This document shows, in pieces, positions 1-64,000 of a stretch of DNA of 64,000 bases. Source of the DNA: Agromyces archimandritae (lineage in GTDB: Bacteria > Actinomycetota > Actinomycetes > Actinomycetales > Microbacteriaceae); contig NZ_CP071696.1 in the NCBI RefSeq assembly GCF_018024495.1, positions 3,038,001 to 3,102,000 of the forward strand. The letters are read 5' to 3'. Below the pieces are notes generated by a model that made no database searches, had not been told where the DNA came from, and saw only the letters and a program-made list of their open reading frames with translations. How positions within the stretch are numbered: the stretch's first letter is position 1; the number at the start of each line of letters is the position of its first letter. Both the position numbers and the translations under genes were made by a program.

Positions 1-741
1 GGCGGCCTCGAAGCCGGGCGCATCCGGCTCGCGGCATTCCCCTCGGCATCCGCCACCCTCGTGCCCGCCCTCGTCCGCATCCTCGCCGCCCGCCACCCCG
101 GCCTCGCCGTCAGCTACGTCGAAGCCGAACCGCCCGAGGCCGTCGCCGCCGTCCGCGACGACCGCGCCGACCTCGCGATCACCTTCAGCTACCCCGGCGA
201 CCGGCACGACCCGCACCGCGACTCCGCACGCGGGCTCGACGTCGCCGACTACGCCGAAGAGGAGGTGCGGCTCGTGCTGCCGGCCGGGCATCCCGCAGCG
301 GATGCCGGACGCGCGGCCGGCGCCGGAGACCCGGCCGGCGCGGTCGGCACCGGCGCCTCGGCCGCGCTGCCCGCCCTCGCCGAACTCGCCGGGGAGGACT
401 GGATCGCCGGCTGTCCGCGATGCCGCGGGCACCTGCTCGAAGTCTGCGGCGTCGCCGGCTTCGAACCGCGGATCGTGTTCGAGACCGACAACGCCGCAGC
501 CGTCGAGGGGATGGTCGCCGAAGGCCTCGGCGTCGCCCTGCTGCCCGAACTCGCCCTGGCCGCATCCGCCCGCCGGCCGGGCGTCGTCACCCGGGCGACG
601 GGGGAGCGGCGCACGCTCCACCTCGTGACCGCACGCGGGGCTGCACCCGCCGTGGCCGCCGCGCGGCGAGCGCTCGCCGAGGTGCGCGAGCGGGCGGGGC
701 GGGGCGCCGGGGCATCCACACCCGAGGGATCGGTCGGCTAA
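1..741 (+). CDS. LysR-type regulator, C-terminal part (5' truncated by window)
   Basis: The reading frame is open from base 1 and ends at TAA 739-741, giving 246 residues. They match the effector-binding half of a LysR regulator. The opening residues (LEAGRIRLAAFPSAS) are the start of the first Rossmann-like subdomain. A later stretch around DNAAAVEGMVAEGLGVALLPELAL is the usual strand-loop-helix of the second subdomain. The N-terminal winged helix lies outside the window. An internal GTG at 61 could pass for a start, but family resemblance continues upstream of it. The target is unknown, since neither neighbour is an obvious LysR client. Confidence 0.75.
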   Translation, partial: GGLEAGRIRLAAFPSASATLVPALVRILAARHPGLAVSYVEAEPPEAVAAVRDDRADLAITFSYPGDRHDPHRDSARGLDVADYAEEEVRLVLPAGHPAADAGRAAGAGDPAGAVGTGASAALPALAELAGEDWIAGCPRCRGHLLEVCGVAGFEPRIVFETDNAAAVEGMVAEGLGVALLPELALAASARRPGVVTRATGERRTLHLVTARGAAPAVAAARRALAEVRERAGRGAGASTPEGSVG

Positions 742-781
742 CGGCCATGCGACTGGGGCCGCAGGAGGGTCGAGGTAGCGC

Positions 782-814
782 GCTAACCGATAGTGCTAGC
801 TAGCTAACGGATAG
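782..814 (+). promoter_or_regulatory. Direct-repeat operator and promoter region before gltX
   Basis: Two 12-base direct repeats, GCTAACCGATAG (782-793) and GCTAACGGATAG (803-814), are spaced two helical turns apart (21 bp). They flank a perfect palindrome GCTAGCTAGC (795-804). The second repeat runs into TAGCAT, a plausible -10 element, only a few bases before the gltX start. This looks like a regulator site overlapping a promoter. The regulator is not identified. Confidence 0.4.
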
Positions 815-824
815 CATTGTGGGG

Positions 825-2333
825 ATGCCTGAGACGCCCTTCACCACCGCCGCCGGCCGCGATATCCGTGTGCGGTTCTGCCCTTCGCCCACCGGCACGC
901 CGCACGTCGGCCTCGTGCGCACCGCCCTGTTCAACTGGGCCTACGCCCGCCACACCGGCGGCACCTTCGTGTTCCGCATCGAAGACACCGATGCGGCGCG
1001 CGACAGCGAGGAGAGCTACGCGCAGATCATCGAAGCGCTCACCTGGCTCGGCCTCGACTGGGACGAGGGCGTCGTCGCCGGCGGCCCGCACGCGCCCTAC
1101 CGGCAGTCGGAGCGGAGCGACATCTACGCCGAGGTCATCGAGGGACTGAAGGCCGCCGGGCACGTCTACGAGTCGTTCTCGACCGCGGAGGAGATCGACG
1201 CCCGCAACGAGGCCGCCGGCCGGCCGAAGCAGCTCGGCTACGACAACTACGACCGGGGCCTCAGCGACGAGCAGCGGGCCGCGTTCCGTGCGGAGGGCCG
1301 TGAGCCGTCGCTGCGCCTGCGCGTGCCCGAGGTCGACCTCGGCTTCGACGACCTCGTGCGCGGCCGCATCGACTTCCCGATCGGGCAGACGACCGATTTC
1401 GTGCTCGTGCGCCCCAACGGCAAACCGCTGTACACCTTCGTGAACCCCGTCGACGACGCCCTCATGGGCATCACGCACGTGCTGCGCGGCGAAGACCTGC
1501 TGCCCTCCACGCCGCGGCAGATCGCCCTCTACCTCGCGCTCGTCGACATCGGCGTCACCGACTTCGTGCCGCGCTTCGCCCACCTGCCGACGGTGCTCGG
1601 CGAGGGCAACAAGAAGCTCTCGAAGCGCAACCCCGAGTCGAACCTGTTCCACCACCGCGACCGCGGCTTCATCCCCGAGGGCCTGCTGAACTACCTCGCC
1701 CTCCTCGGCTGGGGCTTCGCCGCCGACCGCGACGTCTTCAGCCGTGCCGAGATGGTCGAACGCTTCGACGTCGCCGACGTGAACCCGAACCCGGCACGTT
1801 TCGACCTGAAGAAGGCCGAATCGATCAACGGCGACCACATCCGGCTGCTCGAGCCCGCGGACTTCCGCGCCAGGCTCGCGCCCTACCTCGCCGCCGCCGG
1901 CATCATCGGCGACACCCCGACGCCCGCGCAGGACGCCCTCCTCGCCGAAGTCGCCCCGCTCGTGCAGGAGCGGATGCAGCTGCTCGGCGAAGCGCCCGGC
2001 ATGCTCGGCGCGTTCTTCGTCGACACCGACTCGCTCGCCTACGACGACGACGCCATCGCCGGGCTGCCCGCGAACGCGGGCGAGGTGCTCGAGGCGGCCT
2101 CCGAAGCCCTCGACCGGCTGCCGGCCGAGTCGTGGACCCACGACGAGATCGAGCAGGCGCTGCGCGCCGCCCTCGTCGACGGGATGGGCCTGAAGCCCCG
2201 CGTGGCCTTCGGCCCCGTGCGCGTCGCGATCTCGGGGCGACGGGTGTCGCCGCCCCTGTTCGAGTCCATGCAGATCCTCGGCAAGGTCGCCTCGCTCGCC
2301 CGCATCGACCGCCTGCGCCGTCGCGACGCGTGA
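825..2333 (+). CDS. gltX: Glutamyl-tRNA synthetase
   Basis: This 502-residue class I aminoacyl-tRNA synthetase charges tRNA-Glu with glutamate in the cytoplasm. The HIGH-type motif is near residue 20 ([11 protein letters not shown]) and the KMSKS-type motif is KKLSKR, around residue 265. The glutamate-pocket stretch FRIEDTD and the anticodon-binding C-terminal domain are present. I chose ATG 825 because the conserved protein begins shortly after it. A GTG at 819 in frame would add only two residues. The leader is short with no clear Shine-Dalgarno sequence, so a leaderless transcript is possible. Length is normal for the family. Confidence 0.97.
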
Positions 2334-3334
2334 ACGAGGCGGGCGGCGGGGGCGACCGGCCGGGCCGCGGGTCGGCCACCGCCTCCGGGTCGCGCGGCAC
2401 GTGGCGGCGGATGCTGTGGTGGGCGCTCGGCGCGCTCGCCCTCCTCGCCGTCGGGGTCGTCGTCGCCCGGCTGCTGCGGACGATACCCGCCGTCGAGGCG
2501 TTCATCGACGCCCACCCCGGGCATTCGACGGCCGGCGGGTCGACGCCCGCCGGCATCCCGGCCTGGCTCGGCTGGCAGCACTTCCTGAACGCGTTCTTCC
2601 TCGTCATGCTCGTGCGCACCGGCCTCATCATCCGTGCGAAGCAGCGCCCGCCGGCGTTCTGGACGCGCGACAACACGCGTTGGCCGCGCACCAAGGGGGC
2701 GCCGCGGCGGCTCGGGATCTCGGTCTGGCTGCACCTCGTCGTCGATGCGCTGTGGGTGCTGAACGGCGTCGTCTACCTCGTGCTGCTGTTCGCGACCGGG
2801 CAGTGGCGGCGGATCGTGCCCACCGAGTGGGAGGTCGTGCCGGGGGCGGTGTCGGTCGGCATCCAGTACCTGTCGCTCGACTGGCCGACCACGCACGCCT
2901 GGGTCGCCTACAACGACGCGCAGGTGCTCGCCTACTTCGCGGTCGTCTTCCTCGCCGCGCCCATCGCGATCGTCACGGGCCTGCGCCTCTCGCCCGTGTG
3001 GCCCATGCAGGGGCGCTGGGCGCGCGTGCTGCCCGAGCGCACCGCGCGGGCGCTGCACTACCCGACGATGCTCTTCTTCCTCGTCTTCACCCTCGTGCAC
3101 GTCGTCCTCGTCTTCGCGACCGGCGCGCTCAGGAACCTCGACGCCATGTACGCCGCGAGCGATACGGCGAGTTGGCTCGGATTCGGGATCTTCGCCGTCT
3201 CCGCACTCGTCATGGGCGCCGGCTGGGCGCTTGCGTCCCCCCTCGTGCTCGCCCCGATCGCCGAACGCTTCGGCACGGTGCGGCGGATGCCCCCCGCCGC
3301 CGTGCGCCCGCCCCGCCGCCCGCCGGTCGAGTAG
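2330..3334 (+). CDS. Multi-spanning membrane protein, cytochrome b561-like
   Basis: This 334-residue integral membrane protein starts at GTG 2330, which overlaps the gltX stop codon (GTGA), so translation is probably coupled. Hydrophobic segments lie near residues 25-42, 85-100, 140-155, 200-222, 245-265 and 280-300. Paired histidines in the segments (for example [12 protein letters not shown] and [18 protein letters not shown]) suggest haem ligation as in cytochrome b561 or hydrogenase cytochrome b subunits. The partner is unknown. The stop codon TAG lies inside a palindromic repeat element, so the last residues (RRPPVE) may have been remodelled by it. Confidence 0.75.
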
Positions 3335-3392
3335 GCGCGCAGCGCCGTATCGAGACCCGCCACCCGTCGGTCGAGGAGGCGCGCAGCGCTGG
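3325..3392. repeat. REP-like palindromic repeat, one full and one partial copy
   Basis: GGTCGAGTAGGCGCGCAGCGCCGTATCGAGACC (3325-3357) has GGTCGAgTA / TAtCGAGACC outer arms around a GGCGCgcaGCGCC core. A second, degenerate copy follows at 3369-3392 (GGTCGAGGAGGCGCGCAGCGC). The form resembles the intergenic palindromes abundant in Microbacteriaceae genomes. The stop codon of the preceding membrane-protein gene lies within the first copy. Confidence 0.7.
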
Positions 3393-3496
3393 ACACCGAG
3401 CACCGTCCGTCCGCCCACTCGAGCTCGTCTCAGTTTGGCCAGTGCGGAATCGTCGGCTAGAGTTGCTTGTCGGCCGCCGCTTCGGCAGCAGGCCAT

Positions 3497-3571
3497 TGGG
3501 GTATGGTGTAATTGGCAACACGGCTGATTCTGGTTCAGTTGTTCTTGGTTCGAGTCCAGGTACCCCAGCCA
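3497..3571 (+). tRNA. tRNA-Gln (anticodon CTG)
   Basis: A full cloverleaf can be drawn. The acceptor stem TGGGGTA pairs with TACCCCA, followed by G73 and an encoded CCA. The D stem is GTGT/ACAC. The anticodon stem GCTGA/TCAGT has loop TTCTGGT, giving anticodon CTG, which reads CAG. The T stem CTTGG/CCAGG has loop TTCGAGT. Its position just downstream of gltX is a common arrangement in actinobacteria. Confidence 0.95.
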
Positions 3572-3678
3572 GAGATCCGGCGGTATGTCCGCGGATCAGG
3601 GCCACCGTTTCCCCCCTCGATCGGGCTGCATCGCAGCCGCCGCGACTCGGACTCCGTCTGATGAGACTGGGGGATTCC

Positions 3679-4278
3679 ATGAAGACGATCCGCACTTCGG
3701 TTCTGCCGTTCGCGGTGCTCGTCCCGCTCGTGCTCGGCGGCTGCGCAGGCCCCGCGGTGGATGCCGGTGGGCCGTCTTCGACCGCGGGCGTCGAGGTCGA
3801 GGAGAAGCTGCTCACCGTCGACGTCCGCATCGCCCGCTCGCTCGTTGACCCGGACGACTCGATGACCGATGAGGAGATCGAGGCATCGGCGAAGGAGGAC
3901 GGCGTCAAGGCCGTCGTCGACGGCGACGCGGTCGTCTACACGATGACGCGTGCGGAGCAGCAGAAGATGCTCGACGAGTTCCGTGAGAACGCCGAAGCAT
4001 CCGCCGACGAACTGGTCGCGGACGACTCCAACTCGGTCACCGGCGTCGACTTCGACGACTCCATGACCTCCTTCGAAGTCTCGGTCGACGCGGGGCGCTA
4101 CGGCTCGCTCGAGGCGCTCCTCGCCCTCGGGTTCTACATCCAGGGCGCCCTGTACCAGCAGTTCGACGGAGTCCCGCAGGACGACATCGACGTCACCGTC
4201 GACTTCGTCGACGACGCCACCGGCGAGGTCCTCGACAGCGGCTCCTACCAGGAGATGCGGGCGAACCTGGAGGAGTAG
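3679..4278 (+). CDS. Putative lipoprotein of unknown function
   Basis: This 199-residue protein carries a type II signal peptide: MKTIRTSV, then a hydrophobic stretch and a lipobox LGGC with the lipidated cysteine at residue 22. The mature part is very acidic (many D and E), has no domain I recognise, and looks like a surface-exposed anchored protein. ATG 3679 is preferred over the in-frame ATG 3661 because a GGGGG Shine-Dalgarno-like run ends 5 bases before it and the signal peptide starts there. It stands alone after tRNA-Gln. Confidence 0.75.
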   Translation: MKTIRTSVLPFAVLVPLVLGGCAGPAVDAGGPSSTAGVEVEEKLLTVDVRIARSLVDPDDSMTDEEIEASAKEDGVKAVVDGDAVVYTMTRAEQQKMLDEFRENAEASADELVADDSNSVTGVDFDDSMTSFEVSVDAGRYGSLEALLALGFYIQGALYQQFDGVPQDDIDVTVDFVDDATGEVLDSGSYQEMRANLEE

Positions 4279-4422
4279 GGGCGCGCGGTCTCAGGACGCG
4301 GGCCGGCTACGTGGTCTCCGCACAGCGGCGAGACGTGGCACTCGCGGCGCCGCACGCGGTGCGGGACCGCGAGATCTAGGCTCATCGTTCGATTTTTTCG
4401 ATTGATGACGTACTGTAGTGAT

Positions 4423-4950
4423 ATGAACACCTCGACCGATACGCCACGCGGTGCACGCAAGGCGCAGACCTATCTTCCGGAGGCAGACTCTCGTGAAGAG
4501 CTCCTCGATTTCGCCGAGTTCATGCGGTCTATCGAGTCATACCTGTCGGCTGACCCGTCAAAGGCTGCGCTCGTCGATCCGAAGGGTGTGGTGCGCCCCA
4601 TTCCGGACGAGATCTTCCGCATCCTCGAACAGGTGACGAATGCGCTCGCCGCCGGTGAGGGAATCACAGTTGTGCCGCAGGGGATGACGATGACAACCCA
4701 ACAGGCGGCGGACTTCCTCGGTATAAGCAGACCGACGCTGGTTCGGTTGCTCGAAGCGGGCGATATCCCGTTCGACCAGCCTGGCCGGCATCGTCGTGTC
4801 CGTCTGGATGATCTCGTCGAGTATCAGGCGAGGTTCCGCGCCGAGCGTCGCACCGCACTCCGTGAACTCCGCCGTGCCAATCTCGATGCCAAGGTCAAGG
4901 TGGGCAAACCCGCCGACCTGCGGCGCGTCTCGGAGCTCGACGGCGAGTGA
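4423..4950 (+). CDS. Antitoxin with excisionase-type helix-turn-helix
   Basis: This 175-residue protein has a central MerR/excisionase-like DNA-binding domain near residues 87-135 (MTTQQAADFLGISRPTLVRLL, then a wing GRHRRVRLDDL). Basic helices follow at the C terminus. The N-terminal 80 residues are helical and acidic. It overlaps the downstream PIN-domain gene by four bases, the usual antitoxin-then-toxin order. It therefore probably neutralises that toxin and represses the pair. A promoter-like TTGATG (4402) and TACTGT (4411) sit directly before ATG 4423, so the message may be nearly leaderless. Confidence 0.8.
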   Translation: MNTSTDTPRGARKAQTYLPEADSREELLDFAEFMRSIESYLSADPSKAALVDPKGVVRPIPDEIFRILEQVTNALAAGEGITVVPQGMTMTTQQAADFLGISRPTLVRLLEAGDIPFDQPGRHRRVRLDDLVEYQARFRAERRTALRELRRANLDAKVKVGKPADLRRVSELDGE

Positions 4951-5498
4951 GTTTCGCCGCTTTCTTTGACACCAATGTGCTCTATGGCGCCTTGCTGAAC
5001 GATTTCATCCTCGAGCTCGCGGATCGGGGACTATACCGACCCCTGTGGTCCAAGGATGTGCTGTTCGAGCTTTCGAAGAATCTCGTGAAGAACGGCGAAG
5101 ACCCTGTGCTCGTCGCAAAGCGGGTCGACACGATGGAGCGGTACTTCGTCGACGCGTTGGTCTCGGGGTATGACGAACTCATCGCGACGATGACGAACGA
5201 TGCGAAGGACCGGCACATTCTCGCTGCCGCCGTGCGTGGTGGTGCCGAAGTACTGGTGACGTTCAACACGAAGGATTTCCCGCCGCGTTCGGTCGAGCCG
5301 TTCGATCTCGAGATCGTGCACCCCGACGACTTCCTCCTCGACCAGCTCGATCTCTTCCATGCGCCGACGTTGCGGGCACTGGTCGATCTCGTGAGTAGTT
5401 ACGACTCGCCGACCATGACGCTCGACGATTTCCTCCTCTCGCTCGCACGTGCCGGCGTTCCAGGGTTCGCCGACGCTGCGCGAGCGAAGCTCTACTGA
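4947..5498 (+). CDS. PIN-domain ribonuclease toxin
   Basis: This 183-residue PIN-fold protein is a predicted metal-dependent RNase toxin of the VapC-like class. The first catalytic aspartate is in FFDTNVLYG (Asp8). Further acidic residues are in LFELSKNL and in the NDAKDRHILAAA block near residue 90, and the family-typical VTFNTKDF follows. The C terminus extends about 60 residues beyond the core, as in the PIN_3-type proteins paired with excisionase-like antitoxins. GTG 4947 overlaps the antitoxin stop (GTGA), so the two are coupled. RNA target unknown. Confidence 0.82.
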   Translation: MSFAAFFDTNVLYGALLNDFILELADRGLYRPLWSKDVLFELSKNLVKNGEDPVLVAKRVDTMERYFVDALVSGYDELIATMTNDAKDRHILAAAVRGGAEVLVTFNTKDFPPRSVEPFDLEIVHPDDFLLDQLDLFHAPTLRALVDLVSSYDSPTMTLDDFLLSLARAGVPGFADAARAKLY

Positions 5499-5609
5499 GT
5501 GCGGGATCGTTCGTAGGGGGATGCCTGCGGGAGCGCGACCCCTTGAGTGGCGATGCGCTCCGCCGCAGAGTTGTTGATGCCACCGAACGGGTCGGGCTCA
5601 TGGCAGCAA

Positions 5610-6026
5610 CTACATCCATGACTCTTGTTCCGCACGCCGGTCGCGCTCCATGTCGCAGAGTGCGTCAAGGTAGTCAGTAGCGCCCGCGAGCTCCACGTAT
5701 GCGGAATCAAGATCGGCGGCGAGGCGTGTGAAGTCAACCGACACATGCACGTTAGGGAGCTGGCCGGGGAAGCGAAAGCCATTGCCGCTGGGGTCGGTTT
5801 CGGAGACAAGTCCCAAGACCAGCTGCGTACGGTCAGAGAGCTTCTCTCCGCCGAGTGCGTCGAGGTGTTCGTTCAGTAGCTCAAGGAGTGAAGCCATGTC
5901 GTGTCGGAGTTTTTTCTTGAGACTGGCCTCAACGGTTGCGTAGGCGAGTCCCGGATCACCGTCTCCGCGTTCGCGGCGCGCAGCGGCGCCTTCATGTATC
6001 GCCGCCTTTACTGGCTCTTCGGACAT
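5610..6026 (-). CDS. Hypothetical protein whose 5' end is cut by an insertion sequence
   Basis: This 138-residue frame contains a lysine/leucine-rich helix (VEASLKKKLRHDMASLLELL) and an acidic C-terminal half. I do not recognise the family. Its apparent start ATG at 6026, and the residues MSEEP, are encoded by the inverted repeat of the adjacent ISL3 element. The pre-insertion frame continued past the target site towards 7475, where no ATG, GTG or TTG occurs before the peroxidase gene. The gene is therefore either truncated or starts internally, for example at the ATG of HDMASLL. Whether it is expressed is open. Confidence 0.45.
   Translation of the reverse strand: MSEEPVKAAIHEGAAARRERGDGDPGLAYATVEASLKKKLRHDMASLLELLNEHLDALGGEKLSDRTQLVLGLVSETDPSGNGFRFPGQLPNVHVSVDFTRLAADLDSAYVELAGATDYLDALCDMERDRRAEQESWM
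6005..6012. repeat. Target-site duplication, left copy
   Basis: CCTTTACT immediately precedes the left IS end. The right copy CCTTTACC is at 7468-7475, so 7 of 8 bases match. Eight-base duplications are usual for ISL3-family insertions. Confidence 0.75.
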
Positions 6027-7467
6027 TCGGTGGGGGTCACGGGGTGAGGCCGCCTGCGGCGAGGAGCATGCGTAGCCTGTAGTTATCGCGATTGCGGAAG
6101 CCTCTGGCGAGGCGGCGGTGGAGTTCGATGATGCCGTTCACGGCCTCGGTGCCGCCGTTGTTCGCGCGGCCGGTGGTGAAGTAGCTCAGGAACGCGTCGT
6201 GCCAGCGTCGGAGGGTGCGGCCGAGGCGGGCGATCTCGGGTATCGGGCAGGTGTGGAACGAGTCGAGGACGTTCTGGGCGATCCGTCCCCCTTCTGTCAG
6301 GTCCTTCTGGTGGTAAACGGATCGGAGTTGCTGGGCGCATTGCCAGGCGATGAAGACTTCCTCGTGGGCGGGGTCGGCCTCGATCGCTGTGATCAGTCTG
6401 GCTCGCTGTTTGTCGGTGAGGTTGTCGGCTCCTGCGCGGAGGATGGTCTGGATCCCGTAGAGCGGGTCGCCCTTGCGTCCGCGATGGCCGAGGGTGTCCT
6501 GCTGGACGCGACGGCGGACCTCGTCGACGGCGGCGGTGCCGAGCTTGACAACATGGAACGCGTCCAGCACCGCGACGGCGTCGTCGAGCGTGTCCTCGAT
6601 CGCGGTCTTGTATCCGGCGAACGGATCCAGCGCGGCGATCTTCACCTGCTTCCGGAATGCGTCGCCGCGTTCACCGAGCCAGCCCGCGTACGCCTTCCCG
6701 GACCGGCCGGGTACCAGATCCAGCAGCCTCGCCCTCGTCTTGCCGGTGTGATCACGGCTGAGGTCGACCATCCCGGTCAGTTCCTTCGGTCCCCGCCGGC
6801 GCGGGTCGAGGTGGTGCCAGACATGCTCATCGACGCCGAGGATCGTGACACCCTCGAACCTGGACTCGTCCTCGGCCAGGCGCACGAGTTCGGGTTCGAG
6901 GGCCCGCCACACCGTCTTCCACGATGTCCCGAGCTGACGGGCGAGCCCGGCGATGGTCGCGTGCTCGCGTCGCAGCTGCCCGATCGCCCAAGCGATAGCG
7001 CGGGTCGTGATCGACCCGCGGCGCGACCAGGCCCGGGAGTTGCTCGACGAACGTCTTCCTGGCGCAGTCGGCATCGCCGCAGCGGAACACGCGTTGCCGC
7101 CACACGATCCGAACCCGCGTGACACCGGGCACGTCATGCAGCACCCGGCGGCGACGCCCACGACCGACCGCGACGACCCCGCATCCCGGGCATCCGGTCG
7201 GTGCCGGCGAGCTCGAGACCGTCACGACCAGCAGCCCGTCGCGCCGATCGACGTGCTCGACATGCACGCCATTGAGACCGACCAGCAGGTCGCAGCGCGG
7301 GCACGGACAGGCGGCAGGCAGCACGGAAGCACGCGCCGAAGTAGGGTGAAACACGTCGAGGTCCTCGTGATCGATCGGAGAGTTAGCCTTCTGATCCTCG
7401 GGGACCTCGACCCCTACACGCCAACCATCACCCCGCGACCCACACCCCCACAGATGTCCGAAGAGCC
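6013..7467 (-). mobile_element. ISL3-family insertion sequence
   Basis: This 1455-bp element is bounded by imperfect inverted repeats. The left end reads GGCTCTTCGGACATTCGGTG from 6013. The right end, on the minus strand from 7467, reads GGCTCTTCGGACATCTGTGG. The two ends stay similar for over 30 bases (GGGGTC...GGGGTG). The flanks carry an 8-bp duplication with one mismatch. The single transposase gene inside reads leftward and is frameshifted, so the copy is probably not autonomous. Confidence 0.88.
6037..7354 (-). pseudogene. ISL3-family transposase, frameshifted
   Basis: The N-terminal part starts at GTG 7354 in one frame. It carries the ISL3 zinc-finger region (CPCPRCD, then CPGCG, then CGDADCARKTF) and runs to LPGLVAPR. 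The rest is in another frame, from about SITTRAIAWAIGQLRREH to the stop at 6037. It holds the DDE-type catalytic core (ILGVDEHVWHH, ALDPFAGYK, VLDAFHVVKL, TGRANNGGTEAVNG). The break lies near 7010-7025 in a CGCGGG tract, and one inserted or two deleted bases would explain it. The parts together are about normal ISL3 length (near 440 residues). Confidence 0.85.
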
Positions 7468-7513
7468 CCTTTACCGAAGTACCGGCGCAAATGACCTGAG
7501 AGGAGCACGAAAG

Positions 7514-8020
7514 ATGAGTCTGGAAGAACTGCCGATCACACTGCTGGGAGGGGAGGAGACGACGTTCGGCACCATCGCGGACGGGCGTGTCGCGCTCGTG
7601 GTGAATGTCGCCTCGCGCTGCGGTCTGGCTCCGCAGTACGAGCAACTCGAAGAGCTCCAGACGCGCTACGGCGATCGCGGGTTCACCGTGATCGGCTTCC
7701 CGAGCAATCAGTTCCTGCAGGAACTCGGCACCTCGGAAGCGATCGCCGAATACTGCTCGACCACCTGGGGTGTGACCTTCCCCATGACCGAGAAGGTCAA
7801 GGTCAACGGCAAAAGCGCCCACCCGCTGTACCGCCAGTTGACCACGACTCCGGACGGCGAGGGCAAGGCGGGACGGGTGTCATGGAACTTCGAGAAGTTC
7901 CTCGTGCACCCCGACGGACGAGTGAAGCGGTTCCGTCCGCGCACCACCCCTGACGACCCGCAGATCATCGCTGCGATCGAAGAGTGGATCTCCGACGCCG
8001 ATACCGAGGCCGCCGGCTGA
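7514..8020 (+). CDS. Glutathione peroxidase-family thiol peroxidase
   Basis: This 168-residue cytoplasmic peroxidase reduces hydroperoxides. Bacterial Cys-type members usually use thioredoxin as donor. The catalytic cysteine is Cys36 in NVASRCGLAPQY (no selenocysteine). The other tetrad residues are in GFPSNQF (Gln and Asn) and WNFEKFLV (Trp). A GAGAGGAG Shine-Dalgarno precedes ATG 7514. A thioredoxin gene follows 59 bases downstream, a natural electron donor. The IS lies less than 50 bases upstream and may have displaced its original promoter. Confidence 0.93.
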   Translation: MSLEELPITLLGGEETTFGTIADGRVALVVNVASRCGLAPQYEQLEELQTRYGDRGFTVIGFPSNQFLQELGTSEAIAEYCSTTWGVTFPMTEKVKVNGKSAHPLYRQLTTTPDGEGKAGRVSWNFEKFLVHPDGRVKRFRPRTTPDDPQIIAAIEEWISDADTEAAG

Positions 8021-8054
8021 GTGTGCCGCGTCGCTGGCCATTCAGGGTTCTCGG

Positions 8055-8070
8055 ATACCCGGAGGGGTAT
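8055..8070 (+). promoter_or_regulatory. CsoR/CstR-like operator
   Basis: ATACCC-GGAG-GGGTAT is a 16-base inverted repeat of the kind bound by CsoR-family repressors, including persulfide-sensing CstR. It ends 9 bases before the thioredoxin start, so it would overlap the transcription start. No CsoR gene is visible in the window. Confidence 0.5.
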
Positions 8071-8079
8071 ATTGACGGC

Positions 8080-8457
8080 ATGGCGACGGTCGAGATCACG
8101 AAAGACACCCTGCAAGGCACCATCGAGCAGGAGGGGATCGTTCTGCTCGATTTCTGGGCGGGATGGTGCGGCCCGTGCCGCGTCTTCGGGCCGGTGTTCG
8201 AGCGGGCCTCCGAGGCGAACGCCGACATCGTGTTCGGCAAGATCGACACGGAAGCGCAGCAGGAGCTCGCCGCCGGCTTCGGGATCACCTCGATCCCGAC
8301 CCTGATGGCCTTCCGCGACGGCATCCTCGTCTTCGCCCAGCCCGGCGCCCTCGGCCCGGCCCAACTGGACCAGCTGATCTCCGGCGTCCGCGGCCTCGAC
8401 ATGGTCGAAGTGCGCGCCAAGGTCGAAGAGGCCCGCGCCCAGAACGCAGTGTCGTGA
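8080..8457 (+). CDS. Thioredoxin
   Basis: This 125-residue thioredoxin-fold protein has the active site WCGPC (Cys30, Cys33) and the cis-proline motif SIPTLMAF. It reduces disulfides or persulfides in the cytoplasm. The start is ATG 8080, directly after a CsoR/CstR-like inverted repeat. It is the first gene of a tight operon with a DUF2892-like protein and a CPVC membrane protein, the next start overlapping its stop (GTGA). The company suggests sulfane-sulfur or thiol stress rather than the general housekeeping thioredoxin. Confidence 0.92.
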   Translation: MATVEITKDTLQGTIEQEGIVLLDFWAGWCGPCRVFGPVFERASEANADIVFGKIDTEAQQELAAGFGITSIPTLMAFRDGILVFAQPGALGPAQLDQLISGVRGLDMVEVRAKVEEARAQNAVS

Positions 8458-8747
8458 CGGGTTCGCCGAGCGCGGCACCGGTGTGCCGCCCCGGAGCCGG
8501 GACGCGCATCGTCCAGGGGCTCGTCGCCCTCATGGTCGCGGCGTTCGCCGTCGGCGAGGTGCCGGAACAGCCCGTCATCGCGATCATCGCGGGCGTCGTC
8601 GCCCTCGGGGTCACGGCGATGGCGATCACGGGGCGCTGCACCATTCCGGTGCGTGCCGAGCGGATCGACGAAGAAGCGATCGCGGAATACGACGACGCGC
8701 GCCGGCTCGTGGATCTCTCCGCGGCCTCGCAGAAGGACCGCACATGA
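8454..8747 (+). CDS. DUF2892-like small membrane protein
   Basis: This 97-residue protein has a DUF2892/YgaP-like pattern. A basic residue precedes the first helix (TRIVQGLVALMVAAFAVG). After a short loop comes a second helix (IAIIAGVVALGVTAMAITG) and the terminal RC, then a polar tail. In other bacteria this domain accompanies rhodanese and persulfide-handling proteins. It overlaps its neighbours by four bases on both sides, so the three genes are translationally coupled. The second-helix RCTIPV cysteine is conserved in position with the usual GxCP motif. Confidence 0.7.
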   Translation: MTGSPSAAPVCRPGAGTRIVQGLVALMVAAFAVGEVPEQPVIAIIAGVVALGVTAMAITGRCTIPVRAERIDEEAIAEYDDARRLVDLSAASQKDRT

Positions 8748-9322
8748 ACCGCATCGCGGCCTGGGCGGGCCGCCAGAAATCGAACCTCGCACTCGCGGCG
8801 ATGGCGCTTCGCACCTGGGACCCACGGCAGATCTTCGTCGCGATCCTCGCCGGCGTCGGCACCGCCGTCCTCATCGGCGTGGCCACAGTGCTCATCCCGA
8901 ACCCGCTCTTCGCGCGCGAGATCGCGCCGGTGTGGTGGAACTACCCGGTGTGGATCCTCACCTCCGCAATGACCGGCATCCTCATGGCCGGCTACGTCCG
9001 CCCCCGCATTCCGGACGGTGCGGCTACCCGCGCCGCCGACGACCCCGTGGCCGGGGCGGGGGGCGACGACGCCGAAGAGCACCGGAGCGGACGCTTCGCG
9101 ATCGCCGGCGGAATGCTCGCCTGGTTCGCCGTCGGCTGCCCGGTCTGCAACAAGATCGCCCTGCTCGCGCTCGGATACACCGGGGCGCTGACCTGGTTTG
9201 CACCCCTGCAGCCCGTGCTCGCGATCACCGCGATGGTGCTCTCGACCGTCGCCGCCGTCTGGCGGCTCAAGGGGCAGCTCGCCTGCCCGCTTCCGGTCGC
9301 GCGCGACGCGGCGACTGCGTAG
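8744..9322 (+). CDS. Membrane protein with CPVC motif
   Basis: This 192-residue membrane protein has about four hydrophobic helices (near residues 25-45, 60-80, 115-135 and 145-165). Helix three carries a redox-type CxxC (VGCPVCNKIALL), and another cysteine lies near the end (LACPLP). I do not recognise a named family. The thioredoxin-like motif within a membrane segment, in an operon with thioredoxin, suggests it relays reducing power or handles a thiol or metal ligand across the membrane. That role is inference only. Confidence 0.7.
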   Translation: MNRIAAWAGRQKSNLALAAMALRTWDPRQIFVAILAGVGTAVLIGVATVLIPNPLFAREIAPVWWNYPVWILTSAMTGILMAGYVRPRIPDGAATRAADDPVAGAGGDDAEEHRSGRFAIAGGMLAWFAVGCPVCNKIALLALGYTGALTWFAPLQPVLAITAMVLSTVAAVWRLKGQLACPLPVARDAATA

Positions 9323-9330
9323 AGCATCCC

Positions 9331-9386
9331 GAAAGCAGGCCGAGTCGGCCGCCCGTCGCCGAGAGCAGGCCGAATCGACCGCGGAG
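9331..9386. repeat. Imperfect direct repeat in the 9.3-9.5 kb gap
   Basis: CGAAAGCAGGCCGAGTCGGCC is followed after 9 bases by CGAGAGCAGGCCGAATCGACC. The repeat lies between the convergent membrane-protein genes ending at 9322 and 9503. It may be a degenerate hairpin or terminator region. Nothing else is evident in that gap. Confidence 0.35.
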
Positions 9387-9502
9387 AGTCGGTCGTGGCC
9401 GGTTCTCGTGACGGCGCCGCCGCCGAAGAGGGAGCGGATGATGGCGACCGGACAGGCCGCCGAGGCGGCGCTGAGGTGTCGCCTCCGCTCTGCCTGTCGG
9501 GC

Positions 9503-10183
9503 TCAGAACGGCAAGAACGAGCCGGTGATCGGCCAGGTGGCGGCGTTGGCGGCGATGAGCACGGCGGCGACACCGAGGAAGACGGTCATGAGCACCGCCG
9601 ACGGGCCCGCGAGGCGGCCGATGAACTCGGTCATCCGGCGCACGGGCGCCGAGCGTCGCCCCGCGCCGAGCACGAGCGTGAACGCGACGAGCGGGGACTG
9701 GCTGACGAGGAACCACACCGTGATGAGGCCGGCCATCGCCCAGAGCCCGCCGACGGGCAGCGCCGCGACCGCGTAGAACGACGGGTCGGTGAGGGCCGAG
9801 ACGCCCCAGAGCAGTCCGAGCAGCATCATCGCCCAAATGCCCGCACCGGTCCTGCGGCGATCCTTCGAAGCGGCGCGGGTGCCTCGCCGGATTCGCAGGA
9901 CCGTCCACACCGCGAGGGCGAGCGCCGCCACGACCTGCACGCCGAACCGAAGCGGGTCGGGCACCACGATGTTCGTCGCGATCCACGCCGTGACGGCGTG
10001 CACCGTTTCACCGAGCAAGGTGCCGACGACGATCGTCGAGGCGGCCGCTGTGACGAAGAAGGCGAGAACGGCACGAATGCGCCCGCCGGCGGCGAGAGCG
10101 GAGATCGCGATGAACGCACCGAACGGGTCGAACCCGGCCAGGCCGAGCCCAGCGGCCGCGGCCACGGCGGCAAGAGGGTTCAT
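9503..10183 (-). CDS. Integral membrane protein, GAP/LysE-like
   Basis: This 226-residue protein has six predicted membrane helices and a glycine-rich first helix (AAAAGLGLAGFDPFGAFIA). The topology resembles the GAP/LysE-like transporter group, often annotated as GAP family proteins in actinobacteria. Substrate unknown. Its start overlaps the stop of the upstream TetR gene, so both are in one autoregulated operon. The TetR presumably senses something the membrane protein exports. Confidence 0.7.
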   Translation of the reverse strand: MNPLAAVAAAAGLGLAGFDPFGAFIAISALAAGGRIRAVLAFFVTAAASTIVVGTLLGETVHAVTAWIATNIVVPDPLRFGVQVVAALALAVWTVLRIRRGTRAASKDRRRTGAGIWAMMLLGLLWGVSALTDPSFYAVAALPVGGLWAMAGLITVWFLVSQSPLVAFTLVLGAGRRSAPVRRMTEFIGRLAGPSAVLMTVFLGVAAVLIAANAATWPITGSFLPF

Positions 10184-10824
10184 CGTTCACGCTCCGAAGA
10201 TGAGACGGGAGACGGTGCGCCCGGCTCCGCGAGCATCCGCCCGAACAGGTCGACGAGGCTCGCGATCGCGAGCTCCGTCGACAGCACGCCCGCGTTGACC
10301 GATTCGACGAGGCCGTCGCCGGCGCCGATGAACATGACGATCAGGGGAGCGGCTCGGTCGCCGTCGAGGTCGAAGGCGTCGACGAAGACCTGTTCGAGTC
10401 GTTCGGGGACGACGAAGTCGGGTTCGGCCGGGCCGCCCGCGACGATCCGGGCCGCCGTGACGGCGTCGTAGGCGGCGCCCTCGCCGAGCCCGTGGGTGAT
10501 GTAGGCCCGTGCGATCGCCGCGAGCCGTTCACGCGGGCGGCTGCCCGCTGCGTCGAGCGCCTCGCGCACGACCTGGCCGTAGCGGTCGAGGATCGCTTCG
10601 TGCAGTGCGGCGAGCAGATCGGGGAGCGTGCCGAAGTGCCGGTAGGCGATCGGTTTCGTGACGCCGGTGCGCGCGGCGACGCGGGCGAGGGTGACCGACG
10701 CGCCGCCCTCTTCGCGGGCGATGGCGACGCCGGCGTCGATAAGGCGCCGGCGCCGCTCGGCCGCGCTCAGGCGGGTGCCCGAGGGCGTCGGCTCGGTACT
10801 GCCATGGTGCGTTCGCTCCATCAC
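10180..10824 (-). CDS. TetR-family repressor
   Basis: This 214-residue regulator has an N-terminal TetR helix-turn-helix at about residues 22-68 (ERRRRLIDAGVAIAREEGGASVTLARVAARTGVTKPIAYRHFG, read in segments) and a variable helical sensor domain. It is transcribed with the downstream GAP/LysE-like membrane protein, with a 4-base overlap. A 19-base inverted repeat lies 6 bases upstream of its start codon, consistent with autorepression. Ligand unknown. Confidence 0.9.
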   Translation of the reverse strand: MMERTHHGSTEPTPSGTRLSAAERRRRLIDAGVAIAREEGGASVTLARVAARTGVTKPIAYRHFGTLPDLLAALHEAILDRYGQVVREALDAAGSRPRERLAAIARAYITHGLGEGAAYDAVTAARIVAGGPAEPDFVVPERLEQVFVDAFDLDGDRAAPLIVMFIGAGDGLVESVNAGVLSTELAIASLVDLFGRMLAEPGAPSPVSSSERER

Positions 10825-10830
10825 GGGAAT

Positions 10831-10849
10831 AAGTTACCTCACGTAACTT
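10831..10849. promoter_or_regulatory. TetR operator (inverted repeat)
   Basis: AAGTTAC-CTCAC-GTAACTT has perfect 7-base arms around a 5-base centre. It sits immediately upstream of the TetR start codon. AT-rich arms in GC-rich DNA are typical of a TetR operator. Confidence 0.75.
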
Positions 10850-11208
10850 GGGAACCGTCTGTGGGACCCGGTGGAGTGGGCGGCGTCGCCGACGAGGCCG
10901 ATCCGGTCCATCGAGCAGGCATCCATGCGGATCTGGCTGATGGAGTCGTAGCAGAAATCGTCGGCGGCGATCGCCTCCCGGAGCGCGTCCTGGCTCTGCC
11001 GGTATGCGTCGATGGCGGCCGCACGCTTGGCGCGGGCGACACCGAGCGCAACCCCGGTGGCGACGAGGGCCACGACAAGGGTCGACGCGGCCGCCATCAG
11101 CACCTTGGTACGTCTGGGAAGACCCTTCCTCGCGGTAGGCGCGAGCTTGCCGGGTCTGTGGTCGGCATGCAGGCTCCTTCCGGTCGGAGGTCGGGGACTC
11201 TCGCCCAC
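10834..11208 (-). CDS. Small membrane-anchored hypothetical protein
   Basis: The frame codes for up to 124 residues. A basic stretch (ARKGLPRRTK) is followed by one membrane helix (VLMAAASTLVVALVATGVALGV), then a helical polar tail with two cysteines. GTG 11208 lacks a Shine-Dalgarno sequence, and an internal ATG at 11097 is an alternative start. A good GGAAGGAG site precedes an ATG near 11166, but that frame stops after 23 codons, so a frameshift is possible. The 3' end runs into the TetR operator, which makes the C-terminal end doubtful. Confidence 0.4.
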   Translation of the reverse strand: MGESPRPPTGRSLHADHRPGKLAPTARKGLPRRTKVLMAAASTLVVALVATGVALGVARAKRAAAIDAYRQSQDALREAIAADDFCYDSISQIRMDACSMDRIGLVGDAAHSTGSHRRFPSYVR

Positions 11209-11713
11209 CTGTGGGCCGAGGCGATGTCAGTCGCTGCTGCCATGCCGCGACGCGTCCCGCCCGGAACTGCCGAGGGTGCCGACAGGCGGCCCGTAACCCG
11301 CCCGCCGGCAGCTCGGCGACCGAAACTCCCGCTGTCGCGGGCCCCGGCCGGCCGCCGAACAAGAGCCTATGGGCTCGGCACGACGATAACCGTCGCCGAC
11401 ACCGATCCACGAAGATGCACCGCAAACAGGGGTGGAACGCCCTGATGCTGCGGCATTCGGGGTTCTGATCGGCAAGGCCCCGCTGGCTTCGGGCACCGGA
11501 ATCGCCCTATGAGATGCCGTCACGGTATCTACCGGGTGCGCGGAGGTCCCGGAGCGTCGAGACGCTACCGGGGCCTTCCCATGCCTTCAGGACGCCCGAG
11601 GCGGGCCGGCGAGCGGCGGACGGTGACGCTCGAGCGCCGGGTTGTCGCCCGGGTCGGAAGCGGATACAAGACCCGCATCGGCGGCGAGCTCGTCGGCGTC
11701 CTGGGGGTCGTCC
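11209..11713. other. Gene-poor stretch
   Basis: About 500 bases contain no frame with convincing protein character on either strand. The only structure I see is a hairpin at 11545-11575. Short frames here are rich in Arg, Pro and Ser, as expected of antisense or non-coding high-GC DNA. Confidence 0.5.
11545..11575. terminator. Terminator-like hairpin
   Basis: GGTCCCGGAGCGT-cgag-ACGCTACCGGGGCC forms a 13-pair stem with one bulge and one G-T pair. It lacks a T run and lies 139 bases beyond the stop of the leftward pRiA4b-type gene. It may end that transcript. Confidence 0.4.
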
Positions 11714-13153
11714 CTACCCGCGTACCGCGGCTCGCGCGATCGCACCCACCGGGCGATGGATACCGCCCAGGCGGCGACCGCGGGAGACTCCCGCGAGCTG
11801 CTCCATGACGTCGAGTGTTGGGCTGTCGGCGGGCGGCATCGATCGGCGGTCGTGGCCGTCGCGCCAGCCGAGATCGAACAGCACGCCGACGATGAGATGG
11901 TTCCAGAGTTCGAGGTCGGCATCGCTCCCCGCGACGACGAGCGCCGCCCAGCCGGCCTGGCGCTCGGCCGGCGACTTCCCGAGTGGCAGCCGGCCCACGA
12001 TGTGGTGCAGGAGTGCCTGCGGGTCGCCGGCGCAACGTGCGGCGGCCCGGGTCGGCGAGATGCGGCCGTTCCGCACCGCGACGAGTCCGAGCGCGCGGGC
12101 AGCAGAGCGCAGCGTCGCGACCGGCGGGGTGAGATCCTCCCGATTGGCTTTGCCGATCCACCACTCCGTGATGCCGGTGCGCCGTGCGATCTCCTCGACA
12201 TCGTCCGGCCTGAGGTACCCTGCGGCGGTGAGGTTCGCACCGCCGCCGATGACGTCGAGCAGCACCCGGAACGGCTCGGTGAGTGCCGCCGCTTCGGCGT
12301 CGTCGACGGCCACGGGGCCGTGCGAGGCGGGACGCCCGAGGATGTCGCGCAGGATCGACGCGCCCCGGCGCTCCGCTGCCTCGAGCAGCGAAGCGAGTTC
12401 CTCGCCGACCGGTGCGGGCTCGGCCACGGCTGCGGCGATTCGTTCGTTCGTCTCATCGACGTCGAATCGGTCCGGGTGCCAATCGCTCGGCAGCCAATCG
12501 CGAGCGTGCTCGTCGCTGTCGAACACCTCGGGACGAAGCGCTCCGTCGTAGTCGCTGCGGACCCAGTCGGCGAGTTCGCCGTAGCCCCACACGCCGCCGC
12601 AGTCCTCCGGCGGGCAGGCGAGCTTGCCGGTGAGGCATCGGGGCACCTCGGGCGGCATGTCGAGCACCTGTTCGACACGCAGCACGTGCTTCCATCCGTC
12701 GCCGAAGTCGTAGTCGTACCAGAGCCGGTCCCCGGACTCGGCGACGAGCTGGTCGAGACGCACCTCGTCTTCGAGCATGCCTTCCTCGCCCTCCTCCAGA
12801 TCGAAGGGGGTGATGAACTCCGGGGCCATGCGGTCGTTGCCCGTGCGGAAGCGATGCAGATGCGAATCCGTCCACCCCATCGTCGCCTGCAGCACGGCGT
12901 GGAGCCGGGGGAGCGTGAGGTCACCCGACACTTCGATACGCCGCCACACGGGCGGCTTCGTGTGCTGCAGGTCGACACGGAGCCGGAACCCGCGCACCCG
13001 GTCCGGCACCGGCAGCAATTGCGGTTCCGGCCGCCGCCATGCCGCCCCGAGACCGCCCGCGAGCTGCCCGATGAGTTCCTCGCGCGGCACCCCCGGAAAC
13101 GCGTGCTCGATGAACTTCAACAGATCCGGTGCGTCGAATCCCCGACCCGGCAT
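11714..13153 (-). CDS. Plasmid pRiA4b ORF-3 family protein
   Basis: This 479-residue protein has the pRiA4b ORF-3 / IS1096 TnpR-like fold in residues 45-230. The family signatures are visible: PPVWRRIEVSGDLTLPRLHAVLQ, then GWTDSHLHRF, then WYDYDFGDGWKHVL, with CPPEDCGG as a likely zinc site. A C-terminal helical region of about 240 residues is shared by actinobacterial members. The biochemical role is unknown, and the family is often found on plasmids and transposons. ATG 13153 follows a good GAGGAGG site. The final 20 residues differ from the alternative frame (AVAAWAVSIARW), so a late frameshift cannot be excluded. Confidence 0.82.
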   Translation of the reverse strand: MPGRGFDAPDLLKFIEHAFPGVPREELIGQLAGGLGAAWRRPEPQLLPVPDRVRGFRLRVDLQHTKPPVWRRIEVSGDLTLPRLHAVLQATMGWTDSHLHRFRTGNDRMAPEFITPFDLEEGEEGMLEDEVRLDQLVAESGDRLWYDYDFGDGWKHVLRVEQVLDMPPEVPRCLTGKLACPPEDCGGVWGYGELADWVRSDYDGALRPEVFDSDEHARDWLPSDWHPDRFDVDETNERIAAAVAEPAPVGEELASLLEAAERRGASILRDILGRPASHGPVAVDDAEAAALTEPFRVLLDVIGGGANLTAAGYLRPDDVEEIARRTGITEWWIGKANREDLTPPVATLRSAARALGLVAVRNGRISPTRAAARCAGDPQALLHHIVGRLPLGKSPAERQAGWAALVVAGSDADLELWNHLIVGVLFDLGWRDGHDRRSMPPADSPTLDVMEQLAGVSRGRRLGGIHRPVGAIARAAVRG

Positions 13154-13426
13154 GGTGCCTCCTCGCTTCGTCGGCGTGCTGCCTCGGTGAGACACGCCAC
13201 GACATTCTCTCAGTCGAATGGCGTGCCGCGCCGGCTCGTCGGCTCGTTCGTCGAGCACATGGGCCGCTGCGTCTGCACGGCGGTGCGGGAGGGCCTGCCG
13301 CCGCTGTCGTGCTCGGTCATGGACCTGGGTCTTGGGCGAGACATGCCCCGCGAAGACGGGGCACAATGCGGTCATAGCGGCGTTCCCACCTACCATGAGC
13401 GGCTGAAAACATGTCCGAGGAGGAAA

Positions 13427-14854
13427 ATGCAGGACTTCCCGCCGAAACCCGCCGGCTGGTACCCGGACCCCGACGCAGCGGGAACACGCCGCTACTGGAA
13501 CGGCGACGAATGGACGGATCAGCGGGAAGACGCGCCGCCTGCCCAGTCGATGGCGAGACGGCTTCTCTACCTCCTCAAGAACCCGAAACGGCTGATGCTC
13601 GCCGTCGTCGCCTTCCTGATCCTCATCGTGGCCTTCTCGAACGGCCCTGGGGCCGGATTCTTCGTCCTCGGCATCCTGGGCGCCGGATTCGGGGCACAGG
13701 CGCTCTTCAACGGACGGCCCGAATGGGCACGGATCGTCGGGCGCAAGGGCACGGCGATGGTCGCCGTCGCAGGTGTGCTGGTCGCAGTGATCGGCGGCGC
13801 CGTGGGGATCGGGGGAGCCTCGAGCGAAGCCGTGGATGCCGATCCCGCACCCACGCCGACGGCCGTACCGATATCGACGCCTACCCCGGAGCCGACCGTC
13901 GAACCCGCGGATCCCGAAGTCGTCACGGCTCCGGACGCGGCTGCGTCCGTCGTCCTCGCCGACGGCTCCGCGACGCAGGCGACCGCCCTCGCCCTGCTCG
14001 AGACGCTCCCGGTCAAGGGGCGCGCCCCGAAGACCGGGTACGATCGGGTCGCCTCGTTCGGAACCGCCTGGCTCGACGTCGATCGGAACGGCTGCGACAC
14101 CCGCAACGACATCCTCGCGCGCGACCTCGACCCGCACACGGTCGAAGGGCCCTGCAAGGTGCTCGACGGAACGCTGCAAGACCCGTACACGGGCAAGACG
14201 ATCGATTTCATCCGGGGGAACAAGACCTCGCTCATGGTGCAGATCGACCACGTCGTCCCGCTCATGAACGCGTGGGAGACCGGTGCGCAGCAGCTCACCG
14301 CGGAGCAGCGCATCAGCCTCGCCAACGACCCGATCAACCTCTTCGCCGTCGACGGCCCGACCAACGCGAAGAAGGGGGCGGGCGACGCCGCCACCTGGCT
14401 GCCGCCGCGGACGCAGTTCCGCTGCACCTATGTCGCTCACCAGGTGTCGGTGAAGGCGACGTACGGGCTGTGGGTCACGCAGGCCGAGCACGACCGGATC
14501 GCCCGGATCCTCGCAGACTGCCCCGACGAGGCGGCGGTGACGTCGGGCTTCGCGCCTGTGCCGGAACCTGCGGTCGAGCCGGTCGAGGACGCCGGCGCGT
14601 CGGCGGGATCCGAGGGGGGATCCTCGGAGTCGGCACCTGAACCGGCGCCCGCCCCGGCTCCCGCACCGGATCCGGTTCCCGTACCTGCACCGGCTCCGGC
14701 ACCGGCTCCGGCACCGGATCCGGTCCCGGAAACGGTCTCCTATGAGAATTGCGATGCCGCGCGGGAGGCAGGAGCCGCTCCGATCTACGAAGGCCAACCC
14801 GGTTACGCGCGGCACCTCGACCGCAACGGCGACGGGGTCGGTTGCGAAGAATGA
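13427..14854 (+). CDS. Membrane-anchored HNH nuclease with DUF2510 and excalibur domains
   Basis: This 475-residue modular protein starts with a DUF2510 domain (AGWYPDPDAAGTRRYWNG, residues 8-28). Two or three membrane helices follow (about 55-75, 78-92, 110-130), then a PTPEP linker. Next is a DUF1524/HNH nuclease domain near residues 190-365, with IDHVVPLMNAWETGA (catalytic His) and NLFAVDGPTNAKKGAGDAATWLPP. A long alternating Pro-Ala/Pro-Val linker leads to a C-terminal excalibur calcium-binding motif (NCDAAREAGAAPI, then DRNGDGVGCE). It is probably displayed outside the cell and cuts DNA with Mg or Ca. ATG 13427 follows GAGGAGG. Confidence 0.85.
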   Translation: MQDFPPKPAGWYPDPDAAGTRRYWNGDEWTDQREDAPPAQSMARRLLYLLKNPKRLMLAVVAFLILIVAFSNGPGAGFFVLGILGAGFGAQALFNGRPEWARIVGRKGTAMVAVAGVLVAVIGGAVGIGGASSEAVDADPAPTPTAVPISTPTPEPTVEPADPEVVTAPDAAASVVLADGSATQATALALLETLPVKGRAPKTGYDRVASFGTAWLDVDRNGCDTRNDILARDLDPHTVEGPCKVLDGTLQDPYTGKTIDFIRGNKTSLMVQIDHVVPLMNAWETGAQQLTAEQRISLANDPINLFAVDGPTNAKKGAGDAATWLPPRTQFRCTYVAHQVSVKATYGLWVTQAEHDRIARILADCPDEAAVTSGFAPVPEPAVEPVEDAGASAGSEGGSSESAPEPAPAPAPAPDPVPVPAPAPAPAPAPDPVPETVSYENCDAAREAGAAPIYEGQPGYARHLDRNGDGVGCEE

Positions 14855-14887
14855 TCCCGGCACGAGACGAAAACAAGGACGGCTGAG

Positions 14888-15913
14888 ATGGGATTCCGGA
14901 TTCGCAAATCGTTCACCGTCGTGCCCGGGGTCCGCGTCACGGTGACGCCTCGATCCGTCGGAGTGAGTGCCGGCGTCCGAGGCGCGAGGGTGTCGGTGAA
15001 CTCAACCGGCCGTGTCACCCGCACGATCGGCATCCCCGGCACCGGGATCTCGAACGTGAAATCGATCGGCTCATCGTCCCGGCGACGATCCGCTGCAAGG
15101 CGGTCGGGCGCCCCAGCGCGGGGATCGTCGGCCAAGGCCGCACACGCGCAAACGCCGAAGCCGGGGCTGTTCGCGCCGGTGTGGGAGAAGGTCGCCTACC
15201 GGGCAGTCGGATCGCCCGCGCCCGACGTTGCCGAGCTTCGGTATCTGGCGCAGGAGTCGCCCACCGGTGCTCCGACCCTCTCCCTCGTCGAGGCGGTCTT
15301 CGTGAACCTGCCGGCCGGCGACATGCCTCGCGCACGCTCACTGCTCGCGTGGCTGCACGCCCGCGGAGTCGATCCGCATCAGGAGCGCTTCGTCCGAAGC
15401 TATTTGTCGGAGAAGACGCTGACGGTGGGTATCGCCAACGGCATCACGGCCGTGCTCGGGCTCGACCGAAACGCTCTCGGGCTGATACTTGCGGAACTCC
15501 ATCAGTCCCTCGGGTACGTCGACGACGCGATCGCCGTCGTCGAGGAGCTCGAACCGTCGACGCTGACTGCGGTCTCGCTTGCGGAGCTGTACGCGCAGCA
15601 AGGCCGCTGGGGCGAGATCGTCGAGTTGACGGACGGCGTCACGAACGTCGATGAACCCTCCATGTTCCTCCTCGTGCAGCGCGGTGCAGCTCTTCGGGAG
15701 CAGGGCTATCACGAGGCCGCGAGGGAGACGCTCGAGGAAGCCCTCCGCCTGCGGTCGAGACCCGTCGGGCTCCGGAACCTCGCGTATGTCGAGCGCGGGC
15801 GCGTCCATATGCAGGAGGGCAAGCGCTCGCTCGCCCGCAAGGACTTCGAGCGTGTGCTTGCGGCGGATGCCTCGTTCCCCGGCCTCGCGGGGCTGCTCGC
15901 ACAGGCCGAGTAG
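14888..15913 (+). CDS. DUF4236 plus TPR-repeat protein
   Basis: This 341-residue protein starts with DUF4236 (MGFRIRKSFTVVPGVRV, then GTGISN, residues 1-58), a beta-rich domain of unknown role. After a basic Ser/Arg linker come tetratricopeptide-like helical repeats at residues 110-340 (for example AVSLAELYAQQGRWGEIVEL and LLVQRGAALREQGYHEAARETLEEAL). There is no signal peptide. It is 33 bases after the HNH nuclease gene and in the same direction, so probably co-transcribed. It looks like a cytoplasmic scaffold. Confidence 0.75.
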   Translation: MGFRIRKSFTVVPGVRVTVTPRSVGVSAGVRGARVSVNSTGRVTRTIGIPGTGISNVKSIGSSSRRRSAARRSGAPARGSSAKAAHAQTPKPGLFAPVWEKVAYRAVGSPAPDVAELRYLAQESPTGAPTLSLVEAVFVNLPAGDMPRARSLLAWLHARGVDPHQERFVRSYLSEKTLTVGIANGITAVLGLDRNALGLILAELHQSLGYVDDAIAVVEELEPSTLTAVSLAELYAQQGRWGEIVELTDGVTNVDEPSMFLLVQRGAALREQGYHEAARETLEEALRLRSRPVGLRNLAYVERGRVHMQEGKRSLARKDFERVLAADASFPGLAGLLAQAE

Positions 15914-15970
15914 CGTCGCGCGGCATGGCGTGCGGCATCCACTCGGGGCAGACGCCGCCACGCCGCCGCC

Positions 15971-16408
15971 TCAGGCGCGCCGGACCAGGTCGCGGAGCGC
16001 GGCATCCACCGCGTCGGTGATCTCGACGACCGCATACGAGACGGGCCACATCGGACCGTCGTCGATGTTCGCCGGGTCGTCGAAGGAGACCGTGCCGTAG
16101 CGGGTCTTGAACTTCGAAGCCGGCTGGTAGAAGACGACGACCTTGCCGTCGCGCGCGTAGGCCGGGAAGCCGTAGAAGGTCTTCGGCGCGAGCCCGGGCG
16201 CCTCCTCGGAGACGATCTTGTGCAGGAGCAGGGCGACCTGCTGGTCGAGGCCGGTCAGCGCGTCGATCGCGGCGACGCACGCCTCGAACTCCTTCGCGAG
16301 CTTCGCTGCGCCCTTCAGGCCTTTCGTGGAGCGGATCTCGTCGGCGCGCTGGCGCATCGCCGCACGTTCCTCGTCGGTGAATCCGCTCTTCGTGGTGTTC
16401 TCGCTCAT
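15971..16408 (-). CDS. DUF1801/YdhG-type iron-chaperone-like protein
   Basis: This 145-residue cytoplasmic protein has the DUF1801 core, with the signature PKTFYGFPAYARDGKVVVFYQPASKFKTRYGT in the second half (given in pieces: FYGFPAY, FKTRYGT). Related proteins resemble frataxin-type iron chaperones, but function is rarely tested. ATG 16408 is chosen because GAGGAGGAG lies just upstream. The longer GTG frame adds residues (GTIEEEHT) encoded by that ribosome-binding site. Confidence 0.8.
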   Translation of the reverse strand: MSENTTKSGFTDEERAAMRQRADEIRSTKGLKGAAKLAKEFEACVAAIDALTGLDQQVALLLHKIVSEEAPGLAPKTFYGFPAYARDGKVVVFYQPASKFKTRYGTVSFDDPANIDDGPMWPVSYAVVEITDAVDAALRDLVRRA

Positions 16409-16493
16409 CGTGTGCTCCTCCTCGATCGTGCCGGTACTGCCCACGCTAGAACGGCGACCGGCGGGGCGGCTTCTCGATTTCCGATCGATGCGG

Positions 16494-17729
16494 TCAGGCC
16501 GGCAGCGCCGGGTCGACCGGCCGGCCGGCCAGGTACATCTTCCGCATCAGGGGGAGGAAGGGGCGGGTGAGCATGATGCCCATGGTCGCCTGCGAGGCGA
16601 TCGCCGCGAAACGGTTCGCCGGCACCATGAAGCCGATGCCGCCGCCGGGCAGCACCTTGCCGGCTTCGGCGAAGGGGGCGAGGGCTGCGGCGTAGCGGCG
16701 GAGTGCTGCGACGGGATCGACGGGGTCTGCGACGAGTTCGGCGGCGAGGAGGTAGGCGCCGATGAGGGCGGTCGCGGTGCCCATGCCCGACAGCGGCGAT
16801 CCGCACGAGGCGGCGTCGCCGACGAGGCCGATGCGGCCGTCGACGGGGGAGTCGAGATCGACGCGGTCGAGCTCGTCGAAGTAGAAGTCGGCGGCGCCTT
16901 CCATCGTTTCGAGGATCGTGGCCGCATGCCAGCCGGCGCCGGCGATCATGCGGCGGACGAGGGCCTGCTGGGCGGCGCGGTCGCCGCGGAGGGCGGGATC
17001 GTGCTCGGTGCGGAGGGTGATGAGGGCCATCGAGACCGCCGGGTCGCCCGTGGGGCGGATGCCGATCGCCGCGCCCGGGACGACGCGCATCGAGAACCAG
17101 CCGGGTTGGACGTCGGCCGGGGTGGGCATGGTGAAGAAGGCGATGTATCCGCCGAGGTAGGTGGAGACCTCGGCCTCGGGTGCGAAGGCGAGCCGCCGGG
17201 TGGCGGAGTGCACGCCGTCGGCGCCGATCGCGACCGCGTAGCGTTCCGTGCGGCCGGATGCGAAGACGGCATCCACCCCCGAATCGTCCTGCGCGAGGGA
17301 GGCGAGGTGGTCGCCGTAGCGGTGCTCGAGCAGGCCGGGCCGGGCGGCGGCCGCGGCGGCCAGCTCGTCGAGCAGCACCTCGTTGAGGTCGCCGCGCGAG
17401 ATCTCGACCTCGGCGACGGGGCCCTTGCCGTCGAAGGCTTCCATCGACAGGCGGCCGGTGATGCGGCCGCGGCCGTCGACGTAGGCGATGCCGCGTTCGT
17501 CGAGGCGGCGGGGGTGGATGCCGGACAGGAGCCCCATGCGGCGGGCGACCTCGTGGCTCGCGCCGCGGAGGTCGACGGCCTGCCCGCCCGAGCGGGGAGC
17601 GGGTGCGCGTTCGACGACGGTGACCGCCCGGCCGGCGCGGACGAGTTGGAGGGCGAGGGCGAGGCCGGCGATGCCGCCGCCGGAGACGAGGATGCGCGGT
17701 GCGGTCGTGCTCGGTTCGGTGCCGGTCAT
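16494..17729 (-). CDS. FAD-dependent monooxygenase (UbiH/TetX-like)
   Basis: This 411-residue class A flavoprotein monooxygenase has an N-terminal dinucleotide fold (GGGIAGLALALQLVRAG, residues 16-32), the GADGVHS motif (about residue 170) and the second FAD motif GRIGLVGDAASCGSPLSGMG (about 305). It hydroxylates a small organic substrate using NAD(P)H. It is divergent from a TetR gene, with a cluster of inverted repeats between them. This is the usual layout for an inducible detoxification or antibiotic-modifying enzyme. Substrate unknown. Confidence 0.88.
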   Translation of the reverse strand: MTGTEPSTTAPRILVSGGGIAGLALALQLVRAGRAVTVVERAPAPRSGGQAVDLRGASHEVARRMGLLSGIHPRRLDERGIAYVDGRGRITGRLSMEAFDGKGPVAEVEISRGDLNEVLLDELAAAAAARPGLLEHRYGDHLASLAQDDSGVDAVFASGRTERYAVAIGADGVHSATRRLAFAPEAEVSTYLGGYIAFFTMPTPADVQPGWFSMRVVPGAAIGIRPTGDPAVSMALITLRTEHDPALRGDRAAQQALVRRMIAGAGWHAATILETMEGAADFYFDELDRVDLDSPVDGRIGLVGDAASCGSPLSGMGTATALIGAYLLAAELVADPVDPVAALRRYAAALAPFAEAGKVLPGGGIGFMVPANRFAAIASQATMGIMLTRPFLPLMRKMYLAGRPVDPALPA

Positions 17730-17759
17730 GGCGGTGCCTTTCGTTCGGCGGATGCTCTC

Positions 17760-17828
17760 AGACGTTTGTCTCAGACATATGTCTACTCCGAGTTGGCACG
17801 CATGTCTAGTACAGATGTCTCAGACATC
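17760..17828. promoter_or_regulatory. Cluster of TetR operator half-sites
   Basis: AGACGTTTGTCT (17760-17771), AGACATATGTCT (17773-17784, a perfect palindrome), ATGTCT (17802-17807) and GATGTCTCAGACATC (17814-17828, perfect around a central C) share the AGACAT/ATGTCT half-site. They fill the divergent gap between the monooxygenase and the TetR gene. TACGAT at 17832 could be the -10 of the TetR promoter. Confidence 0.75.
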
Positions 17829-17844
17829 GTCGTACGATGGACGC

Positions 17845-18423
17845 ATGGGAAATCGCGAGGATCTGCTGGCCGGAACGCGCAAGGTCATCCTCGAGCGCGG
17901 CGTCGCCAAGACCACCGCGCGCGACATCGCCGCGGCATCGGGGGTGAGCCTGGCCGCCATCGGCTACCACTTCGGCTCGAAAGACCGCCTCATCAGCGAA
18001 GCGCTCGTCGAATCGCTCGGCACCGGCATCGGCGACGAACTCGAAGACCTCGTCGGCGAGCACCATGACCTGCCCCTCATCGACGCCTTCGCCGACACCT
18101 GGAATCGCATGCCCGAGATCTTCGCCGCCAACCGCGAAGCCCTCCTCGCGAGCCTCGAGAACGCCCTCCTCGCGCTCCGCGACCCGGCATCGGGCGGGCC
18201 CCTCCGCGACGCCGTCGCCGAAGGGCACCGCGGCATGGCCGAGCGGTTGCGCCAGGCCCACCCCGAACTCGACGAAGCCGCGGCGGATGCCGTGGCGCGC
18301 CTGGACTTCGTGCTCGCCCAATCCCTCGGGCTGCTCTGGCTCCTCGCCCCCGACGCGCTGCCCACCGGCGACGAGCTCGCCCGCGCGGTCGCGGTCGTCG
18401 CGGGGCAGGGCGAGCCGCGCTGA
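17845..18423 (+). CDS. TetR-family regulator
   Basis: This 192-residue repressor has its helix-turn-helix near residues 8-50 (GVAKTTARDIAAASGVSLAAIGYHFGSK) and a ligand-binding C-terminal domain of the TetR_C group. Start ATG 17845. It sits head-to-head with the flavin monooxygenase, and the repeated AGACAT/ATGTCT sites between them should be its operators. It probably controls both genes in response to the monooxygenase substrate. Confidence 0.92.
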   Translation: MGNREDLLAGTRKVILERGVAKTTARDIAAASGVSLAAIGYHFGSKDRLISEALVESLGTGIGDELEDLVGEHHDLPLIDAFADTWNRMPEIFAANREALLASLENALLALRDPASGGPLRDAVAEGHRGMAERLRQAHPELDEAAADAVARLDFVLAQSLGLLWLLAPDALPTGDELARAVAVVAGQGEPR

Positions 18424-18607
18424 CGCGGGTGTGCCGGGGCTGGTGACCGCCCGGCATCAGGTCACCGGATGCGACGGACTGTCCAACCCGGCCGCGGCCG
18501 ATTCCGACGCCGCGCTCATGCCCGCGAGTCGCTCGGCTGCTTGGCTTGACCCGGCGCACACGCCGAGGTGTCGCCGAAGCACCGACGATGAGGACGGAAG
18601 AGGCGAT

Positions 18608-20059
18608 ATGGCTGCGCTCGACGACGAGATCAACGCGGGAACCGTATTCGGAGGCACTTGGAGGCATCCGCACGGCGGCACCTACACCGCGCGGGACGCG
18701 GCGACGGGAACGGCGATCGGTACCGTCGGTCTCGCCGACGCCGACGATGTCGCAACAGCCGGTCTCGCTGCTCGCAGTGCCCAGCCGGCATGGGCCGAAC
18801 TCGGCTTCCGCGAACGCGCCGCGGTCATGCACCGCGCCGCCGAATTCCTCGAAGAACTCCCACGCGAAGACCGGCTGCTGCTCCAGCGGGAGGAAGGGGC
18901 GATCGCCGCGAAGGTGAACGGCGAGATCCACAAGTCGGCCGAGGAGCTCCGCGCGGCTGCGAGCCTTCTCGAACAGCCCTACGGCGACCTGCTGCCGAAC
19001 GAGGACCCGACCATCCTCTCCATGGCCCGCCGCGTGCCCGCCGGCGTCATCGGCGTCATCGCCCCTTGGAATGCGCCCATGCTCCTGGCGATGCGCAGCG
19101 TCGCTCCGGCGCTCGCGCTCGGCAACGCCGTCATCCTGAAACCCGACGTGAAGACCGCGATCTCCGGCGGCATCGTGATCGCCAAGGCGTTCGAGGCCGC
19201 GGGCCTGCCGGCCGGTGTGCTGCACGTCCTCCCGGGCGGGCCGGAAACCGGCGAGGCCGTCGTCGCCTCGCCGCATACCGACGTCATCTCCTTCACCGGA
19301 TCGACGGCGGCCGGCCGCCGCGTCGGCGAGGTCGCCGGCCGGCTGCTGAAGAAAGTCGTCCTCGAACTCGGCGGCAACAACGCGCTCATCGTGCTCGACG
19401 ACGCTGACCTCGACGAGGCCGTGTCGGCAGCGCTCTCGGGGTCCCTCCTGCACAACGGCCAGATCTGCATGGCCACCGGCCGGCACCTCGTGCACGACTC
19501 GATCGCCGACGAGTACACGAGACGCCTCTGCGAGGCCGTCGCGGCGATGAAGGTCGGAGACCCGACGGACCCGGCGACGCGGGTCGGGCCGCTCATCAGC
19601 GAGAAGCAGGCAGAACGGGTGGCGTCGATCGTCGGCCAGGCCGTCGCCGACGGAGCACGGGTGCTCGTCGGTGGGGAGCGGTCCGGCCCCTTCTACACCC
19701 CGACGGTGCTGGGCGATGTCGACCCCGGCAACGCCGCCTTCGAGAACGAGATCTTCGGTCCCGTGCTGCCAGTCACCAGCTTCTCGGACGACGACGAGGC
19801 CGTGCGGTGGACGAACGCCAGCGAATACGGGCTCTCGGCGGCCGTCCACACCGGCGACCTGACCCGCGGGCTCGCTCTCGCCGCGCGTGTGCGGACCGGC
19901 ATGGTCCACATCAACGGCATGACCATCAACGACGCGCCCCACGTCCCCATGGGCGGCGTCGGCCAGTCGGGCAACGGCGGCCGCTACGGCGGCCACTGGA
20001 ACCTCGACGAGTTCACCAGCTGGCAATGGGTGACGGCGCGCGGCCCGCGACGCGACTGA
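18608..20059 (+). CDS. Aldehyde dehydrogenase, benzaldehyde/vanillin type (set A)
   Basis: This 483-residue NAD(P)-dependent aldehyde dehydrogenase oxidises aldehydes to acids. The catalytic Cys is 287 (NGQICMATGRH), the general base Glu 253 (LELGGNN), and the cofactor-site motif IAPWNAP is at 151-157. The N terminus (GGTWRHPHGGTYTARDAATG) and the SFTGSTAAGRR stretch are typical of benzaldehyde and vanillin dehydrogenases. It opens the aromatic island and precedes a P450 gene. A second copy at 37245-38696 aligns without a gap through the catalytic Cys, so a duplication is clear. Confidence 0.93.
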   Translation: MAALDDEINAGTVFGGTWRHPHGGTYTARDAATGTAIGTVGLADADDVATAGLAARSAQPAWAELGFRERAAVMHRAAEFLEELPREDRLLLQREEGAIAAKVNGEIHKSAEELRAAASLLEQPYGDLLPNEDPTILSMARRVPAGVIGVIAPWNAPMLLAMRSVAPALALGNAVILKPDVKTAISGGIVIAKAFEAAGLPAGVLHVLPGGPETGEAVVASPHTDVISFTGSTAAGRRVGEVAGRLLKKVVLELGGNNALIVLDDADLDEAVSAALSGSLLHNGQICMATGRHLVHDSIADEYTRRLCEAVAAMKVGDPTDPATRVGPLISEKQAERVASIVGQAVADGARVLVGGERSGPFYTPTVLGDVDPGNAAFENEIFGPVLPVTSFSDDDEAVRWTNASEYGLSAAVHTGDLTRGLALAARVRTGMVHINGMTINDAPHVPMGGVGQSGNGGRYGGHWNLDEFTSWQWVTARGPRRD

Positions 20060-20100
20060 CCCGACCACGACCCCTCGACCCCTCGACCCTAGGAACGACC

Positions 20101-21282
20101 ATGACCACCGCCGTCCTGCACGACCTCGACCTCACCTCGGAGGCGTACGTCTCCGATCCGCACACCGCCTACGACCGCATCCGCGAGGCCGGCGACGCCG
20201 TCTATCTCAGCACGCACGACGCCTTCGGGGTCGGCCGATACGACGCGGTGCGGCAGGTGCTCGGCGATTGGGAGACGTTCAGTTCCGCCCGCGGTATCGC
20301 CCTGAACGACCTCACCAACGAAGCGACCGCCGGCATGATCATCGCGACGGATCCGCCCGAGCACGACGCCCTGCGCGAAGTCCTCGCCGACAAGCTCTCG
20401 CCCAGGGCGCTGCGCGCACTCGGCGAGAGCGTGAACGCGCAGGCGGGGGTGCTCGTCGACGACCTCCTCGGACGCACGACGGACTTCGACGCGGTCGTCG
20501 ACCTCGCCCAGGCGTTCCCGATCCAGGTGGTGCTCGACCTCGTCGGCCTGCCCGCCGACGGCCGCGATGAGGTGCTGCGCTGGGCCGACGCGGCCTTCTC
20601 CGCCGCCGCGCCGATGAGCGAGCGCACCATGGCGGCCTTCCCGCTGCTGCAGGAGCAGCTGGCCTACCTCTCGTCGATCCACCGCGACGACCTCGTCGAG
20701 GGGAGCATGGGTCGCGCGATCTACGATGCGGCCGACGCCGGCCGGATCGCGCAGGAGTCGTGCGTGCCGCTCATGTCCGCCTACGTCACCGCCGGCGTCG
20801 ATACGACCATCAACGCCATCAGCAACGCCGTCCAGCTCTTCGCCGAGCACCCGGAGCAGTGGGATGCGCTGCGGCGCGACCGCAGCCTGCTGCCGAATGC
20901 GGTCAACGAGATCCTGCGCTACGACTCCCCGCTGCAGTACTTCTGCCGGGTGGCGACGCGGGATGCGGAGATCGGGGGAGACCCGGTGGCCGCCGGCTCG
21001 CGGATCGTCGTCTTCTACCCGTCCGCGAACCGCGACGAGCGCAAATGGGGCAATCCGCTGGAATTCGACATCGCGCGGCCGGACGCGGCGGAGCACCTCG
21101 CCTTCAGCTACGGGATCCACGGCTGCGCCGGGCAAGGCCTGGCCAGACTCGAAGCGCAGGCGATGCTCGGGGCGCTCGCGGAGCGCGTCGAGCGTTTCGA
21201 GGTCGGCGAACCGGTGCGCCGGCTCAACCAGTTGATCCGGGGCCTCGCGCATCTGCCGACGAGCGTCCGGCTCGCGGACTGA
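20101..21282 (+). CDS. Cytochrome P450, CYP199-like (first copy)
   Basis: This 393-residue soluble P450 has the haem cysteine Cys342 in FSYGIHGCAGQG, the I-helix oxygen-activation motif AGVDTT (231-236) and ExxR at Glu270-Arg273. Remembered CYP199A sequences share VYLSTHDAFGVGRYDAV-like N termini, SANRDERKW and the C-terminal RGLxxLP. CYP199A enzymes O-demethylate para-methoxybenzoates, so an aromatic O-demethylase is a reasonable guess. The 3Fe-4S-type ferredoxin at 23982-24188 is the likely electron donor. A second related P450 is at 24408. Confidence 0.92.
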   Translation: MTTAVLHDLDLTSEAYVSDPHTAYDRIREAGDAVYLSTHDAFGVGRYDAVRQVLGDWETFSSARGIALNDLTNEATAGMIIATDPPEHDALREVLADKLSPRALRALGESVNAQAGVLVDDLLGRTTDFDAVVDLAQAFPIQVVLDLVGLPADGRDEVLRWADAAFSAAAPMSERTMAAFPLLQEQLAYLSSIHRDDLVEGSMGRAIYDAADAGRIAQESCVPLMSAYVTAGVDTTINAISNAVQLFAEHPEQWDALRRDRSLLPNAVNEILRYDSPLQYFCRVATRDAEIGGDPVAAGSRIVVFYPSANRDERKWGNPLEFDIARPDAAEHLAFSYGIHGCAGQGLARLEAQAMLGALAERVERFEVGEPVRRLNQLIRGLAHLPTSVRLAD

Positions 21283-21292
21283 GGCGAAGGGG

Positions 21293-22336
21293 ATGCGCAG
21301 CAGCTGGGCCTCCGGCCCGTACGAGATCGCGATCGCGGAGGTCGAGGAGCCGACGATCCTCGACCCGCACGACGTCGTCGTCGACATCGCCTATGCCGCG
21401 ATCTGCGGATCCGACCTGTGGCCGTATCGCGGCCTGGTGCCCAAGCACGCCGCCGGCAGCACCGGTCATGAGTTCCTCGGCGTCGTCAGCGAGGTCGGCG
21501 CCGAGGTCGTCGGGTTCCGCATCGGCGACGCCGTGATCGCCCCCTTCATGCATGCCGACGGCAGATGCCCCGAGTGCCGGGGCGGCCTGCCGTCGCAGTG
21601 CGCGCAGGGCGGGCTCTGGGGCCGTGACGGCGCCGGTGCGCAGGCGGAACGGATCCGGGTGCCGCACGCCGATGCGACGCTCGTGGCCTTGCCATGGACC
21701 TTCGGCGAGCTCGACGACGAGCTTGCGAGGCGACTGCTGCCGCTCGCGGACGTGTTCGCGACGGGCTACCACGGGGCGATCCTCGCCGGCGTCTCACCGG
21801 GCGACACGGTCGCCGTGGTCGGCGACGGCGCCGTCGGGATCTCGGCTGCCGTCGGGGCTCGGAAACTGGGGGCGGCGCGCGTGCTGCTGCTCGGGGAGCA
21901 GGAGGATCGGCTGAGGATCGCCGAGGGATACGGGGTCGAGACGGTCCAGGTCACCCGGGATGAGCCCGGACCGGAGCAGTTCGTCGCCCGTCACCCGGAG
22001 CTGCGCGTCGACCGGGTCGTCGAGGCCGTCGGCATGCAGGCCGCGTTCGACACCGCGCTCGGCATCGTCCGCATCGGCGGGAGCGTCGGATTCGTCGGAG
22101 TGCCGCACGCGGTCGACCCGGTGCCTCCGATGCAGTTGTTCGGCAAGGCGCTGCATCTGGCCGGCGGTACCGCCCCGGCCAGGGTCTACCTCGACCGCTT
22201 CGTCGCCGAGACCGCAGCCGGGCAGCTCGACATGTCGCCGCTCATCGATCTCGTGCTGCCGTTCGACGAGATCGCAGCCGGCTACGAGGCGATGCACACC
22301 GGTGCCGCCCTGAAGGTCGGATTGCGGGTGCGCTGA
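21293..22336 (+). CDS. Zinc-dependent alcohol dehydrogenase
   Basis: This 347-residue medium-chain dehydrogenase has the catalytic zinc ligands in ICGSDLW (Cys) and GSTGHEFLG (His-Glu). The usual four-cysteine structural zinc lobe seems reduced to CPECRGGLPSQC. The NAD(P) fold is VAVVGDGAVGISAAVGARKLG (about residue 180). It would oxidise an alcohol, perhaps an aryl carbinol, feeding the aldehyde dehydrogenase two genes upstream. ATG 21293 starts 10 bases after the P450 stop, so the three genes form an operon ending at a strong hairpin. Confidence 0.9.
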   Translation: MRSSWASGPYEIAIAEVEEPTILDPHDVVVDIAYAAICGSDLWPYRGLVPKHAAGSTGHEFLGVVSEVGAEVVGFRIGDAVIAPFMHADGRCPECRGGLPSQCAQGGLWGRDGAGAQAERIRVPHADATLVALPWTFGELDDELARRLLPLADVFATGYHGAILAGVSPGDTVAVVGDGAVGISAAVGARKLGAARVLLLGEQEDRLRIAEGYGVETVQVTRDEPGPEQFVARHPELRVDRVVEAVGMQAAFDTALGIVRIGGSVGFVGVPHAVDPVPPMQLFGKALHLAGGTAPARVYLDRFVAETAAGQLDMSPLIDLVLPFDEIAAGYEAMHTGAALKVGLRVR

Positions 22337-22348
22337 TCGGGTCTGGGG

Positions 22349-22380
22349 CGGAAGCGGGGGTCTGCGGACCCCCGCTTCCG
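22349..22380. terminator. Bidirectional intrinsic terminator hairpin
   Basis: CGGAAGCGGGGGTC-TGCG-GACCCCCGCTTCCG is a perfect 14-pair stem with a 4-base loop. It lies between the stops of the converging alcohol dehydrogenase and flavin hydroxylase genes. It has no long T run, as usual in high-GC actinobacteria. Confidence 0.8.
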
Positions 22381-22396
22381 TGTGCCCCGGGGCGGG

Positions 22397-23989
22397 TCAG
22401 GCCTCGTAGCCGATCGCGATGCGGAGCGCCGGGGCGGCGTCTTCATCGCTCGCACCGGCCCAGGCCACGAAGTGGTCGGGGCGCACGAGCACGAACGGTG
22501 CGTCGTACGCCGCCGCCGTCGCCGCGTCGACACCGATCGCCCGGATCGGCACCCCGAGCCTGGCAGCGACTGCGACGAAGGCGTCGGGCGCCGTGCCCGG
22601 CGCGTACAGCACCCCGAACCCCCGGCCGAGGGCGCCGAACAGCTCGGCTCCGGATGCCGTCGACCCGGGGGCGAGATGATGGCCGGCCCGCGCGCGCATC
22701 TCGTGCGCGCCCACCGCGCTCGGTCGGCCTACGGCATCCACCACCGGGGATCCGGTGTAGTGCGGCTCGAATCGATCGACCTCGTCGACGGCGTCGCTCG
22801 TGCGCGCCGCCCAGGCGCGTTCGAAGGCACCGCGGTCGCGATCGGGGTGGAACGCCGCGAGGAATCGGCGATCGTCGAGGATCGACTGCTCGATGAAATG
22901 ATCGCGCGTGGCCGCGAAGACCGGGCGCCGCTCCAGGTCGTAGGAGTCGAGCAGGGCCGGTCCGGCCCACCCGTGCAGTTCGGCGGCCAGCTTCCATCCG
23001 AGGTTCCTGGCGTCCTCGAAGCCCGAGTTGATGCCGTACCCGCCATAGGGCGGATGGCTGTGCGCGGCGTCGCCGGCGACGAGGATCCGGCCGCTGCGGT
23101 AGGTGTCGGCGAGCGTGAACCGCAGATCCCAGAACCCGAGGTACTGCGTCTCGAATGCGATCGGGCGGCCGATCGCCCGTGCGAGCACGGCCGACAGGTC
23201 GAGGGACTCGGCGGTCGTGCCGGCGGGGACGGGGCAGTGGAAGAACCAGGTCTCGCTCGCGTCGACGCGGCCGAAGAACTGCCAGTAGCCCTCGAGGTCC
23301 TCGTTCATGACGTTCGCGAACGCCGTGTCGGGGAAGCGTTCCATGACCCGGTCGAACTCCGCCGAGCGGAACACCGCGAGCACCATGCGGCGGTCGTGGT
23401 CCGCGCGCGTCTGGGAGATCCCCGCGCCGTCGCGGACCAGGGATCCGCTGCCGTCGGCCGCGACGACGTAGTCGGCGATCACGTCGAGGGAGGCGCCCGT
23501 CGCCCGCGAGACCGCGCGCACCCGTGCGGAGTCCGCCTCCTGCGAGACCTCCGTCGCCGCCCACTCCCAGAGCGGGCTGACGGCGTCGAGCTCCGCGACC
23601 CGCTCGCGCAGCACCGACTCGGTGCGATACTGCGGCAGGCGCATATTGGGCGCGGCGTAGTAGGCGCCGACGCTGTCGCGCCGCAGCCACGGGTAGGCGT
23701 AACCGCTGAACAGGGAGCCGTAGGCCGTCATACCGGCTGAGCGCTGCGCCGCGGTCATCGTCCGTGCGGCGACGAGGCGCTCGTCGAGCCCCCAGAAGCG
23801 GAAGTGCTCGACCGTCCGCTGCGTGAGGTTCTGGCCTTTCGGCACCGGCTGCGGTGAGGCGTGCTTCTCGATGAGCACGACGTCCACGCCTTCCTGGGCG
23901 AGGGTGATGGCGACGGCGGAGCCGACGGGTCCGCCGCCGACGACGGCGACCCGAGTGCGCAGGGTGCCGCTCTCGCCCCGTTCAGACAC
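22397..23989 (-). CDS. FAD-dependent aromatic hydroxylase (class A, PheA/MhpA fold)
   Basis: This 530-residue flavoprotein hydroxylase has GGGPVGSAVAITLAQEGVDVV near residues 15-35, the NADPH/FAD motif VVAADGSGSLVR (about 165) and GRILVAGDAAHSHPPYGGYGINSGFEDARNLGWKL (about 290, read in segments). A C-terminal thioredoxin-like domain follows. KGQNLTQRTVEHFRFWG is a signature of hydroxylases in aromatic clusters. GTG 23989 is the chosen start and overlaps the end of the ferredoxin gene by 8 bases. Substrate not predictable, but a phenolic acid fits the setting. Confidence 0.88.
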   Translation of the reverse strand: MSERGESGTLRTRVAVVGGGPVGSAVAITLAQEGVDVVLIEKHASPQPVPKGQNLTQRTVEHFRFWGLDERLVAARTMTAAQRSAGMTAYGSLFSGYAYPWLRRDSVGAYYAAPNMRLPQYRTESVLRERVAELDAVSPLWEWAATEVSQEADSARVRAVSRATGASLDVIADYVVAADGSGSLVRDGAGISQTRADHDRRMVLAVFRSAEFDRVMERFPDTAFANVMNEDLEGYWQFFGRVDASETWFFHCPVPAGTTAESLDLSAVLARAIGRPIAFETQYLGFWDLRFTLADTYRSGRILVAGDAAHSHPPYGGYGINSGFEDARNLGWKLAAELHGWAGPALLDSYDLERRPVFAATRDHFIEQSILDDRRFLAAFHPDRDRGAFERAWAARTSDAVDEVDRFEPHYTGSPVVDAVGRPSAVGAHEMRARAGHHLAPGSTASGAELFGALGRGFGVLYAPGTAPDAFVAVAARLGVPIRAIGVDAATAAAYDAPFVLVRPDHFVAWAGASDEDAAPALRIAIGYEA

Positions 23990-24188
23990 CGGCGCCGATC
24001 CGCAGGGCGGCGACCGGGCAGACGCGCACGGCCGCCTCGGCACGTTCGAGCTCGTCGTCGCCGTCGACGTCCTTCCGGGTGTGGAGGATGCCGTCGTCGT
24101 CGAGCTCGAGGAGGACGGGCGCGGCCTCGGCGCAGAACCCGTACCCCTCGCAGCGGGCCTGGTCGATGATGATGATGCTCGTTGGCAT
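23982..24188 (-). CDS. Single-cluster 3Fe-4S-type ferredoxin (P450 partner)
   Basis: This 68-residue ferredoxin has cysteines at 13, 19 and 57 (CEGYGFC, then VCPVAAL). The usual second cysteine of the CxxCxxC box is Tyr16, which points to a [3Fe-4S] or three-cysteine cluster. Actinobacterial ferredoxins that reduce P450s have this form. It is divergent from the second P450 and lies within 3 kb of the first, so it probably serves both. The ferredoxin reductase may be the one at 51339-52472. Confidence 0.9.
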   Translation of the reverse strand: MPTSIIIIDQARCEGYGFCAEAAPVLLELDDDGILHTRKDVDGDDELERAEAAVRVCPVAALRIGAGV

Positions 24189-24407
24189 GGCGTGTTTCCT
24201 CTCGTGCGGATGCGCATCGGCGAGCGTCCGCACAGGCAAGCGTAGGCGGCTCGCGCGAGCGCGCATCACGCGCGGAGAACAGCTTCCGACGATGTGTCCA
24301 CTCAGGTGCGCGGAGCGTCGGACATCGTGCCGGAACCGACGGCGAACGCTTCGACGTAGCCTGGGCAGCGCCGGTGCGAGGATGCGCCGGCCCTGGAAGG
24401 AGACATC

Positions 24408-25583
24408 ATGACGGCCGTCGTCGAGACCGAGCTGGATCTGTTCAGCGATGAAGCCCTCGCGGACCCGTATCCGCTCTACCGACGGATTCGCGACGCGGCC
24501 CCGGCGGTGCGCCTCGACCGATACGGCGTGTGGGCCCTCGGGCGATACGAGGACGTGCGGGCCGCGCTCAACGACTGGCAGACCTTCACCTCTGCGGAGG
24601 GCGTGGCGCTGAACCCGGCGTCCCGGGCCACGACCGGCGGTCTCATCATCGCCACCGATCCGCCCTACCACGATGTGCTGCGGGGCGTGCTCACCGAGAA
24701 GCTCTCACCACGGGCGCTGCGGGTGCTCCGCGGCGGTCTCGAGGAGCAGGCGCGGGTGCTCGTGGACGCCGTCGTCGACCGCGGCGAGTTCGATGCGGTC
24801 GCCGATCTGGCGCGCGCGTTCCCGGTGCAGGTCGTTCTCGAGCTCATCGGGCTTCCGGCGCAGCTGGCCGATCGTGCGCTCGCCTGGGCGGATGCGGCGT
24901 TCAACGCGGGCGGCCCCGATGTGCCGCGGACCCGTGAGGCGATGCCGCTGCTCGAGGACCAGTTCGCCTACCTGGCCAAGATGCACAAGGAGGACCTCGT
25001 CGAGGGCAGCTTCGGCTGGGTGATCTTCGACGCCGCCGATCGCGGCGTCATCGCCCGTGACTCCGTCGTGCCGTTGATGAGCGCATACGTGACCGCCGGT
25101 CTCGACACGACGATCAACGCGATCAGCGCCGGCGTGCGCTATTTCGCCGAGCATCCCGATCAGTGGCGGATGCTGCGCGAGGACCGCAGCCTCATCCCAT
25201 CGGCCTTCAACGAGATCGTCCGCATGGAGTCACCGCTGCAGTGGTTCAGCCGGGTCACCACGCGCGACGTCGATGTCGACGGCGTCGTGATCCCCGCCGG
25301 GCAGCGGGTCCTCATGCTCTACGGCTCCGCGAACCGCGATGAGCGCAAGTGGGGCCCGGATGCCGATGCCTTCGACATCCGCCGGGACGCGATGGACCAC
25401 ATCGCCTTCGGCTCGGGGGTGCACGGTTGCGCAGGGCAGGGCCTGGCGCGCATGGAGGGCGCTGCGGTGTTCTCCGCCCTCGCCGACCGGGTGGCCTCGT
25501 TCTCCGTCGGCGAGCCCCGCAGGCGGCTGAACAACCGCATCCGCGGCTTGGCGGAACTGCCGACGACGGTCTTCGTCGGCTGA
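24408..25583 (+). CDS. Cytochrome P450, CYP199-like (second copy)
   Basis: This 391-residue P450 has the haem cysteine Cys341 (FGSGVHGCAGQG), I-helix AGLDTT (230-235) and the ExxR helix EIVR (269-272). The stretches ESPLQWFSRVTTR, YGSANRDERKW and RRRLNNRIRGLAELP recall CYP199A para-methoxybenzoate demethylases even more than the first copy does. The two copies align almost without gaps and are paralogues. A GGAAGGAG site precedes ATG 24408. The divergent ferredoxin gene is its likely donor. Confidence 0.93.
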   Translation: MTAVVETELDLFSDEALADPYPLYRRIRDAAPAVRLDRYGVWALGRYEDVRAALNDWQTFTSAEGVALNPASRATTGGLIIATDPPYHDVLRGVLTEKLSPRALRVLRGGLEEQARVLVDAVVDRGEFDAVADLARAFPVQVVLELIGLPAQLADRALAWADAAFNAGGPDVPRTREAMPLLEDQFAYLAKMHKEDLVEGSFGWVIFDAADRGVIARDSVVPLMSAYVTAGLDTTINAISAGVRYFAEHPDQWRMLREDRSLIPSAFNEIVRMESPLQWFSRVTTRDVDVDGVVIPAGQRVLMLYGSANRDERKWGPDADAFDIRRDAMDHIAFGSGVHGCAGQGLARMEGAAVFSALADRVASFSVGEPRRRLNNRIRGLAELPTTVFVG

Positions 25584-25630
25584 GCCCTCGCGGTCCGCCG
25601 TTCCGATAATCGGACCCGGCGTCCCGGTCC

Positions 25631-25668
25631 TTGACACGTCCTGTCAAAACAAAAAACAATAAGACAGT
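25631..25668 (+). promoter_or_regulatory. Promoter with overlapping inverted repeat, before the reductase/oxygenase operon
   Basis: TTGACA-CGTCC-TGTCAA (25631-25647) is a perfect inverted repeat whose left arm is also a consensus -35. AACAAT at 25655-25660, 18 bases on, can serve as -10. TAAGACAGT follows at 25660-25668 and recurs in the promoter region of the second aldehyde dehydrogenase (38734-38742, opposite strand). An AT-rich island in GC-rich DNA marks this as a regulated promoter. Confidence 0.6.
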
Positions 25669-25701
25669 TCGTACGAGGCGGTACGCGAGAGAGGGACGAA
25701 G

Positions 25702-26679
25702 ATGTCGGATCACTCACCGGGGGCGATGGCCGCGACCCAAGACGGGTTCAAGCAGGCCGCACGGCGGTTCGCGAGCGGGGTCACGGTCGTCACCACCAGG
25801 CTCGACGACGACACCGTCCACGGCATCACGGTCTCCTCGTTCGCGAGCCTGTCGATCAACCCGCTGCTGATCACCGTGTCGCTCATGTCCGAGAGCCGGA
25901 TGCTCGGACTCGTCAAGGACTCGCAGCGATTCGCCGTCAGCATCCTGGGCGAGGACCAGCAGGACGTCTCCGCCTACTTCGCCACGCGCGGCAGGCCGGA
26001 GGCCAAAGGCGGCTTCGACGGGATCCGCACCGTCGCCGGCATCACCGGCTCGCCGATCGTCGACGGGGCCGTCGCCTACTTCGACTGCGAAGTCCACGAG
26101 ATCGTCGCCGGCGGCGACCACGAGATCCTCGTCGGCAGCGTCGTGGCGACCGGCGGCAGCAGCGGCAAGCCGCTCCTCTACTACGACGGCGACTACCGCA
26201 GTCTTCCCGGCGACGACGACCGCCTCGCAGACGGCGTGCGGATGCAGGTGCGCCTCGCCGGCCTCGAGACCGGCGAGATCCTCGAGACCCAGTCGGCGAT
26301 GGATCCCGCCGTCGCTGCGCTCGCCGCCGCGCATGCGACGGCCGAGGACCTCGAGGAGCTGCAGCGTCTGCTCGACGAGGAGGCGGCGGCGATCGGCGAC
26401 CAGGTGGGCTTCACCAGGGTCGGGATGGACTTCCACGTCGCGCTCGCGAAGGCGTCGAAGAACCGTTTCCTCCACGCCTCCCTCGAAGCACTGCAGCGCG
26501 AACGGCAGCTGCTGTTCGCACCGCGCAACGAGATCGCGAAGTCGCACCGCTCGCACGACTACCACCTCCGCCTCGTCGACGCGATCGCCGCCGGCGATCC
26601 GCAGGCGGCACGGGCCCTCATGGCCGAGCACGTCGGCGTGATCGGCGAAGGCCTGCAATCGGAGCTTCAGGTCCGCTGA
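25702..26679 (+). CDS. Flavin reductase fused to an FCD (FadR C-terminal) sensor domain
   Basis: This 325-residue protein is a two-domain fusion. Residues 10-168 are a flavin reductase of the HpaC/DIM6 type (FKQAARRFASGVTVVTT, ITVSSFASLSINP, RFAVSILGEDQQ). Residues 180-325 match a complete FCD ligand-binding domain (MDFHVALAKASKNRFL with His245, then HLRLVDAIAAGDPQAARALMAEHV with His288 and His310). The winged helix that normally precedes FCD is absent. It should supply reduced flavin to the HpaB-type oxygenase next door, with the FCD sensing substrate. The C1 reductase of Acinetobacter 4-hydroxyphenylacetate hydroxylase has a comparable C-terminal sensor of a different (MarR-like) fold. Confidence 0.85.
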   Translation: MSDHSPGAMAATQDGFKQAARRFASGVTVVTTRLDDDTVHGITVSSFASLSINPLLITVSLMSESRMLGLVKDSQRFAVSILGEDQQDVSAYFATRGRPEAKGGFDGIRTVAGITGSPIVDGAVAYFDCEVHEIVAGGDHEILVGSVVATGGSSGKPLLYYDGDYRSLPGDDDRLADGVRMQVRLAGLETGEILETQSAMDPAVAALAAAHATAEDLEELQRLLDEEAAAIGDQVGFTRVGMDFHVALAKASKNRFLHASLEALQRERQLLFAPRNEIAKSHRSHDYHLRLVDAIAAGDPQAARALMAEHVGVIGEGLQSELQVR

Positions 26680-26725
26680 GCGGCACCCGCCGCACCGGAC
26701 GAGACACGGAATCGATGAGGAGATC

Positions 26726-28219
26726 ATGACGGACACGTATGCGAAGACGCAGTTCGAACAGGTGCTGCTGACCAGCGGCCTGGGCGCCCTCACGGGGGAG
26801 CGGTACAAGGAGTCCCTCCGCGACGGACGGGAGGTGTGGCTGAACGGCGAACGCATCGAGGACGTCACCGTGCACCCGGCGTTCAAGGGCACCGTCGACC
26901 GGCTCGCCGAACTCTACGACCTGCAGCACAGCGAGGGGCTGCGGGACGTGATGACCTACGTCGACGAGGACTCCGGCATCCGGCTCAGCAAGTCCTACCT
27001 GCTGCCGCGCACCCTCGACGAGCTCAAGGAGAAGTACGCCAACAGCCACGCCTGGATGCAGAACACCTGGGGGCAGCTCGGCCGCTCGCCGGACTACATG
27101 GCGAACGTCGTCGTCGGCCTCTACGACTTCAGGGATGAGCTCGAGGGCAACCGCGAGGGCTTCGGCCAGAACGCCGTCGACTACTGGAAGCACTGCGCAT
27201 ACAACGATCTCGCGCTCACGCACGCCCTCGGCGACCCACAGATCGACCGCAGCAAGTCCGTCCTCGACGACCCAGATCAAGGCCTCAGGATCATCGAGGA
27301 GCGCGAGGACGGCATCGTCGTCCGCGGCGCCAAGCAGCTCGCCACCCTCGCACCCCTCTCGAACGAGGTGCTCTCATACCTCTCCGCGAGCTTCGCCGTC
27401 CGCGAGGCCGAGGAGTTCGTCCTCTGGTTCGCGCTGCCGATGAACACGCCCGGTTTGAAGATCCTCTGCCGCGAACCCCTCGGCGACCACGAGTGGGGCC
27501 ACGGGCATCCATTCGCCCGTCAGTACGACGAGCAGGACTCGATGCTGTTCTTCGACGACGTGTTCATCCCGTGGCAGCGGGTCTTCCTGATGCACGACGG
27601 CCCGCTGGCGCTGACCGGGCTGCGCCGCATCACCCCGTGGGCCGGCTACAGCTCGCACATCAGGTTCGAGCAGCGCATGAAGACCTACCTCGGCGTGGCT
27701 TCCCTCGTGGCGGACTCCATCGGCGTCTCCGGCTTCCGCAACATCCAGGAACAGCTCGGCGAGATGACCTCCGTCGTCGAGATCGCGCGCTTCCTGACCC
27801 TCGCGACCGAGGCCCAGCACACGACGACCTCGGGCGGGCTCGTCGCGCCGGTCAGCTCGCCGGCCGTCGGCGTCTACTCGGCCAACATCTCGGGGCGGAT
27901 GCAGGAGATCCTGCGGCGGATCGCGGCCTCGGGCATGCTCATGCAGCCCAGCCAGGCCGACCTCGACAGCGAGGAGCTCCGGCCCTTCCTCGAGAAGTAC
28001 ATGAAGGGCGCCGACGGCATGGGCGTCGACGAGAAGGCCCGGATCTTCCGGCTCGCCTGGGATCTCGCCGGCGACGGTTTCGGGCAGCGCCAGGAGCTGT
28101 ACGAGTTCCTGCACCGCGGCGACGTCACCCGCAACCTGATCGGCCTGTACCACCGCTACGACAAGTCCGATCTGATCGGGCGGATCAAGACCATGGTCTC
28201 CGCACCCCTGCCGGAGTAA
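26726..28219 (+). CDS. HpaB-type flavin-dependent monooxygenase
   Basis: This 497-residue protein belongs to the 4-hydroxyphenylacetate 3-hydroxylase large-component family, which uses free FADH2 and oxygen to hydroxylate phenols. The family's acyl-CoA-dehydrogenase-like fold shows in the N-terminal LTGERYKESLRDGREVWLNGERI, the middle VRGAKQLATLAPLSNE and FFDDVFIPWQRVF, and the helical C terminus. The partner reductase lies 46 bases upstream. Expected products would be catechol or trihydroxybenzene acids. Exact substrate unknown. It heads the run Rieske, small protein, amidohydrolase. Confidence 0.9.
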   Translation: MTDTYAKTQFEQVLLTSGLGALTGERYKESLRDGREVWLNGERIEDVTVHPAFKGTVDRLAELYDLQHSEGLRDVMTYVDEDSGIRLSKSYLLPRTLDELKEKYANSHAWMQNTWGQLGRSPDYMANVVVGLYDFRDELEGNREGFGQNAVDYWKHCAYNDLALTHALGDPQIDRSKSVLDDPDQGLRIIEEREDGIVVRGAKQLATLAPLSNEVLSYLSASFAVREAEEFVLWFALPMNTPGLKILCREPLGDHEWGHGHPFARQYDEQDSMLFFDDVFIPWQRVFLMHDGPLALTGLRRITPWAGYSSHIRFEQRMKTYLGVASLVADSIGVSGFRNIQEQLGEMTSVVEIARFLTLATEAQHTTTSGGLVAPVSSPAVGVYSANISGRMQEILRRIAASGMLMQPSQADLDSEELRPFLEKYMKGADGMGVDEKARIFRLAWDLAGDGFGQRQELYEFLHRGDVTRNLIGLYHRYDKSDLIGRIKTMVSAPLPE

Positions 28220-28253
28220 CCCGGACGTCCCGCATTTCGCAAGAGGAGTGAAC

Positions 28254-28649
28254 ATGACAACAGGCACACCCACCGTCCAGGCCACGAAACGGGTCCACGT
28301 GGGATCGGAGGCCGAGTTCGAGGAGGGCTCGCGCAAGATCGTCGAGGTCGACGGCAAGCGCGTCGGCGTCTTCAAGTACCGCGGGAAGTACCGCGCCTAC
28401 CTGAACGTCTGCCTGCACCAGGGCGGGCCCGTGTGCGAGGGGAAGTACTTTCCCCGCACCACCGCCGAAGTCAACGACGGCGGCGAGCTCATCAAAGAGG
28501 GCTCCGACTTCGACTCGGCCCATCTCGTCTGCCCCTGGCACGGGTGGGAGTACGACCTGGCGACCGGCGAGCACGTCGCCGACAGCTCGTACGCCCTGAA
28601 GAAGTACACGGTCACCATCGAGGACGGAGACGTTTATGTTCAGCAGTGA
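28254..28649 (+). CDS. Rieske [2Fe-2S] protein with long inter-box insert (set A)
   Basis: This 131-residue Rieske protein has box 1 Cys53-Leu-His55 (CLHQGGPVCEG) and box 2 Cys93-Pro-Trp-His96 (CPWHGWEY). The boxes are 37 residues apart, against about 15-20 in ordinary Rieske ferredoxins, so the cluster-binding loop carries an acidic insert. The paralogue at 50913-51281 has the same insert. ATG 28254 follows AAGAGGAG. It is probably an electron carrier for a neighbouring oxygenase. HpaB enzymes do not need one, so the amidohydrolase is a candidate client. Confidence 0.9.
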   Translation: MTTGTPTVQATKRVHVGSEAEFEEGSRKIVEVDGKRVGVFKYRGKYRAYLNVCLHQGGPVCEGKYFPRTTAEVNDGGELIKEGSDFDSAHLVCPWHGWEYDLATGEHVADSSYALKKYTVTIEDGDVYVQQ

Positions 28650-28968
28650 GACGACCACCATCGACCAGGGCACCATCGCCGAGCTGGCCGATCGCATCGA
28701 GGCGTTCGACGCCGGCGCCGTGGTCGCCGACCTCCCGGTGGAAGAGGTGCAGCGGATCTTCACCGCCGCGTTCCACCTGTACGCCCGGCTCGCCGAAGAG
28801 CGCAGCATCGGCGATCCGTTCACCCAGGTGAACGAGATCACCGCCACCCAGGTCGTGACCACGGCGCTCGCGATCCTGCACTCGCAGAACCTCGAGGTGT
28901 TCGAACTCGCGCTGTGGCAGTCCTGGGGAGGAACCCCCTGGAAGAACGAGAAGGAAGAAGCCAAGTGA
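28636..28968 (+). CDS. Small helical protein of unknown family (set A)
   Basis: This 110-residue acidic, all-helical protein has no family I recognise. A pattern near the C terminus (TATQVVTTALAILHSQNLEVFELALWQSW) recurs in the 103-residue protein at 50605-50916 (NATETVVLVTALLDAADVNLFDMAIWYRR), so the two are paralogues. It overlaps the Rieske gene by 14 bases and the amidohydrolase start by four, implying stoichiometric co-synthesis. The constant company of a Rieske protein and an amidohydrolase suggests a subunit or coupling protein. Confidence 0.75.
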   Translation: MFSSETTTIDQGTIAELADRIEAFDAGAVVADLPVEEVQRIFTAAFHLYARLAEERSIGDPFTQVNEITATQVVTTALAILHSQNLEVFELALWQSWGGTPWKNEKEEAK

Positions 28969-30206
28969 GCCGAGAACTGTACACCCGGAGCAACGTCTGG
29001 GTGGAGAACACGCTCTCCAACGCCCGCGAGCAGGCCGCCGATCGCGGCTACGACGACTTCCTCATCGTCGACGTCGACGCCCACCACTACGAGAACCGCG
29101 CGTGGGCGGACATCGTCCCGTTCATGGAAGACGGCCCGATGAAGGAATGGGCCCACGCCCAGGTCTACCGCGGCAGCACCGGAGGCGCGAGCATGAACGC
29201 ATCCGCGGCCCTCACCGGCGTGCAGATCGGCAACCAGGAGGTCGGCGGCCGCATCGTGCGGGCCGGCCGCAACTTCAAGGACGCCGTCACCGAAGCCGAC
29301 GACGAGCGACACCACGACGTGGTGCGGATGCTGTGGGCGATGGACAACATGGGCGTCGACTACACGGTCATGTTCCCCACGCCGATGCTGAATCTCGGCA
29401 TGCACCCGCAGATCGAGGCGGAGGTCTCGCTCGCGCGGGCCTACAACCGCTGGCTCACGCAGGTTCTGCTGCCGCAGGACGACCGGATCAAGACGATGAT
29501 CTACCTGCCCTTCAACGACCCGAAGGCGGCGCTCGAGTTCGTCGAGGAGTTCGGCGCGCTCGACTCGGTCGTGGGGTTCATGGTGACGAGCGTCCGAAAC
29601 CGCATGGTCCACCACAACGACTACGCACCGGTGTACTCGGCGATCCAGGACCTCGGCAAGCCGCTCGCGTTCCACGCCGCCTACAACTGGAACGAACCGA
29701 ACCTCGCCCAGCTGAACAAGTTCATCTCCATCCACGCGCTCGGCTTCACCACGAGCAACATGGTGCACCTGACGAACTGGATCATCAACGGCCTGCCCGA
29801 GCGGTTCCCGGATCTCGACGTGCTGTGGATCGAGAGCGGCCTCGCGTGGATCCCGTTCATGATGCAGCGCCTCGACAACGAGTACATGATGCGCACCTCC
29901 GAGGCCCCGCTGCTGAAGAAGCTGCCGAGCGAATACATGCGAGACATGTACTTCTCGACGCAGCCCATGGAGCTCCACCACAACGAGAAGGCGCTCGAGG
30001 TGACCTTCGAGATGATGGATGCCCCGAACCGCCTGCTGTTCTCCTCCGACTACCCGCACTGGGACTACGACCTGCCCTCGACGATCTACGACCGCCCCAC
30101 CCTCAGCGAAGAGGACAAGCGGAAGATCCTCGGCGGCAACGCCCAGCGGCTGTTCAAGCTCCCCGACGGCGTGCGCAAGAAGCTCGCCCGCGCGACCGAC
30201 TGGTGA
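28965..30206 (+). CDS. Amidohydrolase-2 family metalloenzyme (set A)
   Basis: This 413-residue TIM-barrel protein of the ACMSD/amidohydrolase-2 group keeps a metal site. Asp38 and His40 are in DVDAHHYE (in place of the usual HxH), His237 in AFHAAYNW, His268 in MVHLTNWI and Asp362 in SSDYPHWD. Known relatives are decarboxylases, hydratases and hydrolases, and a few (such as PtmU3) are reported iron oxygenases. GTG 28965 overlaps the small-protein stop. Given the linked Rieske protein, an oxygenase role is possible. Aromatic acid decarboxylation is the simpler alternative. Confidence 0.85.
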   Translation: MSRELYTRSNVWVENTLSNAREQAADRGYDDFLIVDVDAHHYENRAWADIVPFMEDGPMKEWAHAQVYRGSTGGASMNASAALTGVQIGNQEVGGRIVRAGRNFKDAVTEADDERHHDVVRMLWAMDNMGVDYTVMFPTPMLNLGMHPQIEAEVSLARAYNRWLTQVLLPQDDRIKTMIYLPFNDPKAALEFVEEFGALDSVVGFMVTSVRNRMVHHNDYAPVYSAIQDLGKPLAFHAAYNWNEPNLAQLNKFISIHALGFTTSNMVHLTNWIINGLPERFPDLDVLWIESGLAWIPFMMQRLDNEYMMRTSEAPLLKKLPSEYMRDMYFSTQPMELHHNEKALEVTFEMMDAPNRLLFSSDYPHWDYDLPSTIYDRPTLSEEDKRKILGGNAQRLFKLPDGVRKKLARATDW

Positions 30207-30218
30207 GACGGGCCAGCG

Positions 30219-31232
30219 ATGATCATCGACATCCATGCGCATCTGAGCTCGCCGCCGGAGCTGTACGCCTACAAGGGCGCCCTGCTCTCGCATCGGGGAG
30301 CCCACGGTCGCGGGCGGGTCGCCGTCGATGATGACCGGATCCGGGCCGCGTTCGAGACGCCGAACCCGAGCTTCGGGAACATCTCGCATCTCGACCACAT
30401 CGACCAGGCGGGCATCGACGTCCAGCTGATCTCCCCGCGCCCGTATGCGGCCGGGCACAGCGAGGAACCGGCGAAGCTCGTCGAGTGGTACACGGAGGAG
30501 ACCAACAACCTCATCCACCGCTCGGCCGAGCTCTACCCGGACCGCTTCCGCGGCGTCGCCGGCCTTCCGCAGGCACCCTCGCTCGGCCCCGAGCGCTGGG
30601 TCCGCGAGCTGCGCCGGGCGGTGCAGGAACTCGGCTTCGTCGGCGTCCTGCTGAATCCGGACCCGATGGAGGGCACCTCCCCGCCGCTGCCGGCGCTCGG
30701 GGACCGCTACTGGTACCCGGTCTACGAGGCGATGGTCGACCTCGGCGTGCCCGCGCTCATCCACTCGGCGGCGTGCAAGCCTCCCGCCCGGGAGTCGTAC
30801 AGCCTCCACTTCATCGTCGAGGAGACGATCAACCTGGTCAGCCTCGTGAACTCGCAGGTGTTCGACGACTTCCCGGAGCTCAAGGTGATCGTCTCCCACG
30901 GCGGCGGCGCCATCCCGTACCAGGCCGGGCGGTTCATGCCCGGTGCCCTGCGGGGCGGCGGCCGCCCGTTCGTCGACCGGCTGCGCAACGTGTACTTCGA
31001 CAGCTGCCTCTACACCAGGGAGGCGCTCGAGCTGCTGATCCGCACCGTCGGAGCCGACCGGATCCTCTTCGGATCCGAGAAGCCCGGTACCGGCTCGTCG
31101 AAGAACCCCGAGACGGGCCGCTGGTTCGACGACATCCACGTGCTCCTCGACGAGATCGAGTGGCTCCCCGTGGAGGAGCGCGAAGCGATCCTCCACGGCA
31201 ATGCCGAGCAGCTGTTCCGGCTGCACGGCTGA
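30219..31232 (+). CDS. 4-Oxalomesaconate hydratase-like amidohydrolase (set A)
   Basis: This 337-residue enzyme matches the LigJ/GalB-type hydratase pattern. His6 and His8 are in DIHAHLSS, His182 in ALIHSAACKPPARE, His227 in VIVSHGGGAIPYQ and Glu287 in FGSEKPGTG. In LigJ the zinc ligands are His6, His8, His178 and Glu284, which line up. It would hydrate the ring-cleavage product of protocatechuate or gallate degradation. A paralogue with the same residues is at 40273. It lies between an amidohydrolase and an extradiol dioxygenase in one operon. Confidence 0.85.
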   Translation: MIIDIHAHLSSPPELYAYKGALLSHRGAHGRGRVAVDDDRIRAAFETPNPSFGNISHLDHIDQAGIDVQLISPRPYAAGHSEEPAKLVEWYTEETNNLIHRSAELYPDRFRGVAGLPQAPSLGPERWVRELRRAVQELGFVGVLLNPDPMEGTSPPLPALGDRYWYPVYEAMVDLGVPALIHSAACKPPARESYSLHFIVEETINLVSLVNSQVFDDFPELKVIVSHGGGAIPYQAGRFMPGALRGGGRPFVDRLRNVYFDSCLYTREALELLIRTVGADRILFGSEKPGTGSSKNPETGRWFDDIHVLLDEIEWLPVEEREAILHGNAEQLFRLHG

Positions 31233-31265
31233 CCCCGTCCTTTTCCGAAGAGAAAGGCACCTCCC

Positions 31266-32276
31266 ATGGCAAACCTCGTGCTCGGCGTCGGGACCTCGCA
31301 CGGCCCGATGCTCGTCACCCCGCCGGAAGAATGGCACCGGCGCGCCCAGGCCGACCGCGGCAACACCTCCCTGAACTTCCAGGGCCGCAACTACGACTTC
31401 GAGGGGCTCGTCGCCGCACGCGGCACCTCGGAGTTCGAGGGCCGGATCAGCCTCGAGCAGCACCTGGCGCGTCACGCCAGAGTGCTCGCGGCCGTCGAGA
31501 AGCTCGGCGCGGCGATCGACGCCGCCGAACTCGACGCGCTCGTCATCGTCTCCAGCGACCACAAGGAGATCTTCGACGACCAGGTGCTCGCACCGTTCAC
31601 CGTGTACTGGGGCGAGGAGATCGACCACATGCCCGTGAACGAGGCGTCGCTTGCGAAGATGGGGCCGGGACTCGCGCTCTCCGCACGGGCGTACGCAGCG
31701 AACGAGCCGACGAAGCTCGCGGGCTCGCCGGAACTCGCGAAGGCGATCATCGACCACTCGATCAACGCCGACTTCGACGTCGCGTCCTCCCTCATGCTGC
31801 CGGCCGGCAAGCACGGCAACCACGCCATCCCGCACGGCTGGGGATACGTGCTCGAGCAGGTGCTCGGCGGGCGCTACCTGCCGGTCGTGCCGATCTTCGT
31901 GAACACGTTCTGGAGCCCGACCCCGCCCACCGCGCGGCGCTGCTACGCCTGGGGCAAGGCGATCGGGGATGCGATCCGGTCGTGGGACGGCACGGCGCGG
32001 ATAGGGATCGTCGCCTCCGGCGGACTCAGCCACATGGTCATCGACGAGGCGTTCGATCAGCGCGTGCTCACCGCCCTGCGCGAGGACGACGCAGAGGCGC
32101 TCGGCGCGATCCCCTCGACCTGGCTCGAGAGCGGCTCGTCGGAGATCCGCAACTGGATCGTCACGGCCGGCGCCATGTCGGGCTCCGGCCTCGAGATGGA
32201 CCTCGTCGACTACGTGCCCTTGTACCGATCCGAGGCAGGCACCGGGAACGCAGCCGGTTTCGCCCTGTGGGGCTAG
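31266..32276 (+). CDS. LigB-type (class III) extradiol ring-cleavage dioxygenase (set A)
   Basis: This 336-residue single-chain member of the LigB superfamily has the N-terminal iron ligand His12 in GVGTSHGPML. The family's SSDHKEIF block is at about residue 96 and the GGLSHMVID block at about 257 (second half of the active site). Such enzymes split catechols or gallate meta to the hydroxyls using Fe(II). It lacks a separate LigA-type small subunit gene. A paralogue at 41302 is of similar length. The adjacent hydratase gives a consistent cleavage-then-hydration order. Confidence 0.88.
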   Translation: MANLVLGVGTSHGPMLVTPPEEWHRRAQADRGNTSLNFQGRNYDFEGLVAARGTSEFEGRISLEQHLARHARVLAAVEKLGAAIDAAELDALVIVSSDHKEIFDDQVLAPFTVYWGEEIDHMPVNEASLAKMGPGLALSARAYAANEPTKLAGSPELAKAIIDHSINADFDVASSLMLPAGKHGNHAIPHGWGYVLEQVLGGRYLPVVPIFVNTFWSPTPPTARRCYAWGKAIGDAIRSWDGTARIGIVASGGLSHMVIDEAFDQRVLTALREDDAEALGAIPSTWLESGSSEIRNWIVTAGAMSGSGLEMDLVDYVPLYRSEAGTGNAAGFALWG

Positions 32277-32279
32277 CCC

Positions 32280-34067
32280 ATGCCCGCTCAGACCGTGACA
32301 GCGCCGTCGCCTCCGAACGGGCGTGCCCTCCGCAGGATCCGCCTGCCCCTCCGGAGCCGGGTCACCCTCGGCATCCTCTTCGTCCTCGTGACGCTGCTCT
32401 TCGTGGCCCCGGTGGCGATGCTCGTCGTCGGCGCCTTCCGGACTGCTCCCCCCGGGCAGGCGGGGGAGTGGTCCGTCGAGGGCTTCCTGCGCGCGTGGAC
32501 GGATCCGCGCACCCTGGAGCTCCTCGGCGCGACCGTCGTGCTCTCCGTCATCGTCACGGTCGTGTCGATCGCGATCTCGATCTCGATCGTCTATGTCGTC
32601 ACCCGCACGGACGCGCCCGGCCGGCGCTGGGTCACTCCCCTCATGGCCGTGGTATTCGCGACGCCGACCCTGTACTTCGCGATCAGCTGGGGCATGCTCG
32701 GCAACCGCCAGGTCGGGCTCATCAACACCACCCTCGGCATGCTCATCGGCCAAGAGGCCCACCCGGTCGACATCAACAACTGGATCGGCGTCGGCTTCGT
32801 CATGGCGGTGAAGATGGTCGCCTCGCACTACATGCTGCTGATCGGGCCCTTCTCCTCCATCGATCGCTCGCTCGAGGAGGCCTCGCAGGTCTCCGGCGGC
32901 GGGAGGTTCCGCACCTTCCTCCGGGTGACCCTGCCCGTCATGGCGCCGACGATCACGAGCGTCATGATCCTCGCCTTCGTGGTCGCGCTCGGGGCGCTCG
33001 ACACCCCGCTCGTCATCGGTACGCCCGCAGGCGTGGAGGTCTTCAGCAGCCGCATCTTCGGATACATCCGCTTCGAGGCCGCCCCCGACTATGCGGGCGC
33101 GAGCGCCCTGTCGATCCTGCTCGCCGTCATCATCGTGACGATCGTCCTGACCCAGCAGGCCGTCCTCGGCAAGCGGAACTTCACGACGATCACGGGTAAG
33201 TCCTACCGCACCGAGCCGTGGAAGCTCGGCGGCTGGCGCTGGGCCGCGTCGGCCGCGGTCGGCGTCTACTTCCTGCTCGCGCTCGTACTGCCGCTCATGC
33301 AGCTGTTCCTCGGATCGCTGCAGCCGTTCTTCGGCCTCTGGTCGAACCTCGGCTTCGGCAACTACGCGAAGATCTTCGCGCGCAGCGACCTCAGCCAGGC
33401 CGTGACCAACACGATCGTGCTCGGCGTGTTCGGCGGCTGCGCCGCCATGATCGTGGCGTTCGCGCTGCTGCTCGTCGCCCGGCGCTTCCCCGGGCGGCTC
33501 ACCCGCACGATGATCCTCTTCACCTGGCTGCCGTGGGCGTTGCCCGGGGTCGTGCTCGGCCTCGCGATGTCGTGGGCGTTCTTCTCCGTCCCCGGCCTGT
33601 CGTCGCTGTACGGCACGGTCTGGGTGCTCGGCATCGCACTCATGGTCGCCGTCGTGCCGCTCGCCGCGAGATCGCTCGACGGCCCCCTGCAGGGCGTCTC
33701 CGCCGAGCTCGAGGAGTCGGCGCGAACGAGCGGGGCCGGCGTCGTGCGGACCTCGATCGGCATCACCGTCCGGCTGCTCTCGCGCAGTTTCCTCAGCGGA
33801 TGGTTCATCACGGGCCTCGTCATCGCGTCGAACTTCGACGTTCCGATGCTGCTGTCGACCTCGACGAACCCGAGCGTGCCGGTCATCGCGTACCAGCTGT
33901 ACACCCAGGGCGATACGCCCATCGCGGCGGCCCTGTTCTGCCTGCTGATCGCGTTCATCGTGGTCGGCTACGCCGCGATCCAGCTGCTCTCGTTCATCGT
34001 CAGAAATCTCATCCGCACGGTTCGGCGCCAAGCACCGGCCGCGCTCCACGCGAAGGAAACGGTGTAA
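32280..34067 (+). CDS. Fe(III)/polyamine-type ABC importer permease, fused two-domain (set A)
   Basis: This 595-residue protein carries two BPD_transp_1 permease halves, residues 40-290 and 320-580, with about 12 membrane helices. EAA loops appear as SLEEASQVSGGG and ELEESARTSGAG. The architecture is that of FbpB/AfuB and ThiP. It is the first gene of a permease-ATPase-binding protein operon directly after the dioxygenase (4 bases). Metal or an organic acid such as the aromatic substrate could be the cargo. Confidence 0.9.
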   Translation: MPAQTVTAPSPPNGRALRRIRLPLRSRVTLGILFVLVTLLFVAPVAMLVVGAFRTAPPGQAGEWSVEGFLRAWTDPRTLELLGATVVLSVIVTVVSIAISISIVYVVTRTDAPGRRWVTPLMAVVFATPTLYFAISWGMLGNRQVGLINTTLGMLIGQEAHPVDINNWIGVGFVMAVKMVASHYMLLIGPFSSIDRSLEEASQVSGGGRFRTFLRVTLPVMAPTITSVMILAFVVALGALDTPLVIGTPAGVEVFSSRIFGYIRFEAAPDYAGASALSILLAVIIVTIVLTQQAVLGKRNFTTITGKSYRTEPWKLGGWRWAASAAVGVYFLLALVLPLMQLFLGSLQPFFGLWSNLGFGNYAKIFARSDLSQAVTNTIVLGVFGGCAAMIVAFALLLVARRFPGRLTRTMILFTWLPWALPGVVLGLAMSWAFFSVPGLSSLYGTVWVLGIALMVAVVPLAARSLDGPLQGVSAELEESARTSGAGVVRTSIGITVRLLSRSFLSGWFITGLVIASNFDVPMLLSTSTNPSVPVIAYQLYTQGDTPIAAALFCLLIAFIVVGYAAIQLLSFIVRNLIRTVRRQAPAALHAKETV

Positions 34068-34070
34068 GAC

Positions 34071-35174
34071 ATGGCCGGTGTGACGATCAGTTCGCTCGCC
34101 AAGGCGTACGGCGACAGCACGGTGTTCGACGGGCTCGACATCGAGGTCGAGGACGGCGAGTTCCTGACCCTCCTCGGGCCGAGCGGCTGCGGAAAGACCA
34201 CCACGCTGCGCTGCGTGGCCGGCCTCGAACAGCCGAACGAGGGGCGTATCGACATCGGCGGCGACAACGTCTTCGACGGGACGAAGAACCGCTTCGTCCA
34301 GCCGCAGCATCGCAAGATCGGCATGGTGTTCCAGAACTACGCGCTCTGGCCGCACCTCTCGGTCGCGCAGAACGTCGGCTACCCGCTCCGCATGCAGCGG
34401 GTGCGGCGATCCGAACTGCGCTCCAGGGTCGAGGAGGCGCTTTCGCTCGTCAGCCTCGCCGATTACGCGGAACGCCCGGCGACCGCGCTCTCCGGCGGGC
34501 AGCAGCAGCGCGTGGCCCTCGCCAGGGCGATCGTCAGCAGGCCGCGGGTGCTGCTCTACGACGAGCCGCTCTCCAACCTCGACGCCAAGCTGCGCGGGCA
34601 GATGCGCAACCTCCTGCTCCGGCTGCACCGCCTCGTGCCGACGACCTCCGTCTACGTGACCCACGACCAGGTCGAGGCGATCACCCTCTCGGATCGGATC
34701 GTCGTCATGCGCGACGGTGCGATCGAGCAGATCGGCACGCCCCGGGAGATCTACACGCGGCCTGCGAATCCGTTCGTCGCCGACTTCCTCGGCTTCGACA
34801 ACATCGTCGACGCCGAAGTGGTCGACCGCGGAGCCGGCAGCGGCGTGCGGGTGCGACCGAGCGGCTCCGACGCCGTGTTCGCGGTCGGCGGCGACGGCGG
34901 GCCGGCCGGAGCCGAGCGCGTGACCCTTGCCGTCCGCGCAGACCGCCTCCTCGTCGACCCCCGCCCCGAGCGGCCGGGACCGGCAGCCGTGCGGGCCACG
35001 GTCGGGTACGTCGTCTACCTCGGAGACGAGCTCGAACTCGGGGTGCGGATCGGCGAGACCCGACTGACCGCCCGGATCTCGGCATCCGCCCTGACCGGGG
35101 GTCTGCCCGTCCAGGGCGACGAGGTCTGGCTCACCATCGCCGAGGAGGACATCGTCGTCCTCCCGTCTGAATAG
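34071..35174 (+). CDS. ABC importer ATPase, FbpC/PotA-like (set A)
   Basis: This 367-residue ATPase has Walker [10 protein letters not shown] (about residues 37-45), the Q-loop VFQNYALWPH, the signature LSGGQQQR, Walker [13 protein letters not shown] and the switch HD in VTHDQ. A C-terminal TOBE regulatory domain occupies residues 240-360. It energises the permease encoded 4 bases upstream. The downstream binding protein follows after 14 bases. Confidence 0.94.
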   Translation: MAGVTISSLAKAYGDSTVFDGLDIEVEDGEFLTLLGPSGCGKTTTLRCVAGLEQPNEGRIDIGGDNVFDGTKNRFVQPQHRKIGMVFQNYALWPHLSVAQNVGYPLRMQRVRRSELRSRVEEALSLVSLADYAERPATALSGGQQQRVALARAIVSRPRVLLYDEPLSNLDAKLRGQMRNLLLRLHRLVPTTSVYVTHDQVEAITLSDRIVVMRDGAIEQIGTPREIYTRPANPFVADFLGFDNIVDAEVVDRGAGSGVRVRPSGSDAVFAVGGDGGPAGAERVTLAVRADRLLVDPRPERPGPAAVRATVGYVVYLGDELELGVRIGETRLTARISASALTGGLPVQGDEVWLTIAEEDIVVLPSE

Positions 35175-35188
35175 GAAAGAGGAGCGTC

Positions 35189-36316
35189 ATGGATCTGAAG
35201 AAGACCGCATCCATCGGTCTGGCCGGCATGGCGGCCGCCGCCCTGCTGTTGACCGGCTGTGCGGACACGGGCGGGGCCGAGGCCTCGCAGAAGAAGGCGA
35301 CCACGTCCGAGGAGGACATCGCCCTGCTCGGCGGCAAGGCAGCCGCGGCGGAACTCGACGATCTCTACGGCGCCGCCGTCGACGCGGGGGAGGGCACGGT
35401 CACGATCTACGGCCCGTCGGACCAGGCGCTCGCCGATGCCGGCCTGTACCGGCTGTTCGAGGAGCGCTACCCGGGCATCGCGGTGAACATCGTCACGACG
35501 TTCGGGGCGGAGATGGATCAGAAGGTGACGAATGAGGCGGCCTCGGGCAACGGCCTCGGGGATGTCGTGCACACGGGCACGACCGTCATCAAGTGGGCCG
35601 ACAGCGGCTTGCTGGAGCCGTTCACCCCGGTCGGAGCGGCCGAGCTGCCGGAAGGCCTCGCCGACGGCGAGGGACGGTTCTTCGGCAACCAGTTCGGGGC
35701 CATCGGCTTCATGGTGAACACCTCGAAGATCGACGTCGCCGATGCGCCGCAGAGCTGGGCTGAGCTGCCCGATTCCCGCTACGGAGGCGAGCTGGCGATG
35801 ACGAGTCCGACGGGTGCGGGCTCGCTCTCGGACATCATCTCGACCCTGATGTACGCCGGGGAGCTCGACCGGGACGGGCTCCAGGAGCTCAAGGACAACA
35901 AGCCGCTCGTGGTCGGATCGACCGATCTGGTCGTCCAGGCGGTCGTGAGCGGTGAGCGCCCGGTCGGCATCGGGATCGGCATGACGGCCTATCTCAAGGC
36001 GAAGGAGGCCGGGGCCCCGGTCGACTTCGTCTTCCCGATGGAGGGTCGGACGCCGGTGGTCGTCACGAACGTCGGCATCCTCGCGAGCGCACCGAACCCG
36101 AACGCGGCGAAGCTGCTCGCGGCCTGGCTGCTGACGCCCGAGGCGGCCGCGGGCCTGCCCGCGGGGGGCCTGTACGGGGTCCTGCCCGACAGCCCGGCGC
36201 CTGAGGGCTTCCCGACGCTCGCTGACGCCGAGGTGCTGCTGCCGCCGCCGGCCGAGGAGATCCCGTCGAACTCGAAGAAGACGCTCGACGCCCTCTCCGA
36301 GATCTTCGGCGGCTGA
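35189..36316 (+). CDS. ABC importer substrate-binding lipoprotein, Fe(III)-type family (set A)
   Basis: This 375-residue lipoprotein has signal peptide and lipobox LTGC with Cys24. The mature part is a type 1/AfuA-like periplasmic-binding fold: TVTIYGPSDQALADAG, GDVVHTG, FGAIGFMVNTS, YGGELAMTSP. It tethers outside the membrane and delivers ligand to the permease. A GAAAGAGGAG site precedes ATG. The tyrosine-rich iron pocket of true Fe(III) binders is not obvious, so an organic ligand is possible. Its set B partner at 46247 is only distantly alike. Confidence 0.9.
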   Translation: MDLKKTASIGLAGMAAAALLLTGCADTGGAEASQKKATTSEEDIALLGGKAAAAELDDLYGAAVDAGEGTVTIYGPSDQALADAGLYRLFEERYPGIAVNIVTTFGAEMDQKVTNEAASGNGLGDVVHTGTTVIKWADSGLLEPFTPVGAAELPEGLADGEGRFFGNQFGAIGFMVNTSKIDVADAPQSWAELPDSRYGGELAMTSPTGAGSLSDIISTLMYAGELDRDGLQELKDNKPLVVGSTDLVVQAVVSGERPVGIGIGMTAYLKAKEAGAPVDFVFPMEGRTPVVVTNVGILASAPNPNAAKLLAAWLLTPEAAAGLPAGGLYGVLPDSPAPEGFPTLADAEVLLPPPAEEIPSNSKKTLDALSEIFGG

Positions 36317-36341
36317 GCCGGCCGTGATGCGGCGGATTCCG

Positions 36342-36369
36342 CGGAGGGCGGCGGTGCCGCCGCCCTCCG
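36342..36369 (+). terminator. Intrinsic terminator hairpin
   Basis: CGGAGGGCGGCGG-TG-CCGCCGCCCTCCG is a perfect stem of up to 13 pairs located 26 bases after the stop of the set A binding protein. It would close the long reductase-to-importer operon. Confidence 0.75.
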
Positions 36370-36447
36370 GCGCATCGCGCGGGCCCTGGGCTACTGTGGC
36401 AAGGGTGAGCGCAGGACCGAAGCCCGATGAGCCGGTGACGAGGCATC

Positions 36448-37158
36448 ATGAGCGGTGAGCAGACGAAAGCCGCGGGATCGCCGAGCTGGGGCGCCGTGCG
36501 CTCCCGCCGCCTGTCGAGCGAGGTCGTCACCCAGGTGATGCAGACGGTGCTCGACCGGATGGCCCCGGGCGACTGGCTCGGCAGCGAGGCGACCCTCGCC
36601 GCGGAGTTCGGGATCTCGCGCGTGACCTGTCGCGAGGCGATCCGCGAGCTCGAAGCCAAGGGCGTCGTGGAGGTGAAGGTCGGCGCCGACGGCGGCATCC
36701 GGGTGGCCCAGCCGCAGCCTTCTCGCGTCGCGGAGGTGCTCGCGGTGCAGATGCATCTCATCGGGATCTCGCATGATGAGATCGTCGCCGTCCAGCGAGC
36801 GCTGAGCCCGGTGGCGGCCGAGGCCGCCGCCGCCGATGCGACGGAGGCCGATATCGCCGCAATGGTCGGGCTGCTCGCAGAGCAGGAACAAGCGTTCGGC
36901 GACCGTGAACGCTTCACCGAGGTGGGGATGCGCTTGCATGCGCGGATCGGCGAGGCGAGCGGGAACCGGATCCTCGCCATCGTCTTGAGCGCCCTCGATC
37001 CGCTCGAGCAACCGGCGTTCTCGACGCACGCCGACACCCAGCGCTCCCGCCGGGTCCTCGAAGCGCACCGGGCGATCGTCGACGCCATCGCCGCACACGA
37101 CGGCGCGGCGGCGAGGGCGGCGATGACGGAGCATTTCGAGGCCTTCGGGGCGCACTGA
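36448..37158 (+). CDS. GntR/FadR-family regulator (set A)
   Basis: This 236-residue regulator has an N-terminal winged helix (residues 25-85: SSEVVTQVMQTVLD, LAAEFGISRVTCREAIRELEAKGVVEVK) and a C-terminal FCD ligand domain (residues 95-230, with MRLHARIGEASGNRIL and EAHRAIVDAIAAHDGAAARAAM). Its FCD is of the same kind as the one fused to the flavin reductase. It probably senses an aromatic or dicarboxylic intermediate and controls set A. It lies alone after a terminator, convergent with the second aldehyde dehydrogenase. Confidence 0.92.
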   Translation: MSGEQTKAAGSPSWGAVRSRRLSSEVVTQVMQTVLDRMAPGDWLGSEATLAAEFGISRVTCREAIRELEAKGVVEVKVGADGGIRVAQPQPSRVAEVLAVQMHLIGISHDEIVAVQRALSPVAAEAAAADATEADIAAMVGLLAEQEQAFGDRERFTEVGMRLHARIGEASGNRILAIVLSALDPLEQPAFSTHADTQRSRRVLEAHRAIVDAIAAHDGAAARAAMTEHFEAFGAH

Positions 37159-37244
37159 GGCCTTCGAGCAGCACCTGAGGCAGCCGGGCGCACTGAGGCC
37201 GTCGGTCCGGTGAGCGGCTCCCGCGTTGGCGGGAATCGCTCGCT

Positions 37245-38696
37245 TCAGCGGCGGGCGACGCCTCTGGCGGTGACCCACTGCCAGGCGGTGAACTCGTCGA
37301 GGTTCCAGTGGCCGCCATAGCGGCCGCCGTTGCCCGACTGGCCCATGCCGCCCATCGGAGCGTGGGGTGCATCGGCGATCGTGCTGCCGTTGACGTGCAC
37401 CATGCCGGTTCGGAGTCGCGCGGCGAGGCGCAGCGCACGATCGAGATCGGCGGTGTGCACGGCGGCGGCGAGGCCGTACTCGGTGCGGTTCGCCAGGGTG
37501 ACGGCCTCCTCGTCGCTGCCGAAGGTCGTCACGGCCATGACGGGGCCGAAGATCTCCTGGTCGAAGGCGGCGTTGCCGGGTTCGACGCCGACGAGGAGGG
37601 TCGGGGTGAAGAACGGGCCGTCGTGCCTGCCGCCGACGAGCAGTTCCGCACCGCCGGCGAGGGCGTCGTCGACGATGCCCTGCACGCGTTCGGCCTGCTG
37701 CGTGCTGATGAGGGGCCCGAGTTCGATGCCGGGATCGGTCGGATCGCCGACCCGCAGGGCCGCCGTGTATTCGCGCAGCCGCTCCACGTAGGCCTCCGCG
37801 ATGGACTCGTGGACGAGGTGCCGGCCGGTGGCCATGCAGATCTGGCCGTTGTGCAGGAGGGAGCCGCGGCAGGCCGCTCGCACCGCCTCGTCGAGGTCGG
37901 CGTCCTCCAGTACGATCAGGGCGTTGTTGCCGCCGAGTTCGAGGACGGCGCGCTTGAGCAGCCGCCCGGCGAGTTCGCCGACGCGGCGGCCGGCGGCGGT
38001 CGATCCGGTGAAGGAGATCACCTGGGTGTGGGGCGAGGCGACGAGCGCCTCACCGGTCGCCGGCCCGCCGGGGAGCACGTGCAGGACGCCGGGCGGAAGG
38101 CCGGCCTCCTCGAAGGCTCTCGCGATGACGAGGCCGCCGGAGACGGCGGTCTTGGGGTCCGGTTTCAGGACGACCGCGTTGCCGAGCGCGAGGGCGGGGG
38201 CCACGGCGCGCATCGCGAGCAGGAGGGGCGCGTTCCATGGGGCGATGACTCCGACGACGCCGACGGGGATCCGGCGCGCCATCGACAGCACATCCGGGTG
38301 CTCGTGAGGGAGGAGTTCGCCGGTCGGCCGGTCGAGGAGGCCGGCTGCGGCGCGGAGCTCCTCGGCGGACTTGCGGAGCTCGCCGTCGATCTTCGCGGCG
38401 ATGGCGCCTTCTTCCCGTTGCATGATGATGCGATCGGCCCGGGGGAGCGTTTCGAGGGCATCGGCGGCCCGGCGCATGATCGCGGCGCGCTCGTCGAAGC
38501 CCCGCGCGGCCCAGGCGGGCTGGGCGTCGGCGGCGGTTCGCCCGGCGTTCTCGACGTCGGCGGCGTCGCCGAGGCCGACGCGGCCGATCGCGGCGCCGGT
38601 CGCGGCATCGCGGACGGCATGGTCGCCGCCTCGCGGCACGACCCAGCCGCCGTCGTAGACGGTGCCGGAGTGGAGGTTGGTCGCGAGCACTGACAT
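37245..38696 (-). CDS. Aldehyde dehydrogenase, benzaldehyde/vanillin type (set B)
   Basis: This 483-residue paralogue of the gene at 18608 aligns without a gap through catalytic Cys287 (HNGQICMATGRH), with Glu253 and IAPWNAP conserved. By eye roughly three residues in four are identical. It oxidises an aromatic aldehyde to the acid. It is transcribed alone, leftward, from an AT-rich promoter containing TTGAACTTCAA and TAAGACAGT. The latter is shared with the set A reductase/oxygenase promoter, which suggests a common regulator despite the distance. Confidence 0.93.
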   Translation of the reverse strand: MSVLATNLHSGTVYDGGWVVPRGGDHAVRDAATGAAIGRVGLGDAADVENAGRTAADAQPAWAARGFDERAAIMRRAADALETLPRADRIIMQREEGAIAAKIDGELRKSAEELRAAAGLLDRPTGELLPHEHPDVLSMARRIPVGVVGVIAPWNAPLLLAMRAVAPALALGNAVVLKPDPKTAVSGGLVIARAFEEAGLPPGVLHVLPGGPATGEALVASPHTQVISFTGSTAAGRRVGELAGRLLKRAVLELGGNNALIVLEDADLDEAVRAACRGSLLHNGQICMATGRHLVHESIAEAYVERLREYTAALRVGDPTDPGIELGPLISTQQAERVQGIVDDALAGGAELLVGGRHDGPFFTPTLLVGVEPGNAAFDQEIFGPVMAVTTFGSDEEAVTLANRTEYGLAAAVHTADLDRALRLAARLRTGMVHVNGSTIADAPHAPMGGMGQSGNGGRYGGHWNLDEFTAWQWVTARGVARR

Positions 38697-38714
38697 CGGG
38701 TTCCCCGTTCGTCC

Positions 38715-38745
38715 TTGAACTTCAAACCATATTACTGTCTTATAT
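38715..38745 (-). promoter_or_regulatory. Promoter/operator of set B aldehyde dehydrogenase
   Basis: TTGAA-C-TTCAA (38715-38725) is a perfect inverted repeat lying 19-29 bases before the start codon. Upstream, on the minus strand, AATATAAGACAGTAATAT contains a TATAAG -10-like element and the 9-mer TAAGACAGT seen at 25660. Confidence 0.5.
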
Positions 38746-38881
38746 TAACGGGCAACGAGGCCGGACGGTCGAATGCTGCGGGCGGGGATTCGGAGGGCGG
38801 ATGAGCACCATCGGCACGGCCGAGGCGCGGTCGCGGGCGGCGCAGCCGCGCGCCGGGTCACCGCGAGCGGGCCGGGGCGGC

Positions 38882-40081
38882 TCAGAGTTCGATCGCGGAT
38901 GCGTCCTGCCGAAGTCCTGCGAGCGCGGCGACGCGCAGCGCGACGTGCAGCTCACGCCTGACGAGCCCGTCGCCGAGATCCGCATCGGAGATGGCGCGGA
39001 TCCGGTCGAGCCGGTAGTACAGGGTGCTGCGGTGGATGTGCAGCCGCTGCGCCGTCCGCTGGGCGTCGGCTCCGCTGTCGAGATACACCTCGAGCGTCTT
39101 GGCGAGATCCGGGCCCGAGCCGGCGGTGAGGAGTTCGGCGACCGGATCCGGCAGGTCCGCGAGGCTCATCCTGTCCAGGGGGAGCTGCAGCAGCAGGCGG
39201 TCGACGCCGAGATCGGCCCAGATCGCCGTCGCGCCGTATCGGTCCGGGTCGCGGATCGTGGCGCGTACCGCGATCCGCGCCTCGCGGCGGGAATCGCGGA
39301 CGTCGGCCAGGCGTTCGCGCGAGGCCCCGCCGCCGCCGCGCGTCGTGGCGTGGAGCGGGTCGTCGACGAGGCCGCGGAGCCGAGCCGGATTGATCTCGCG
39401 GGGGATGACGAGGACGCCCTCGCCGTCGATGACGGTGCCGACGGCCTTCAGCGAACTGATCCGGGAGATCTCCTTCAGCGCCCGATCGATGACGAGGCGC
39501 GCGCCCGCGTTCGAGCGGTCGATATCGCCTCCTCCGGCCCGGAACACCATCGCCGAGTACTGCGGTGCAGCCGAGATCAGCCCGTCGTGCAACAGCTCGT
39601 CGGCAGCCGACTCGCGCTGGTCCTGCTGGCCGTCGAGGAGCCGCGACATCAGCTGCAGCACATGGTCGGCGCCTTCGCGGCGTTCGGCCTCGCGCGCCGC
39701 GAGGAGCGCGCCGAGGTCGTCGCGCGCGGCGACCACCTCGGGCAGGTCCCGGAGGTCGGGGTCCTCGTCCTCTCCGGGCACGTACGAGACGTAGCCGGTG
39801 ACCCGTCCGCGGTAGCGCAACCCGGCGACCACCCGCGAGGGCACGTTCGCCGCGACCGGCAGCAGGACGGCGCCCGGGGCGCGATCGACGCGGTGCTCCG
39901 AGATCATCGCGACGGCGCGTTTGGAAGCCCGGTGGGTGAGGATCATGCTGAGCCGGGCCCGGTCGATCTGCCCCTCGTGCACGCTGAAGGCGGCGACGTT
40001 CAGATCGCCGTCGAAGACGATGACGGGGCGGCCGATCCGGTCCGCGAATGCCTGCACCGCTCCATCGAGGTTCATTGCCAT
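38882..40081 (-). CDS. PucR-family transcriptional regulator
   Basis: This 399-residue regulator has a C-terminal PucR helix-turn-helix (about residues 325-385: LAKTLEVYLDSGADAQRTAQRLHIHRSTLYYRLDRI, read in segments). A central GGDEF-like/CdaR region precedes it, and the N terminus is GAF-like (VIVFDGDLNVAAFSVHEGQ). Relatives activate catabolic genes, including phenolic-acid and purine pathways. It is divergent from the set B hydratase-dioxygenase-aldolase operon, with two palindromes in the gap. One of these (GACACCGTGTC) recurs elsewhere in the island, so it is the best candidate regulator of set B. Confidence 0.9.
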   Translation of the reverse strand: MAMNLDGAVQAFADRIGRPVIVFDGDLNVAAFSVHEGQIDRARLSMILTHRASKRAVAMISEHRVDRAPGAVLLPVAANVPSRVVAGLRYRGRVTGYVSYVPGEDEDPDLRDLPEVVAARDDLGALLAAREAERREGADHVLQLMSRLLDGQQDQRESAADELLHDGLISAAPQYSAMVFRAGGGDIDRSNAGARLVIDRALKEISRISSLKAVGTVIDGEGVLVIPREINPARLRGLVDDPLHATTRGGGGASRERLADVRDSRREARIAVRATIRDPDRYGATAIWADLGVDRLLLQLPLDRMSLADLPDPVAELLTAGSGPDLAKTLEVYLDSGADAQRTAQRLHIHRSTLYYRLDRIRAISDADLGDGLVRRELHVALRVAALAGLRQDASAIEL

Positions 40082-40100
40082 AGTGGATCTTTCCTGACAT

Positions 40101-40116
40101 GCGCCAGCGCTGGCGC
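40101..40116. promoter_or_regulatory. 16-base perfect palindrome before pucR-type gene
   Basis: GCGCCAGCGCTGGCGC is a perfect palindrome 20-35 bases upstream of the PucR start codon, flanked by TGAC / GTCA. It could be an autoregulatory site for PucR or for another factor. Confidence 0.5.
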
Positions 40117-40136
40117 GTCACACGAGCGTACATGCT

Positions 40137-40151
40137 CCGACACCGTGTCGG
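40137..40151. promoter_or_regulatory. Island operator, copy 1 (CCGACACCGTGTCGG)
   Basis: This is a perfect 15-base palindrome in the divergent gap between pucR and the set B hydratase operon. Its core GACACCGTGTC recurs exactly at 44323-44333 and, on the other strand, at 52579-52589. Confidence 0.7.
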
Positions 40152-40272
40152 ACTCGCCGGGGGCGACTTCGCGCACGCCTCCGATGACCGGCCGCCGCCG
40201 CCCTCGTAGCGTGAGTGGGGCCCGAACGGGAGCCCATCCCACGACCCACGAACGCAAAGGAGCGCGCGAAGA

Positions 40273-41277
40273 ATGATCGTCGACGTCCATGGACATGTCT
40301 CGGCTCCCGAGGCGCTGTACGCCTGGAAGGCGAACCTGCTGTCGCATCGAGGCGCCCACGGGGTGCGAGCACCGAAGCTGACGGACGAGCAGATCCGGGA
40401 TGCCTACCACGCGCCCAATGCGAGCTTCGGCAACGTGTCGCACTTCCACCACCTCGACGGAGCCGGCGTCGACATCCAGTTCCTCTCGCCGCGTCCGTAC
40501 CAGATGATGCACAGCGAACAGCCCGCGAAGATCGTCGAAGCGTTCACGACCGAGGTCAACGACGTCATCCACCGCTCGGTCGAACTCTTCCCCGACCGCT
40601 TCCGCGGCGTCGCCGGCCTCTCGCAGAGCATGGATCTGCCGATCGAGCAGTGGCTGCCCGAACTGCGGCGGACCGTGACCGAGCTCGGCTTCGTCGGCGT
40701 CCTGCTGAACCCCGACCCGTACGAGGGCCTCGCCGTGCCGCCCGCGCTCGGCGACCGGTTCTGGTATCCGCTGTGGGAGGCGCTCGTCGAACTGGGCGTT
40801 CCCGCGATCCTGCACTCGGCCGGCTGCCGCCCTCCCGCCCGGGAGCCCTACTCCCTCCACTTCATCCAGGAGGAGACGGTCGGCATCTGGAGCCTTATGA
40901 ACTCGCGGGTCTTCACCGACTTCCCCGAACTGAAGATCGTCGTCAGCCACGGCGGCGGGGCCATCCCGTACCAGGTCGGCCGGTTCCTGCCGAGCGGCGT
41001 GCGGAACGGCGCGACCCCGTACCTCGAGAAGCTCCGGTCGCTGTACTTCGACACCTGCCTCTACACGCAGGACGCCATCGAGCTCTTGCTGAAGACGGTC
41101 GGGGTCGACCGAGCCCTCTTCGGCACCGAGAAGCCCGGGACGGGTTCCCAGATCGACCCGGCAACCGGGCGCTGGTTCGACGACATCCACCTGCTCGTCG
41201 ACGACATCGAATGGCTGAGCGACGAGGACCGGGCCGCGCTCATGCACGGCAACGCCGAAGCGCTGTTCAAGCTCTGA
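40273..41277 (+). CDS. 4-Oxalomesaconate hydratase-like amidohydrolase (set B)
   Basis: This 334-residue paralogue of the enzyme at 30219 has the same metal-site residues: His6 and His8 (DVHGHVS), His181 (AILHSAGCRPPARE), His226 (VVSHGGGAIPYQ) and Glu286 (FGTEKPGTG). It should hydrate a ring-cleavage product. It opens the set B operon, which continues with the dioxygenase and three aldolase-like genes, so cleavage, hydration and aldol splitting are all encoded in one transcript. A GCAAAGGAG site precedes the ATG. Confidence 0.87.
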   Translation: MIVDVHGHVSAPEALYAWKANLLSHRGAHGVRAPKLTDEQIRDAYHAPNASFGNVSHFHHLDGAGVDIQFLSPRPYQMMHSEQPAKIVEAFTTEVNDVIHRSVELFPDRFRGVAGLSQSMDLPIEQWLPELRRTVTELGFVGVLLNPDPYEGLAVPPALGDRFWYPLWEALVELGVPAILHSAGCRPPAREPYSLHFIQEETVGIWSLMNSRVFTDFPELKIVVSHGGGAIPYQVGRFLPSGVRNGATPYLEKLRSLYFDTCLYTQDAIELLLKTVGVDRALFGTEKPGTGSQIDPATGRWFDDIHLLVDDIEWLSDEDRAALMHGNAEALFKL

Positions 41278-41301
41278 CCAGGTGCACGAGAAAGGAAGAC
41301 C

Positions 41302-42318
41302 ATGGCTCACATCGTCGGCGGGTTCGGCAGTTCGCACGGACCCCAGCTGAAAGTCCCGCCGCCCGAGGAATGGCTCGCCCGCGGCCTCGCCGACCGGCGC
41401 AACCCCGCCCTCTGGTACCAGGGGGAGAGCTACGACTTCGAGTCGCTGAAGGCTCACCGGGACGACTTCTCGACCGAGATCACGCCTGAGGCGATGAGCT
41501 CGCGCTGGGATCGCACCCAGCAGGCCCTCGACGAGCTCGGCGCCTTCGCGCGCGAACAGCGCTACGACGCGCTCGTGATCGTCTCGAGCGACCACAAGGA
41601 GATCTTCGGCGACGAACTGCTCGCCCCGTTCGCCGTCTACTGGGGCGACTCCGTCGAGCACGTGCCCTTCAGCGAGGAGCACTTCGCCGCGATGGATCCC
41701 GGCCTGGCCAAGGCCGCGCTCGGAGACGTGCCGGACCGCCGCATCACCCGCCCCGTCGACGCCGGGCTCGCCCGGCACATCATCGACGAGGTCCTGCAGG
41801 CGGGTTTCGATCCGGCGGCCTCTCGAGAACTGCCGGCCGGACGGTACGAGAACTCCGGGATCCCCCACGGCTGGGGGTTCATCTACCAGCGGATCCTCGG
41901 CCAGGAGAGCACGATCCCCATGGTCCCGGTGTTCGTCAACACGTTCTGGGAGCCGACGCCGCCGTCGGCGTCGAGGAGCTACGACTTCGGCGTCGCCCTC
42001 GGCAAGGCCGTGATGAGCTTCCCGAAGGACATCCGTGTGGGCGTGGTCGCCTCCGGCGGCCTTTCGCACTTCGTCGTCGACGAGGAGCTCGACCGGGCCT
42101 TCATCCGGGCGATGGAGGAGCACGACGAGGACTACCTGCGCTCGATCCCGGCGAAACTGCTCACGGCCGGCACCTCAGAACTTCGCAACTGGATCGCCGT
42201 CGCCGGCGCCGCGCACGCCGCCGGCCTGAAGATCAGCCGCATCACGTACGAACCCGCCTACCGCACCGAAGCGGGCACGGGTAACGCGATGGGCTTCGTC
42301 ACCTGGAGCGCAGAATGA
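41302..42318 (+). CDS. LigB-type extradiol dioxygenase (set B)
   Basis: This 338-residue paralogue of the gene at 31266 has His12 in GFGSSHGPQL, the SSDHKEIFGDELLAPFAVYWG block (given in part) and GGLSHFVVDEEL near residue 255. PAGRYENSGIPHGWGF holds another likely active-site His. It cleaves a catechol-type ring with Fe(II). The adjoining LigJ-like and RraA-like genes fit gallate-type or protocatechuate 4,5-type substrates. The stop overlaps the next start (ATGATG), so translation is coupled. Confidence 0.88.
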   Translation: MAHIVGGFGSSHGPQLKVPPPEEWLARGLADRRNPALWYQGESYDFESLKAHRDDFSTEITPEAMSSRWDRTQQALDELGAFAREQRYDALVIVSSDHKEIFGDELLAPFAVYWGDSVEHVPFSEEHFAAMDPGLAKAALGDVPDRRITRPVDAGLARHIIDEVLQAGFDPAASRELPAGRYENSGIPHGWGFIYQRILGQESTIPMVPVFVNTFWEPTPPSASRSYDFGVALGKAVMSFPKDIRVGVVASGGLSHFVVDEELDRAFIRAMEEHDEDYLRSIPAKLLTAGTSELRNWIAVAGAAHAAGLKISRITYEPAYRTEAGTGNAMGFVTWSAE

Positions 42319-42986
42319 TGATCGAAGACATCCCCACCCGGCTCGCGCGCCTCGACTCGGCTGCGCTCTCCGACGCGCTCGACGCCTTCGGCCTGCCCGG
42401 CGCCGTGCTCGGTCTTCGCGGCATCACCCTCCCGAACGCCGCGATCGTCGGCCGGGTACGGACGGTCCAGGCCGGTCCCCGCAGGGAGGGCGGAGCCCAG
42501 GCCCACATCGCCGCGGCGCTCGTGGACGAGGCGGAGGAGGGCGATGTCGTCGTCATCGCCAACGACGCCCGCACCGACGTCTCATGCTGGGGCGGGCTGC
42601 TCGGGCGAGCGGCCGTCGGGCGGGGAGTGCGTGGCGTGATCGTCGACGGCGCCTTCCGCGATGTGCAGGAGAACGCCGACCTCGGCCTGCCGGTGTTCGC
42701 CCGGGCCGCCGTCCCGGTCAGCGCCCGCGGGCGCATCGTGCAGATCTCGATGGACGACCGCGTCACGATCGAGGGCGTGCACGTCGACGCCGGCGACTGG
42801 GTCGTGGCGGATCGCACCGGCATCGTCTTCGTGAAGGGCATCGACGCCGAGCGCGTCATCGACTTCGCCGAGCGGATCGTGGCCCGCGAGTCGCGCATGC
42901 TGGAGGCGGTCGTCGCCGGCGACGCCGTGACCGACGTCATGCACGACTCCCGGTTCCCCGCGATCGACGAGGGGGCGTTCGCATGA
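42315..42986 (+). CDS. RraA-like aldolase 1 of 3
   Basis: This 223-residue RraA-fold protein has the HMG/CHA aldolase signature: CWGGLLGRAAVGRGVRG, then DGAFRD with Arg115-Asp116 (substrate and metal ligands in the Pseudomonas aldolase). In the gallate and protocatechuate 4,5 pathways such enzymes split 4-carboxy-4-hydroxy-2-oxoadipate to pyruvate and oxaloacetate. The start overlaps the dioxygenase stop by four bases. It is the most typical of the three tandem copies. Confidence 0.85.
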   Translation: MMIEDIPTRLARLDSAALSDALDAFGLPGAVLGLRGITLPNAAIVGRVRTVQAGPRREGGAQAHIAAALVDEAEEGDVVVIANDARTDVSCWGGLLGRAAVGRGVRGVIVDGAFRDVQENADLGLPVFARAAVPVSARGRIVQISMDDRVTIEGVHVDAGDWVVADRTGIVFVKGIDAERVIDFAERIVARESRMLEAVVAGDAVTDVMHDSRFPAIDEGAFA

Positions 42987-43633
42987 CCTCCACCGGCGAC
43001 GGCGTGTTCCGCAGTTCGACCGCCACCATCTCCGATGCCTTGGATCGCCTCGGTCGCGACGGCAGCCTCCTCGGCATCGCCCCGTTGGCCGAGGGGCAGC
43101 GCTTCCAGGGGCGCGCCTACACGGTGCGCTACGTCGCGGCAGGCGATCCTCCCGGCACCGTCGGGGACTACCTCGACGCCGTCGAGCCCGGCCAGGTCGT
43201 CGTGCTCGACAACGGCGGGCGGCTCGACGCCACGGTGTGGGGCGACATCCTCACCGCCATGGCGCACACCAAGGGCATCGCGGCGACCGTGATCGACGGC
43301 GTGAACCGGGACGTGGCGAAGGCGCTCGAACTCGGGTACCCGGTCTACAGCCGGGGGCGCTTCATGCGCACCGGCAAGGACCGCGTCGAGGTCGTCGCCG
43401 AACAGGTGCCGGTCACGATCGGCGGGGTCAAGGTGAGCCCGGGCGACCTGCTCGTCGGCGACGACGACGGGGTCGTGCGGATCCCGCGCGACATCGAGGA
43501 CGAGGTCTTCCGCCTCGCGACCGAGATCGACGAGCGGGAGGACGCGATCCTCTCGGCAGTGCTGTCGGGCGTGAGCATCACCGAGGCGCGCGCCGCGCAG
43601 GGATATCACACCCTGCAGAGGAAGGGGCGATGA
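42983..43633 (+). CDS. RraA-like aldolase 2 of 3
   Basis: This 216-residue paralogue has the catalytic pair Arg109-Asp110 in DGVNRD, after WGDILTAMAHTKGIA. The N-terminal third (STATISDALDRLG) is typical of the family. It overlaps both neighbours by four bases. With copies 1 and 3 it may act on different stereoisomers or homologues, or join a mixed trimer. RraA-fold proteins are trimers. Confidence 0.82.
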   Translation: MTSTGDGVFRSSTATISDALDRLGRDGSLLGIAPLAEGQRFQGRAYTVRYVAAGDPPGTVGDYLDAVEPGQVVVLDNGGRLDATVWGDILTAMAHTKGIAATVIDGVNRDVAKALELGYPVYSRGRFMRTGKDRVEVVAEQVPVTIGGVKVSPGDLLVGDDDGVVRIPRDIEDEVFRLATEIDEREDAILSAVLSGVSITEARAAQGYHTLQRKGR

Positions 43634-44262
43634 GCCCCGCGACGCCCGAGCAGATCCTGCGGTGGGGCTCGGCGACGCTGCACGAGTCCTGCCCCGAGCG
43701 GCGCACCGTCCTGCCCGGCGCCATCCGCCCGGCCTGGCCGGGCGCGCAGCTCGTCGGCCCGGCGTACCCGGTGAAGGCGGCGCCGGGCGACAACCTCGCG
43801 CTCCACTGGGCGCTTCTGCGCGCGGCCCCCGGCGACGTCCTCGTCGTCGACGCGCACGACGCCGACCACGGCCATTGGGGCGAGGTCATGGCAGTCCAGG
43901 CGCTCGCGAAGGGCCTGGCCGGGCTCGTGGTCTGGGGCGGGGTGCGCGACACCGCCCAACAGCATTCGCTCGGGTTCCCCGTGTTCAGCTCGCGGATCAG
44001 CCCGCGCGGGACGGCGAAGGAATGGGCCGGCACGCAGGGCGCGCCGATCCGCATCGGCGACGTCGACATCGCCCAGGGCGACCTCATCGTCGCCGACGCC
44101 GACGGCGTCGTCGCGATCCCCGGCGATCTCGTACCGGTCACCCTCGAGCGCGCCGCCGAGCGGGAGCGCAAGGAAGCCGCGATCATGGCCGATCTCCGCG
44201 CCGGGTCGGCGACCCTCGACGTCTACGGCCTGCGGGGGCTCGACGCGCCGTTCGGCGACTGA
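43630..44262 (+). CDS. RraA-like aldolase 3 of 3
   Basis: This 210-residue paralogue has Arg106-Asp107 in WGGVRD, with HWGEVMAVQALAKGLAG before it. Its N terminus (QILRWGSATLHESCPER) is shorter and the usual SDAL motif is replaced. A Trp-rich substrate loop (FPVFSSRISPRGT) resembles oxaloacetate-decarboxylase-like RraA proteins. It may be the most diverged in activity. It is last in the overlapping trio, 210 bases before the importer operon. Confidence 0.8.
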   Translation: MSPATPEQILRWGSATLHESCPERRTVLPGAIRPAWPGAQLVGPAYPVKAAPGDNLALHWALLRAAPGDVLVVDAHDADHGHWGEVMAVQALAKGLAGLVVWGGVRDTAQQHSLGFPVFSSRISPRGTAKEWAGTQGAPIRIGDVDIAQGDLIVADADGVVAIPGDLVPVTLERAAERERKEAAIMADLRAGSATLDVYGLRGLDAPFGD

Positions 44263-44320
44263 GCGGCGCGGCCCCGCCGGGCGACCGAGCGCGGCCGCGC
44301 GCTCACGGCATCCGTCGCAT

Positions 44321-44336
44321 CGGACACCGTGTCTGA
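44321..44336. promoter_or_regulatory. Island operator, copy 2 (CGGACACCGTGTCTGA)
   Basis: The core GACACCGTGTC (44323-44333) is identical to the pucR-gap palindrome. It lies about 140 bases before the set B ABC permease start, in the only sizeable gap of this operon. Confidence 0.65.
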
Positions 44337-44471
44337 GCACTGCCGCCGTTTTTCGGAAGCGATGCCGTGATCGGCCCGCCGCCGAATCCGTACCGTATTC
44401 AAGGCACAGAACAACGCCGTCTGGGGCCATCGCACACGCGATGACGCGAGCGGCACCGGAAGGAATCGCAC

Positions 44472-46223
44472 GTGACCAGCGTCGACATCGCATCGGATCG
44501 CCGGGCCTCGCGCACGCGCGCCGTGGTCCGGAGGGCCCTGTGGTCCGTCTTCGTCATCGGACTCGGACTGCTCTTCGTGTTCCCGGTCTCGATGATCGTG
44601 CTCGGAGCCGTCCGCGACGGCCTGCCGACCGCACCGGACGTGCGCTGGACGCTCGACGGGATGGTCGCCGCGCTGACGCAGTCCGCGACGTGGACGACCC
44701 TGCTCAATTCGCTCATCCTCGTCGTCGTCTGCGGGGCGGTCGCGACGACGATGGGTGCGCTGTTCGCCTGGATCCGGACGAACACCGACGTCCCGCTCCG
44801 CAGGGCGCTGACGCCGCTCATGATCATCAACCTCTTCGTCCCGCCGCTCTTCTACACCTTCGGCTGGATCATGCTCGGCAACGCGCAGAACGGGCTGATC
44901 AACCAGTGGGCGCGCTCGCTGTTCGGCACCCAGCAGTTCGTCGACGTCCAGTCGTGGGGCGGGCTGATCCTCACGATGTCGCTCGGGTACATCCCGTTCG
45001 CCTACCTGCTCATGCAGGGGGCCTTCCTGAACCGCGACCAGTCGCTCGACGAGGCCGCGAGCATCGCGGGCGCGCGCACCTGGCGGACCTTCCTCACCGT
45101 CACCCTCCCGTCGGTCGGCCCGGCGCTCACGGGGGCGGCGACGCTCATCATGGTGCTGATCCTCCAGTCCTTCGAAAGCCCGTACCTGCTCGGCCGGCCT
45201 GCGGACATCCACGTCTTCTCGACGCAGATCTACCACTACATCCGCGACACGACCCCGGCCGAGTACACCTCGGCGTTCACCCTCGCGCTGATCGTCGTGC
45301 TCCTGGTCGTCCTGCTCTTCGGGCTGCAGCGGCGCCTGCTGCGCGGCCGCAGCTTCACGACGCTCACTGGCAAGTCCTCGCGCCGCGACCCGCTGCAGCT
45401 GGGGCCGGTCCGGTGGCTGTTCACCGTGCTCATCTGCGTCTTCCTGCTGCTGAACCTCGTCCTGCCGCTCGGGGCCGTCTTCCTCGGTTCGTTGCAGCCG
45501 ACGTTCGGCGTCATGCGGAACCTCTCCTTCGACAACTACACGCGGATCCTCGCCGACCCGATGCTGCGCGAGAGCCTCGAGCTGACCGCGTGGATCTCCG
45601 TCGCCGGCGGCTTCGTCGCCATGGCCGTGGCACTGCTCACCTCATACGTCGTCCTCCGCCGCCGCGGCTTCCTGCGCGGCTACACCTCCTTCGCGATGTG
45701 GATTCCGTGGGCGCTGCCGGGCATCGTCCTCGCCCTCGCCTACATGTTCGCCGTCCTCGCCTTCCCGGGGGTCAAGGGCCTGTACGGGACGCCGCTGCTT
45801 ATGGGCCTCGTCCTCGTGGTCGCGACGGTGCCGCTCTGCGGCCGACTCGCAGAGGGCGCGCTCGCCCAGCTGGCACCGGAGCTCGAGGAGGCGGGGCGGA
45901 TCTCCGGGGCCGGGCCGGTGCGCGTGCTCGGGACGATCGTGCTCAGGCTGCTCATCCCGAGCTTCCTGTCGGGATGGTTCCTCGCGGCGCTCTTCATCTC
46001 GGGCAATCTCGCGATCCCGACCCTGCTGGCACCCCCGGGGTTCCAGCCGGTCGCGGTCGCGGCGCTGACCCTCTATCTCAACGGCGACTTCTCGACGGCC
46101 GCGGCCCTGTTCATGATCATCCTCTTCGCCGCCGCGATCGTGCTCGCGCTGGCCGGGGCGACAATGTGGTCCGGCCGACGTCTCGGGGCGCGCCGCACCG
46201 AAGCTGCCGGGCTCCACGGCTGA
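44472..46223 (+). CDS. Fe(III)/polyamine-type ABC importer permease, fused two-domain (set B)
   Basis: This 583-residue double permease has about 12 helices. EAA-type loops (SLDEAASIAGAR and ELEEAGRISGAG) lie in each half, at about residues 190 and 475. Layout and length match the set A permease (SSRRDPLQL/RTEPWKL linkers at similar places), so the importers are homologous. The gene order differs here: permease, binding protein, ATPase. It probably imports a substrate or cofactor of the set B pathway. Confidence 0.9.
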   Translation: MTSVDIASDRRASRTRAVVRRALWSVFVIGLGLLFVFPVSMIVLGAVRDGLPTAPDVRWTLDGMVAALTQSATWTTLLNSLILVVVCGAVATTMGALFAWIRTNTDVPLRRALTPLMIINLFVPPLFYTFGWIMLGNAQNGLINQWARSLFGTQQFVDVQSWGGLILTMSLGYIPFAYLLMQGAFLNRDQSLDEAASIAGARTWRTFLTVTLPSVGPALTGAATLIMVLILQSFESPYLLGRPADIHVFSTQIYHYIRDTTPAEYTSAFTLALIVVLLVVLLFGLQRRLLRGRSFTTLTGKSSRRDPLQLGPVRWLFTVLICVFLLLNLVLPLGAVFLGSLQPTFGVMRNLSFDNYTRILADPMLRESLELTAWISVAGGFVAMAVALLTSYVVLRRRGFLRGYTSFAMWIPWALPGIVLALAYMFAVLAFPGVKGLYGTPLLMGLVLVVATVPLCGRLAEGALAQLAPELEEAGRISGAGPVRVLGTIVLRLLIPSFLSGWFLAALFISGNLAIPTLLAPPGFQPVAVAALTLYLNGDFSTAAALFMIILFAAAIVLALAGATMWSGRRLGARRTEAAGLHG

Positions 46224-46246
46224 ACCACTCGAAGAAAGGAACGACG

Positions 46247-47374
46247 ATGTTCTCATCCTCCCGTCGCCGGGGCGTCCTGGCCGGCATCTCCCTCGCGGCT
46301 GCGGTCGCGGCGCTGACCGCCTGCTCCGGCGGAGCCGGCGCAGTCACCAAGAGCTCGGATCCGGTCGAAGTGCCGGGGGCGTCGAGCGAGGTGAACGCCT
46401 ACCTCAACGAGCTCTACGACCGGGCCTTCGAGGACGACAAGACCGAGATCGTGATCTACGGCCCCTCCGTCAGCACCTCGAAGCCGATGTTCGACGCATT
46501 CTCCGAGCGCTTCCCCGGCATCACCGTGCTGCCGCAGGACGCCCCCGACTCGCAGACCCTCACGAAGCTCGAGGCCGAAGCGCAGACCGGCAGCAGGGTC
46601 GCGGATCTCTTCACCGGCGGCGGACCGACGACCGCCCAGGCGGCCGCCGAACCGGGCATCTGCACCAACGCCGAGATCAAGACGGCGCCGGCGGACTTCG
46701 AGGTCCCCTACGCCAACGACGGACGTCTACTGCCCTTCGCCTACCGCTACTTCACGTTCATCTACAACACCGATGCGGTGGACGAGGCCGAGGCGCCGAA
46801 GACCTGGGAGGAACTGCTCGACCCGAAGTGGACGGGCAAGCTCGTCATCGGCGACCCGACGGTCGCCGGCGGTCTGCGCTACCTCCTCGCGGGCCTGCAG
46901 GCGCCCGAGGCCGAGGACGAGTTCGGGGAGGCCTACCTCCGGAAGCTCATCGAGCAGGACCTCGTGATCGGCACGAGCGAGTCGGCGGTGCCGGCCGACG
47001 TCGCTGCCGGTCGGGGCGACGTCGGGATCGGCGTCTTCTCGGGGTACTACGCGGTGCAGAAGGCGAAGGGCGCCCCGCTCGGGATCGTCTTCCCGCTCGA
47101 AGACGGCGGCAACTTCCTCACCACCTCCTCCGTCTGCTACATCGAGGACGCTCCGCACGCGGACGCCGCTCTCCTCTACCTGAACTGGCTGTTCACGGAG
47201 GAGGGTCAGGAGACTCTCGCCGAGGTCGACGGCTCGTACGGGATCCTCCCGGGTTCGCCCGGCCCGCTCGGTGCGCCGGCGTTCGACTCGCTCGAGCGGC
47301 TGCCGTTCTCGAATCCCGATCCCGAGTTCAACAAGCCGTACTTCGCGGTGGTCGACGAGCTGTTCAAGAAGTAA
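46247..47374 (+). CDS. ABC importer substrate-binding lipoprotein (set B)
   Basis: This 375-residue lipoprotein has lipobox LTAC with Cys26. The mature protein is an AfuA/Fe(III)-type binding fold (EIVIYGPSVSTSKPMFDAF, DLFTGGGPTT, YFTFIYNTDAVDEAEAPKTWEELLDPKW, read in segments). Residues FAYRYF and GYYAVQ supply several tyrosines, closer to an iron pocket than in the set A protein. An organic ligand is still plausible in this setting. GAAAGGAACG precedes ATG 46247. Confidence 0.9.
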   Translation: MFSSSRRRGVLAGISLAAAVAALTACSGGAGAVTKSSDPVEVPGASSEVNAYLNELYDRAFEDDKTEIVIYGPSVSTSKPMFDAFSERFPGITVLPQDAPDSQTLTKLEAEAQTGSRVADLFTGGGPTTAQAAAEPGICTNAEIKTAPADFEVPYANDGRLLPFAYRYFTFIYNTDAVDEAEAPKTWEELLDPKWTGKLVIGDPTVAGGLRYLLAGLQAPEAEDEFGEAYLRKLIEQDLVIGTSESAVPADVAAGRGDVGIGVFSGYYAVQKAKGAPLGIVFPLEDGGNFLTTSSVCYIEDAPHADAALLYLNWLFTEEGQETLAEVDGSYGILPGSPGPLGAPAFDSLERLPFSNPDPEFNKPYFAVVDELFKK

Positions 47375-47403
47375 GCACCGAGAGACGAAGAGCAGGAGCG
47401 CAT

Positions 47404-48591
47404 ATGACCGAGGTCCGGGTATCCGGCATGACCAAGAAGTACGGGTCGAAGCCCGCCATCCACGGCCTGGATGTGACCATCCGCTCGGGGGAGTTCGTGA
47501 CGCTGCTCGGGCCGTCCGGCTGCGGCAAGACGACGACCCTGCGCTGCATGGCCGGCCTCGAGCGGCCGAGCTCCGGCAGCATCGCGATGGGGGAGCGTAC
47601 CGTGGTCGACGTCGCGAACGGCGTGTTCGTGCCGCCCGAGAAACGGCACGTCGGCATGGTGTTCCAGAGTTATGCGCTGTGGCCGCACATGAGCGTCGAC
47701 GAGAACGTCGCCTATCCGTTGAAGGTCGCCGGCGTCCGCGGCGGGGAGCGCCGTGCGCGTCTGGCCGAGGCGCTCGCCGCGGTCGGTCTCGCCGAGTTCG
47801 GCGACCGGCCGGTGACGGCGCTGTCGGGCGGCCAGCAGCAGCGGGTGGCCCTCGCGCGCGCCCTCGCGGCCAGGCCGAGCGTGATCTTCTACGACGAGCC
47901 GCTCTCGAACCTGGACTCGAAGCTCCGGTACGCGATGGGCCAGCAGGTGCGCTCTCTGCACGACCGGTACGAGACGACCTCGGTGTACGTGACCCACGAT
48001 CAGGAGGAGGCCATCACCCTCTCGGATCGGATCATCGTCATGAACAACGGGCGGATCGAGCAGGACGGCACGCCTGAGGAGCTCTACGACCGGCCGCGCA
48101 CGGCGTATGTGGCGGACTTCATGGGCTTCTCGAACATCGTGACCGGCACCGTGGTCGGCTCCGGCAGCGGGCTCGTCGACCTCCGGGTCGACGGTGCGGA
48201 TCTCGTGCTGCGGGGCTTCGCGGCCGAGGCACCGGGCAGCGGGGCGCGTGCCGCACTGGCGTTCCGGGCCTCGCACGTCCACATCGACGATCGCGATTCG
48301 CGTCGGCCTGGCTCGTTCGACGCGACGGTGGTGCGTTCGACGTTCCTCGGCAGCGCCGTGAATCTCCTCCTGGATGCGAACGGCCTGACCGTGCGTGCGC
48401 GGATCGAGCGTGCGGAGCTCGAGCGGCTCGGGATGGATCGGCCGGCGGCGGGGGCGGTGCTGCCGTTCTCGGTGAGCGGGTCCGGCGCCGTGATCGTTCC
48501 GTCCGAGGAGGCGGGGGCGGCCGATGCCGGGCCTGCGGATGAGGATGCGGAGCTCGCCGTCGTCGCAGAGCGCCATGCCGTGACCGTCTGA
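47404..48591 (+). CDS. ABC importer ATPase, FbpC/PotA-like (set B)
   Basis: This 395-residue ATPase has Walker [10 protein letters not shown] (38-46), Q-loop [10 protein letters not shown], signature LSGGQQQR, Walker [13 protein letters not shown] and [13 protein letters not shown]-type C-terminal domain ends in an acidic tail of about 30 residues ([17 protein letters not shown]) not seen in the set A copy. It powers the permease of the same operon. It converges with a GntR gene after 7 bases. Confidence 0.94.
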
Positions 48592-48598
48592 ACAGGGC

Positions 48599-49261
48599 TC
48601 AGCGCGCCGCGGCGCCGAGTCTGCCGAGGTGGGCGTGCATCGCCGCCGCGGCGGCCTCGGCGTCGTGTCGTTCGACGGCGTCGACGATCCGCGCGTGTAT
48701 CTCGGTGACGCTCGCCACCGTGGCCGCGGTCGTCTCGGGGGCGAAGCGGCGGCGCTGCGCGGCGCGCATGGCCCGGACCGAGGCGGTGAGCGGCCGGTTT
48801 CCGGCGATCTCGGCGAGAGCGAGGTGGAAGTCGAGCGCGGCCTCGGTGAACTCTGTCGCCTCGTCGCTGCCCGGCGCCTGGGCGACGATCGCGCGCAGGC
48901 GTGCGACGTCGTCGGGGGTCGCGGCCTCGGCCGCGAGGCCGGCGAGGGCCGGTTCGATGATGTGCATCGCGTCGACGAGTTCGCGCCAGGAGACGTCCTC
49001 GAGGTAGAGCTGGGTCGAGAGGGCGTCGGCGACGATGTCGGGCCTGCCTGCAGCGACGCGCAGCCCTCCGCTGACGCCGACGGCGACCTCGACGAACCCC
49101 TCGGATTCGAGCACGCGTACGGCGTCGCGCATGGTGATGCGGCTGACGCCGAAGCGTTCGGCCAGCTGCGTCTCGGTGCCGATCCGGTCGCCCGGGCGCA
49201 TGCCGTCGAAGATCTCTTCGCGCAGTCGCTGGGCGATGAGCTGGCGTCCCGGGATGCGCAT
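48599..49261 (-). CDS. GntR/FadR-family regulator (set B)
   Basis: This 220-residue regulator has a winged helix in residues 5-70 (LIAQRLREEIFDGMRPGD, LAERFGVSRITMRDAVRVLESEGFVEV) and an FCD domain in 80-215 (ALDFHLALAEIAGNRPL, then EIHARIVDAVERHDAEAAAAAMHAHL). It is divergent from the amidohydrolase-small protein-Rieske operon, with an ACAGTT-n7-AACTGT repeat between them, its likely operator. It is similar in plan to the set A GntR at 36448. Confidence 0.92.
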   Translation of the reverse strand: MRIPGRQLIAQRLREEIFDGMRPGDRIGTETQLAERFGVSRITMRDAVRVLESEGFVEVAVGVSGGLRVAAGRPDIVADALSTQLYLEDVSWRELVDAMHIIEPALAGLAAEAATPDDVARLRAIVAQAPGSDEATEFTEAALDFHLALAEIAGNRPLTASVRAMRAAQRRRFAPETTAATVASVTEIHARIVDAVERHDAEAAAAAMHAHLGRLGAAAR

Positions 49262-49292
49262 GGCTCGATGCTAGCGCGGCTCCGGAAAAGGT

Positions 49293-49320
49293 TATACAGT
49301 TTGGGTCGAACTGTTATATA
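49293..49320. promoter_or_regulatory. GntR operator / divergent promoter
   Basis: ACAGTT-TGGGTCG-AACTGT (49296-49314) is a perfect 6-base inverted repeat in an AT-rich tract (TATACAGTT...AACTGTTATATA). It lies 35 bases from the GntR start and 41 from the amidohydrolase start. TTATAT could be the -10 of the rightward promoter. Confidence 0.6.
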
Positions 49321-49354
49321 TTTCTGGAATCAACGATGATGAAGGAGACGGTGA

Positions 49355-50605
49355 ATGGCCGAACCCGAGCCGCCGGCGATCACGGAGCTGGCAGAGATCA
49401 ACGGCACATCCGATAGCCGGGATGTGCTCGCCCATGCGACTGTGCAAGCGCAGCAGTCCTACGACGATTACTTCGTGGTCGACATCGACGCCCACGTGTC
49501 GGAGGACCACTTCTGGGACGAGGTACTCTCCCTGGTCGACAACGACTACTGGCGAGACCTCGGCATGACCCAGTTCGAAGGCTTCGGCGGCAAGAACGCC
49601 CTGCTGAACATCACCCCGGGCATGTCGCAGCAATCGGTCGGAGGCAGGATCGGCCACCAGGGGCGTCGTGAGCCCGTCGCCGGCGTCGACGGGCATCCCT
49701 TCGTCACCGCGGCCGGCCGCGGCATGGACTCGATGGGCCTCGACTACCAGGTCGTGTTCCCGAGCGCGATGCTGCTGCTCGGCATGCACCCGCAGACCGA
49801 GGTCGAGGTGGCCCTCGCCCGGGCGTTCAACCGCTGGCTGACCGAGGTGATCCTGCCGCAGGACCCGCGGCTGAAGGGCATGCTCTACCTGCCCTACAAC
49901 ACCCCCGAGGCGTGCGAGGAACTCGTCGAGCGCTATGCCGACAACGACGACATCATCGGCTACACGGTGTGTTCGACGCGCAACAACCCCGTGCACTCCG
50001 ATGTGTACCTGCGCCTGTACTCGCTCATCCAGGACAGCGGCAAGCCCCTCGCCTTCCACTCCGGGTATCACTGGGGCGATCCGTCCTTCGCCCAGTTGAA
50101 CCGCTTCCTCTCGATGCATGCGCTCTCGTTCACGCACTACAACCAGATCCACGTCACGAACTGGATCATCAACGCCATGCCCGAACGCTTCCCGACGATC
50201 AAGATGCTGTGGGTCGAGAGCGGCCTCGCGTGGATCCCGTTCCTCATGCAACGCCTCGACCACGAAGTGCTCATGCGCCCGAGCGAAGCGCCGGGGCTGA
50301 CGCGGCTGCCGAGCGAGTACATGAAGGAGATGTGGTACACGACACAGCCGATGGAACGGACCGACATGGAGCTGCTCGAGGCGACGATGAAGTCGTTCAA
50401 CGCGGAGACGCAGCTGCTGTACTCCTCCGACTGGCCGCACTGGGACTGGGACGCTCCGTCCACCATCACGAACCTGCCGTTCCTCTCGGAGCACGCCAAA
50501 CGCAACATCCTCGGGCTGAACGCGGCGAGGCTCTTCAACCTGCCGACCGAACGGGTCAAGCCCTCGGCCGCATCCGTACTCGACGCTCGACCCGGGAGAT
50601 CCTGA
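49355..50605 (+). CDS. Amidohydrolase-2 family metalloenzyme (set B)
   Basis: This 416-residue paralogue of the enzyme at 28965 conserves Asp45 and His47 (DIDAHVSE), His235 (AFHSGYHW), His266 (QIHVTNWI) and Asp359 (SSDWPHWD). The long shared stretches (NRWLT, VESGLAWIPF, LPSEYMK, TTQPME) show they catalyse similar chemistry. Unlike set A it has no HpaB-type gene next to it, yet the small protein and Rieske gene still follow. It is therefore the partner that always travels with them. ATG 49355 follows GAAGGAG. Confidence 0.86.
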   Translation: MAEPEPPAITELAEINGTSDSRDVLAHATVQAQQSYDDYFVVDIDAHVSEDHFWDEVLSLVDNDYWRDLGMTQFEGFGGKNALLNITPGMSQQSVGGRIGHQGRREPVAGVDGHPFVTAAGRGMDSMGLDYQVVFPSAMLLLGMHPQTEVEVALARAFNRWLTEVILPQDPRLKGMLYLPYNTPEACEELVERYADNDDIIGYTVCSTRNNPVHSDVYLRLYSLIQDSGKPLAFHSGYHWGDPSFAQLNRFLSMHALSFTHYNQIHVTNWIINAMPERFPTIKMLWVESGLAWIPFLMQRLDHEVLMRPSEAPGLTRLPSEYMKEMWYTTQPMERTDMELLEATMKSFNAETQLLYSSDWPHWDWDAPSTITNLPFLSEHAKRNILGLNAARLFNLPTERVKPSAASVLDARPGRS

Positions 50606-50916
50606 TGACCGATGCGATGGTGAAGGACGAGCGGATCGCCGCCCTCGAAACGGCCGTGGCAGCCCTGCGCGACGCGACCGAGGCGGTCGTCGAGGGGCGC
50701 CTCGGCGCCGAACTCGACGACGCCGACATCGCGGCGCCCCTGTACGCGGCCGCGCGCCTGTTCTCGGCGAAGATCGACCGAGTCGGCAAGATCGCCTGGC
50801 CGATCGAGACGGATGCGCTCAACGCGACCGAGACGGTCGTGCTCGTCACCGCCCTCCTCGACGCGGCCGACGTGAACCTGTTCGACATGGCGATCTGGTA
50901 TCGGAGAGCCGAATGA
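50605..50916 (+). CDS. Small helical protein of unknown family (set B)
   Basis: This 103-residue helical protein is a paralogue of the one at 28636, most alike in LNATETVVLVTALLDAADVNLFDMAIWYRR. The first half is alanine-rich and predicted coiled or helical (IAALETAVAALRDATEAVVEG). It overlaps the amidohydrolase stop by one base and the Rieske start by four. No catalytic residues stand out, so it is more likely a structural or effector subunit than an enzyme. Confidence 0.75.
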   Translation: MTDAMVKDERIAALETAVAALRDATEAVVEGRLGAELDDADIAAPLYAAARLFSAKIDRVGKIAWPIETDALNATETVVLVTALLDAADVNLFDMAIWYRRAE

Positions 50917-51281
50917 GCAGGCGTGAGGTGACCGTCGCGAGTCTGGCCGAGCTGCACGAACGCGGCCGGATCGTCGTGTCGATCGACGGCACGGAGCTCG
51001 GCCTGTACAGCCATGCCGGCGAGATCCGGGCCTGGCGGAACCTCTGCCCGCACCAGGGAGGCCCTGCCTGCCAGGGCAAGTTCCTGCCGCGGACGATCGA
51101 GGTCGTCGACGATGCCAAGCGTGCCGCACCCGGGATCTCCTCCGAGCACAAGTCGATCGTGTGCCCATGGCACGGCTTCGAGTTCGACGTTCTGACGGGG
51201 CGTCACGTCGTCGACGAGCGGGTGCACCTGATCGCGGTGCCGATCCGTTCGCAGGGCGACGAGGTGATCGTCTCGATCTGA
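50913..51281 (+). CDS. Rieske [2Fe-2S] protein with long inter-box insert (set B)
   Basis: This 122-residue Rieske protein has box 1 Cys45-Pro-His47 (CPHQGGPACQG) and box 2 Cys84-Pro-Trp-His87 (CPWHGFEF). It has the same long gap (36 residues) as the set A protein, including the shared GK-FPRT/GKFLPRT turn. It should accept electrons from the ferredoxin reductase encoded convergently just downstream and pass them to an oxygenase. It is last in its operon, followed by a very strong hairpin. Confidence 0.9.
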   Translation: MSRREVTVASLAELHERGRIVVSIDGTELGLYSHAGEIRAWRNLCPHQGGPACQGKFLPRTIEVVDDAKRAAPGISSEHKSIVCPWHGFEFDVLTGRHVVDERVHLIAVPIRSQGDEVIVSI

Positions 51282-51287
51282 ACGGAC

Positions 51288-51327
51288 GCGAAAGGGCGCC
51301 CCGGCCTCGGCCGGGGCGCCCTTTCGC
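51288..51327. terminator. Strong bidirectional terminator
   Basis: GCGAAAGGGCGCCCCGG with its complement CCGGGGCGCCCTTTCGC forms a perfect stem of at least 17 pairs around a CCTCGG centre. It sits between the converging Rieske and ferredoxin-reductase genes. The CTTTCGC end gives a partial T tract. Confidence 0.9.
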
Positions 51328-51338
51328 ATGTCCGCCCG

Positions 51339-52472
51339 TCAGGCGAGGCCGGCCGCGAGCTTCCGCAGCCGGGGGATCGGCACCCGGCGATTCACCGACA
51401 CGGCCGCGACGGGCCCGGCGTCGTCGCGGAAGCGGATCAGGGCCTGCCCGTCCTCCAGCGACCCTTCGAGGAACTCGGGGCGTGCGGTGCCGATCGCGCC
51501 GCAGATCTTCATGTCCAGCCCCCACTGATCGGTCCAGAAATACGGACGCGACGCGTACTCCTCGGCGGCGTCGCCCAGGAGCAGGGCGCCGGCGGCGACG
51601 CGCGCCTGGTCGATCGCGGCGCCCCAGTGCGGGCTGCGGCGGGCCTGGCCGGTGCGGGCGTCGAGCACGGCGGCGACATCGCCGATCGCGACGATGTCGG
51701 GAGCGACGCGGCATCGTGCATCGGTCTCGATCCCCGTCGGGAGGTCGAGGCCGGCGCCGGCGAGCCATTCGACGTTCGGCAGGTCGCCGACCGCGCTGAC
51801 GACGATATCCGCCTCGTACACCGCGCCGGAGGCGGCGCGCACCCCGGCGAGCGGGCGGGCGTCGAGGAACTCGATGCCGCCCGGCTCCACGACGAGCCGC
51901 ACCCCGCGTGCGGCGGCGGCCGCGGTCATATGCGCCGCGAGGTAGGGGCCGAACTGGCGCTCGAGGTGGGGGATCATGTCGACGACCGTCACCTCGAGGC
52001 CGAGGTCCCGTGCGCTCGACGCGATCTCCATGCCGAGGAAGCCGCCGCCGATGACGAGCATCGACCTCGCGTCGCCGATGCGTTCGCGGAGTCGGAGGCT
52101 GTCGTCGAGATCCCGCACGACGTGCTCCGATCCGTCCGGCAGCAGGCGGCGCGCCCGCGCCCCGGTCGCGATGACGAGGCCGTCGTAGGGCACCTCCTCG
52201 TCGTCGCCCAGGAGCACGCGCTTCCGCTGGCGGTCCAGGCCTCGGGCCGGCGCGTCGAGACGGAGCGTCCAGTGCTCGCCGGCTCCGGCGATGCGCACGC
52301 TCTCCGGCTCCTCGGCGCCCTTCAGCACCGCCTTCGACAGCGGCGGGCGCACGTACGGCGCGTGGGATTCGGCGCTGAGCACGGTGATCGGGCCGTCATG
52401 CCCGAACTGGCGGAGTGCGTCTGCGGCGGTCACCGCCGCGACCGAACCGCCGACGATCACGATCTCGCGCAT
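51339..52472 (-). CDS. NAD(P)H:ferredoxin reductase (oxygenase-coupled type)
   Basis: This 377-residue FAD/NAD reductase of the BphA4/putidaredoxin-reductase family has the FAD fold IVIVGGSVAAVTAADALR (residues 4-21), the NAD fold MLVIGGGFLGMEIASSARDLGLEV (about 138-160), and IVAIGDVAA with a C-terminal dimerisation domain. It passes electrons from NADH to a ferredoxin. Candidate clients in the island are the two Rieske proteins and the 3Fe-4S-type ferredoxin for the P450s. It is the only ferredoxin reductase visible here. Confidence 0.92.
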   Translation of the reverse strand: MREIVIVGGSVAAVTAADALRQFGHDGPITVLSAESHAPYVRPPLSKAVLKGAEEPESVRIAGAGEHWTLRLDAPARGLDRQRKRVLLGDDEEVPYDGLVIATGARARRLLPDGSEHVVRDLDDSLRLRERIGDARSMLVIGGGFLGMEIASSARDLGLEVTVVDMIPHLERQFGPYLAAHMTAAAAARGVRLVVEPGGIEFLDARPLAGVRAASGAVYEADIVVSAVGDLPNVEWLAGAGLDLPTGIETDARCRVAPDIVAIGDVAAVLDARTGQARRSPHWGAAIDQARVAAGALLLGDAAEEYASRPYFWTDQWGLDMKICGAIGTARPEFLEGSLEDGQALIRFRDDAGPVAAVSVNRRVPIPRLRKLAAGLA

Positions 52473-52578
52473 GTGGGGGCCCTCTTTCGAAGCTGCGGGT
52501 GCGGAGTACGCAGCGAGCGTAGATGCTCGCCGTGGCCGGTTCTACGTCGTGTTGGACGAAGCCGGCCGTGCCGTTTTC

Positions 52579-52640
52579 GACACGGTGTCCAAGCGCGTCG
52601 CTGCGCGGCCGGCAGCGACGGCCGATTCCGACGCGGTGTC
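52579..52640. promoter_or_regulatory. Island operator, copies 3 and 4
   Basis: TTCGACACGGTGTCCAAG contains GACACGGTGTC (52579-52589), the exact reverse complement of the core at 40139 and 44323. TCCGACGCGGTGTCCGAT contains GACGCGGTGTC (52630-52640), one change away. Both lie in the divergent gap between ferredoxin reductase and the flavin hydroxylase. Confidence 0.65.
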
Positions 52641-52747
52641 CGATCGGACCCCGGAAACCCGCGACGAATCGCCATGACGACACCGCGGTCGTCGTGGCTA
52701 GCGTGGCGGGGTCGCAGCCGATGATCCGTCACGAGGAGACCTTGAAC

Positions 52748-54622
52748 ATGCCCGTTCCGAACGTTCGCCGACCCGCACTGCTCGATCCGATCGACGAGCG
52801 TGAATGGCCCGAGGAGACGACGGTCGTGATCGTCGGCGGCGGGCCCGTGGGTCTCTCCGCGGCGATCCAGCTCGCCCAGCGCGGCATCGACGTGCTTCTC
52901 CTCGAACGCCGCGACTTCGAGGCCAGGTTCCCGCGCGCGCACCTCTTGAACGTCCGCACCATGGAGGTGTTCCATGCGATGGGGGTCGCCGACGACATCT
53001 ACGCCGGCGGGCCCCAGGACGAACGGTGGCACAAGGTCGTCTGGTTCACCTCGGTCGACGGGCCGACCCAGGCCGACGGCGTGCGCATCGGCGGCGTTCC
53101 GGCCTGGGGCGGCGGCGCGGACGCGAAACGGTATGCGCAGGCGAGCCCCCGGCGTTTCGCCAATCTGCCTCAGCTGCGCCTCGACCCTCTGCTGTACGCC
53201 CACGCGCGTGCGGCCTGCCCGGGCCGCATCCGCAGCGATGTCGAGGTGGTCGGCATCGCGCACGACGACGCCGGCGTCGTCGTCACCGCGATCGAGCGGG
53301 AGAGCGGGCGGCAGCATCGCATCCGGGCCGAGTATGCGATCGTCGCCGACGGCGGACGCTCGAGCGAGGAGCTCCTCGGGGTGACGATGGAGGGTCCGCG
53401 GAACATGCGCGAGGTCGTCAACTACCATGTCCGCACCGACCTCTCGATGTGGGCCGAACCCGATGCGCTCCTCGGGTTCTTCTTCCACCCCTACGGCGGG
53501 CTGCGCCGCATGGGCACGATCCAGGCGCTCGGGCCGAACTCCTACGACCGCGATTCCGAGGAATGGCTCGTGGCCGTGTCGGGGTGGATGCTCGAGGGCG
53601 GTGAGACCGGCGCACTTCCGGCCATCCGGCGCATGCTCGGCCTGCCGGCCGACCACCCGATCGAACTCGTCACCGAGAGCCGATGGGTGTACAACGCGAT
53701 CGTCGCAGACTCGTGGCGCTTCGGTCGGGTCTTCATCGCCGGGGATGCGGCGCACCGGCATCCGCCGACCGGGGGCCTCGGGCTGAACAGCGGGGTGCAG
53801 GACGTCGAGAATCTGGTGTGGAAGCTCGCGGCCGTGCTGAACGGCGACGCCGAGGACGGGCTCCTGGACAGCTACGAGCTGGAGCGGCGCCCGACGACCG
53901 CGTTCTACACGGCCCACTCCCTGGAGAACGCGACCCGGCATGCGCCCATCGGCGAGGCGCTCGGCCTCGGGCCGGACGAGGCGGAGTCCCGTCGCAGCAT
54001 CGCGACGTTCCTCAGCGATACGCCCGAGGGCGAGGAGGTGCGACGCCGCGTCGCCGCCGCCGTGCAGGAGAACGCGCACGATTACAGCCAGCTGAACGTC
54101 GAGGCGGGGTTCTTCTACCGGGCCGGGGCGCTCGTGCCCGACGGTTCGCCGGAGCCGGCCGACGCGGAATCGCCGATCGCGTTCCACCCGACGACGCGAC
54201 CGGGCTCGCACCTTCCGCACCTCTGGCTCGCGCACACGGAGGGGGCTTCGTCGTCCGAGCCGCGGTCGACGCGCGATCTCGTCCGGCCGACCGGGCTCAC
54301 GCTGTTCGTCGGCGCGTCCGCGGCGCCGAGCTGGGCGGAGGCCGCCCGGATGCCCGCAGGCATGCTCCCGGTCGCGGTCGTCGTGATCGACGACGCCGAC
54401 GCCGGCTGGAGTGGGCTGAGCGAGGTCGACGCGGACGGCGCGGTGCTCGTCCGTCCGGATGCGAAGGTCGCCTGGCGTGCCATGACCCTTCCGGCCAATC
54501 CTGCCGCCGCCCTCCGCGAGGCCGTCGCGACGATCGGTGCGGGCGGACTGCGGCCCGACGGCGACCCGGCCGAACCCTCGTTCGAGCGCATCCGCCGCGC
54601 CGCCGCCGTTCTGGCCGAGTGA
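52748..54622 (+). CDS. FAD-dependent phenol-type hydroxylase (TfdB/PheA/MhpA-like)
   Basis: This 624-residue class A flavoprotein hydroxylase has GGGPVGLSAAIQLAQRGIDVLLLERR near residue 35 (read in part), the RAHLLNVRTMEVF block, VADGGRSS (about 205) and FGRVFIAGDAAHRHPPTGGLGLNSGVQDVENLVWKLA (about 330, in segments). A thioredoxin-like C-terminal domain follows. Relatives hydroxylate phenols and chlorophenols with NADPH. ATG 52748 follows GAGGAG at good spacing, better than ATG 52721. The operator copies upstream tie it to the set B regulon. Confidence 0.9.
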   Translation: MPVPNVRRPALLDPIDEREWPEETTVVIVGGGPVGLSAAIQLAQRGIDVLLLERRDFEARFPRAHLLNVRTMEVFHAMGVADDIYAGGPQDERWHKVVWFTSVDGPTQADGVRIGGVPAWGGGADAKRYAQASPRRFANLPQLRLDPLLYAHARAACPGRIRSDVEVVGIAHDDAGVVVTAIERESGRQHRIRAEYAIVADGGRSSEELLGVTMEGPRNMREVVNYHVRTDLSMWAEPDALLGFFFHPYGGLRRMGTIQALGPNSYDRDSEEWLVAVSGWMLEGGETGALPAIRRMLGLPADHPIELVTESRWVYNAIVADSWRFGRVFIAGDAAHRHPPTGGLGLNSGVQDVENLVWKLAAVLNGDAEDGLLDSYELERRPTTAFYTAHSLENATRHAPIGEALGLGPDEAESRRSIATFLSDTPEGEEVRRRVAAAVQENAHDYSQLNVEAGFFYRAGALVPDGSPEPADAESPIAFHPTTRPGSHLPHLWLAHTEGASSSEPRSTRDLVRPTGLTLFVGASAAPSWAEAARMPAGMLPVAVVVIDDADAGWSGLSEVDADGAVLVRPDAKVAWRAMTLPANPAAALREAVATIGAGGLRPDGDPAEPSFERIRRAAAVLAE

Positions 54623-54629
54623 CCGGCGC

Positions 54630-55817
54630 CTATCCGAGCACCGCATCCGCCCCCGCGAGCGGCCAGCCCGTGTACGCCTCCGCGAGGTAGGTGCGGCCGG
54701 CGCGGGAGCCGGTGACGCTGCGGAGCTCGCCGAGCTGTCGGAGGTCGTCGAAGTCGCTCGCGTCGGGGGCGCGGTGCAGCATGCTCGTCATCCACCACGA
54801 GAAGTGCTGCGCCTTCCAGATGCGCTGCAGGGCGGTTTCGGGGTAGGCGTCGATGAGGCGGTCGTCGCCGCCGAGGAGGGCGGGGATGGCTTCGCCGAGG
54901 AGGACGACGTCGGCGACGGCGAGGTTCATGCCCTTCGCCCCGGTGGGCGGCACGGTGTGGGCGGCGTCGCCGACGAGGGCGACGCGGCCGCGTCGGAGTT
55001 CGTGGGCGACGAAGCTGCGGAAGCGCAGCACGTCGCGCTGGAAGATGGGGCCTTCGGCGAGTTCGCCGGGCACGCGCGACTGCAGGGTGTCCCACAGTTC
55101 GGTTTCGGAGTATGCGGCGGGGTCGACGTCTGGGTCGCACTGGAAGTACATCCGCTGCACCGAGGGGCTCCGCTGGCTGATGAGGGCGAAGCCGTTCGGC
55201 GAGTTCGAGTAGATGAGCTCCTCCGCGCTCGGCGGCGCCTCGCAGAGGATCCCGAACCAGGCGAAGGGGTACTCGCGGAAGTATCCGCCGGTCTGCGAGC
55301 CGGTGACGGCGGTGCGGGCGACGCTGCGGGATCCGTCGGCGCCGACGACGAACTCCGCCTCGATCTCGACGGGCTCGCCGTCCGCGTCGCGGGCGATGAC
55401 GCGCGGGCGGTCGCCGTCGGCGTTCTCGACGGCGAGCGCTTCGACGCCGAAGCGGAGGTCCTGCCCGGCGGCGAGGCGTGCGGCGATGAGGTCCTTCAGC
55501 ACCTCGTGCTGCGGGTAGAGCCAGACGCCGCGGCCGACGGCGTCGGCGAAGTCGATGCGGTGCCGTTCCCCGGCGAAGGCGAGTTCGATGCCGTCGTGGC
55601 GATGCCCGGCTTCGAGCACGCGGGTGGATGCGCCGGTGCCGGCGAGCACTTCGACGGTGCCCTGTTCGAGGATGCCGGCGCGGATCGTGGTCTCGATCTC
55701 CTCGCGGGTGCGGCTGTCGATGACGATCGAGTCGATGCCGCGGCGGTCGAGCAGGTGTGCGAGCAGCAGGCCGGCCGGGCCGGCTCCGATGATGGCGACG
55801 CGGGTGCGGTGGGGCAT
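54630..55817 (-). CDS. pobA: 4-Hydroxybenzoate 3-monooxygenase
   Basis: This 395-residue enzyme is almost exactly the usual PobA length. It converts 4-hydroxybenzoate to protocatechuate with NAD(P)H and oxygen. Signatures are VAIIGAGPAGLLLAHLLDRRGI (residues 7-28), RAGILEQGTVEVL, the GADGSRSVAR motif (about 165) and GRVALVGDAAHTVPPTGAKGMNLA (about 280, in segments). It is one gene from an IclR regulator, with an inverted repeat just upstream. It converges with the flavin hydroxylase gene after 7 bases. Confidence 0.95.
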   Translation of the reverse strand: MPHRTRVAIIGAGPAGLLLAHLLDRRGIDSIVIDSRTREEIETTIRAGILEQGTVEVLAGTGASTRVLEAGHRHDGIELAFAGERHRIDFADAVGRGVWLYPQHEVLKDLIAARLAAGQDLRFGVEALAVENADGDRPRVIARDADGEPVEIEAEFVVGADGSRSVARTAVTGSQTGGYFREYPFAWFGILCEAPPSAEELIYSNSPNGFALISQRSPSVQRMYFQCDPDVDPAAYSETELWDTLQSRVPGELAEGPIFQRDVLRFRSFVAHELRRGRVALVGDAAHTVPPTGAKGMNLAVADVVLLGEAIPALLGGDDRLIDAYPETALQRIWKAQHFSWWMTSMLHRAPDASDFDDLRQLGELRSVTGSRAGRTYLAEAYTGWPLAGADAVLG

Positions 55818-55890
55818 GGGCCGTCTCCTTCGACGAGTGGATGCGTGGGGCATGACCAGTGTGCGAGCGGCGCCGCACGACCGGCACGCC

Positions 55891-55911
55891 GTTGACCGCT
55901 GAACGGACAAC
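55891..55911. promoter_or_regulatory. IclR-type operator upstream of pobA
   Basis: GTTGACCG-CTGAA-CGGACAAC has 8-base arms with one mismatch (GTTGACCG against GTTGTCCG). It lies 75-95 bases before the pobA start and after the stop-proximal end of the IclR gene. Size and symmetry fit an IclR-family site. Confidence 0.55.
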
Positions 55912-55975
55912 CGATCCGGAGCCGGTCGCCGCCGCGCAGCCCGGCCCGCCCCCGCGCAGCCCGGCCCGTCCTCGC

Positions 55976-56731
55976 TCAGCCCGGCTGCACGCCGAAGTCC
56001 CGTGCGATCGCCGCCGCCGCCCGGCGCAGCTCGTCGAGCGCACCGCTCGTCGGCGCATCCCGGGGCAGCACGACCGAGAGGGCCGCGACGACGCGCCCGC
56101 GCCCGTCGCGCACCGGCACCGCGACGCCCGTCGACACCGCCTCGACGGAGCCCGGCGCCACGACGTAGCCGTGGGTGCGGATGCGCGCGAGCTGCACGCG
56201 GAGCCGCCCGGCATCCGTCGTCGTGCCCTGCGCGAGCCCGGTCAGCGGCCCGGCCAGCGTCGCCTCGCGGACCTCTTCGTCGGCGTTGGCGAGCAGCACG
56301 AGGCCCGAGGAGGAGGCGTGCAGCGGCAGGCGGCCGGCGATGCGCGTGATGTTCGCGCCGGCGGTGGGCGAGGAGAGGCGTTCGAGGAAGAGCGCCTCGC
56401 CGCGTTCGAGCACGGCGAGCTGGGTGTGCTCGCCGACGCGCGCCTGCACCCGTTCCATGTGCGGCAGGGCGATCTGCCGGAGCCGGAGGGCGTGCGAGCC
56501 GCGCCCGGCGAGCTCCCAGAGCCTGAGGCCGAGCCGTACCCGGCCGGCCGCGTCGCGCTCCAGCAGGCCGCTCGCGGCGAGCTCGGCGACGAGGCGATGC
56601 GCGGTGGTGCGCGGCAGCCCGGAGCGGCGGGCGATCTCCGAGACCGTCTGCACCGTGCGCTCGGTCGTGAACGTCTCGAGCAGACGCACGATGCGCGAGG
56701 CGACCGATTCGCCGGCGCTGGAGTTCGCCAT
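55976..56731 (-). CDS. IclR-family regulator (PobR-like)
   Basis: This 251-residue regulator has an N-terminal winged helix (residues 10-70: SRIVRLLETFTTERTVQTVSEIARRSGLPRTTAHRLVAEL, in segments) and an IclR effector domain (about 85-245, with GRLPLHASSSGLVLLANADEEV and RRAAAAIARDFG). It sits 158 bases upstream of pobA in the same orientation. It probably controls pobA in response to 4-hydroxybenzoate or protocatechuate. Confidence 0.9.
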   Translation of the reverse strand: MANSSAGESVASRIVRLLETFTTERTVQTVSEIARRSGLPRTTAHRLVAELAASGLLERDAAGRVRLGLRLWELAGRGSHALRLRQIALPHMERVQARVGEHTQLAVLERGEALFLERLSSPTAGANITRIAGRLPLHASSSGLVLLANADEEVREATLAGPLTGLAQGTTTDAGRLRVQLARIRTHGYVVAPGSVEAVSTGVAVPVRDGRGRVVAALSVVLPRDAPTSGALDELRRAAAAIARDFGVQPG

Positions 56732-56806
56732 CGTCCTCCCGATCCGTGCGCCGCGCGTTCGGCGGCGGGCGCGAGTCTACGCGAGAGGGGCCGGCGGGCG
56801 GATGCC

Positions 56807-58759
56807 TCAGGCGGCCCCGACCGGCGGGGCGGCCGTCACGGGGGCCGTCGGGGCGGCCGGCGCGTCCGCGATCCGCTCGCCGAGGGTCTGGATCACGGCG
56901 TCGATGACGTCCGGGTCCTCGATCGTCGCCGGCACCCGGTAGGGCTCGCCGTCCATGATCTGCCGGAGCGTCTTCCGCAGGATCTTGCCCGAGCGGGTTT
57001 TCGGCAGCCGTTCGACGAGCACGACGTCGCGGAACGCCGCGACGGGGCCGATGTGCCGGCGGACGAGGGCCACGAGCTCCTCGCCCACCTGCTCGCCCGC
57101 GCCCGCCGCGGTGAGCGTCACGAAGCCGACCGCGCGCTGCCCCTTCAACTCGTCCTTCACGCCGATGACGGCGCATTCGGCGACGGCGTCGTGCTTGGCG
57201 AGCACCTCTTCGAGGGCGCCGGTCGAGAGGCGGTGCCCGGCGACGTTGATGACGTCGTCGGTGCGGCCCATGACGGAGAGGTATCCGTCGTCGTCGAGCC
57301 GGCCGGAATCGCCCGTCGCGTAGTAGCCGGGGAAGGTGCTGAGGTAGGCGTCGGCGAAGCGGCCCCCGCCGCCCCAGATGTCGGTGAGGGTGCCCGGCGG
57401 CAGCGGCAGTTCGATCGCGATGTTGCCCTCGGTGCCGGCCGGCACTTCGCGGCCGGCGGCGTCGAGCACGGCGATGCGGTACCCGGGCATCGGCACGGTC
57501 GCCGAGCCGGGCTTGGCGGGCAGGGCGCCGAGGCCGAGCGGGTTCGCGGCGATCGGCCAGCCGGTCTCGGTCTGCCACCAGTGGTCGACGACCGGCACGT
57601 CGAGACCCGTCTCGATCCAGCGGAGGGTTTCGGGGTCGGCGCGTTCGCCGGCGAGGAAGAGGGCGCGGAGGCTCGTGGTGCGGCCGCCGAGGAGCGCGAG
57701 CTCGGGGTCGAGGCGGCGGATCGCGCGGATCGCCGTCGGGGCCGTGAACATGACCGACACGCGGTGCTCGTCGACGACCCGCCAGAACGCCCCGGCATCG
57801 GGCGTGCCGACGGGCTTGCCCTCGTAGAGCACGGTGGTCGCGCCGACGAGCAGCGGCGCGTAGACGATGTAGGAGTGGCCGACGACCCAGCCCACGTCGC
57901 TCGCCGTCCAGAACACCTCCCCGGCGCCGATGCCGTAGATGTTCCGCATCGACCACGCCAGGGCCGCCCCGTAGCCGCCCGTGTCGCGCACGACGCCCTT
58001 CGGCGAGCCCGTGGTGCCGGAGGTGTAGAGGATGTAGAGCGGGTCGGTGGATGCCACGGCCACCGGGTCCGCCGGCTCGGCCCCGGCGACGGCCGCCTCC
58101 CAGTCCACCCAGGAGGCCCCGCCCGGCTCGCCGGCCGGGGCCGGCGGGAAGCCGGGCCGGGCCTTCACGATGACCGTGTCGACGGTCTTCGCCGTCTCGA
58201 GCGCCTCGGAGACGATCGCGACGTAGTCGATCGGCCGGGCCGGTTCGAGCCCGCCCGAGGCCGTCACCACGACCCGGGCGCCGGCGTCCTCGATGCGGGC
58301 GGCGAGCTCGGTGGCGCCGAAGCCGCCGAAGACGACGGAGTGCACGGCGCCGATCCTGGCGCATGCGAGCATCGCGACGATCGCCTCCGGGATCATCGGC
58401 AGGTAGACGACGACCCGGTCGCCGCGGCCCACGCCGTGCGCGCGCAGCACGCCGGCGAACCGGGCGGTGCGCTCGCGCAGCTCCCGGTAGCTCACCCGCT
58501 CCTGCGTGCCGGTCATGGCCGAGTCGAAGATCAGCGCCGTCTGCTCGCCGCGGCCGGCGTCCACGTGCCGGTCGAGGGCGTTGACGCTGAGGTTCAGGCG
58601 CCCGTCGGGGAACCACGACCACCGGCCGGCATCCTGCGCGAGCGCGACGGTCGGCGCCGACTCCCAGTCGAGGGCGGCGGCGGCATCCAGCCAGAACGCC
58701 TCGCGGTCGTCGTGGCTGCGGGCCCATTCGGCGCGGTATCGGGCGGCGGCTTCTGACAT
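56807..58759 (-). CDS. PrpE-type propionyl/acetyl-CoA synthetase
   Basis: This 650-residue AMP-forming acyl-CoA synthetase has the ACAS N-terminal block (YRAEWARSHDDREAFW), the P-loop YTSGTTGSPKG (about residue 247), TETGWPIAANP and the C-terminal catalytic lysine in RSGKILRKTLR. The stretch VMFTAPTAIRAIRRLDPE is typical of PrpE/ACSS3 rather than Acs. It activates propionate or acetate to the CoA thioester. ATG 58759 is preferred because GAGGAGCACCC precedes it. It is near but not obviously part of the aromatic island. Confidence 0.93.
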   Translation of the reverse strand: MSEAAARYRAEWARSHDDREAFWLDAAAALDWESAPTVALAQDAGRWSWFPDGRLNLSVNALDRHVDAGRGEQTALIFDSAMTGTQERVSYRELRERTARFAGVLRAHGVGRGDRVVVYLPMIPEAIVAMLACARIGAVHSVVFGGFGATELAARIEDAGARVVVTASGGLEPARPIDYVAIVSEALETAKTVDTVIVKARPGFPPAPAGEPGGASWVDWEAAVAGAEPADPVAVASTDPLYILYTSGTTGSPKGVVRDTGGYGAALAWSMRNIYGIGAGEVFWTASDVGWVVGHSYIVYAPLLVGATTVLYEGKPVGTPDAGAFWRVVDEHRVSVMFTAPTAIRAIRRLDPELALLGGRTTSLRALFLAGERADPETLRWIETGLDVPVVDHWWQTETGWPIAANPLGLGALPAKPGSATVPMPGYRIAVLDAAGREVPAGTEGNIAIELPLPPGTLTDIWGGGGRFADAYLSTFPGYYATGDSGRLDDDGYLSVMGRTDDVINVAGHRLSTGALEEVLAKHDAVAECAVIGVKDELKGQRAVGFVTLTAAGAGEQVGEELVALVRRHIGPVAAFRDVVLVERLPKTRSGKILRKTLRQIMDGEPYRVPATIEDPDVIDAVIQTLGERIADAPAAPTAPVTAAPPVGAA

Positions 58760-58910
58760 GGGTGCTCCTCGGTGAACGGGCCTGGTGCCGGTATCCAATG
58801 CGATCGGGCGGGCGCGCGGCACCATCCGAAGTTGGTGCCGCGGCGCCCGGGCGGCGAGTGGATGCCGCGGCGCGCTCGCCGCAGGGGCCGGGCTCGGCTA
58901 CCGTGGTGCC

Positions 58911-59795
58911 ATGTACTCAGCGCCGAGTATCGAAGCGACGACCGGCCCCGGGGCCGAGGGGCGGCGGATCCAACTGGCCGACGCCCTGGACGAACTCGCC
59001 CGCCGCACCCGGTTCCCCGTCGTCTTCGGCGGGTTCGCCCGGGGCGGCCGCGTGGAGATCACCGAGCTCATCGGGAACCGGCGCGATACGCTGCGGGGCC
59101 TCGTCGTGCGGGCCGGCTCCGGCCTCGGCGGCCGCGCCCTGCAGGAGTCCAGGCCGCGCTTCACCGCCGACTATCGCACCTCGCGGGTCATCACCCACGA
59201 CTACGACCGGCCGGTGCTCGCCGAGGGCATCACGACCCTCTTCGCCGTGCCCGTCGTCGTCGGCGCCGAGACCCGGGCGGTGCTCTACGGGGGGCTGCGC
59301 GAGGCGGCATCCATCGGCGGGGTCTCGGTCGACCCGGCCGTCTCGGTCGCCGCACGTTTCGGCTCGACGCTCGGCGCCGGCCCCGACGCCGAAATCGACG
59401 CGGGCCCGGGCACGGCAGAGCTTCCGGCCCCGCACCGCGAGGAACTGCGGGAGCTGTACGCCGAGATCCGGAGCATCGCCGCGGGCGTGGCCGACCCGGT
59501 CGCCCGCGCCCGTCTCGCCGCCGTCGAAGCCCGTCTGGGCCGCGTCGCCGGCGGCGACGACGAGGCAGGGGGAGGACTCGGGGCCGCGCCCGGCATCGAC
59601 CCGGGCCTCACGCCCCGCGAACTCGACGTGCTGAGCCTGGCCGCCCTCGGCAGTCGGAACGCCGCTATCGGGCAGGCGCTCGGCATCACCGAGGCGACCG
59701 TGAAGGGCTACATGCACGCGGCCATGCAGAAGCTCGGCGCCGCGGGCCGCCACGAGGCCGTCGTCATCGCCCGCCGTCGCCGGCTGCTGCCGTGA
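58911..59795 (+). CDS. GAF-domain LuxR-type regulator
   Basis: This 294-residue protein has an N-terminal GAF-like sensor (residues 20-160, VVFGGFARGGRVEITELIG, then RPRFTADYRTSRVITHDYDRP). A helical linker leads to a C-terminal LuxR/NarL helix-turn-helix (about 230-290: LTPRELDVLSLAALGSRNAAIGQALGITEATVKGYMHAAMQKLG, in segments). Such proteins often sit divergently beside acyl-CoA synthetases in actinobacteria, as here, and may activate that gene. Ligand unknown. Start ATG 58911. Confidence 0.88.
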   Translation: MYSAPSIEATTGPGAEGRRIQLADALDELARRTRFPVVFGGFARGGRVEITELIGNRRDTLRGLVVRAGSGLGGRALQESRPRFTADYRTSRVITHDYDRPVLAEGITTLFAVPVVVGAETRAVLYGGLREAASIGGVSVDPAVSVAARFGSTLGAGPDAEIDAGPGTAELPAPHREELRELYAEIRSIAAGVADPVARARLAAVEARLGRVAGGDDEAGGGLGAAPGIDPGLTPRELDVLSLAALGSRNAAIGQALGITEATVKGYMHAAMQKLGAAGRHEAVVIARRRRLLP

Positions 59796-59840
59796 GCCCG
59801 CCGTCGCCGGCTGCCGCAGTGAGGGCCGTGCCGGGGGCGC

Positions 59841-60245
59841 TCACGCCTCCCGCGGCGGGTTGAACATGAACTCGAGACGGATGCCGTTCTCGTCCTCGAT
59901 GAACGAGGCGTAGTAGCGCTCGTTGTAGCGCGGGTAGGGCTTCGGGTCGCGCACCGCCGTCCACCCGGCGCCGACGGCGATCCCGTGCAGCCGGTCGACG
60001 GCCTCGCGCGAGGGCACGTCGAACGCGAGGTGCTGCCAGCCGACGCGGCCGTGCCGGTGCGGGCCCGTGCCGGTCTCGCGGGGCGCGTAGAGGATGATCT
60101 CGGACCCGTCGTCGGCGGACCACGACACGCCGTCGTCGGCGTCGTGCCGGCTCGTCAGGCCGACTTCGCGCATGACCGGGTCCCACTGGGCGGCCGAGGC
60201 GGGCAGGTCTTCCACGGTGATGCCGATGTGATCGAGGAGGGGCAT
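59841..60245 (-). CDS. VOC/glyoxalase-family protein
   Basis: This 134-residue single-module vicinal-oxygen-chelate protein begins LLDHIGITVEDLPASAAQW, with a likely metal His at residue 6. WQHLAFDVPSREAVDRLH gives a second and ENGIRLEFMFNPP supplies the Glu. Members include glyoxalases, epimerases and resistance proteins. Substrate cannot be deduced. It is convergent with the GAF-LuxR gene and has no operon partner. Confidence 0.88.
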   Translation of the reverse strand: MPLLDHIGITVEDLPASAAQWDPVMREVGLTSRHDADDGVSWSADDGSEIILYAPRETGTGPHRHGRVGWQHLAFDVPSREAVDRLHGIAVGAGWTAVRDPKPYPRYNERYYASFIEDENGIRLEFMFNPPREA

Positions 60246-60713
60246 CCCGTCACCCTATCGGGGGGTCCGCCCGACGCGCAGTGCCGCGCCGGTCGGTGCC
60301 GCGCCGTGCCGTGCCGTGAGCGAACCATGGAGTTCGGCTACCTCCGCCCGAGGGCCTCACGGCCGACGCCTGACTGCACCGCGGCGGCCCGGGCCTCCGC
60401 GACACCTCTCGCACCGGCGTCACCTACCGTTTCGGCGCGTGCGAGGAGATGATCGACCGCTTCGGGGACGCCGTGCGCGGCACGCACAACGGCCCGGGCA
60501 TGGAACCCGCCGGCATCCGCCTCAGCTTCGACGCGCGGTATCGTCTGGTCTCCCGGCTCGAGTCCTTTCGCGCTCGTACTGCTCCTGGGGCGCCGGCCCG
60601 CCACCTGGATTGGGGCTTGGGCAGCACGACCCGCCCGGCGATCGTGGCAGCATGAGATCGAAATCACGAGTCCATCGGCTCACGGCTTTCAACCCGACTC
60701 CGAATGCGATCTA
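60246..60713. other. Gene-free stretch, possible decayed remnant
   Basis: No intact gene is visible. A frame near 60420-60655 (FGACEEMIDRFGDAVRGTHNGPG, then AGIRLSFDARYRL) has some protein character but lacks a proper start and family resemblance. Base composition turns less GC-rich after 60650, leading into the next gene. Confidence 0.4.
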
Positions 60714-61097
60714 TTGCTTTTGAGGAGAGTCGGGGCTGCCATCTTCATAGCGCTCCTCGGATTCGGCATCACGGCATGCCAGTCGGATGCAGGTATAGAG
60801 CCTCGCTCGATCGTTGGGATGAGTTTCGCTGAGGCCGATCAGTTCCTGCCGCCCGAGGCTACGTACCTCGTTCAGGATGCCTCGCCACGATTCGGGGAGA
60901 AGCCAGGTTATAGCCCGTCGGACTTCGGATCGTCGCGTTGGGTTGTGATCGCGGCCTGTGCGGATGGGGATGTGCTTGAACGCAGCGAAACGATCGAGAT
61001 GGCGGTCGTACGTGCAGACGACCTGACCACGTCGGATACCCGGGCAGCCGAGGACGGCGCATATGCCGATGCGGTCACCTGCAACTTCGGCCATTGA
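60714..61097 (+). CDS. Small lipoprotein with PASTA-like domain
   Basis: This 127-residue lipoprotein has a TTG start (60714), basic LLRRVG, a hydrophobic core and lipobox ITAC with Cys22. The mature 105 residues begin SIVGMSFAEADQFLPPEATYLVQDASP, the helix-strand pattern of PASTA-like domains (DVVGM...EAE...L...). It is anchored outside the membrane and might bind cell-wall fragments. GC content is visibly lower than that of its neighbours, and it has no operon partner, so it may be a recent arrival. Confidence 0.65.
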   Translation: MLLRRVGAAIFIALLGFGITACQSDAGIEPRSIVGMSFAEADQFLPPEATYLVQDASPRFGEKPGYSPSDFGSSRWVVIAACADGDVLERSETIEMAVVRADDLTTSDTRAAEDGAYADAVTCNFGH

Positions 61098-61106
61098 GGC
61101 TCGGCC

Positions 61107-62021
61107 TCACGCGCGAGACCGCTCGTCGGTGCGCTCCCTCGCCGCATCCGCGAGCCGCGCCCGGCGGCGCTCTTCGCGCCCGGCCGGGTGGTCGGCGGGG
61201 GTCGCGGCGAGCAGCCGCCGCGTGTACGGGTGCTGCGGTGCGGTGAAGAGTTCGTCGGCGTCGGCGAGCTCGACGAGGCGGCCGCGCTGCATGACGGCGA
61301 TGCGGTCGGAGATGTGGCGGACGATGCCGAGGTCGTGGGCGATGAAGAGGTAGCTCATGCCGGTCTGCTGCTGGAGGTCCATGAGCAGGTTGATGATCTG
61401 GCTCTGCGTGGACAGGTCGAGGGCGCTGACCGCTTCGTCGCAGACGACGAGCTTGGGCCGGAGCACGAGGGCGCGGGCGATCGCGACGCGCTGCTGCTGG
61501 CCGCCCGACAGCTCCGAGGGGAACCGGGCGAGGTGGGCCCGCTGCAGGCCGACCTGCTCGAAGGCCTCCCGGGCGAGGTCTTCGCGTTCGCGCCGGTCGC
61601 CGATGCCGTGCTTGGCGAGGGCGGCGGTCAGGCTGTACGAGACCGTCTTGCGCGGGTTCAGCGACATCGACGGATCCTGGAACACGGCCTGCACGCCGCG
61701 TCGGTACGACAGCGGGGTGCGTCGGCCGAAGCCTGCCAGATCGGTGCCCTCGAAGGAGATCGTGCCGGCGGCCACCGGCAGCAGCCGGAGGATCGCGCGA
61801 CCGGTGGTCGACTTGCCCGATCCCGATTCGCCGACGAGGCCGAGGGTCTCGCCGGCACCGATGTCGAAGCCGACGCCTTCCACCACGCGGGCGGCGGCGC
61901 GCCCGAAGAGGCCCGTGGCCCCGTACGAGACGGCGAGGTCGTCGACTCGGAGCAGCGGGGCGGCGGATGCCGCGGACGCAGCGGTGCCGGCATCCGCAGC
62001 GGCGATCAGGGGCGCGCTCAT
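61107..62021 (-). CDS. Dipeptide/oligopeptide/nickel ABC importer ATPase (DppF/OppF type)
   Basis: This 304-residue ATPase has Walker A GESGSGKSTTG (about residue 63), Q-loop VFQDPSMSLNPRKTV, signature LSGGQQQR, Walker B LVVCDEAVSALD and the switch in FIAHD. The QHPYTRRLLAA tail is typical of DppF/OppF subunits. Its start overlaps the stop of the permease-ATPase fusion by four bases. It works with the ATPase half of that fusion as a heterodimer. Confidence 0.94.
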   Translation of the reverse strand: MSAPLIAAADAGTAASAASAAPLLRVDDLAVSYGATGLFGRAAARVVEGVGFDIGAGETLGLVGESGSGKSTTGRAILRLLPVAAGTISFEGTDLAGFGRRTPLSYRRGVQAVFQDPSMSLNPRKTVSYSLTAALAKHGIGDRREREDLAREAFEQVGLQRAHLARFPSELSGGQQQRVAIARALVLRPKLVVCDEAVSALDLSTQSQIINLLMDLQQQTGMSYLFIAHDLGIVRHISDRIAVMQRGRLVELADADELFTAPQHPYTRRLLAATPADHPAGREERRRARLADAARERTDERSRA

Positions 62022-63988
62022 CGCACCACCTCCAGCTTCAGTTCGTCGACGCGCGCGCATCGCACATCGTCGATCATCGGGATCGCCGCGATGCGGCAGT
62101 CGTCGGTCGCGGCGGGGCAGCGGCTCGCGAAGTGGCAGCCTTCCGGCCACTGGCCGGCGAGCGGCACGAGACCCGGGATCGTCGGCAGGCGGTCGGCATC
62201 CAGGTCGCGGGTCGGGTTCGCGGCGAGCAGCGCCGCCGTGTACGGATGCCGCGGACGGTCGAAGAGGTCTTCCACGCTCGCCGTTTCGACGATCTCGCCG
62301 GCGTACATGACGGCGACGCGGTCGCAGGCCTCGGCGGCGACCCCGAGGCTGTGGGTGATGAGCAGGATGCTCAGGCCGAACTCCTCGCGGAGCTCCAGCA
62401 GCAGGTCGAGCACCTGCGACTGCGTGGTCACGTCGAGGGCGCTCGTCGCCTCGTCGGCGATGATGAGCTCGGGCTTGGAGGCGATCGCGATGGCGATCGC
62501 GACGCGCTGCGCCATGCCGCCCGAGAACTGGTGCGGGTAGTCGCCGAGGCGGCCGGCCGCGTTGGCGACGCCGACGCGTTCGAGGAGGGCCGCTGCCCGC
62601 GCCCGCGCCTCCGCGCGGCCGAGCTTGAAGTGCACCCGCAGCGGTTCGGTCAGCTGCGTCCCGATGGTGTGCACGGGGGAGAGGGAGGCCATCGGGTCCT
62701 GGAACACCGCGGCCAGGCGCACGCCCCGCACATCCCGCAGCTGCTTCTCGCCGAGCCCGGCGATGTCGCGGCCGTCGAGCAGGATGCTGCCCGAGCTCAC
62801 ACCGATGCCCGCGGGCGACAGGTTCAGGATCGCGCGGGCGAGCATCGACTTGCCCGAGCCGGACTCGCCGAGCAGGCCCACGATCTCGCCGCGGCCGATG
62901 GCGAGATCGACGTCGCGGACGAGGGGCGTCGTCGCCTCGGCCGTGTGCAGGCTGACGGTCAGCCGGCGCACGTCGAGCAGGGGTGCGGATGCCGGGGGTG
63001 CGGATGCCGCAGTGGCGCCCGGTCCGGCATCCACCGCGGGCACCGTCGCCGCGGCGGCGCGCTTCGGCGCCTTCCGCACCTTCACCCGTGCGCGCTTCTC
63101 TCCCTGCAGGGCGTCGTTCACGCCGTCGCCGATGAGGTTGAACGAGAGCACGGTGAGCACGATGACGATGCCCGGCGGGATCGCGAGGAACGGCTGCACG
63201 GCGAGCTTGGCGGCCGCCGTGCCGAGCAGGCCGCCCCATGACGGCACGGCCGACTCGAGGCCGATGCCGAGGAAGCTCAGCATCGACTCGATGATGATCG
63301 CCGAACCGGTGAGGATCGCGCCCTGGATGACGAGGGGGCCGGCGAGGTTCGGCAGGATCTGCCGGAACAGGATCGCCGCCTCGCCGATGCCGGAGACCTT
63401 CGCGGCGTCGACGTAGAGCTTGCCGCGCTCGGCGAGGGTGATCGCCCGCGACATGCGGGCGAAGTTCATGCAGAAGATGAGGCCGATGGCGAGCATGAGC
63501 GACGGCAGCCCCCGGCCGAGGATCGCGATGACGGCGAAGGCCGTGAGCATGCCCGGCAGGGCGTCGACGATGTCGACGAAGCGGGTGCCGATGCGGTCCC
63601 ACCAGCCGCCCCGATAGCCGAGGAGCAGCCCGATCGGCACGCCGATGAGCATCGCGACGAGCACCGAGCCGACGCCGACGAGCAGGGCGATCCGCGCACC
63701 GTAGAGGATGCGGCTCAGCACGTCGCGGCCGTTCTCGTCGGTGCCGAGCCAGTGCTCGGCGCTCGGGCCCTGCAGCACGGCGTCGGCGGCGAAGGTGTTC
63801 TCGAGCGGGTCGTAGGGGGCCAGCGCCGGGGCGAACACCGCCGAGACGACGACGATGAGGATCCACACGCCCGCGAGCACCGTCGTCGGCTGGCGCAGCA
63901 GCCGGCCGCCCGCGCCGCCGCGTCGTGCACCGCCGCGGCCGCCGACGGCCGCGAACGAACTGGTCTTCGGGGGAGTGGGGCGGCTCAC
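62018..63988 (-). CDS. Peptide/nickel ABC importer permease-ATPase fusion (DppC-DppD)
   Basis: This 656-residue protein joins a DppC-type permease (residues 30-290, about six helices, with the loop AAKVSGIGEAAILFRQILPN) and a DppD-type ATPase (residues 330-650: GESGSGKSMLAR, VFQDPMASLSP, FSGGMAQRVAIA, LIIADEATSALD, and the C-terminal CxxxxCPAATDDC region). An Ala/Lys linker of about 35 residues joins them. Such fusions occur in Microbacteriaceae. GTG 63988 overlaps the stop of an upstream gene (GTGA). Cargo is probably peptides. Confidence 0.9.
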   Translation of the reverse strand: MSRPTPPKTSSFAAVGGRGGARRGGAGGRLLRQPTTVLAGVWILIVVVSAVFAPALAPYDPLENTFAADAVLQGPSAEHWLGTDENGRDVLSRILYGARIALLVGVGSVLVAMLIGVPIGLLLGYRGGWWDRIGTRFVDIVDALPGMLTAFAVIAILGRGLPSLMLAIGLIFCMNFARMSRAITLAERGKLYVDAAKVSGIGEAAILFRQILPNLAGPLVIQGAILTGSAIIIESMLSFLGIGLESAVPSWGGLLGTAAAKLAVQPFLAIPPGIVIVLTVLSFNLIGDGVNDALQGEKRARVKVRKAPKRAAAATVPAVDAGPGATAASAPPASAPLLDVRRLTVSLHTAEATTPLVRDVDLAIGRGEIVGLLGESGSGKSMLARAILNLSPAGIGVSSGSILLDGRDIAGLGEKQLRDVRGVRLAAVFQDPMASLSPVHTIGTQLTEPLRVHFKLGRAEARARAAALLERVGVANAAGRLGDYPHQFSGGMAQRVAIAIAIASKPELIIADEATSALDVTTQSQVLDLLLELREEFGLSILLITHSLGVAAEACDRVAVMYAGEIVETASVEDLFDRPRHPYTAALLAANPTRDLDADRLPTIPGLVPLAGQWPEGCHFASRCPAATDDCRIAAIPMIDDVRCARVDELKLEVVR

Positions 63989-64000
63989 TGCGGCCTCGCC
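63985..64000 (-). CDS. End of upstream permease gene (DppB?), truncated by window
   Basis: Only the last codons are present (Ala-Arg-Pro-Gln, then TGA), overlapping the fusion start as GTGA. Peptide importers normally have dppB just before dppC, so this is probably its 3' end. The identity rests on operon order alone. Confidence 0.35.

Follow-up and report, generated by a model that had tools for sequence, protein, structure and literature searches.

Few amidohydrolase-related dinuclear oxygenases (AROs) have been described so far. The known ones (AibH1H2-AibG-AibF, SfbO and PtmU3) have in common with aroA and aroB, the two putative AROs considered here, membership of the PF04909 family, a conserved residue pattern and an adjoining small Rieske ferredoxin, according to the available parts of their descriptions (PMC10811679; PMC7782822; PMC10401708). 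A Rieske gene beside a PF04909 gene is the criterion by which AROs were predicted, and in the available portions of the predicting paper the natural substrates of these candidates could not be inferred (PMC10811679). Among other relevant enzymes, CYP199A cytochromes P450 demethylate para-methoxybenzoate and veratrate (PMC11530827, accessible sections), and Acinetobacter AbHpaC (C1) is a flavin reductase whose fused repressor-type ligand domain gates the reductase (PMC10816480, accessible sections). The 64,000-nucleotide stretch of bacterial chromosome analyzed here (the window) contains two apparent AROs whose neighbouring genes suggest that they act on aromatic acids; hypotheses for ARO substrate and third component follow from this context and from linkage to a small companion protein, and the automatic label "amidohydrolase" would be corrected for this ARO clade.

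By gene content and Pfam domains the window carries two gene sets, apparently for aromatic-acid uptake and breakdown (Table 1). A first-pass annotation had described two parallel sets in an aromatic-type island with nine functions occurring twice within 36 kb, and gene content bears this out; all nine pairs lie within 18.6–54.6 kb, with pair identities of about 25–74% (domain searches and pairwise alignment), and the set-specific genes it named are present (two P450s and HpaB in set A; three RraA-type proteins, a ferredoxin reductase and an FAD hydroxylase in set B). It had missed a second FAD_binding_3 protein (set A, minus strand), the Zn-dependent alcohol dehydrogenase, the flavin reductase-FCD fusion and the PucR-type regulator. 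Its suggestion that the two sets share late steps fits the gene counts, as HpaB with its reductase, the ferredoxin reductase and the RraA triplet are each single-copy among the island genes found. We judge it fairly probable that the island is composite and serves substituted benzoic acids, with two ABC-importer and oxygenase modules of different ancestry that have a LigZ/LigY/RraA-type route in common.

Table 1. Features of the two gene sets, in order of position in the window
Gene	Product or type	Position	Strand	Basis and remarks
aldA	Aldehyde dehydrogenase (set A)	18608..20059	+	PF00171; 74% identical to aldB
p450a	Cytochrome P450 (set A)	20101..21282	+	PF00067; 59% identical to p450b
	Zn-dependent alcohol dehydrogenase	21293..22336	+	PF08240/PF00107
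fadA	FAD-dependent ring hydroxylase type	22397..23989	-	PF01494; GTG start is a guess
p450b	CYP199-type cytochrome P450 (set A)	24408..25583	+	PDB CYP199 9g9q E 1e-91, CYP199A4 4dnz E 1e-85
	Flavin reductase fused to FCD ligand-sensing domain	25702..26679	+	PF01613 + PF07729
	HpaB-type two-component flavin monooxygenase	26726..28219	+	PF11794/PF03241
rskA	Rieske ferredoxin	28248..28649	+	PF00355; 39% identical to rskB
smlA	110-aa ARO companion	28636..28968	+	No Pfam/NCBIfam match; adjoins AROs
aroA	Putative ARO	28965..30206	+	PF04909; best PDB matches 8sm7, 8sm9, 8sm6, 6m1w_B; residue pattern
hydA	LigY-like meta-cleavage-product hydrolase	30219..31232	+	LigY 6e6i E 9e-97, LigJ 6dxq 1e-58
ligA	Type II extradiol dioxygenase (LigB superfamily)	31266..32276	+	PF02900; 49% identical to ligB (LigB-type)
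permA	Fused ABC permease	32280..34067	+	Two PF00528 stretches; 39% identical to permB
atpA	ABC ATPase	34071..35174	+	PF00005, PF08402; 50% identical to atpB
sbpA	Solute-binding protein	35189..36316	+	PF01547/PF13343
gntA	GntR-FCD regulator	36448..37158	+	PF00392, PF07729; 40% identical to gntB
aldB	Aldehyde dehydrogenase (set B)	37245..38696	-	PF00171
	PucR-type regulator	38882..40081	-	PF13556
hydB	LigY-like hydrolase	40273..41277	+	LigY 6e6i E 2.5e-103, LigJ 7e-60
ligB	Type II extradiol dioxygenase	41302..42318	+	PF02900
rraA1	RraA-type protein	42315..42986	+	PF03737; no acidic residue at D/E-x20-R-D position
rraA2	RraA-type protein	42983..43633	+	PF03737; D-x20-R-D
rraA3	RraA-type protein	43630..44262	+	PF03737; E-x20-R-D
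permB	Fused ABC permease	44472..46223	+	PF00528
sbpB	Solute-binding protein	46247..47374	+	31% identical to sbpA; weak PhnS-type matches
atpB	ABC ATPase	47404..48591	+	PF00005
gntB	GntR-FCD regulator	48599..49261	-	PF00392, PF07729
aroB	Putative ARO	49355..50605	+	PDB matches, residue pattern
smlB	103-aa ARO companion	50605..50916	+	No NCBIfam match, no precomputed Pfam domain; profile
rskB	Rieske ferredoxin	50913..51281	+	PF00355
	Ferredoxin reductase	51339..52472	-	PF07992, PF14759
fadB	FAD-dependent ring hydroxylase type	52523..54622	+	PF01494, PF21274; true start probably downstream

The late steps bear on what kind of route this might be. The pair hydA/hydB, previously called LigJ-like hydratases, is present in two copies (64% identical), but PDB scores favor a different label; both proteins are nearer LigY than LigJ, by 125 and 143 bits respectively, and both have, with LigY, a YSLHFI.EET stretch that LigJ lacks, so that they are better regarded as putative LigY-like C-C hydrolases. 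These same observations weigh against a 4,5-cleavage protocatechuate/gallate route, in which ALDH would oxidize the ring-cleavage semialdehyde to oxalomesaconate and hydA and hydB would be LigJ-type hydratases feeding RraA-type CHA aldolases. We consider that route unlikely but worth keeping in mind, as ALDH, hyd, lig and rraA genes are found together in related loci L070, L034-L036, L039 and L101, LigJ is the second-best PDB match of both hyd proteins, and rraA3 reaches 153 bits, short of the cut-off of 179, against a CHA-aldolase model. D/E-x20-R-D/E is the motif of RraA-type HMG/CHA aldolases; rraA2 and rraA3 have it and rraA1 does not. No gene for a separate hydratase that would act on the LigY product was identified. 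Some ligB homologues are named in their source records as OH-DDVA oxygenase or 3-O-methylgallate 3,4-dioxygenase, and ligA has four PDB matches, all weak, with no LigZ among them. Loci L101 and L102 have importer, hyd, lig, rraA2, rraA3, ALDH and fadB genes with no ARO detected (the lig of L102's genome came from a separate search).

The paired "amidohydrolases" of the first-pass annotation are likewise present in two copies (50% identical), and their best PDB matches and residue pattern make ARO the better label. The top five PDB matches of aroA and aroB alike are 8sm6-8sm9 and 6m1w_B, and both proteins have candidate residues for the PF04909-associated dinuclear pattern of three histidines and three carboxylates. 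D36, H38, E41, H235 and E288 are invariant in 84/84 ARO ORFs, as are D360 and H363, the last two partly by selection, since one of the two search patterns for ARO loci includes them; hydA and hydB carry H at the position of D36. Read from these alignments, the residues would be metal ligands, and aroA and aroB seem to be ARO-type, putative Fe/Fe or Mn/Fe oxygenases. It is quite improbable that they are instead ordinary decarboxylases or hydrolases, with the Rieske ferredoxins serving the P450s. They are in the same Pfam family as decarboxylases, three of which (4icm at 2e-16 and 3s4t at 6e-15 among them) outscore the described ARO PtmU3 (2e-12) in the PDB search with aroA. The island proteins scanned showed no other P450 electron donor, and neither a plant-type ferredoxin nor a PbdB-like reductase was noticed among them. 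However, the ARO residue pattern is conserved, the five best PDB matches are AROs, and ARO, companion and Rieske genes occur together in 68 of 80 ARO loci; a window-like P450 was detected in one of the 80 (L075, 107 bits).

A small Rieske ferredoxin lies near the ARO in both island sets and in 72/80 related loci (four of the 80 have it without a detectable companion, and eight have neither), and in 21 whole genomes, selected because they contain an ARO from this clade, 23/23 companion copies lie at most 410 bp from one of 23 AROs. The companion accompanies AROs in Actinomycetota, Alphaproteobacteria and Acidobacteria loci. It has no family match in Pfam or NCBIfam, and smlA and smlB are 25–26% identical, a weak pairwise likeness. 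A profile built from 115 B-type sequences recovers smlA from 8,885 ORFs (E 1.6e-4) together with smlA relatives in L001 (1.5e-8) and L002 (1.8e-6), although it depends partly on smlA, which was included in the query that gathered its members. A PDB profile search with the family gave weak matches only, the best (E 0.001) to a designed helical barrel, and the AlphaFold model is helical and mediocre (mean pLDDT 69, pTM 0.58). A weak second amidohydrolase-type match near the trio in L001-L003 suggests that the oxygenase may need further parts. Elsewhere, five ARO loci have neighbours (10 proteins) with no obvious part in aromatic metabolism.

Quick trees of 11–24 rows each were made after exclusion of six own-genome loci, seven duplicate loci, short pieces and identical rows; the tests used 24/86 rows for aro, 24/74 for rsk, 22/25 for hyd and all rows for the other families. 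In quick likelihood tests, sisterhood of the A and B copies was strongly rejected for aro (p 1e-43), perm (4e-40), sbp (2e-38), atp (4e-5) and rsk (5e-4), more weakly for lig (0.016) and gnt (0.048), and was not rejected for hyd (0.09). The aldA and aldB genes are sisters (FastTree support 0.97; 93 in the quick tree, not starred), and ALDH alone looks locally duplicated. For the importer and oxygenase genes, the A copy and the B copy have their closest relatives in separate lineages. The tree comparison proposed earlier for each pair thus gives separate origins for most, the exceptions being ald (sisters) and hyd (sisterhood not rejected), and the paired genes appear largely to differ in origin instead of being mutual copies. 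The earlier statement that the duplication could be seen directly, one ancestral island having been duplicated and then diverged and shuffled, can draw on the sister ald genes and the hyd result but is very improbable in the face of the seven rejections and the different lineages of the importers and oxygenases.

Gene content, the ancestry of most pairs, the conserved residue pattern and the ARO-companion-Rieske linkage are the observations on which the composite island rests; from them we infer all chemistry, step order, partners and substrates of the following route. Each set would make a three-component monooxygenase of ARO, companion (about 105 aa) and Rieske ferredoxin, with the one ferredoxin reductase, which probably supplies the Rieske ferredoxins with electrons, serving both. 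Electrons would pass from NADH to the dinuclear Fe/Fe or Mn/Fe site of the ARO, where a ring substituent would be hydroxylated or dealkylated, and in set A CYP199-type P450s might additionally remove para-methoxy groups. The CYP199 assignment by PDB match covers p450b, and p450a is known by its likeness to p450b; methoxy- and hydroxybenzoates as candidate substrates would fit a P450 of this type. The phenol would be converted to a catechol by HpaB and the FCD-gated flavin reductase (A) or by FadB (B), the catechol ring opened by LigZ/DesZ-like dioxygenases and the product split by LigY-like hydrolases, after which the single RraA triplet would take the last oxo-acid to pyruvate-level products. 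Methane monooxygenase has a coupling/effector protein, and by analogy we tentatively suggest that this distinct ARO clade could be an obligate three-part enzyme with the companion in such a role; in actinobacteria and Aminobacter it might perform the side-chain or ether oxidation done by Rieske oxygenases or P450s in known lignin-acid pathways, and the FCD-gated reductase might make the second hydroxylation depend on that same effector.

ARO genes occur in 1/60 genus genomes (the island's own genome only; E 1e-60) and 2/394 class genomes (own included; E 1e-80), and hydA-like genes in 16/394 class genomes (own included; E 1e-60). The gene at the left edge (819-2330) is in 59/60 genus genomes (E 1e-100), and the right-flank acyl-CoA synthetase in 3/60 at a stricter E of 1e-200. 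The first-pass annotation knew of no pathway described with precisely these genes, and searches of an open-licence library turned up none either, which is weak evidence. Specibacter cremeus does have a single-set counterpart (L070) that lacks the P450s but holds most of the same genes, with an importer, the ARO trio, HpaB, a dioxygenase, a LigY-like gene, the RraA triplet and reductase-FCD on one strand. Riboflavin/lumichrome catabolism, a lead from the combination of P450 and Rieske genes, was set aside, as the gene list in the available part of its description looks different (PMC12746152).

Compared with the known AROs, the island trios add the companion, which is not mentioned for AibH1H2, SfbO or PtmU3 in the available parts of PMC10811679, PMC7782822 and PMC10401708; no AibH1-like partner was recognized in the window's trios, and the island AROs sit in aromatic ring-cleavage clusters. 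The reductase-FCD protein is, like AbHpaC (C1), a reductase fused to a ligand domain, but FCD replaces MarR and the C1 match spans the reductase half only; among the matches listed (the best 120 of 146, island protein included) the PF01613 and PF07729 pairing is found in 120/120. The p450b protein resembles in sequence the CYP199A para-methoxybenzoate demethylases (CYP199A4, PbdA), while the island, unlike those systems, combines an ARO route with two P450 genes. The LigXacd-LigZ-LigY dehydrodivanillate route of Sphingobium SYK-6, in the available part of its account (PMC12997858), is like the island in its LigY-like hydrolase and in a dioxygenase of which some relatives are named OH-DDVA oxygenase. 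In contrast to that route, no Rieske non-haem oxygenase alpha subunit domain (LigX/vanillate type) was found in the island proteins scanned with Pfam, and the island has ABC importers, HpaB and FadB hydroxylases and three RraA proteins instead.

All of the pairs behind the claim of the first-pass annotation that nine functions occur twice were found in the window (70.3% GC; positions 3,038,001-3,102,000 of the 3.45-Mb single-contig genome), with identities of 25-74% within pairs. Among the genes found, the RraA triplet, HpaB, a flavin reductase-FCD fusion, the P450 pair and a ferredoxin reductase belong to one set only within 18.6-54.6 kb, and the island also holds a FAD_binding_3 gene on the minus strand and genes for a Zn-alcohol dehydrogenase and a PucR regulator.

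The A and B copies had been read as duplicates, a reading at odds with AU tests of A+B sisterhood for the probable amidohydrolase-related dinuclear oxygenases (AROs; aroA and aroB, 1e-43), the importer permease (4e-40) and binding protein (2e-38), the Rieske ferredoxins (5e-4) and, in thinly sampled trees of 11-14 rows, the importer ATPase (4e-5) and, more weakly, the LigB-superfamily extradiol dioxygenases (lig, 0.016) and the GntR-FCD regulators (0.048). The value for the LigY-like hydrolases hydA and hydB is 0.09, too high to reject sisterhood, and that for the equally thinly sampled FAD hydroxylases fadA and fadB, not one of the original pairs, is 2e-6. The aldehyde dehydrogenase (ALDH) copies are already sisters (support 93, not starred); the ARO, permease, binding protein, ATPase and Rieske tests go against joint duplication. 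In the trees aroA lies nearest to Spongiactinospora/Rhizohabitans and aroB to Microbacterium/Saccharopolyspora/Amycolatopsis/Specibacter, and the three importer components split in the same pattern. Within the genus AROs are confined to this genome (1 of 60), which is consistent with acquisition.

Judged by sequence, the paired island "amidohydrolases" aroA and aroB are probably oxygenases. Their top five PDB matches are the same, 8sm6-8sm9 and chain B of 6m1w (E 2e-39 to 2e-23 for 8sm7, 8sm9, 8sm6 and 6m1w_B). Excerpts of one paper give 8sm6 as SfbO, with a metal site of three His and three carboxylates, and 8sm7-8sm9 as other candidate AROs (PMC10811679); 6m1w is named in parts of the AibH1H2 paper (PMC7782822), and its chain B is taken to be AibH2. 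Against this reading, the described ARO PtmU3 ranks under three decarboxylases among the aroA matches. With numbering that starts at the R of aroA's RELYTRS, seven residues, the putative metal ligands among them, do not vary in 84 ARO ORFs from 80 loci: D36, H38, E41, H235, E288, D360 and H363. One of two locus-finding patterns includes D360 and H363, so their invariance is partly due to selection; the other five fall outside. In the same alignment, loose in places between hydrolases and AROs, hydA and hydB have His at the D36 position and Arg at the H363 position.

The AROs travel with a companion protein of 103-110 amino acids that has no Pfam match (smlA scanned, others precomputed) and no NCBIfam match, and whose structure model is weak; a protein search at E 1e-3 gave 125 such proteins, counting the window's own two. 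In the best 80 of at least 469 confirmed candidate ARO loci, a companion lies within 600 bp of the ARO in 64 (68 with a broader profile, which adds L004, L008, L025 and L048) and a Rieske gene within 1500 bp in 70 (72 with L004 and L008). Four loci have a Rieske gene and no detected companion, eight, some on short contigs, have neither, and none of the 80 has a companion without a Rieske gene. Across 21 whole genomes selected for holding an ARO of this clade there are 23 companion matches (E 1e-4) and 23 ARO matches (E 1e-40), and every companion is 3-410 bp from an ARO; two of the ARO matches have an internal stop, and one of these is partial and 410 bp from its companion. This exclusive linkage is informative, since choosing genomes by their AROs does not force companions to be absent elsewhere. 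Loci L001, L002 and L003 have weak second amidohydrolase-type matches (48-64 bits) near the ARO trio, perhaps comparable to AibH1.

Coordinates of features in the window and in related loci
Feature	Sequence	Position	Remark
tRNA-Gln	window	3497-3571	left part
Flavin reductase-FCD fusion	window	25702-26679	
RraA genes	window	42315-44262	three consecutive diverged paralogues, recurring as a triplet; first without acidic motif residue
Aminotransferase gene	L070	788-1861	near ARO cluster
Aminotransferase gene	L001	3817-4917	near ARO cluster; TPP enzymes also in L001
Four consecutive ARO genes	L044, Rhodospirillales MAG	6716-12445	adjoin Rieske and companion genes

The hydrolases match LigY (hydA 9e-97, hydB 2.5e-103) and LigJ (1e-58 and 7e-60), and some ligB homologues carry the source names OH-DDVA oxygenase or 3-O-methylgallate 3,4-dioxygenase. 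The aldolase motif D/E-x20-R-D is kept in rraA2 and rraA3 and missing in rraA1, as it is from rraA1 in all seven other loci with the triplet (L001, L002, L034-L036, L039 and L070); rraA1-type ORFs of L104 and L105 do hold E/D-x20-R-E matches. The set-A P450 p450b matches CYP199 and CYP199A4, whose family acts as demethylases of para-methoxybenzoate and veratrate according to passages of PMC11530827. The predicted substrate class of the island rests on this match and the proposed LigY/RraA-type route. At another locus, L109, a P450 (372 bits) adjoins an ALDH, a hyd gene (39% identical) and an rraA3-type gene.

In Specibacter cremeus (L070) importer, ARO, companion, Rieske, ALDH, HpaB, hyd, lig, rraA1-3 and reductase-FCD all lie on a single strand, together with the beginning of a FAD hydroxylase gene. 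In four loci from Aminobacter, a FadB-like hydroxylase takes the place of the Specibacter ALDH and HpaB. The aminotransferases near ARO clusters possibly point to amino-acid substrates elsewhere. In three genomes of one genus hyd adjoins lig, and in 20-kb stretches of two of these the pair is accompanied by importer genes, rraA2, rraA3, ALDH and fadB; no ARO was detected in either stretch. The ring-cleavage core can thus stand without an ARO, and the AROs appear to be an additional module for entry.

A search at E 1e-20 for the reductase-FCD fusion gave 146 proteins, and both domains are present in all 120 listed, the island protein included. A limited literature search found no paper on such a fusion; both terms occur in PMC6016940. 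The Acinetobacter reductase AbHpaC has a MarR domain where the island protein has FCD, and substrate binding to that domain lifts self-inhibition, according to portions of PMC10816480; the FCD domain may, in an analogous way, control the supply of reduced flavin to HpaB.
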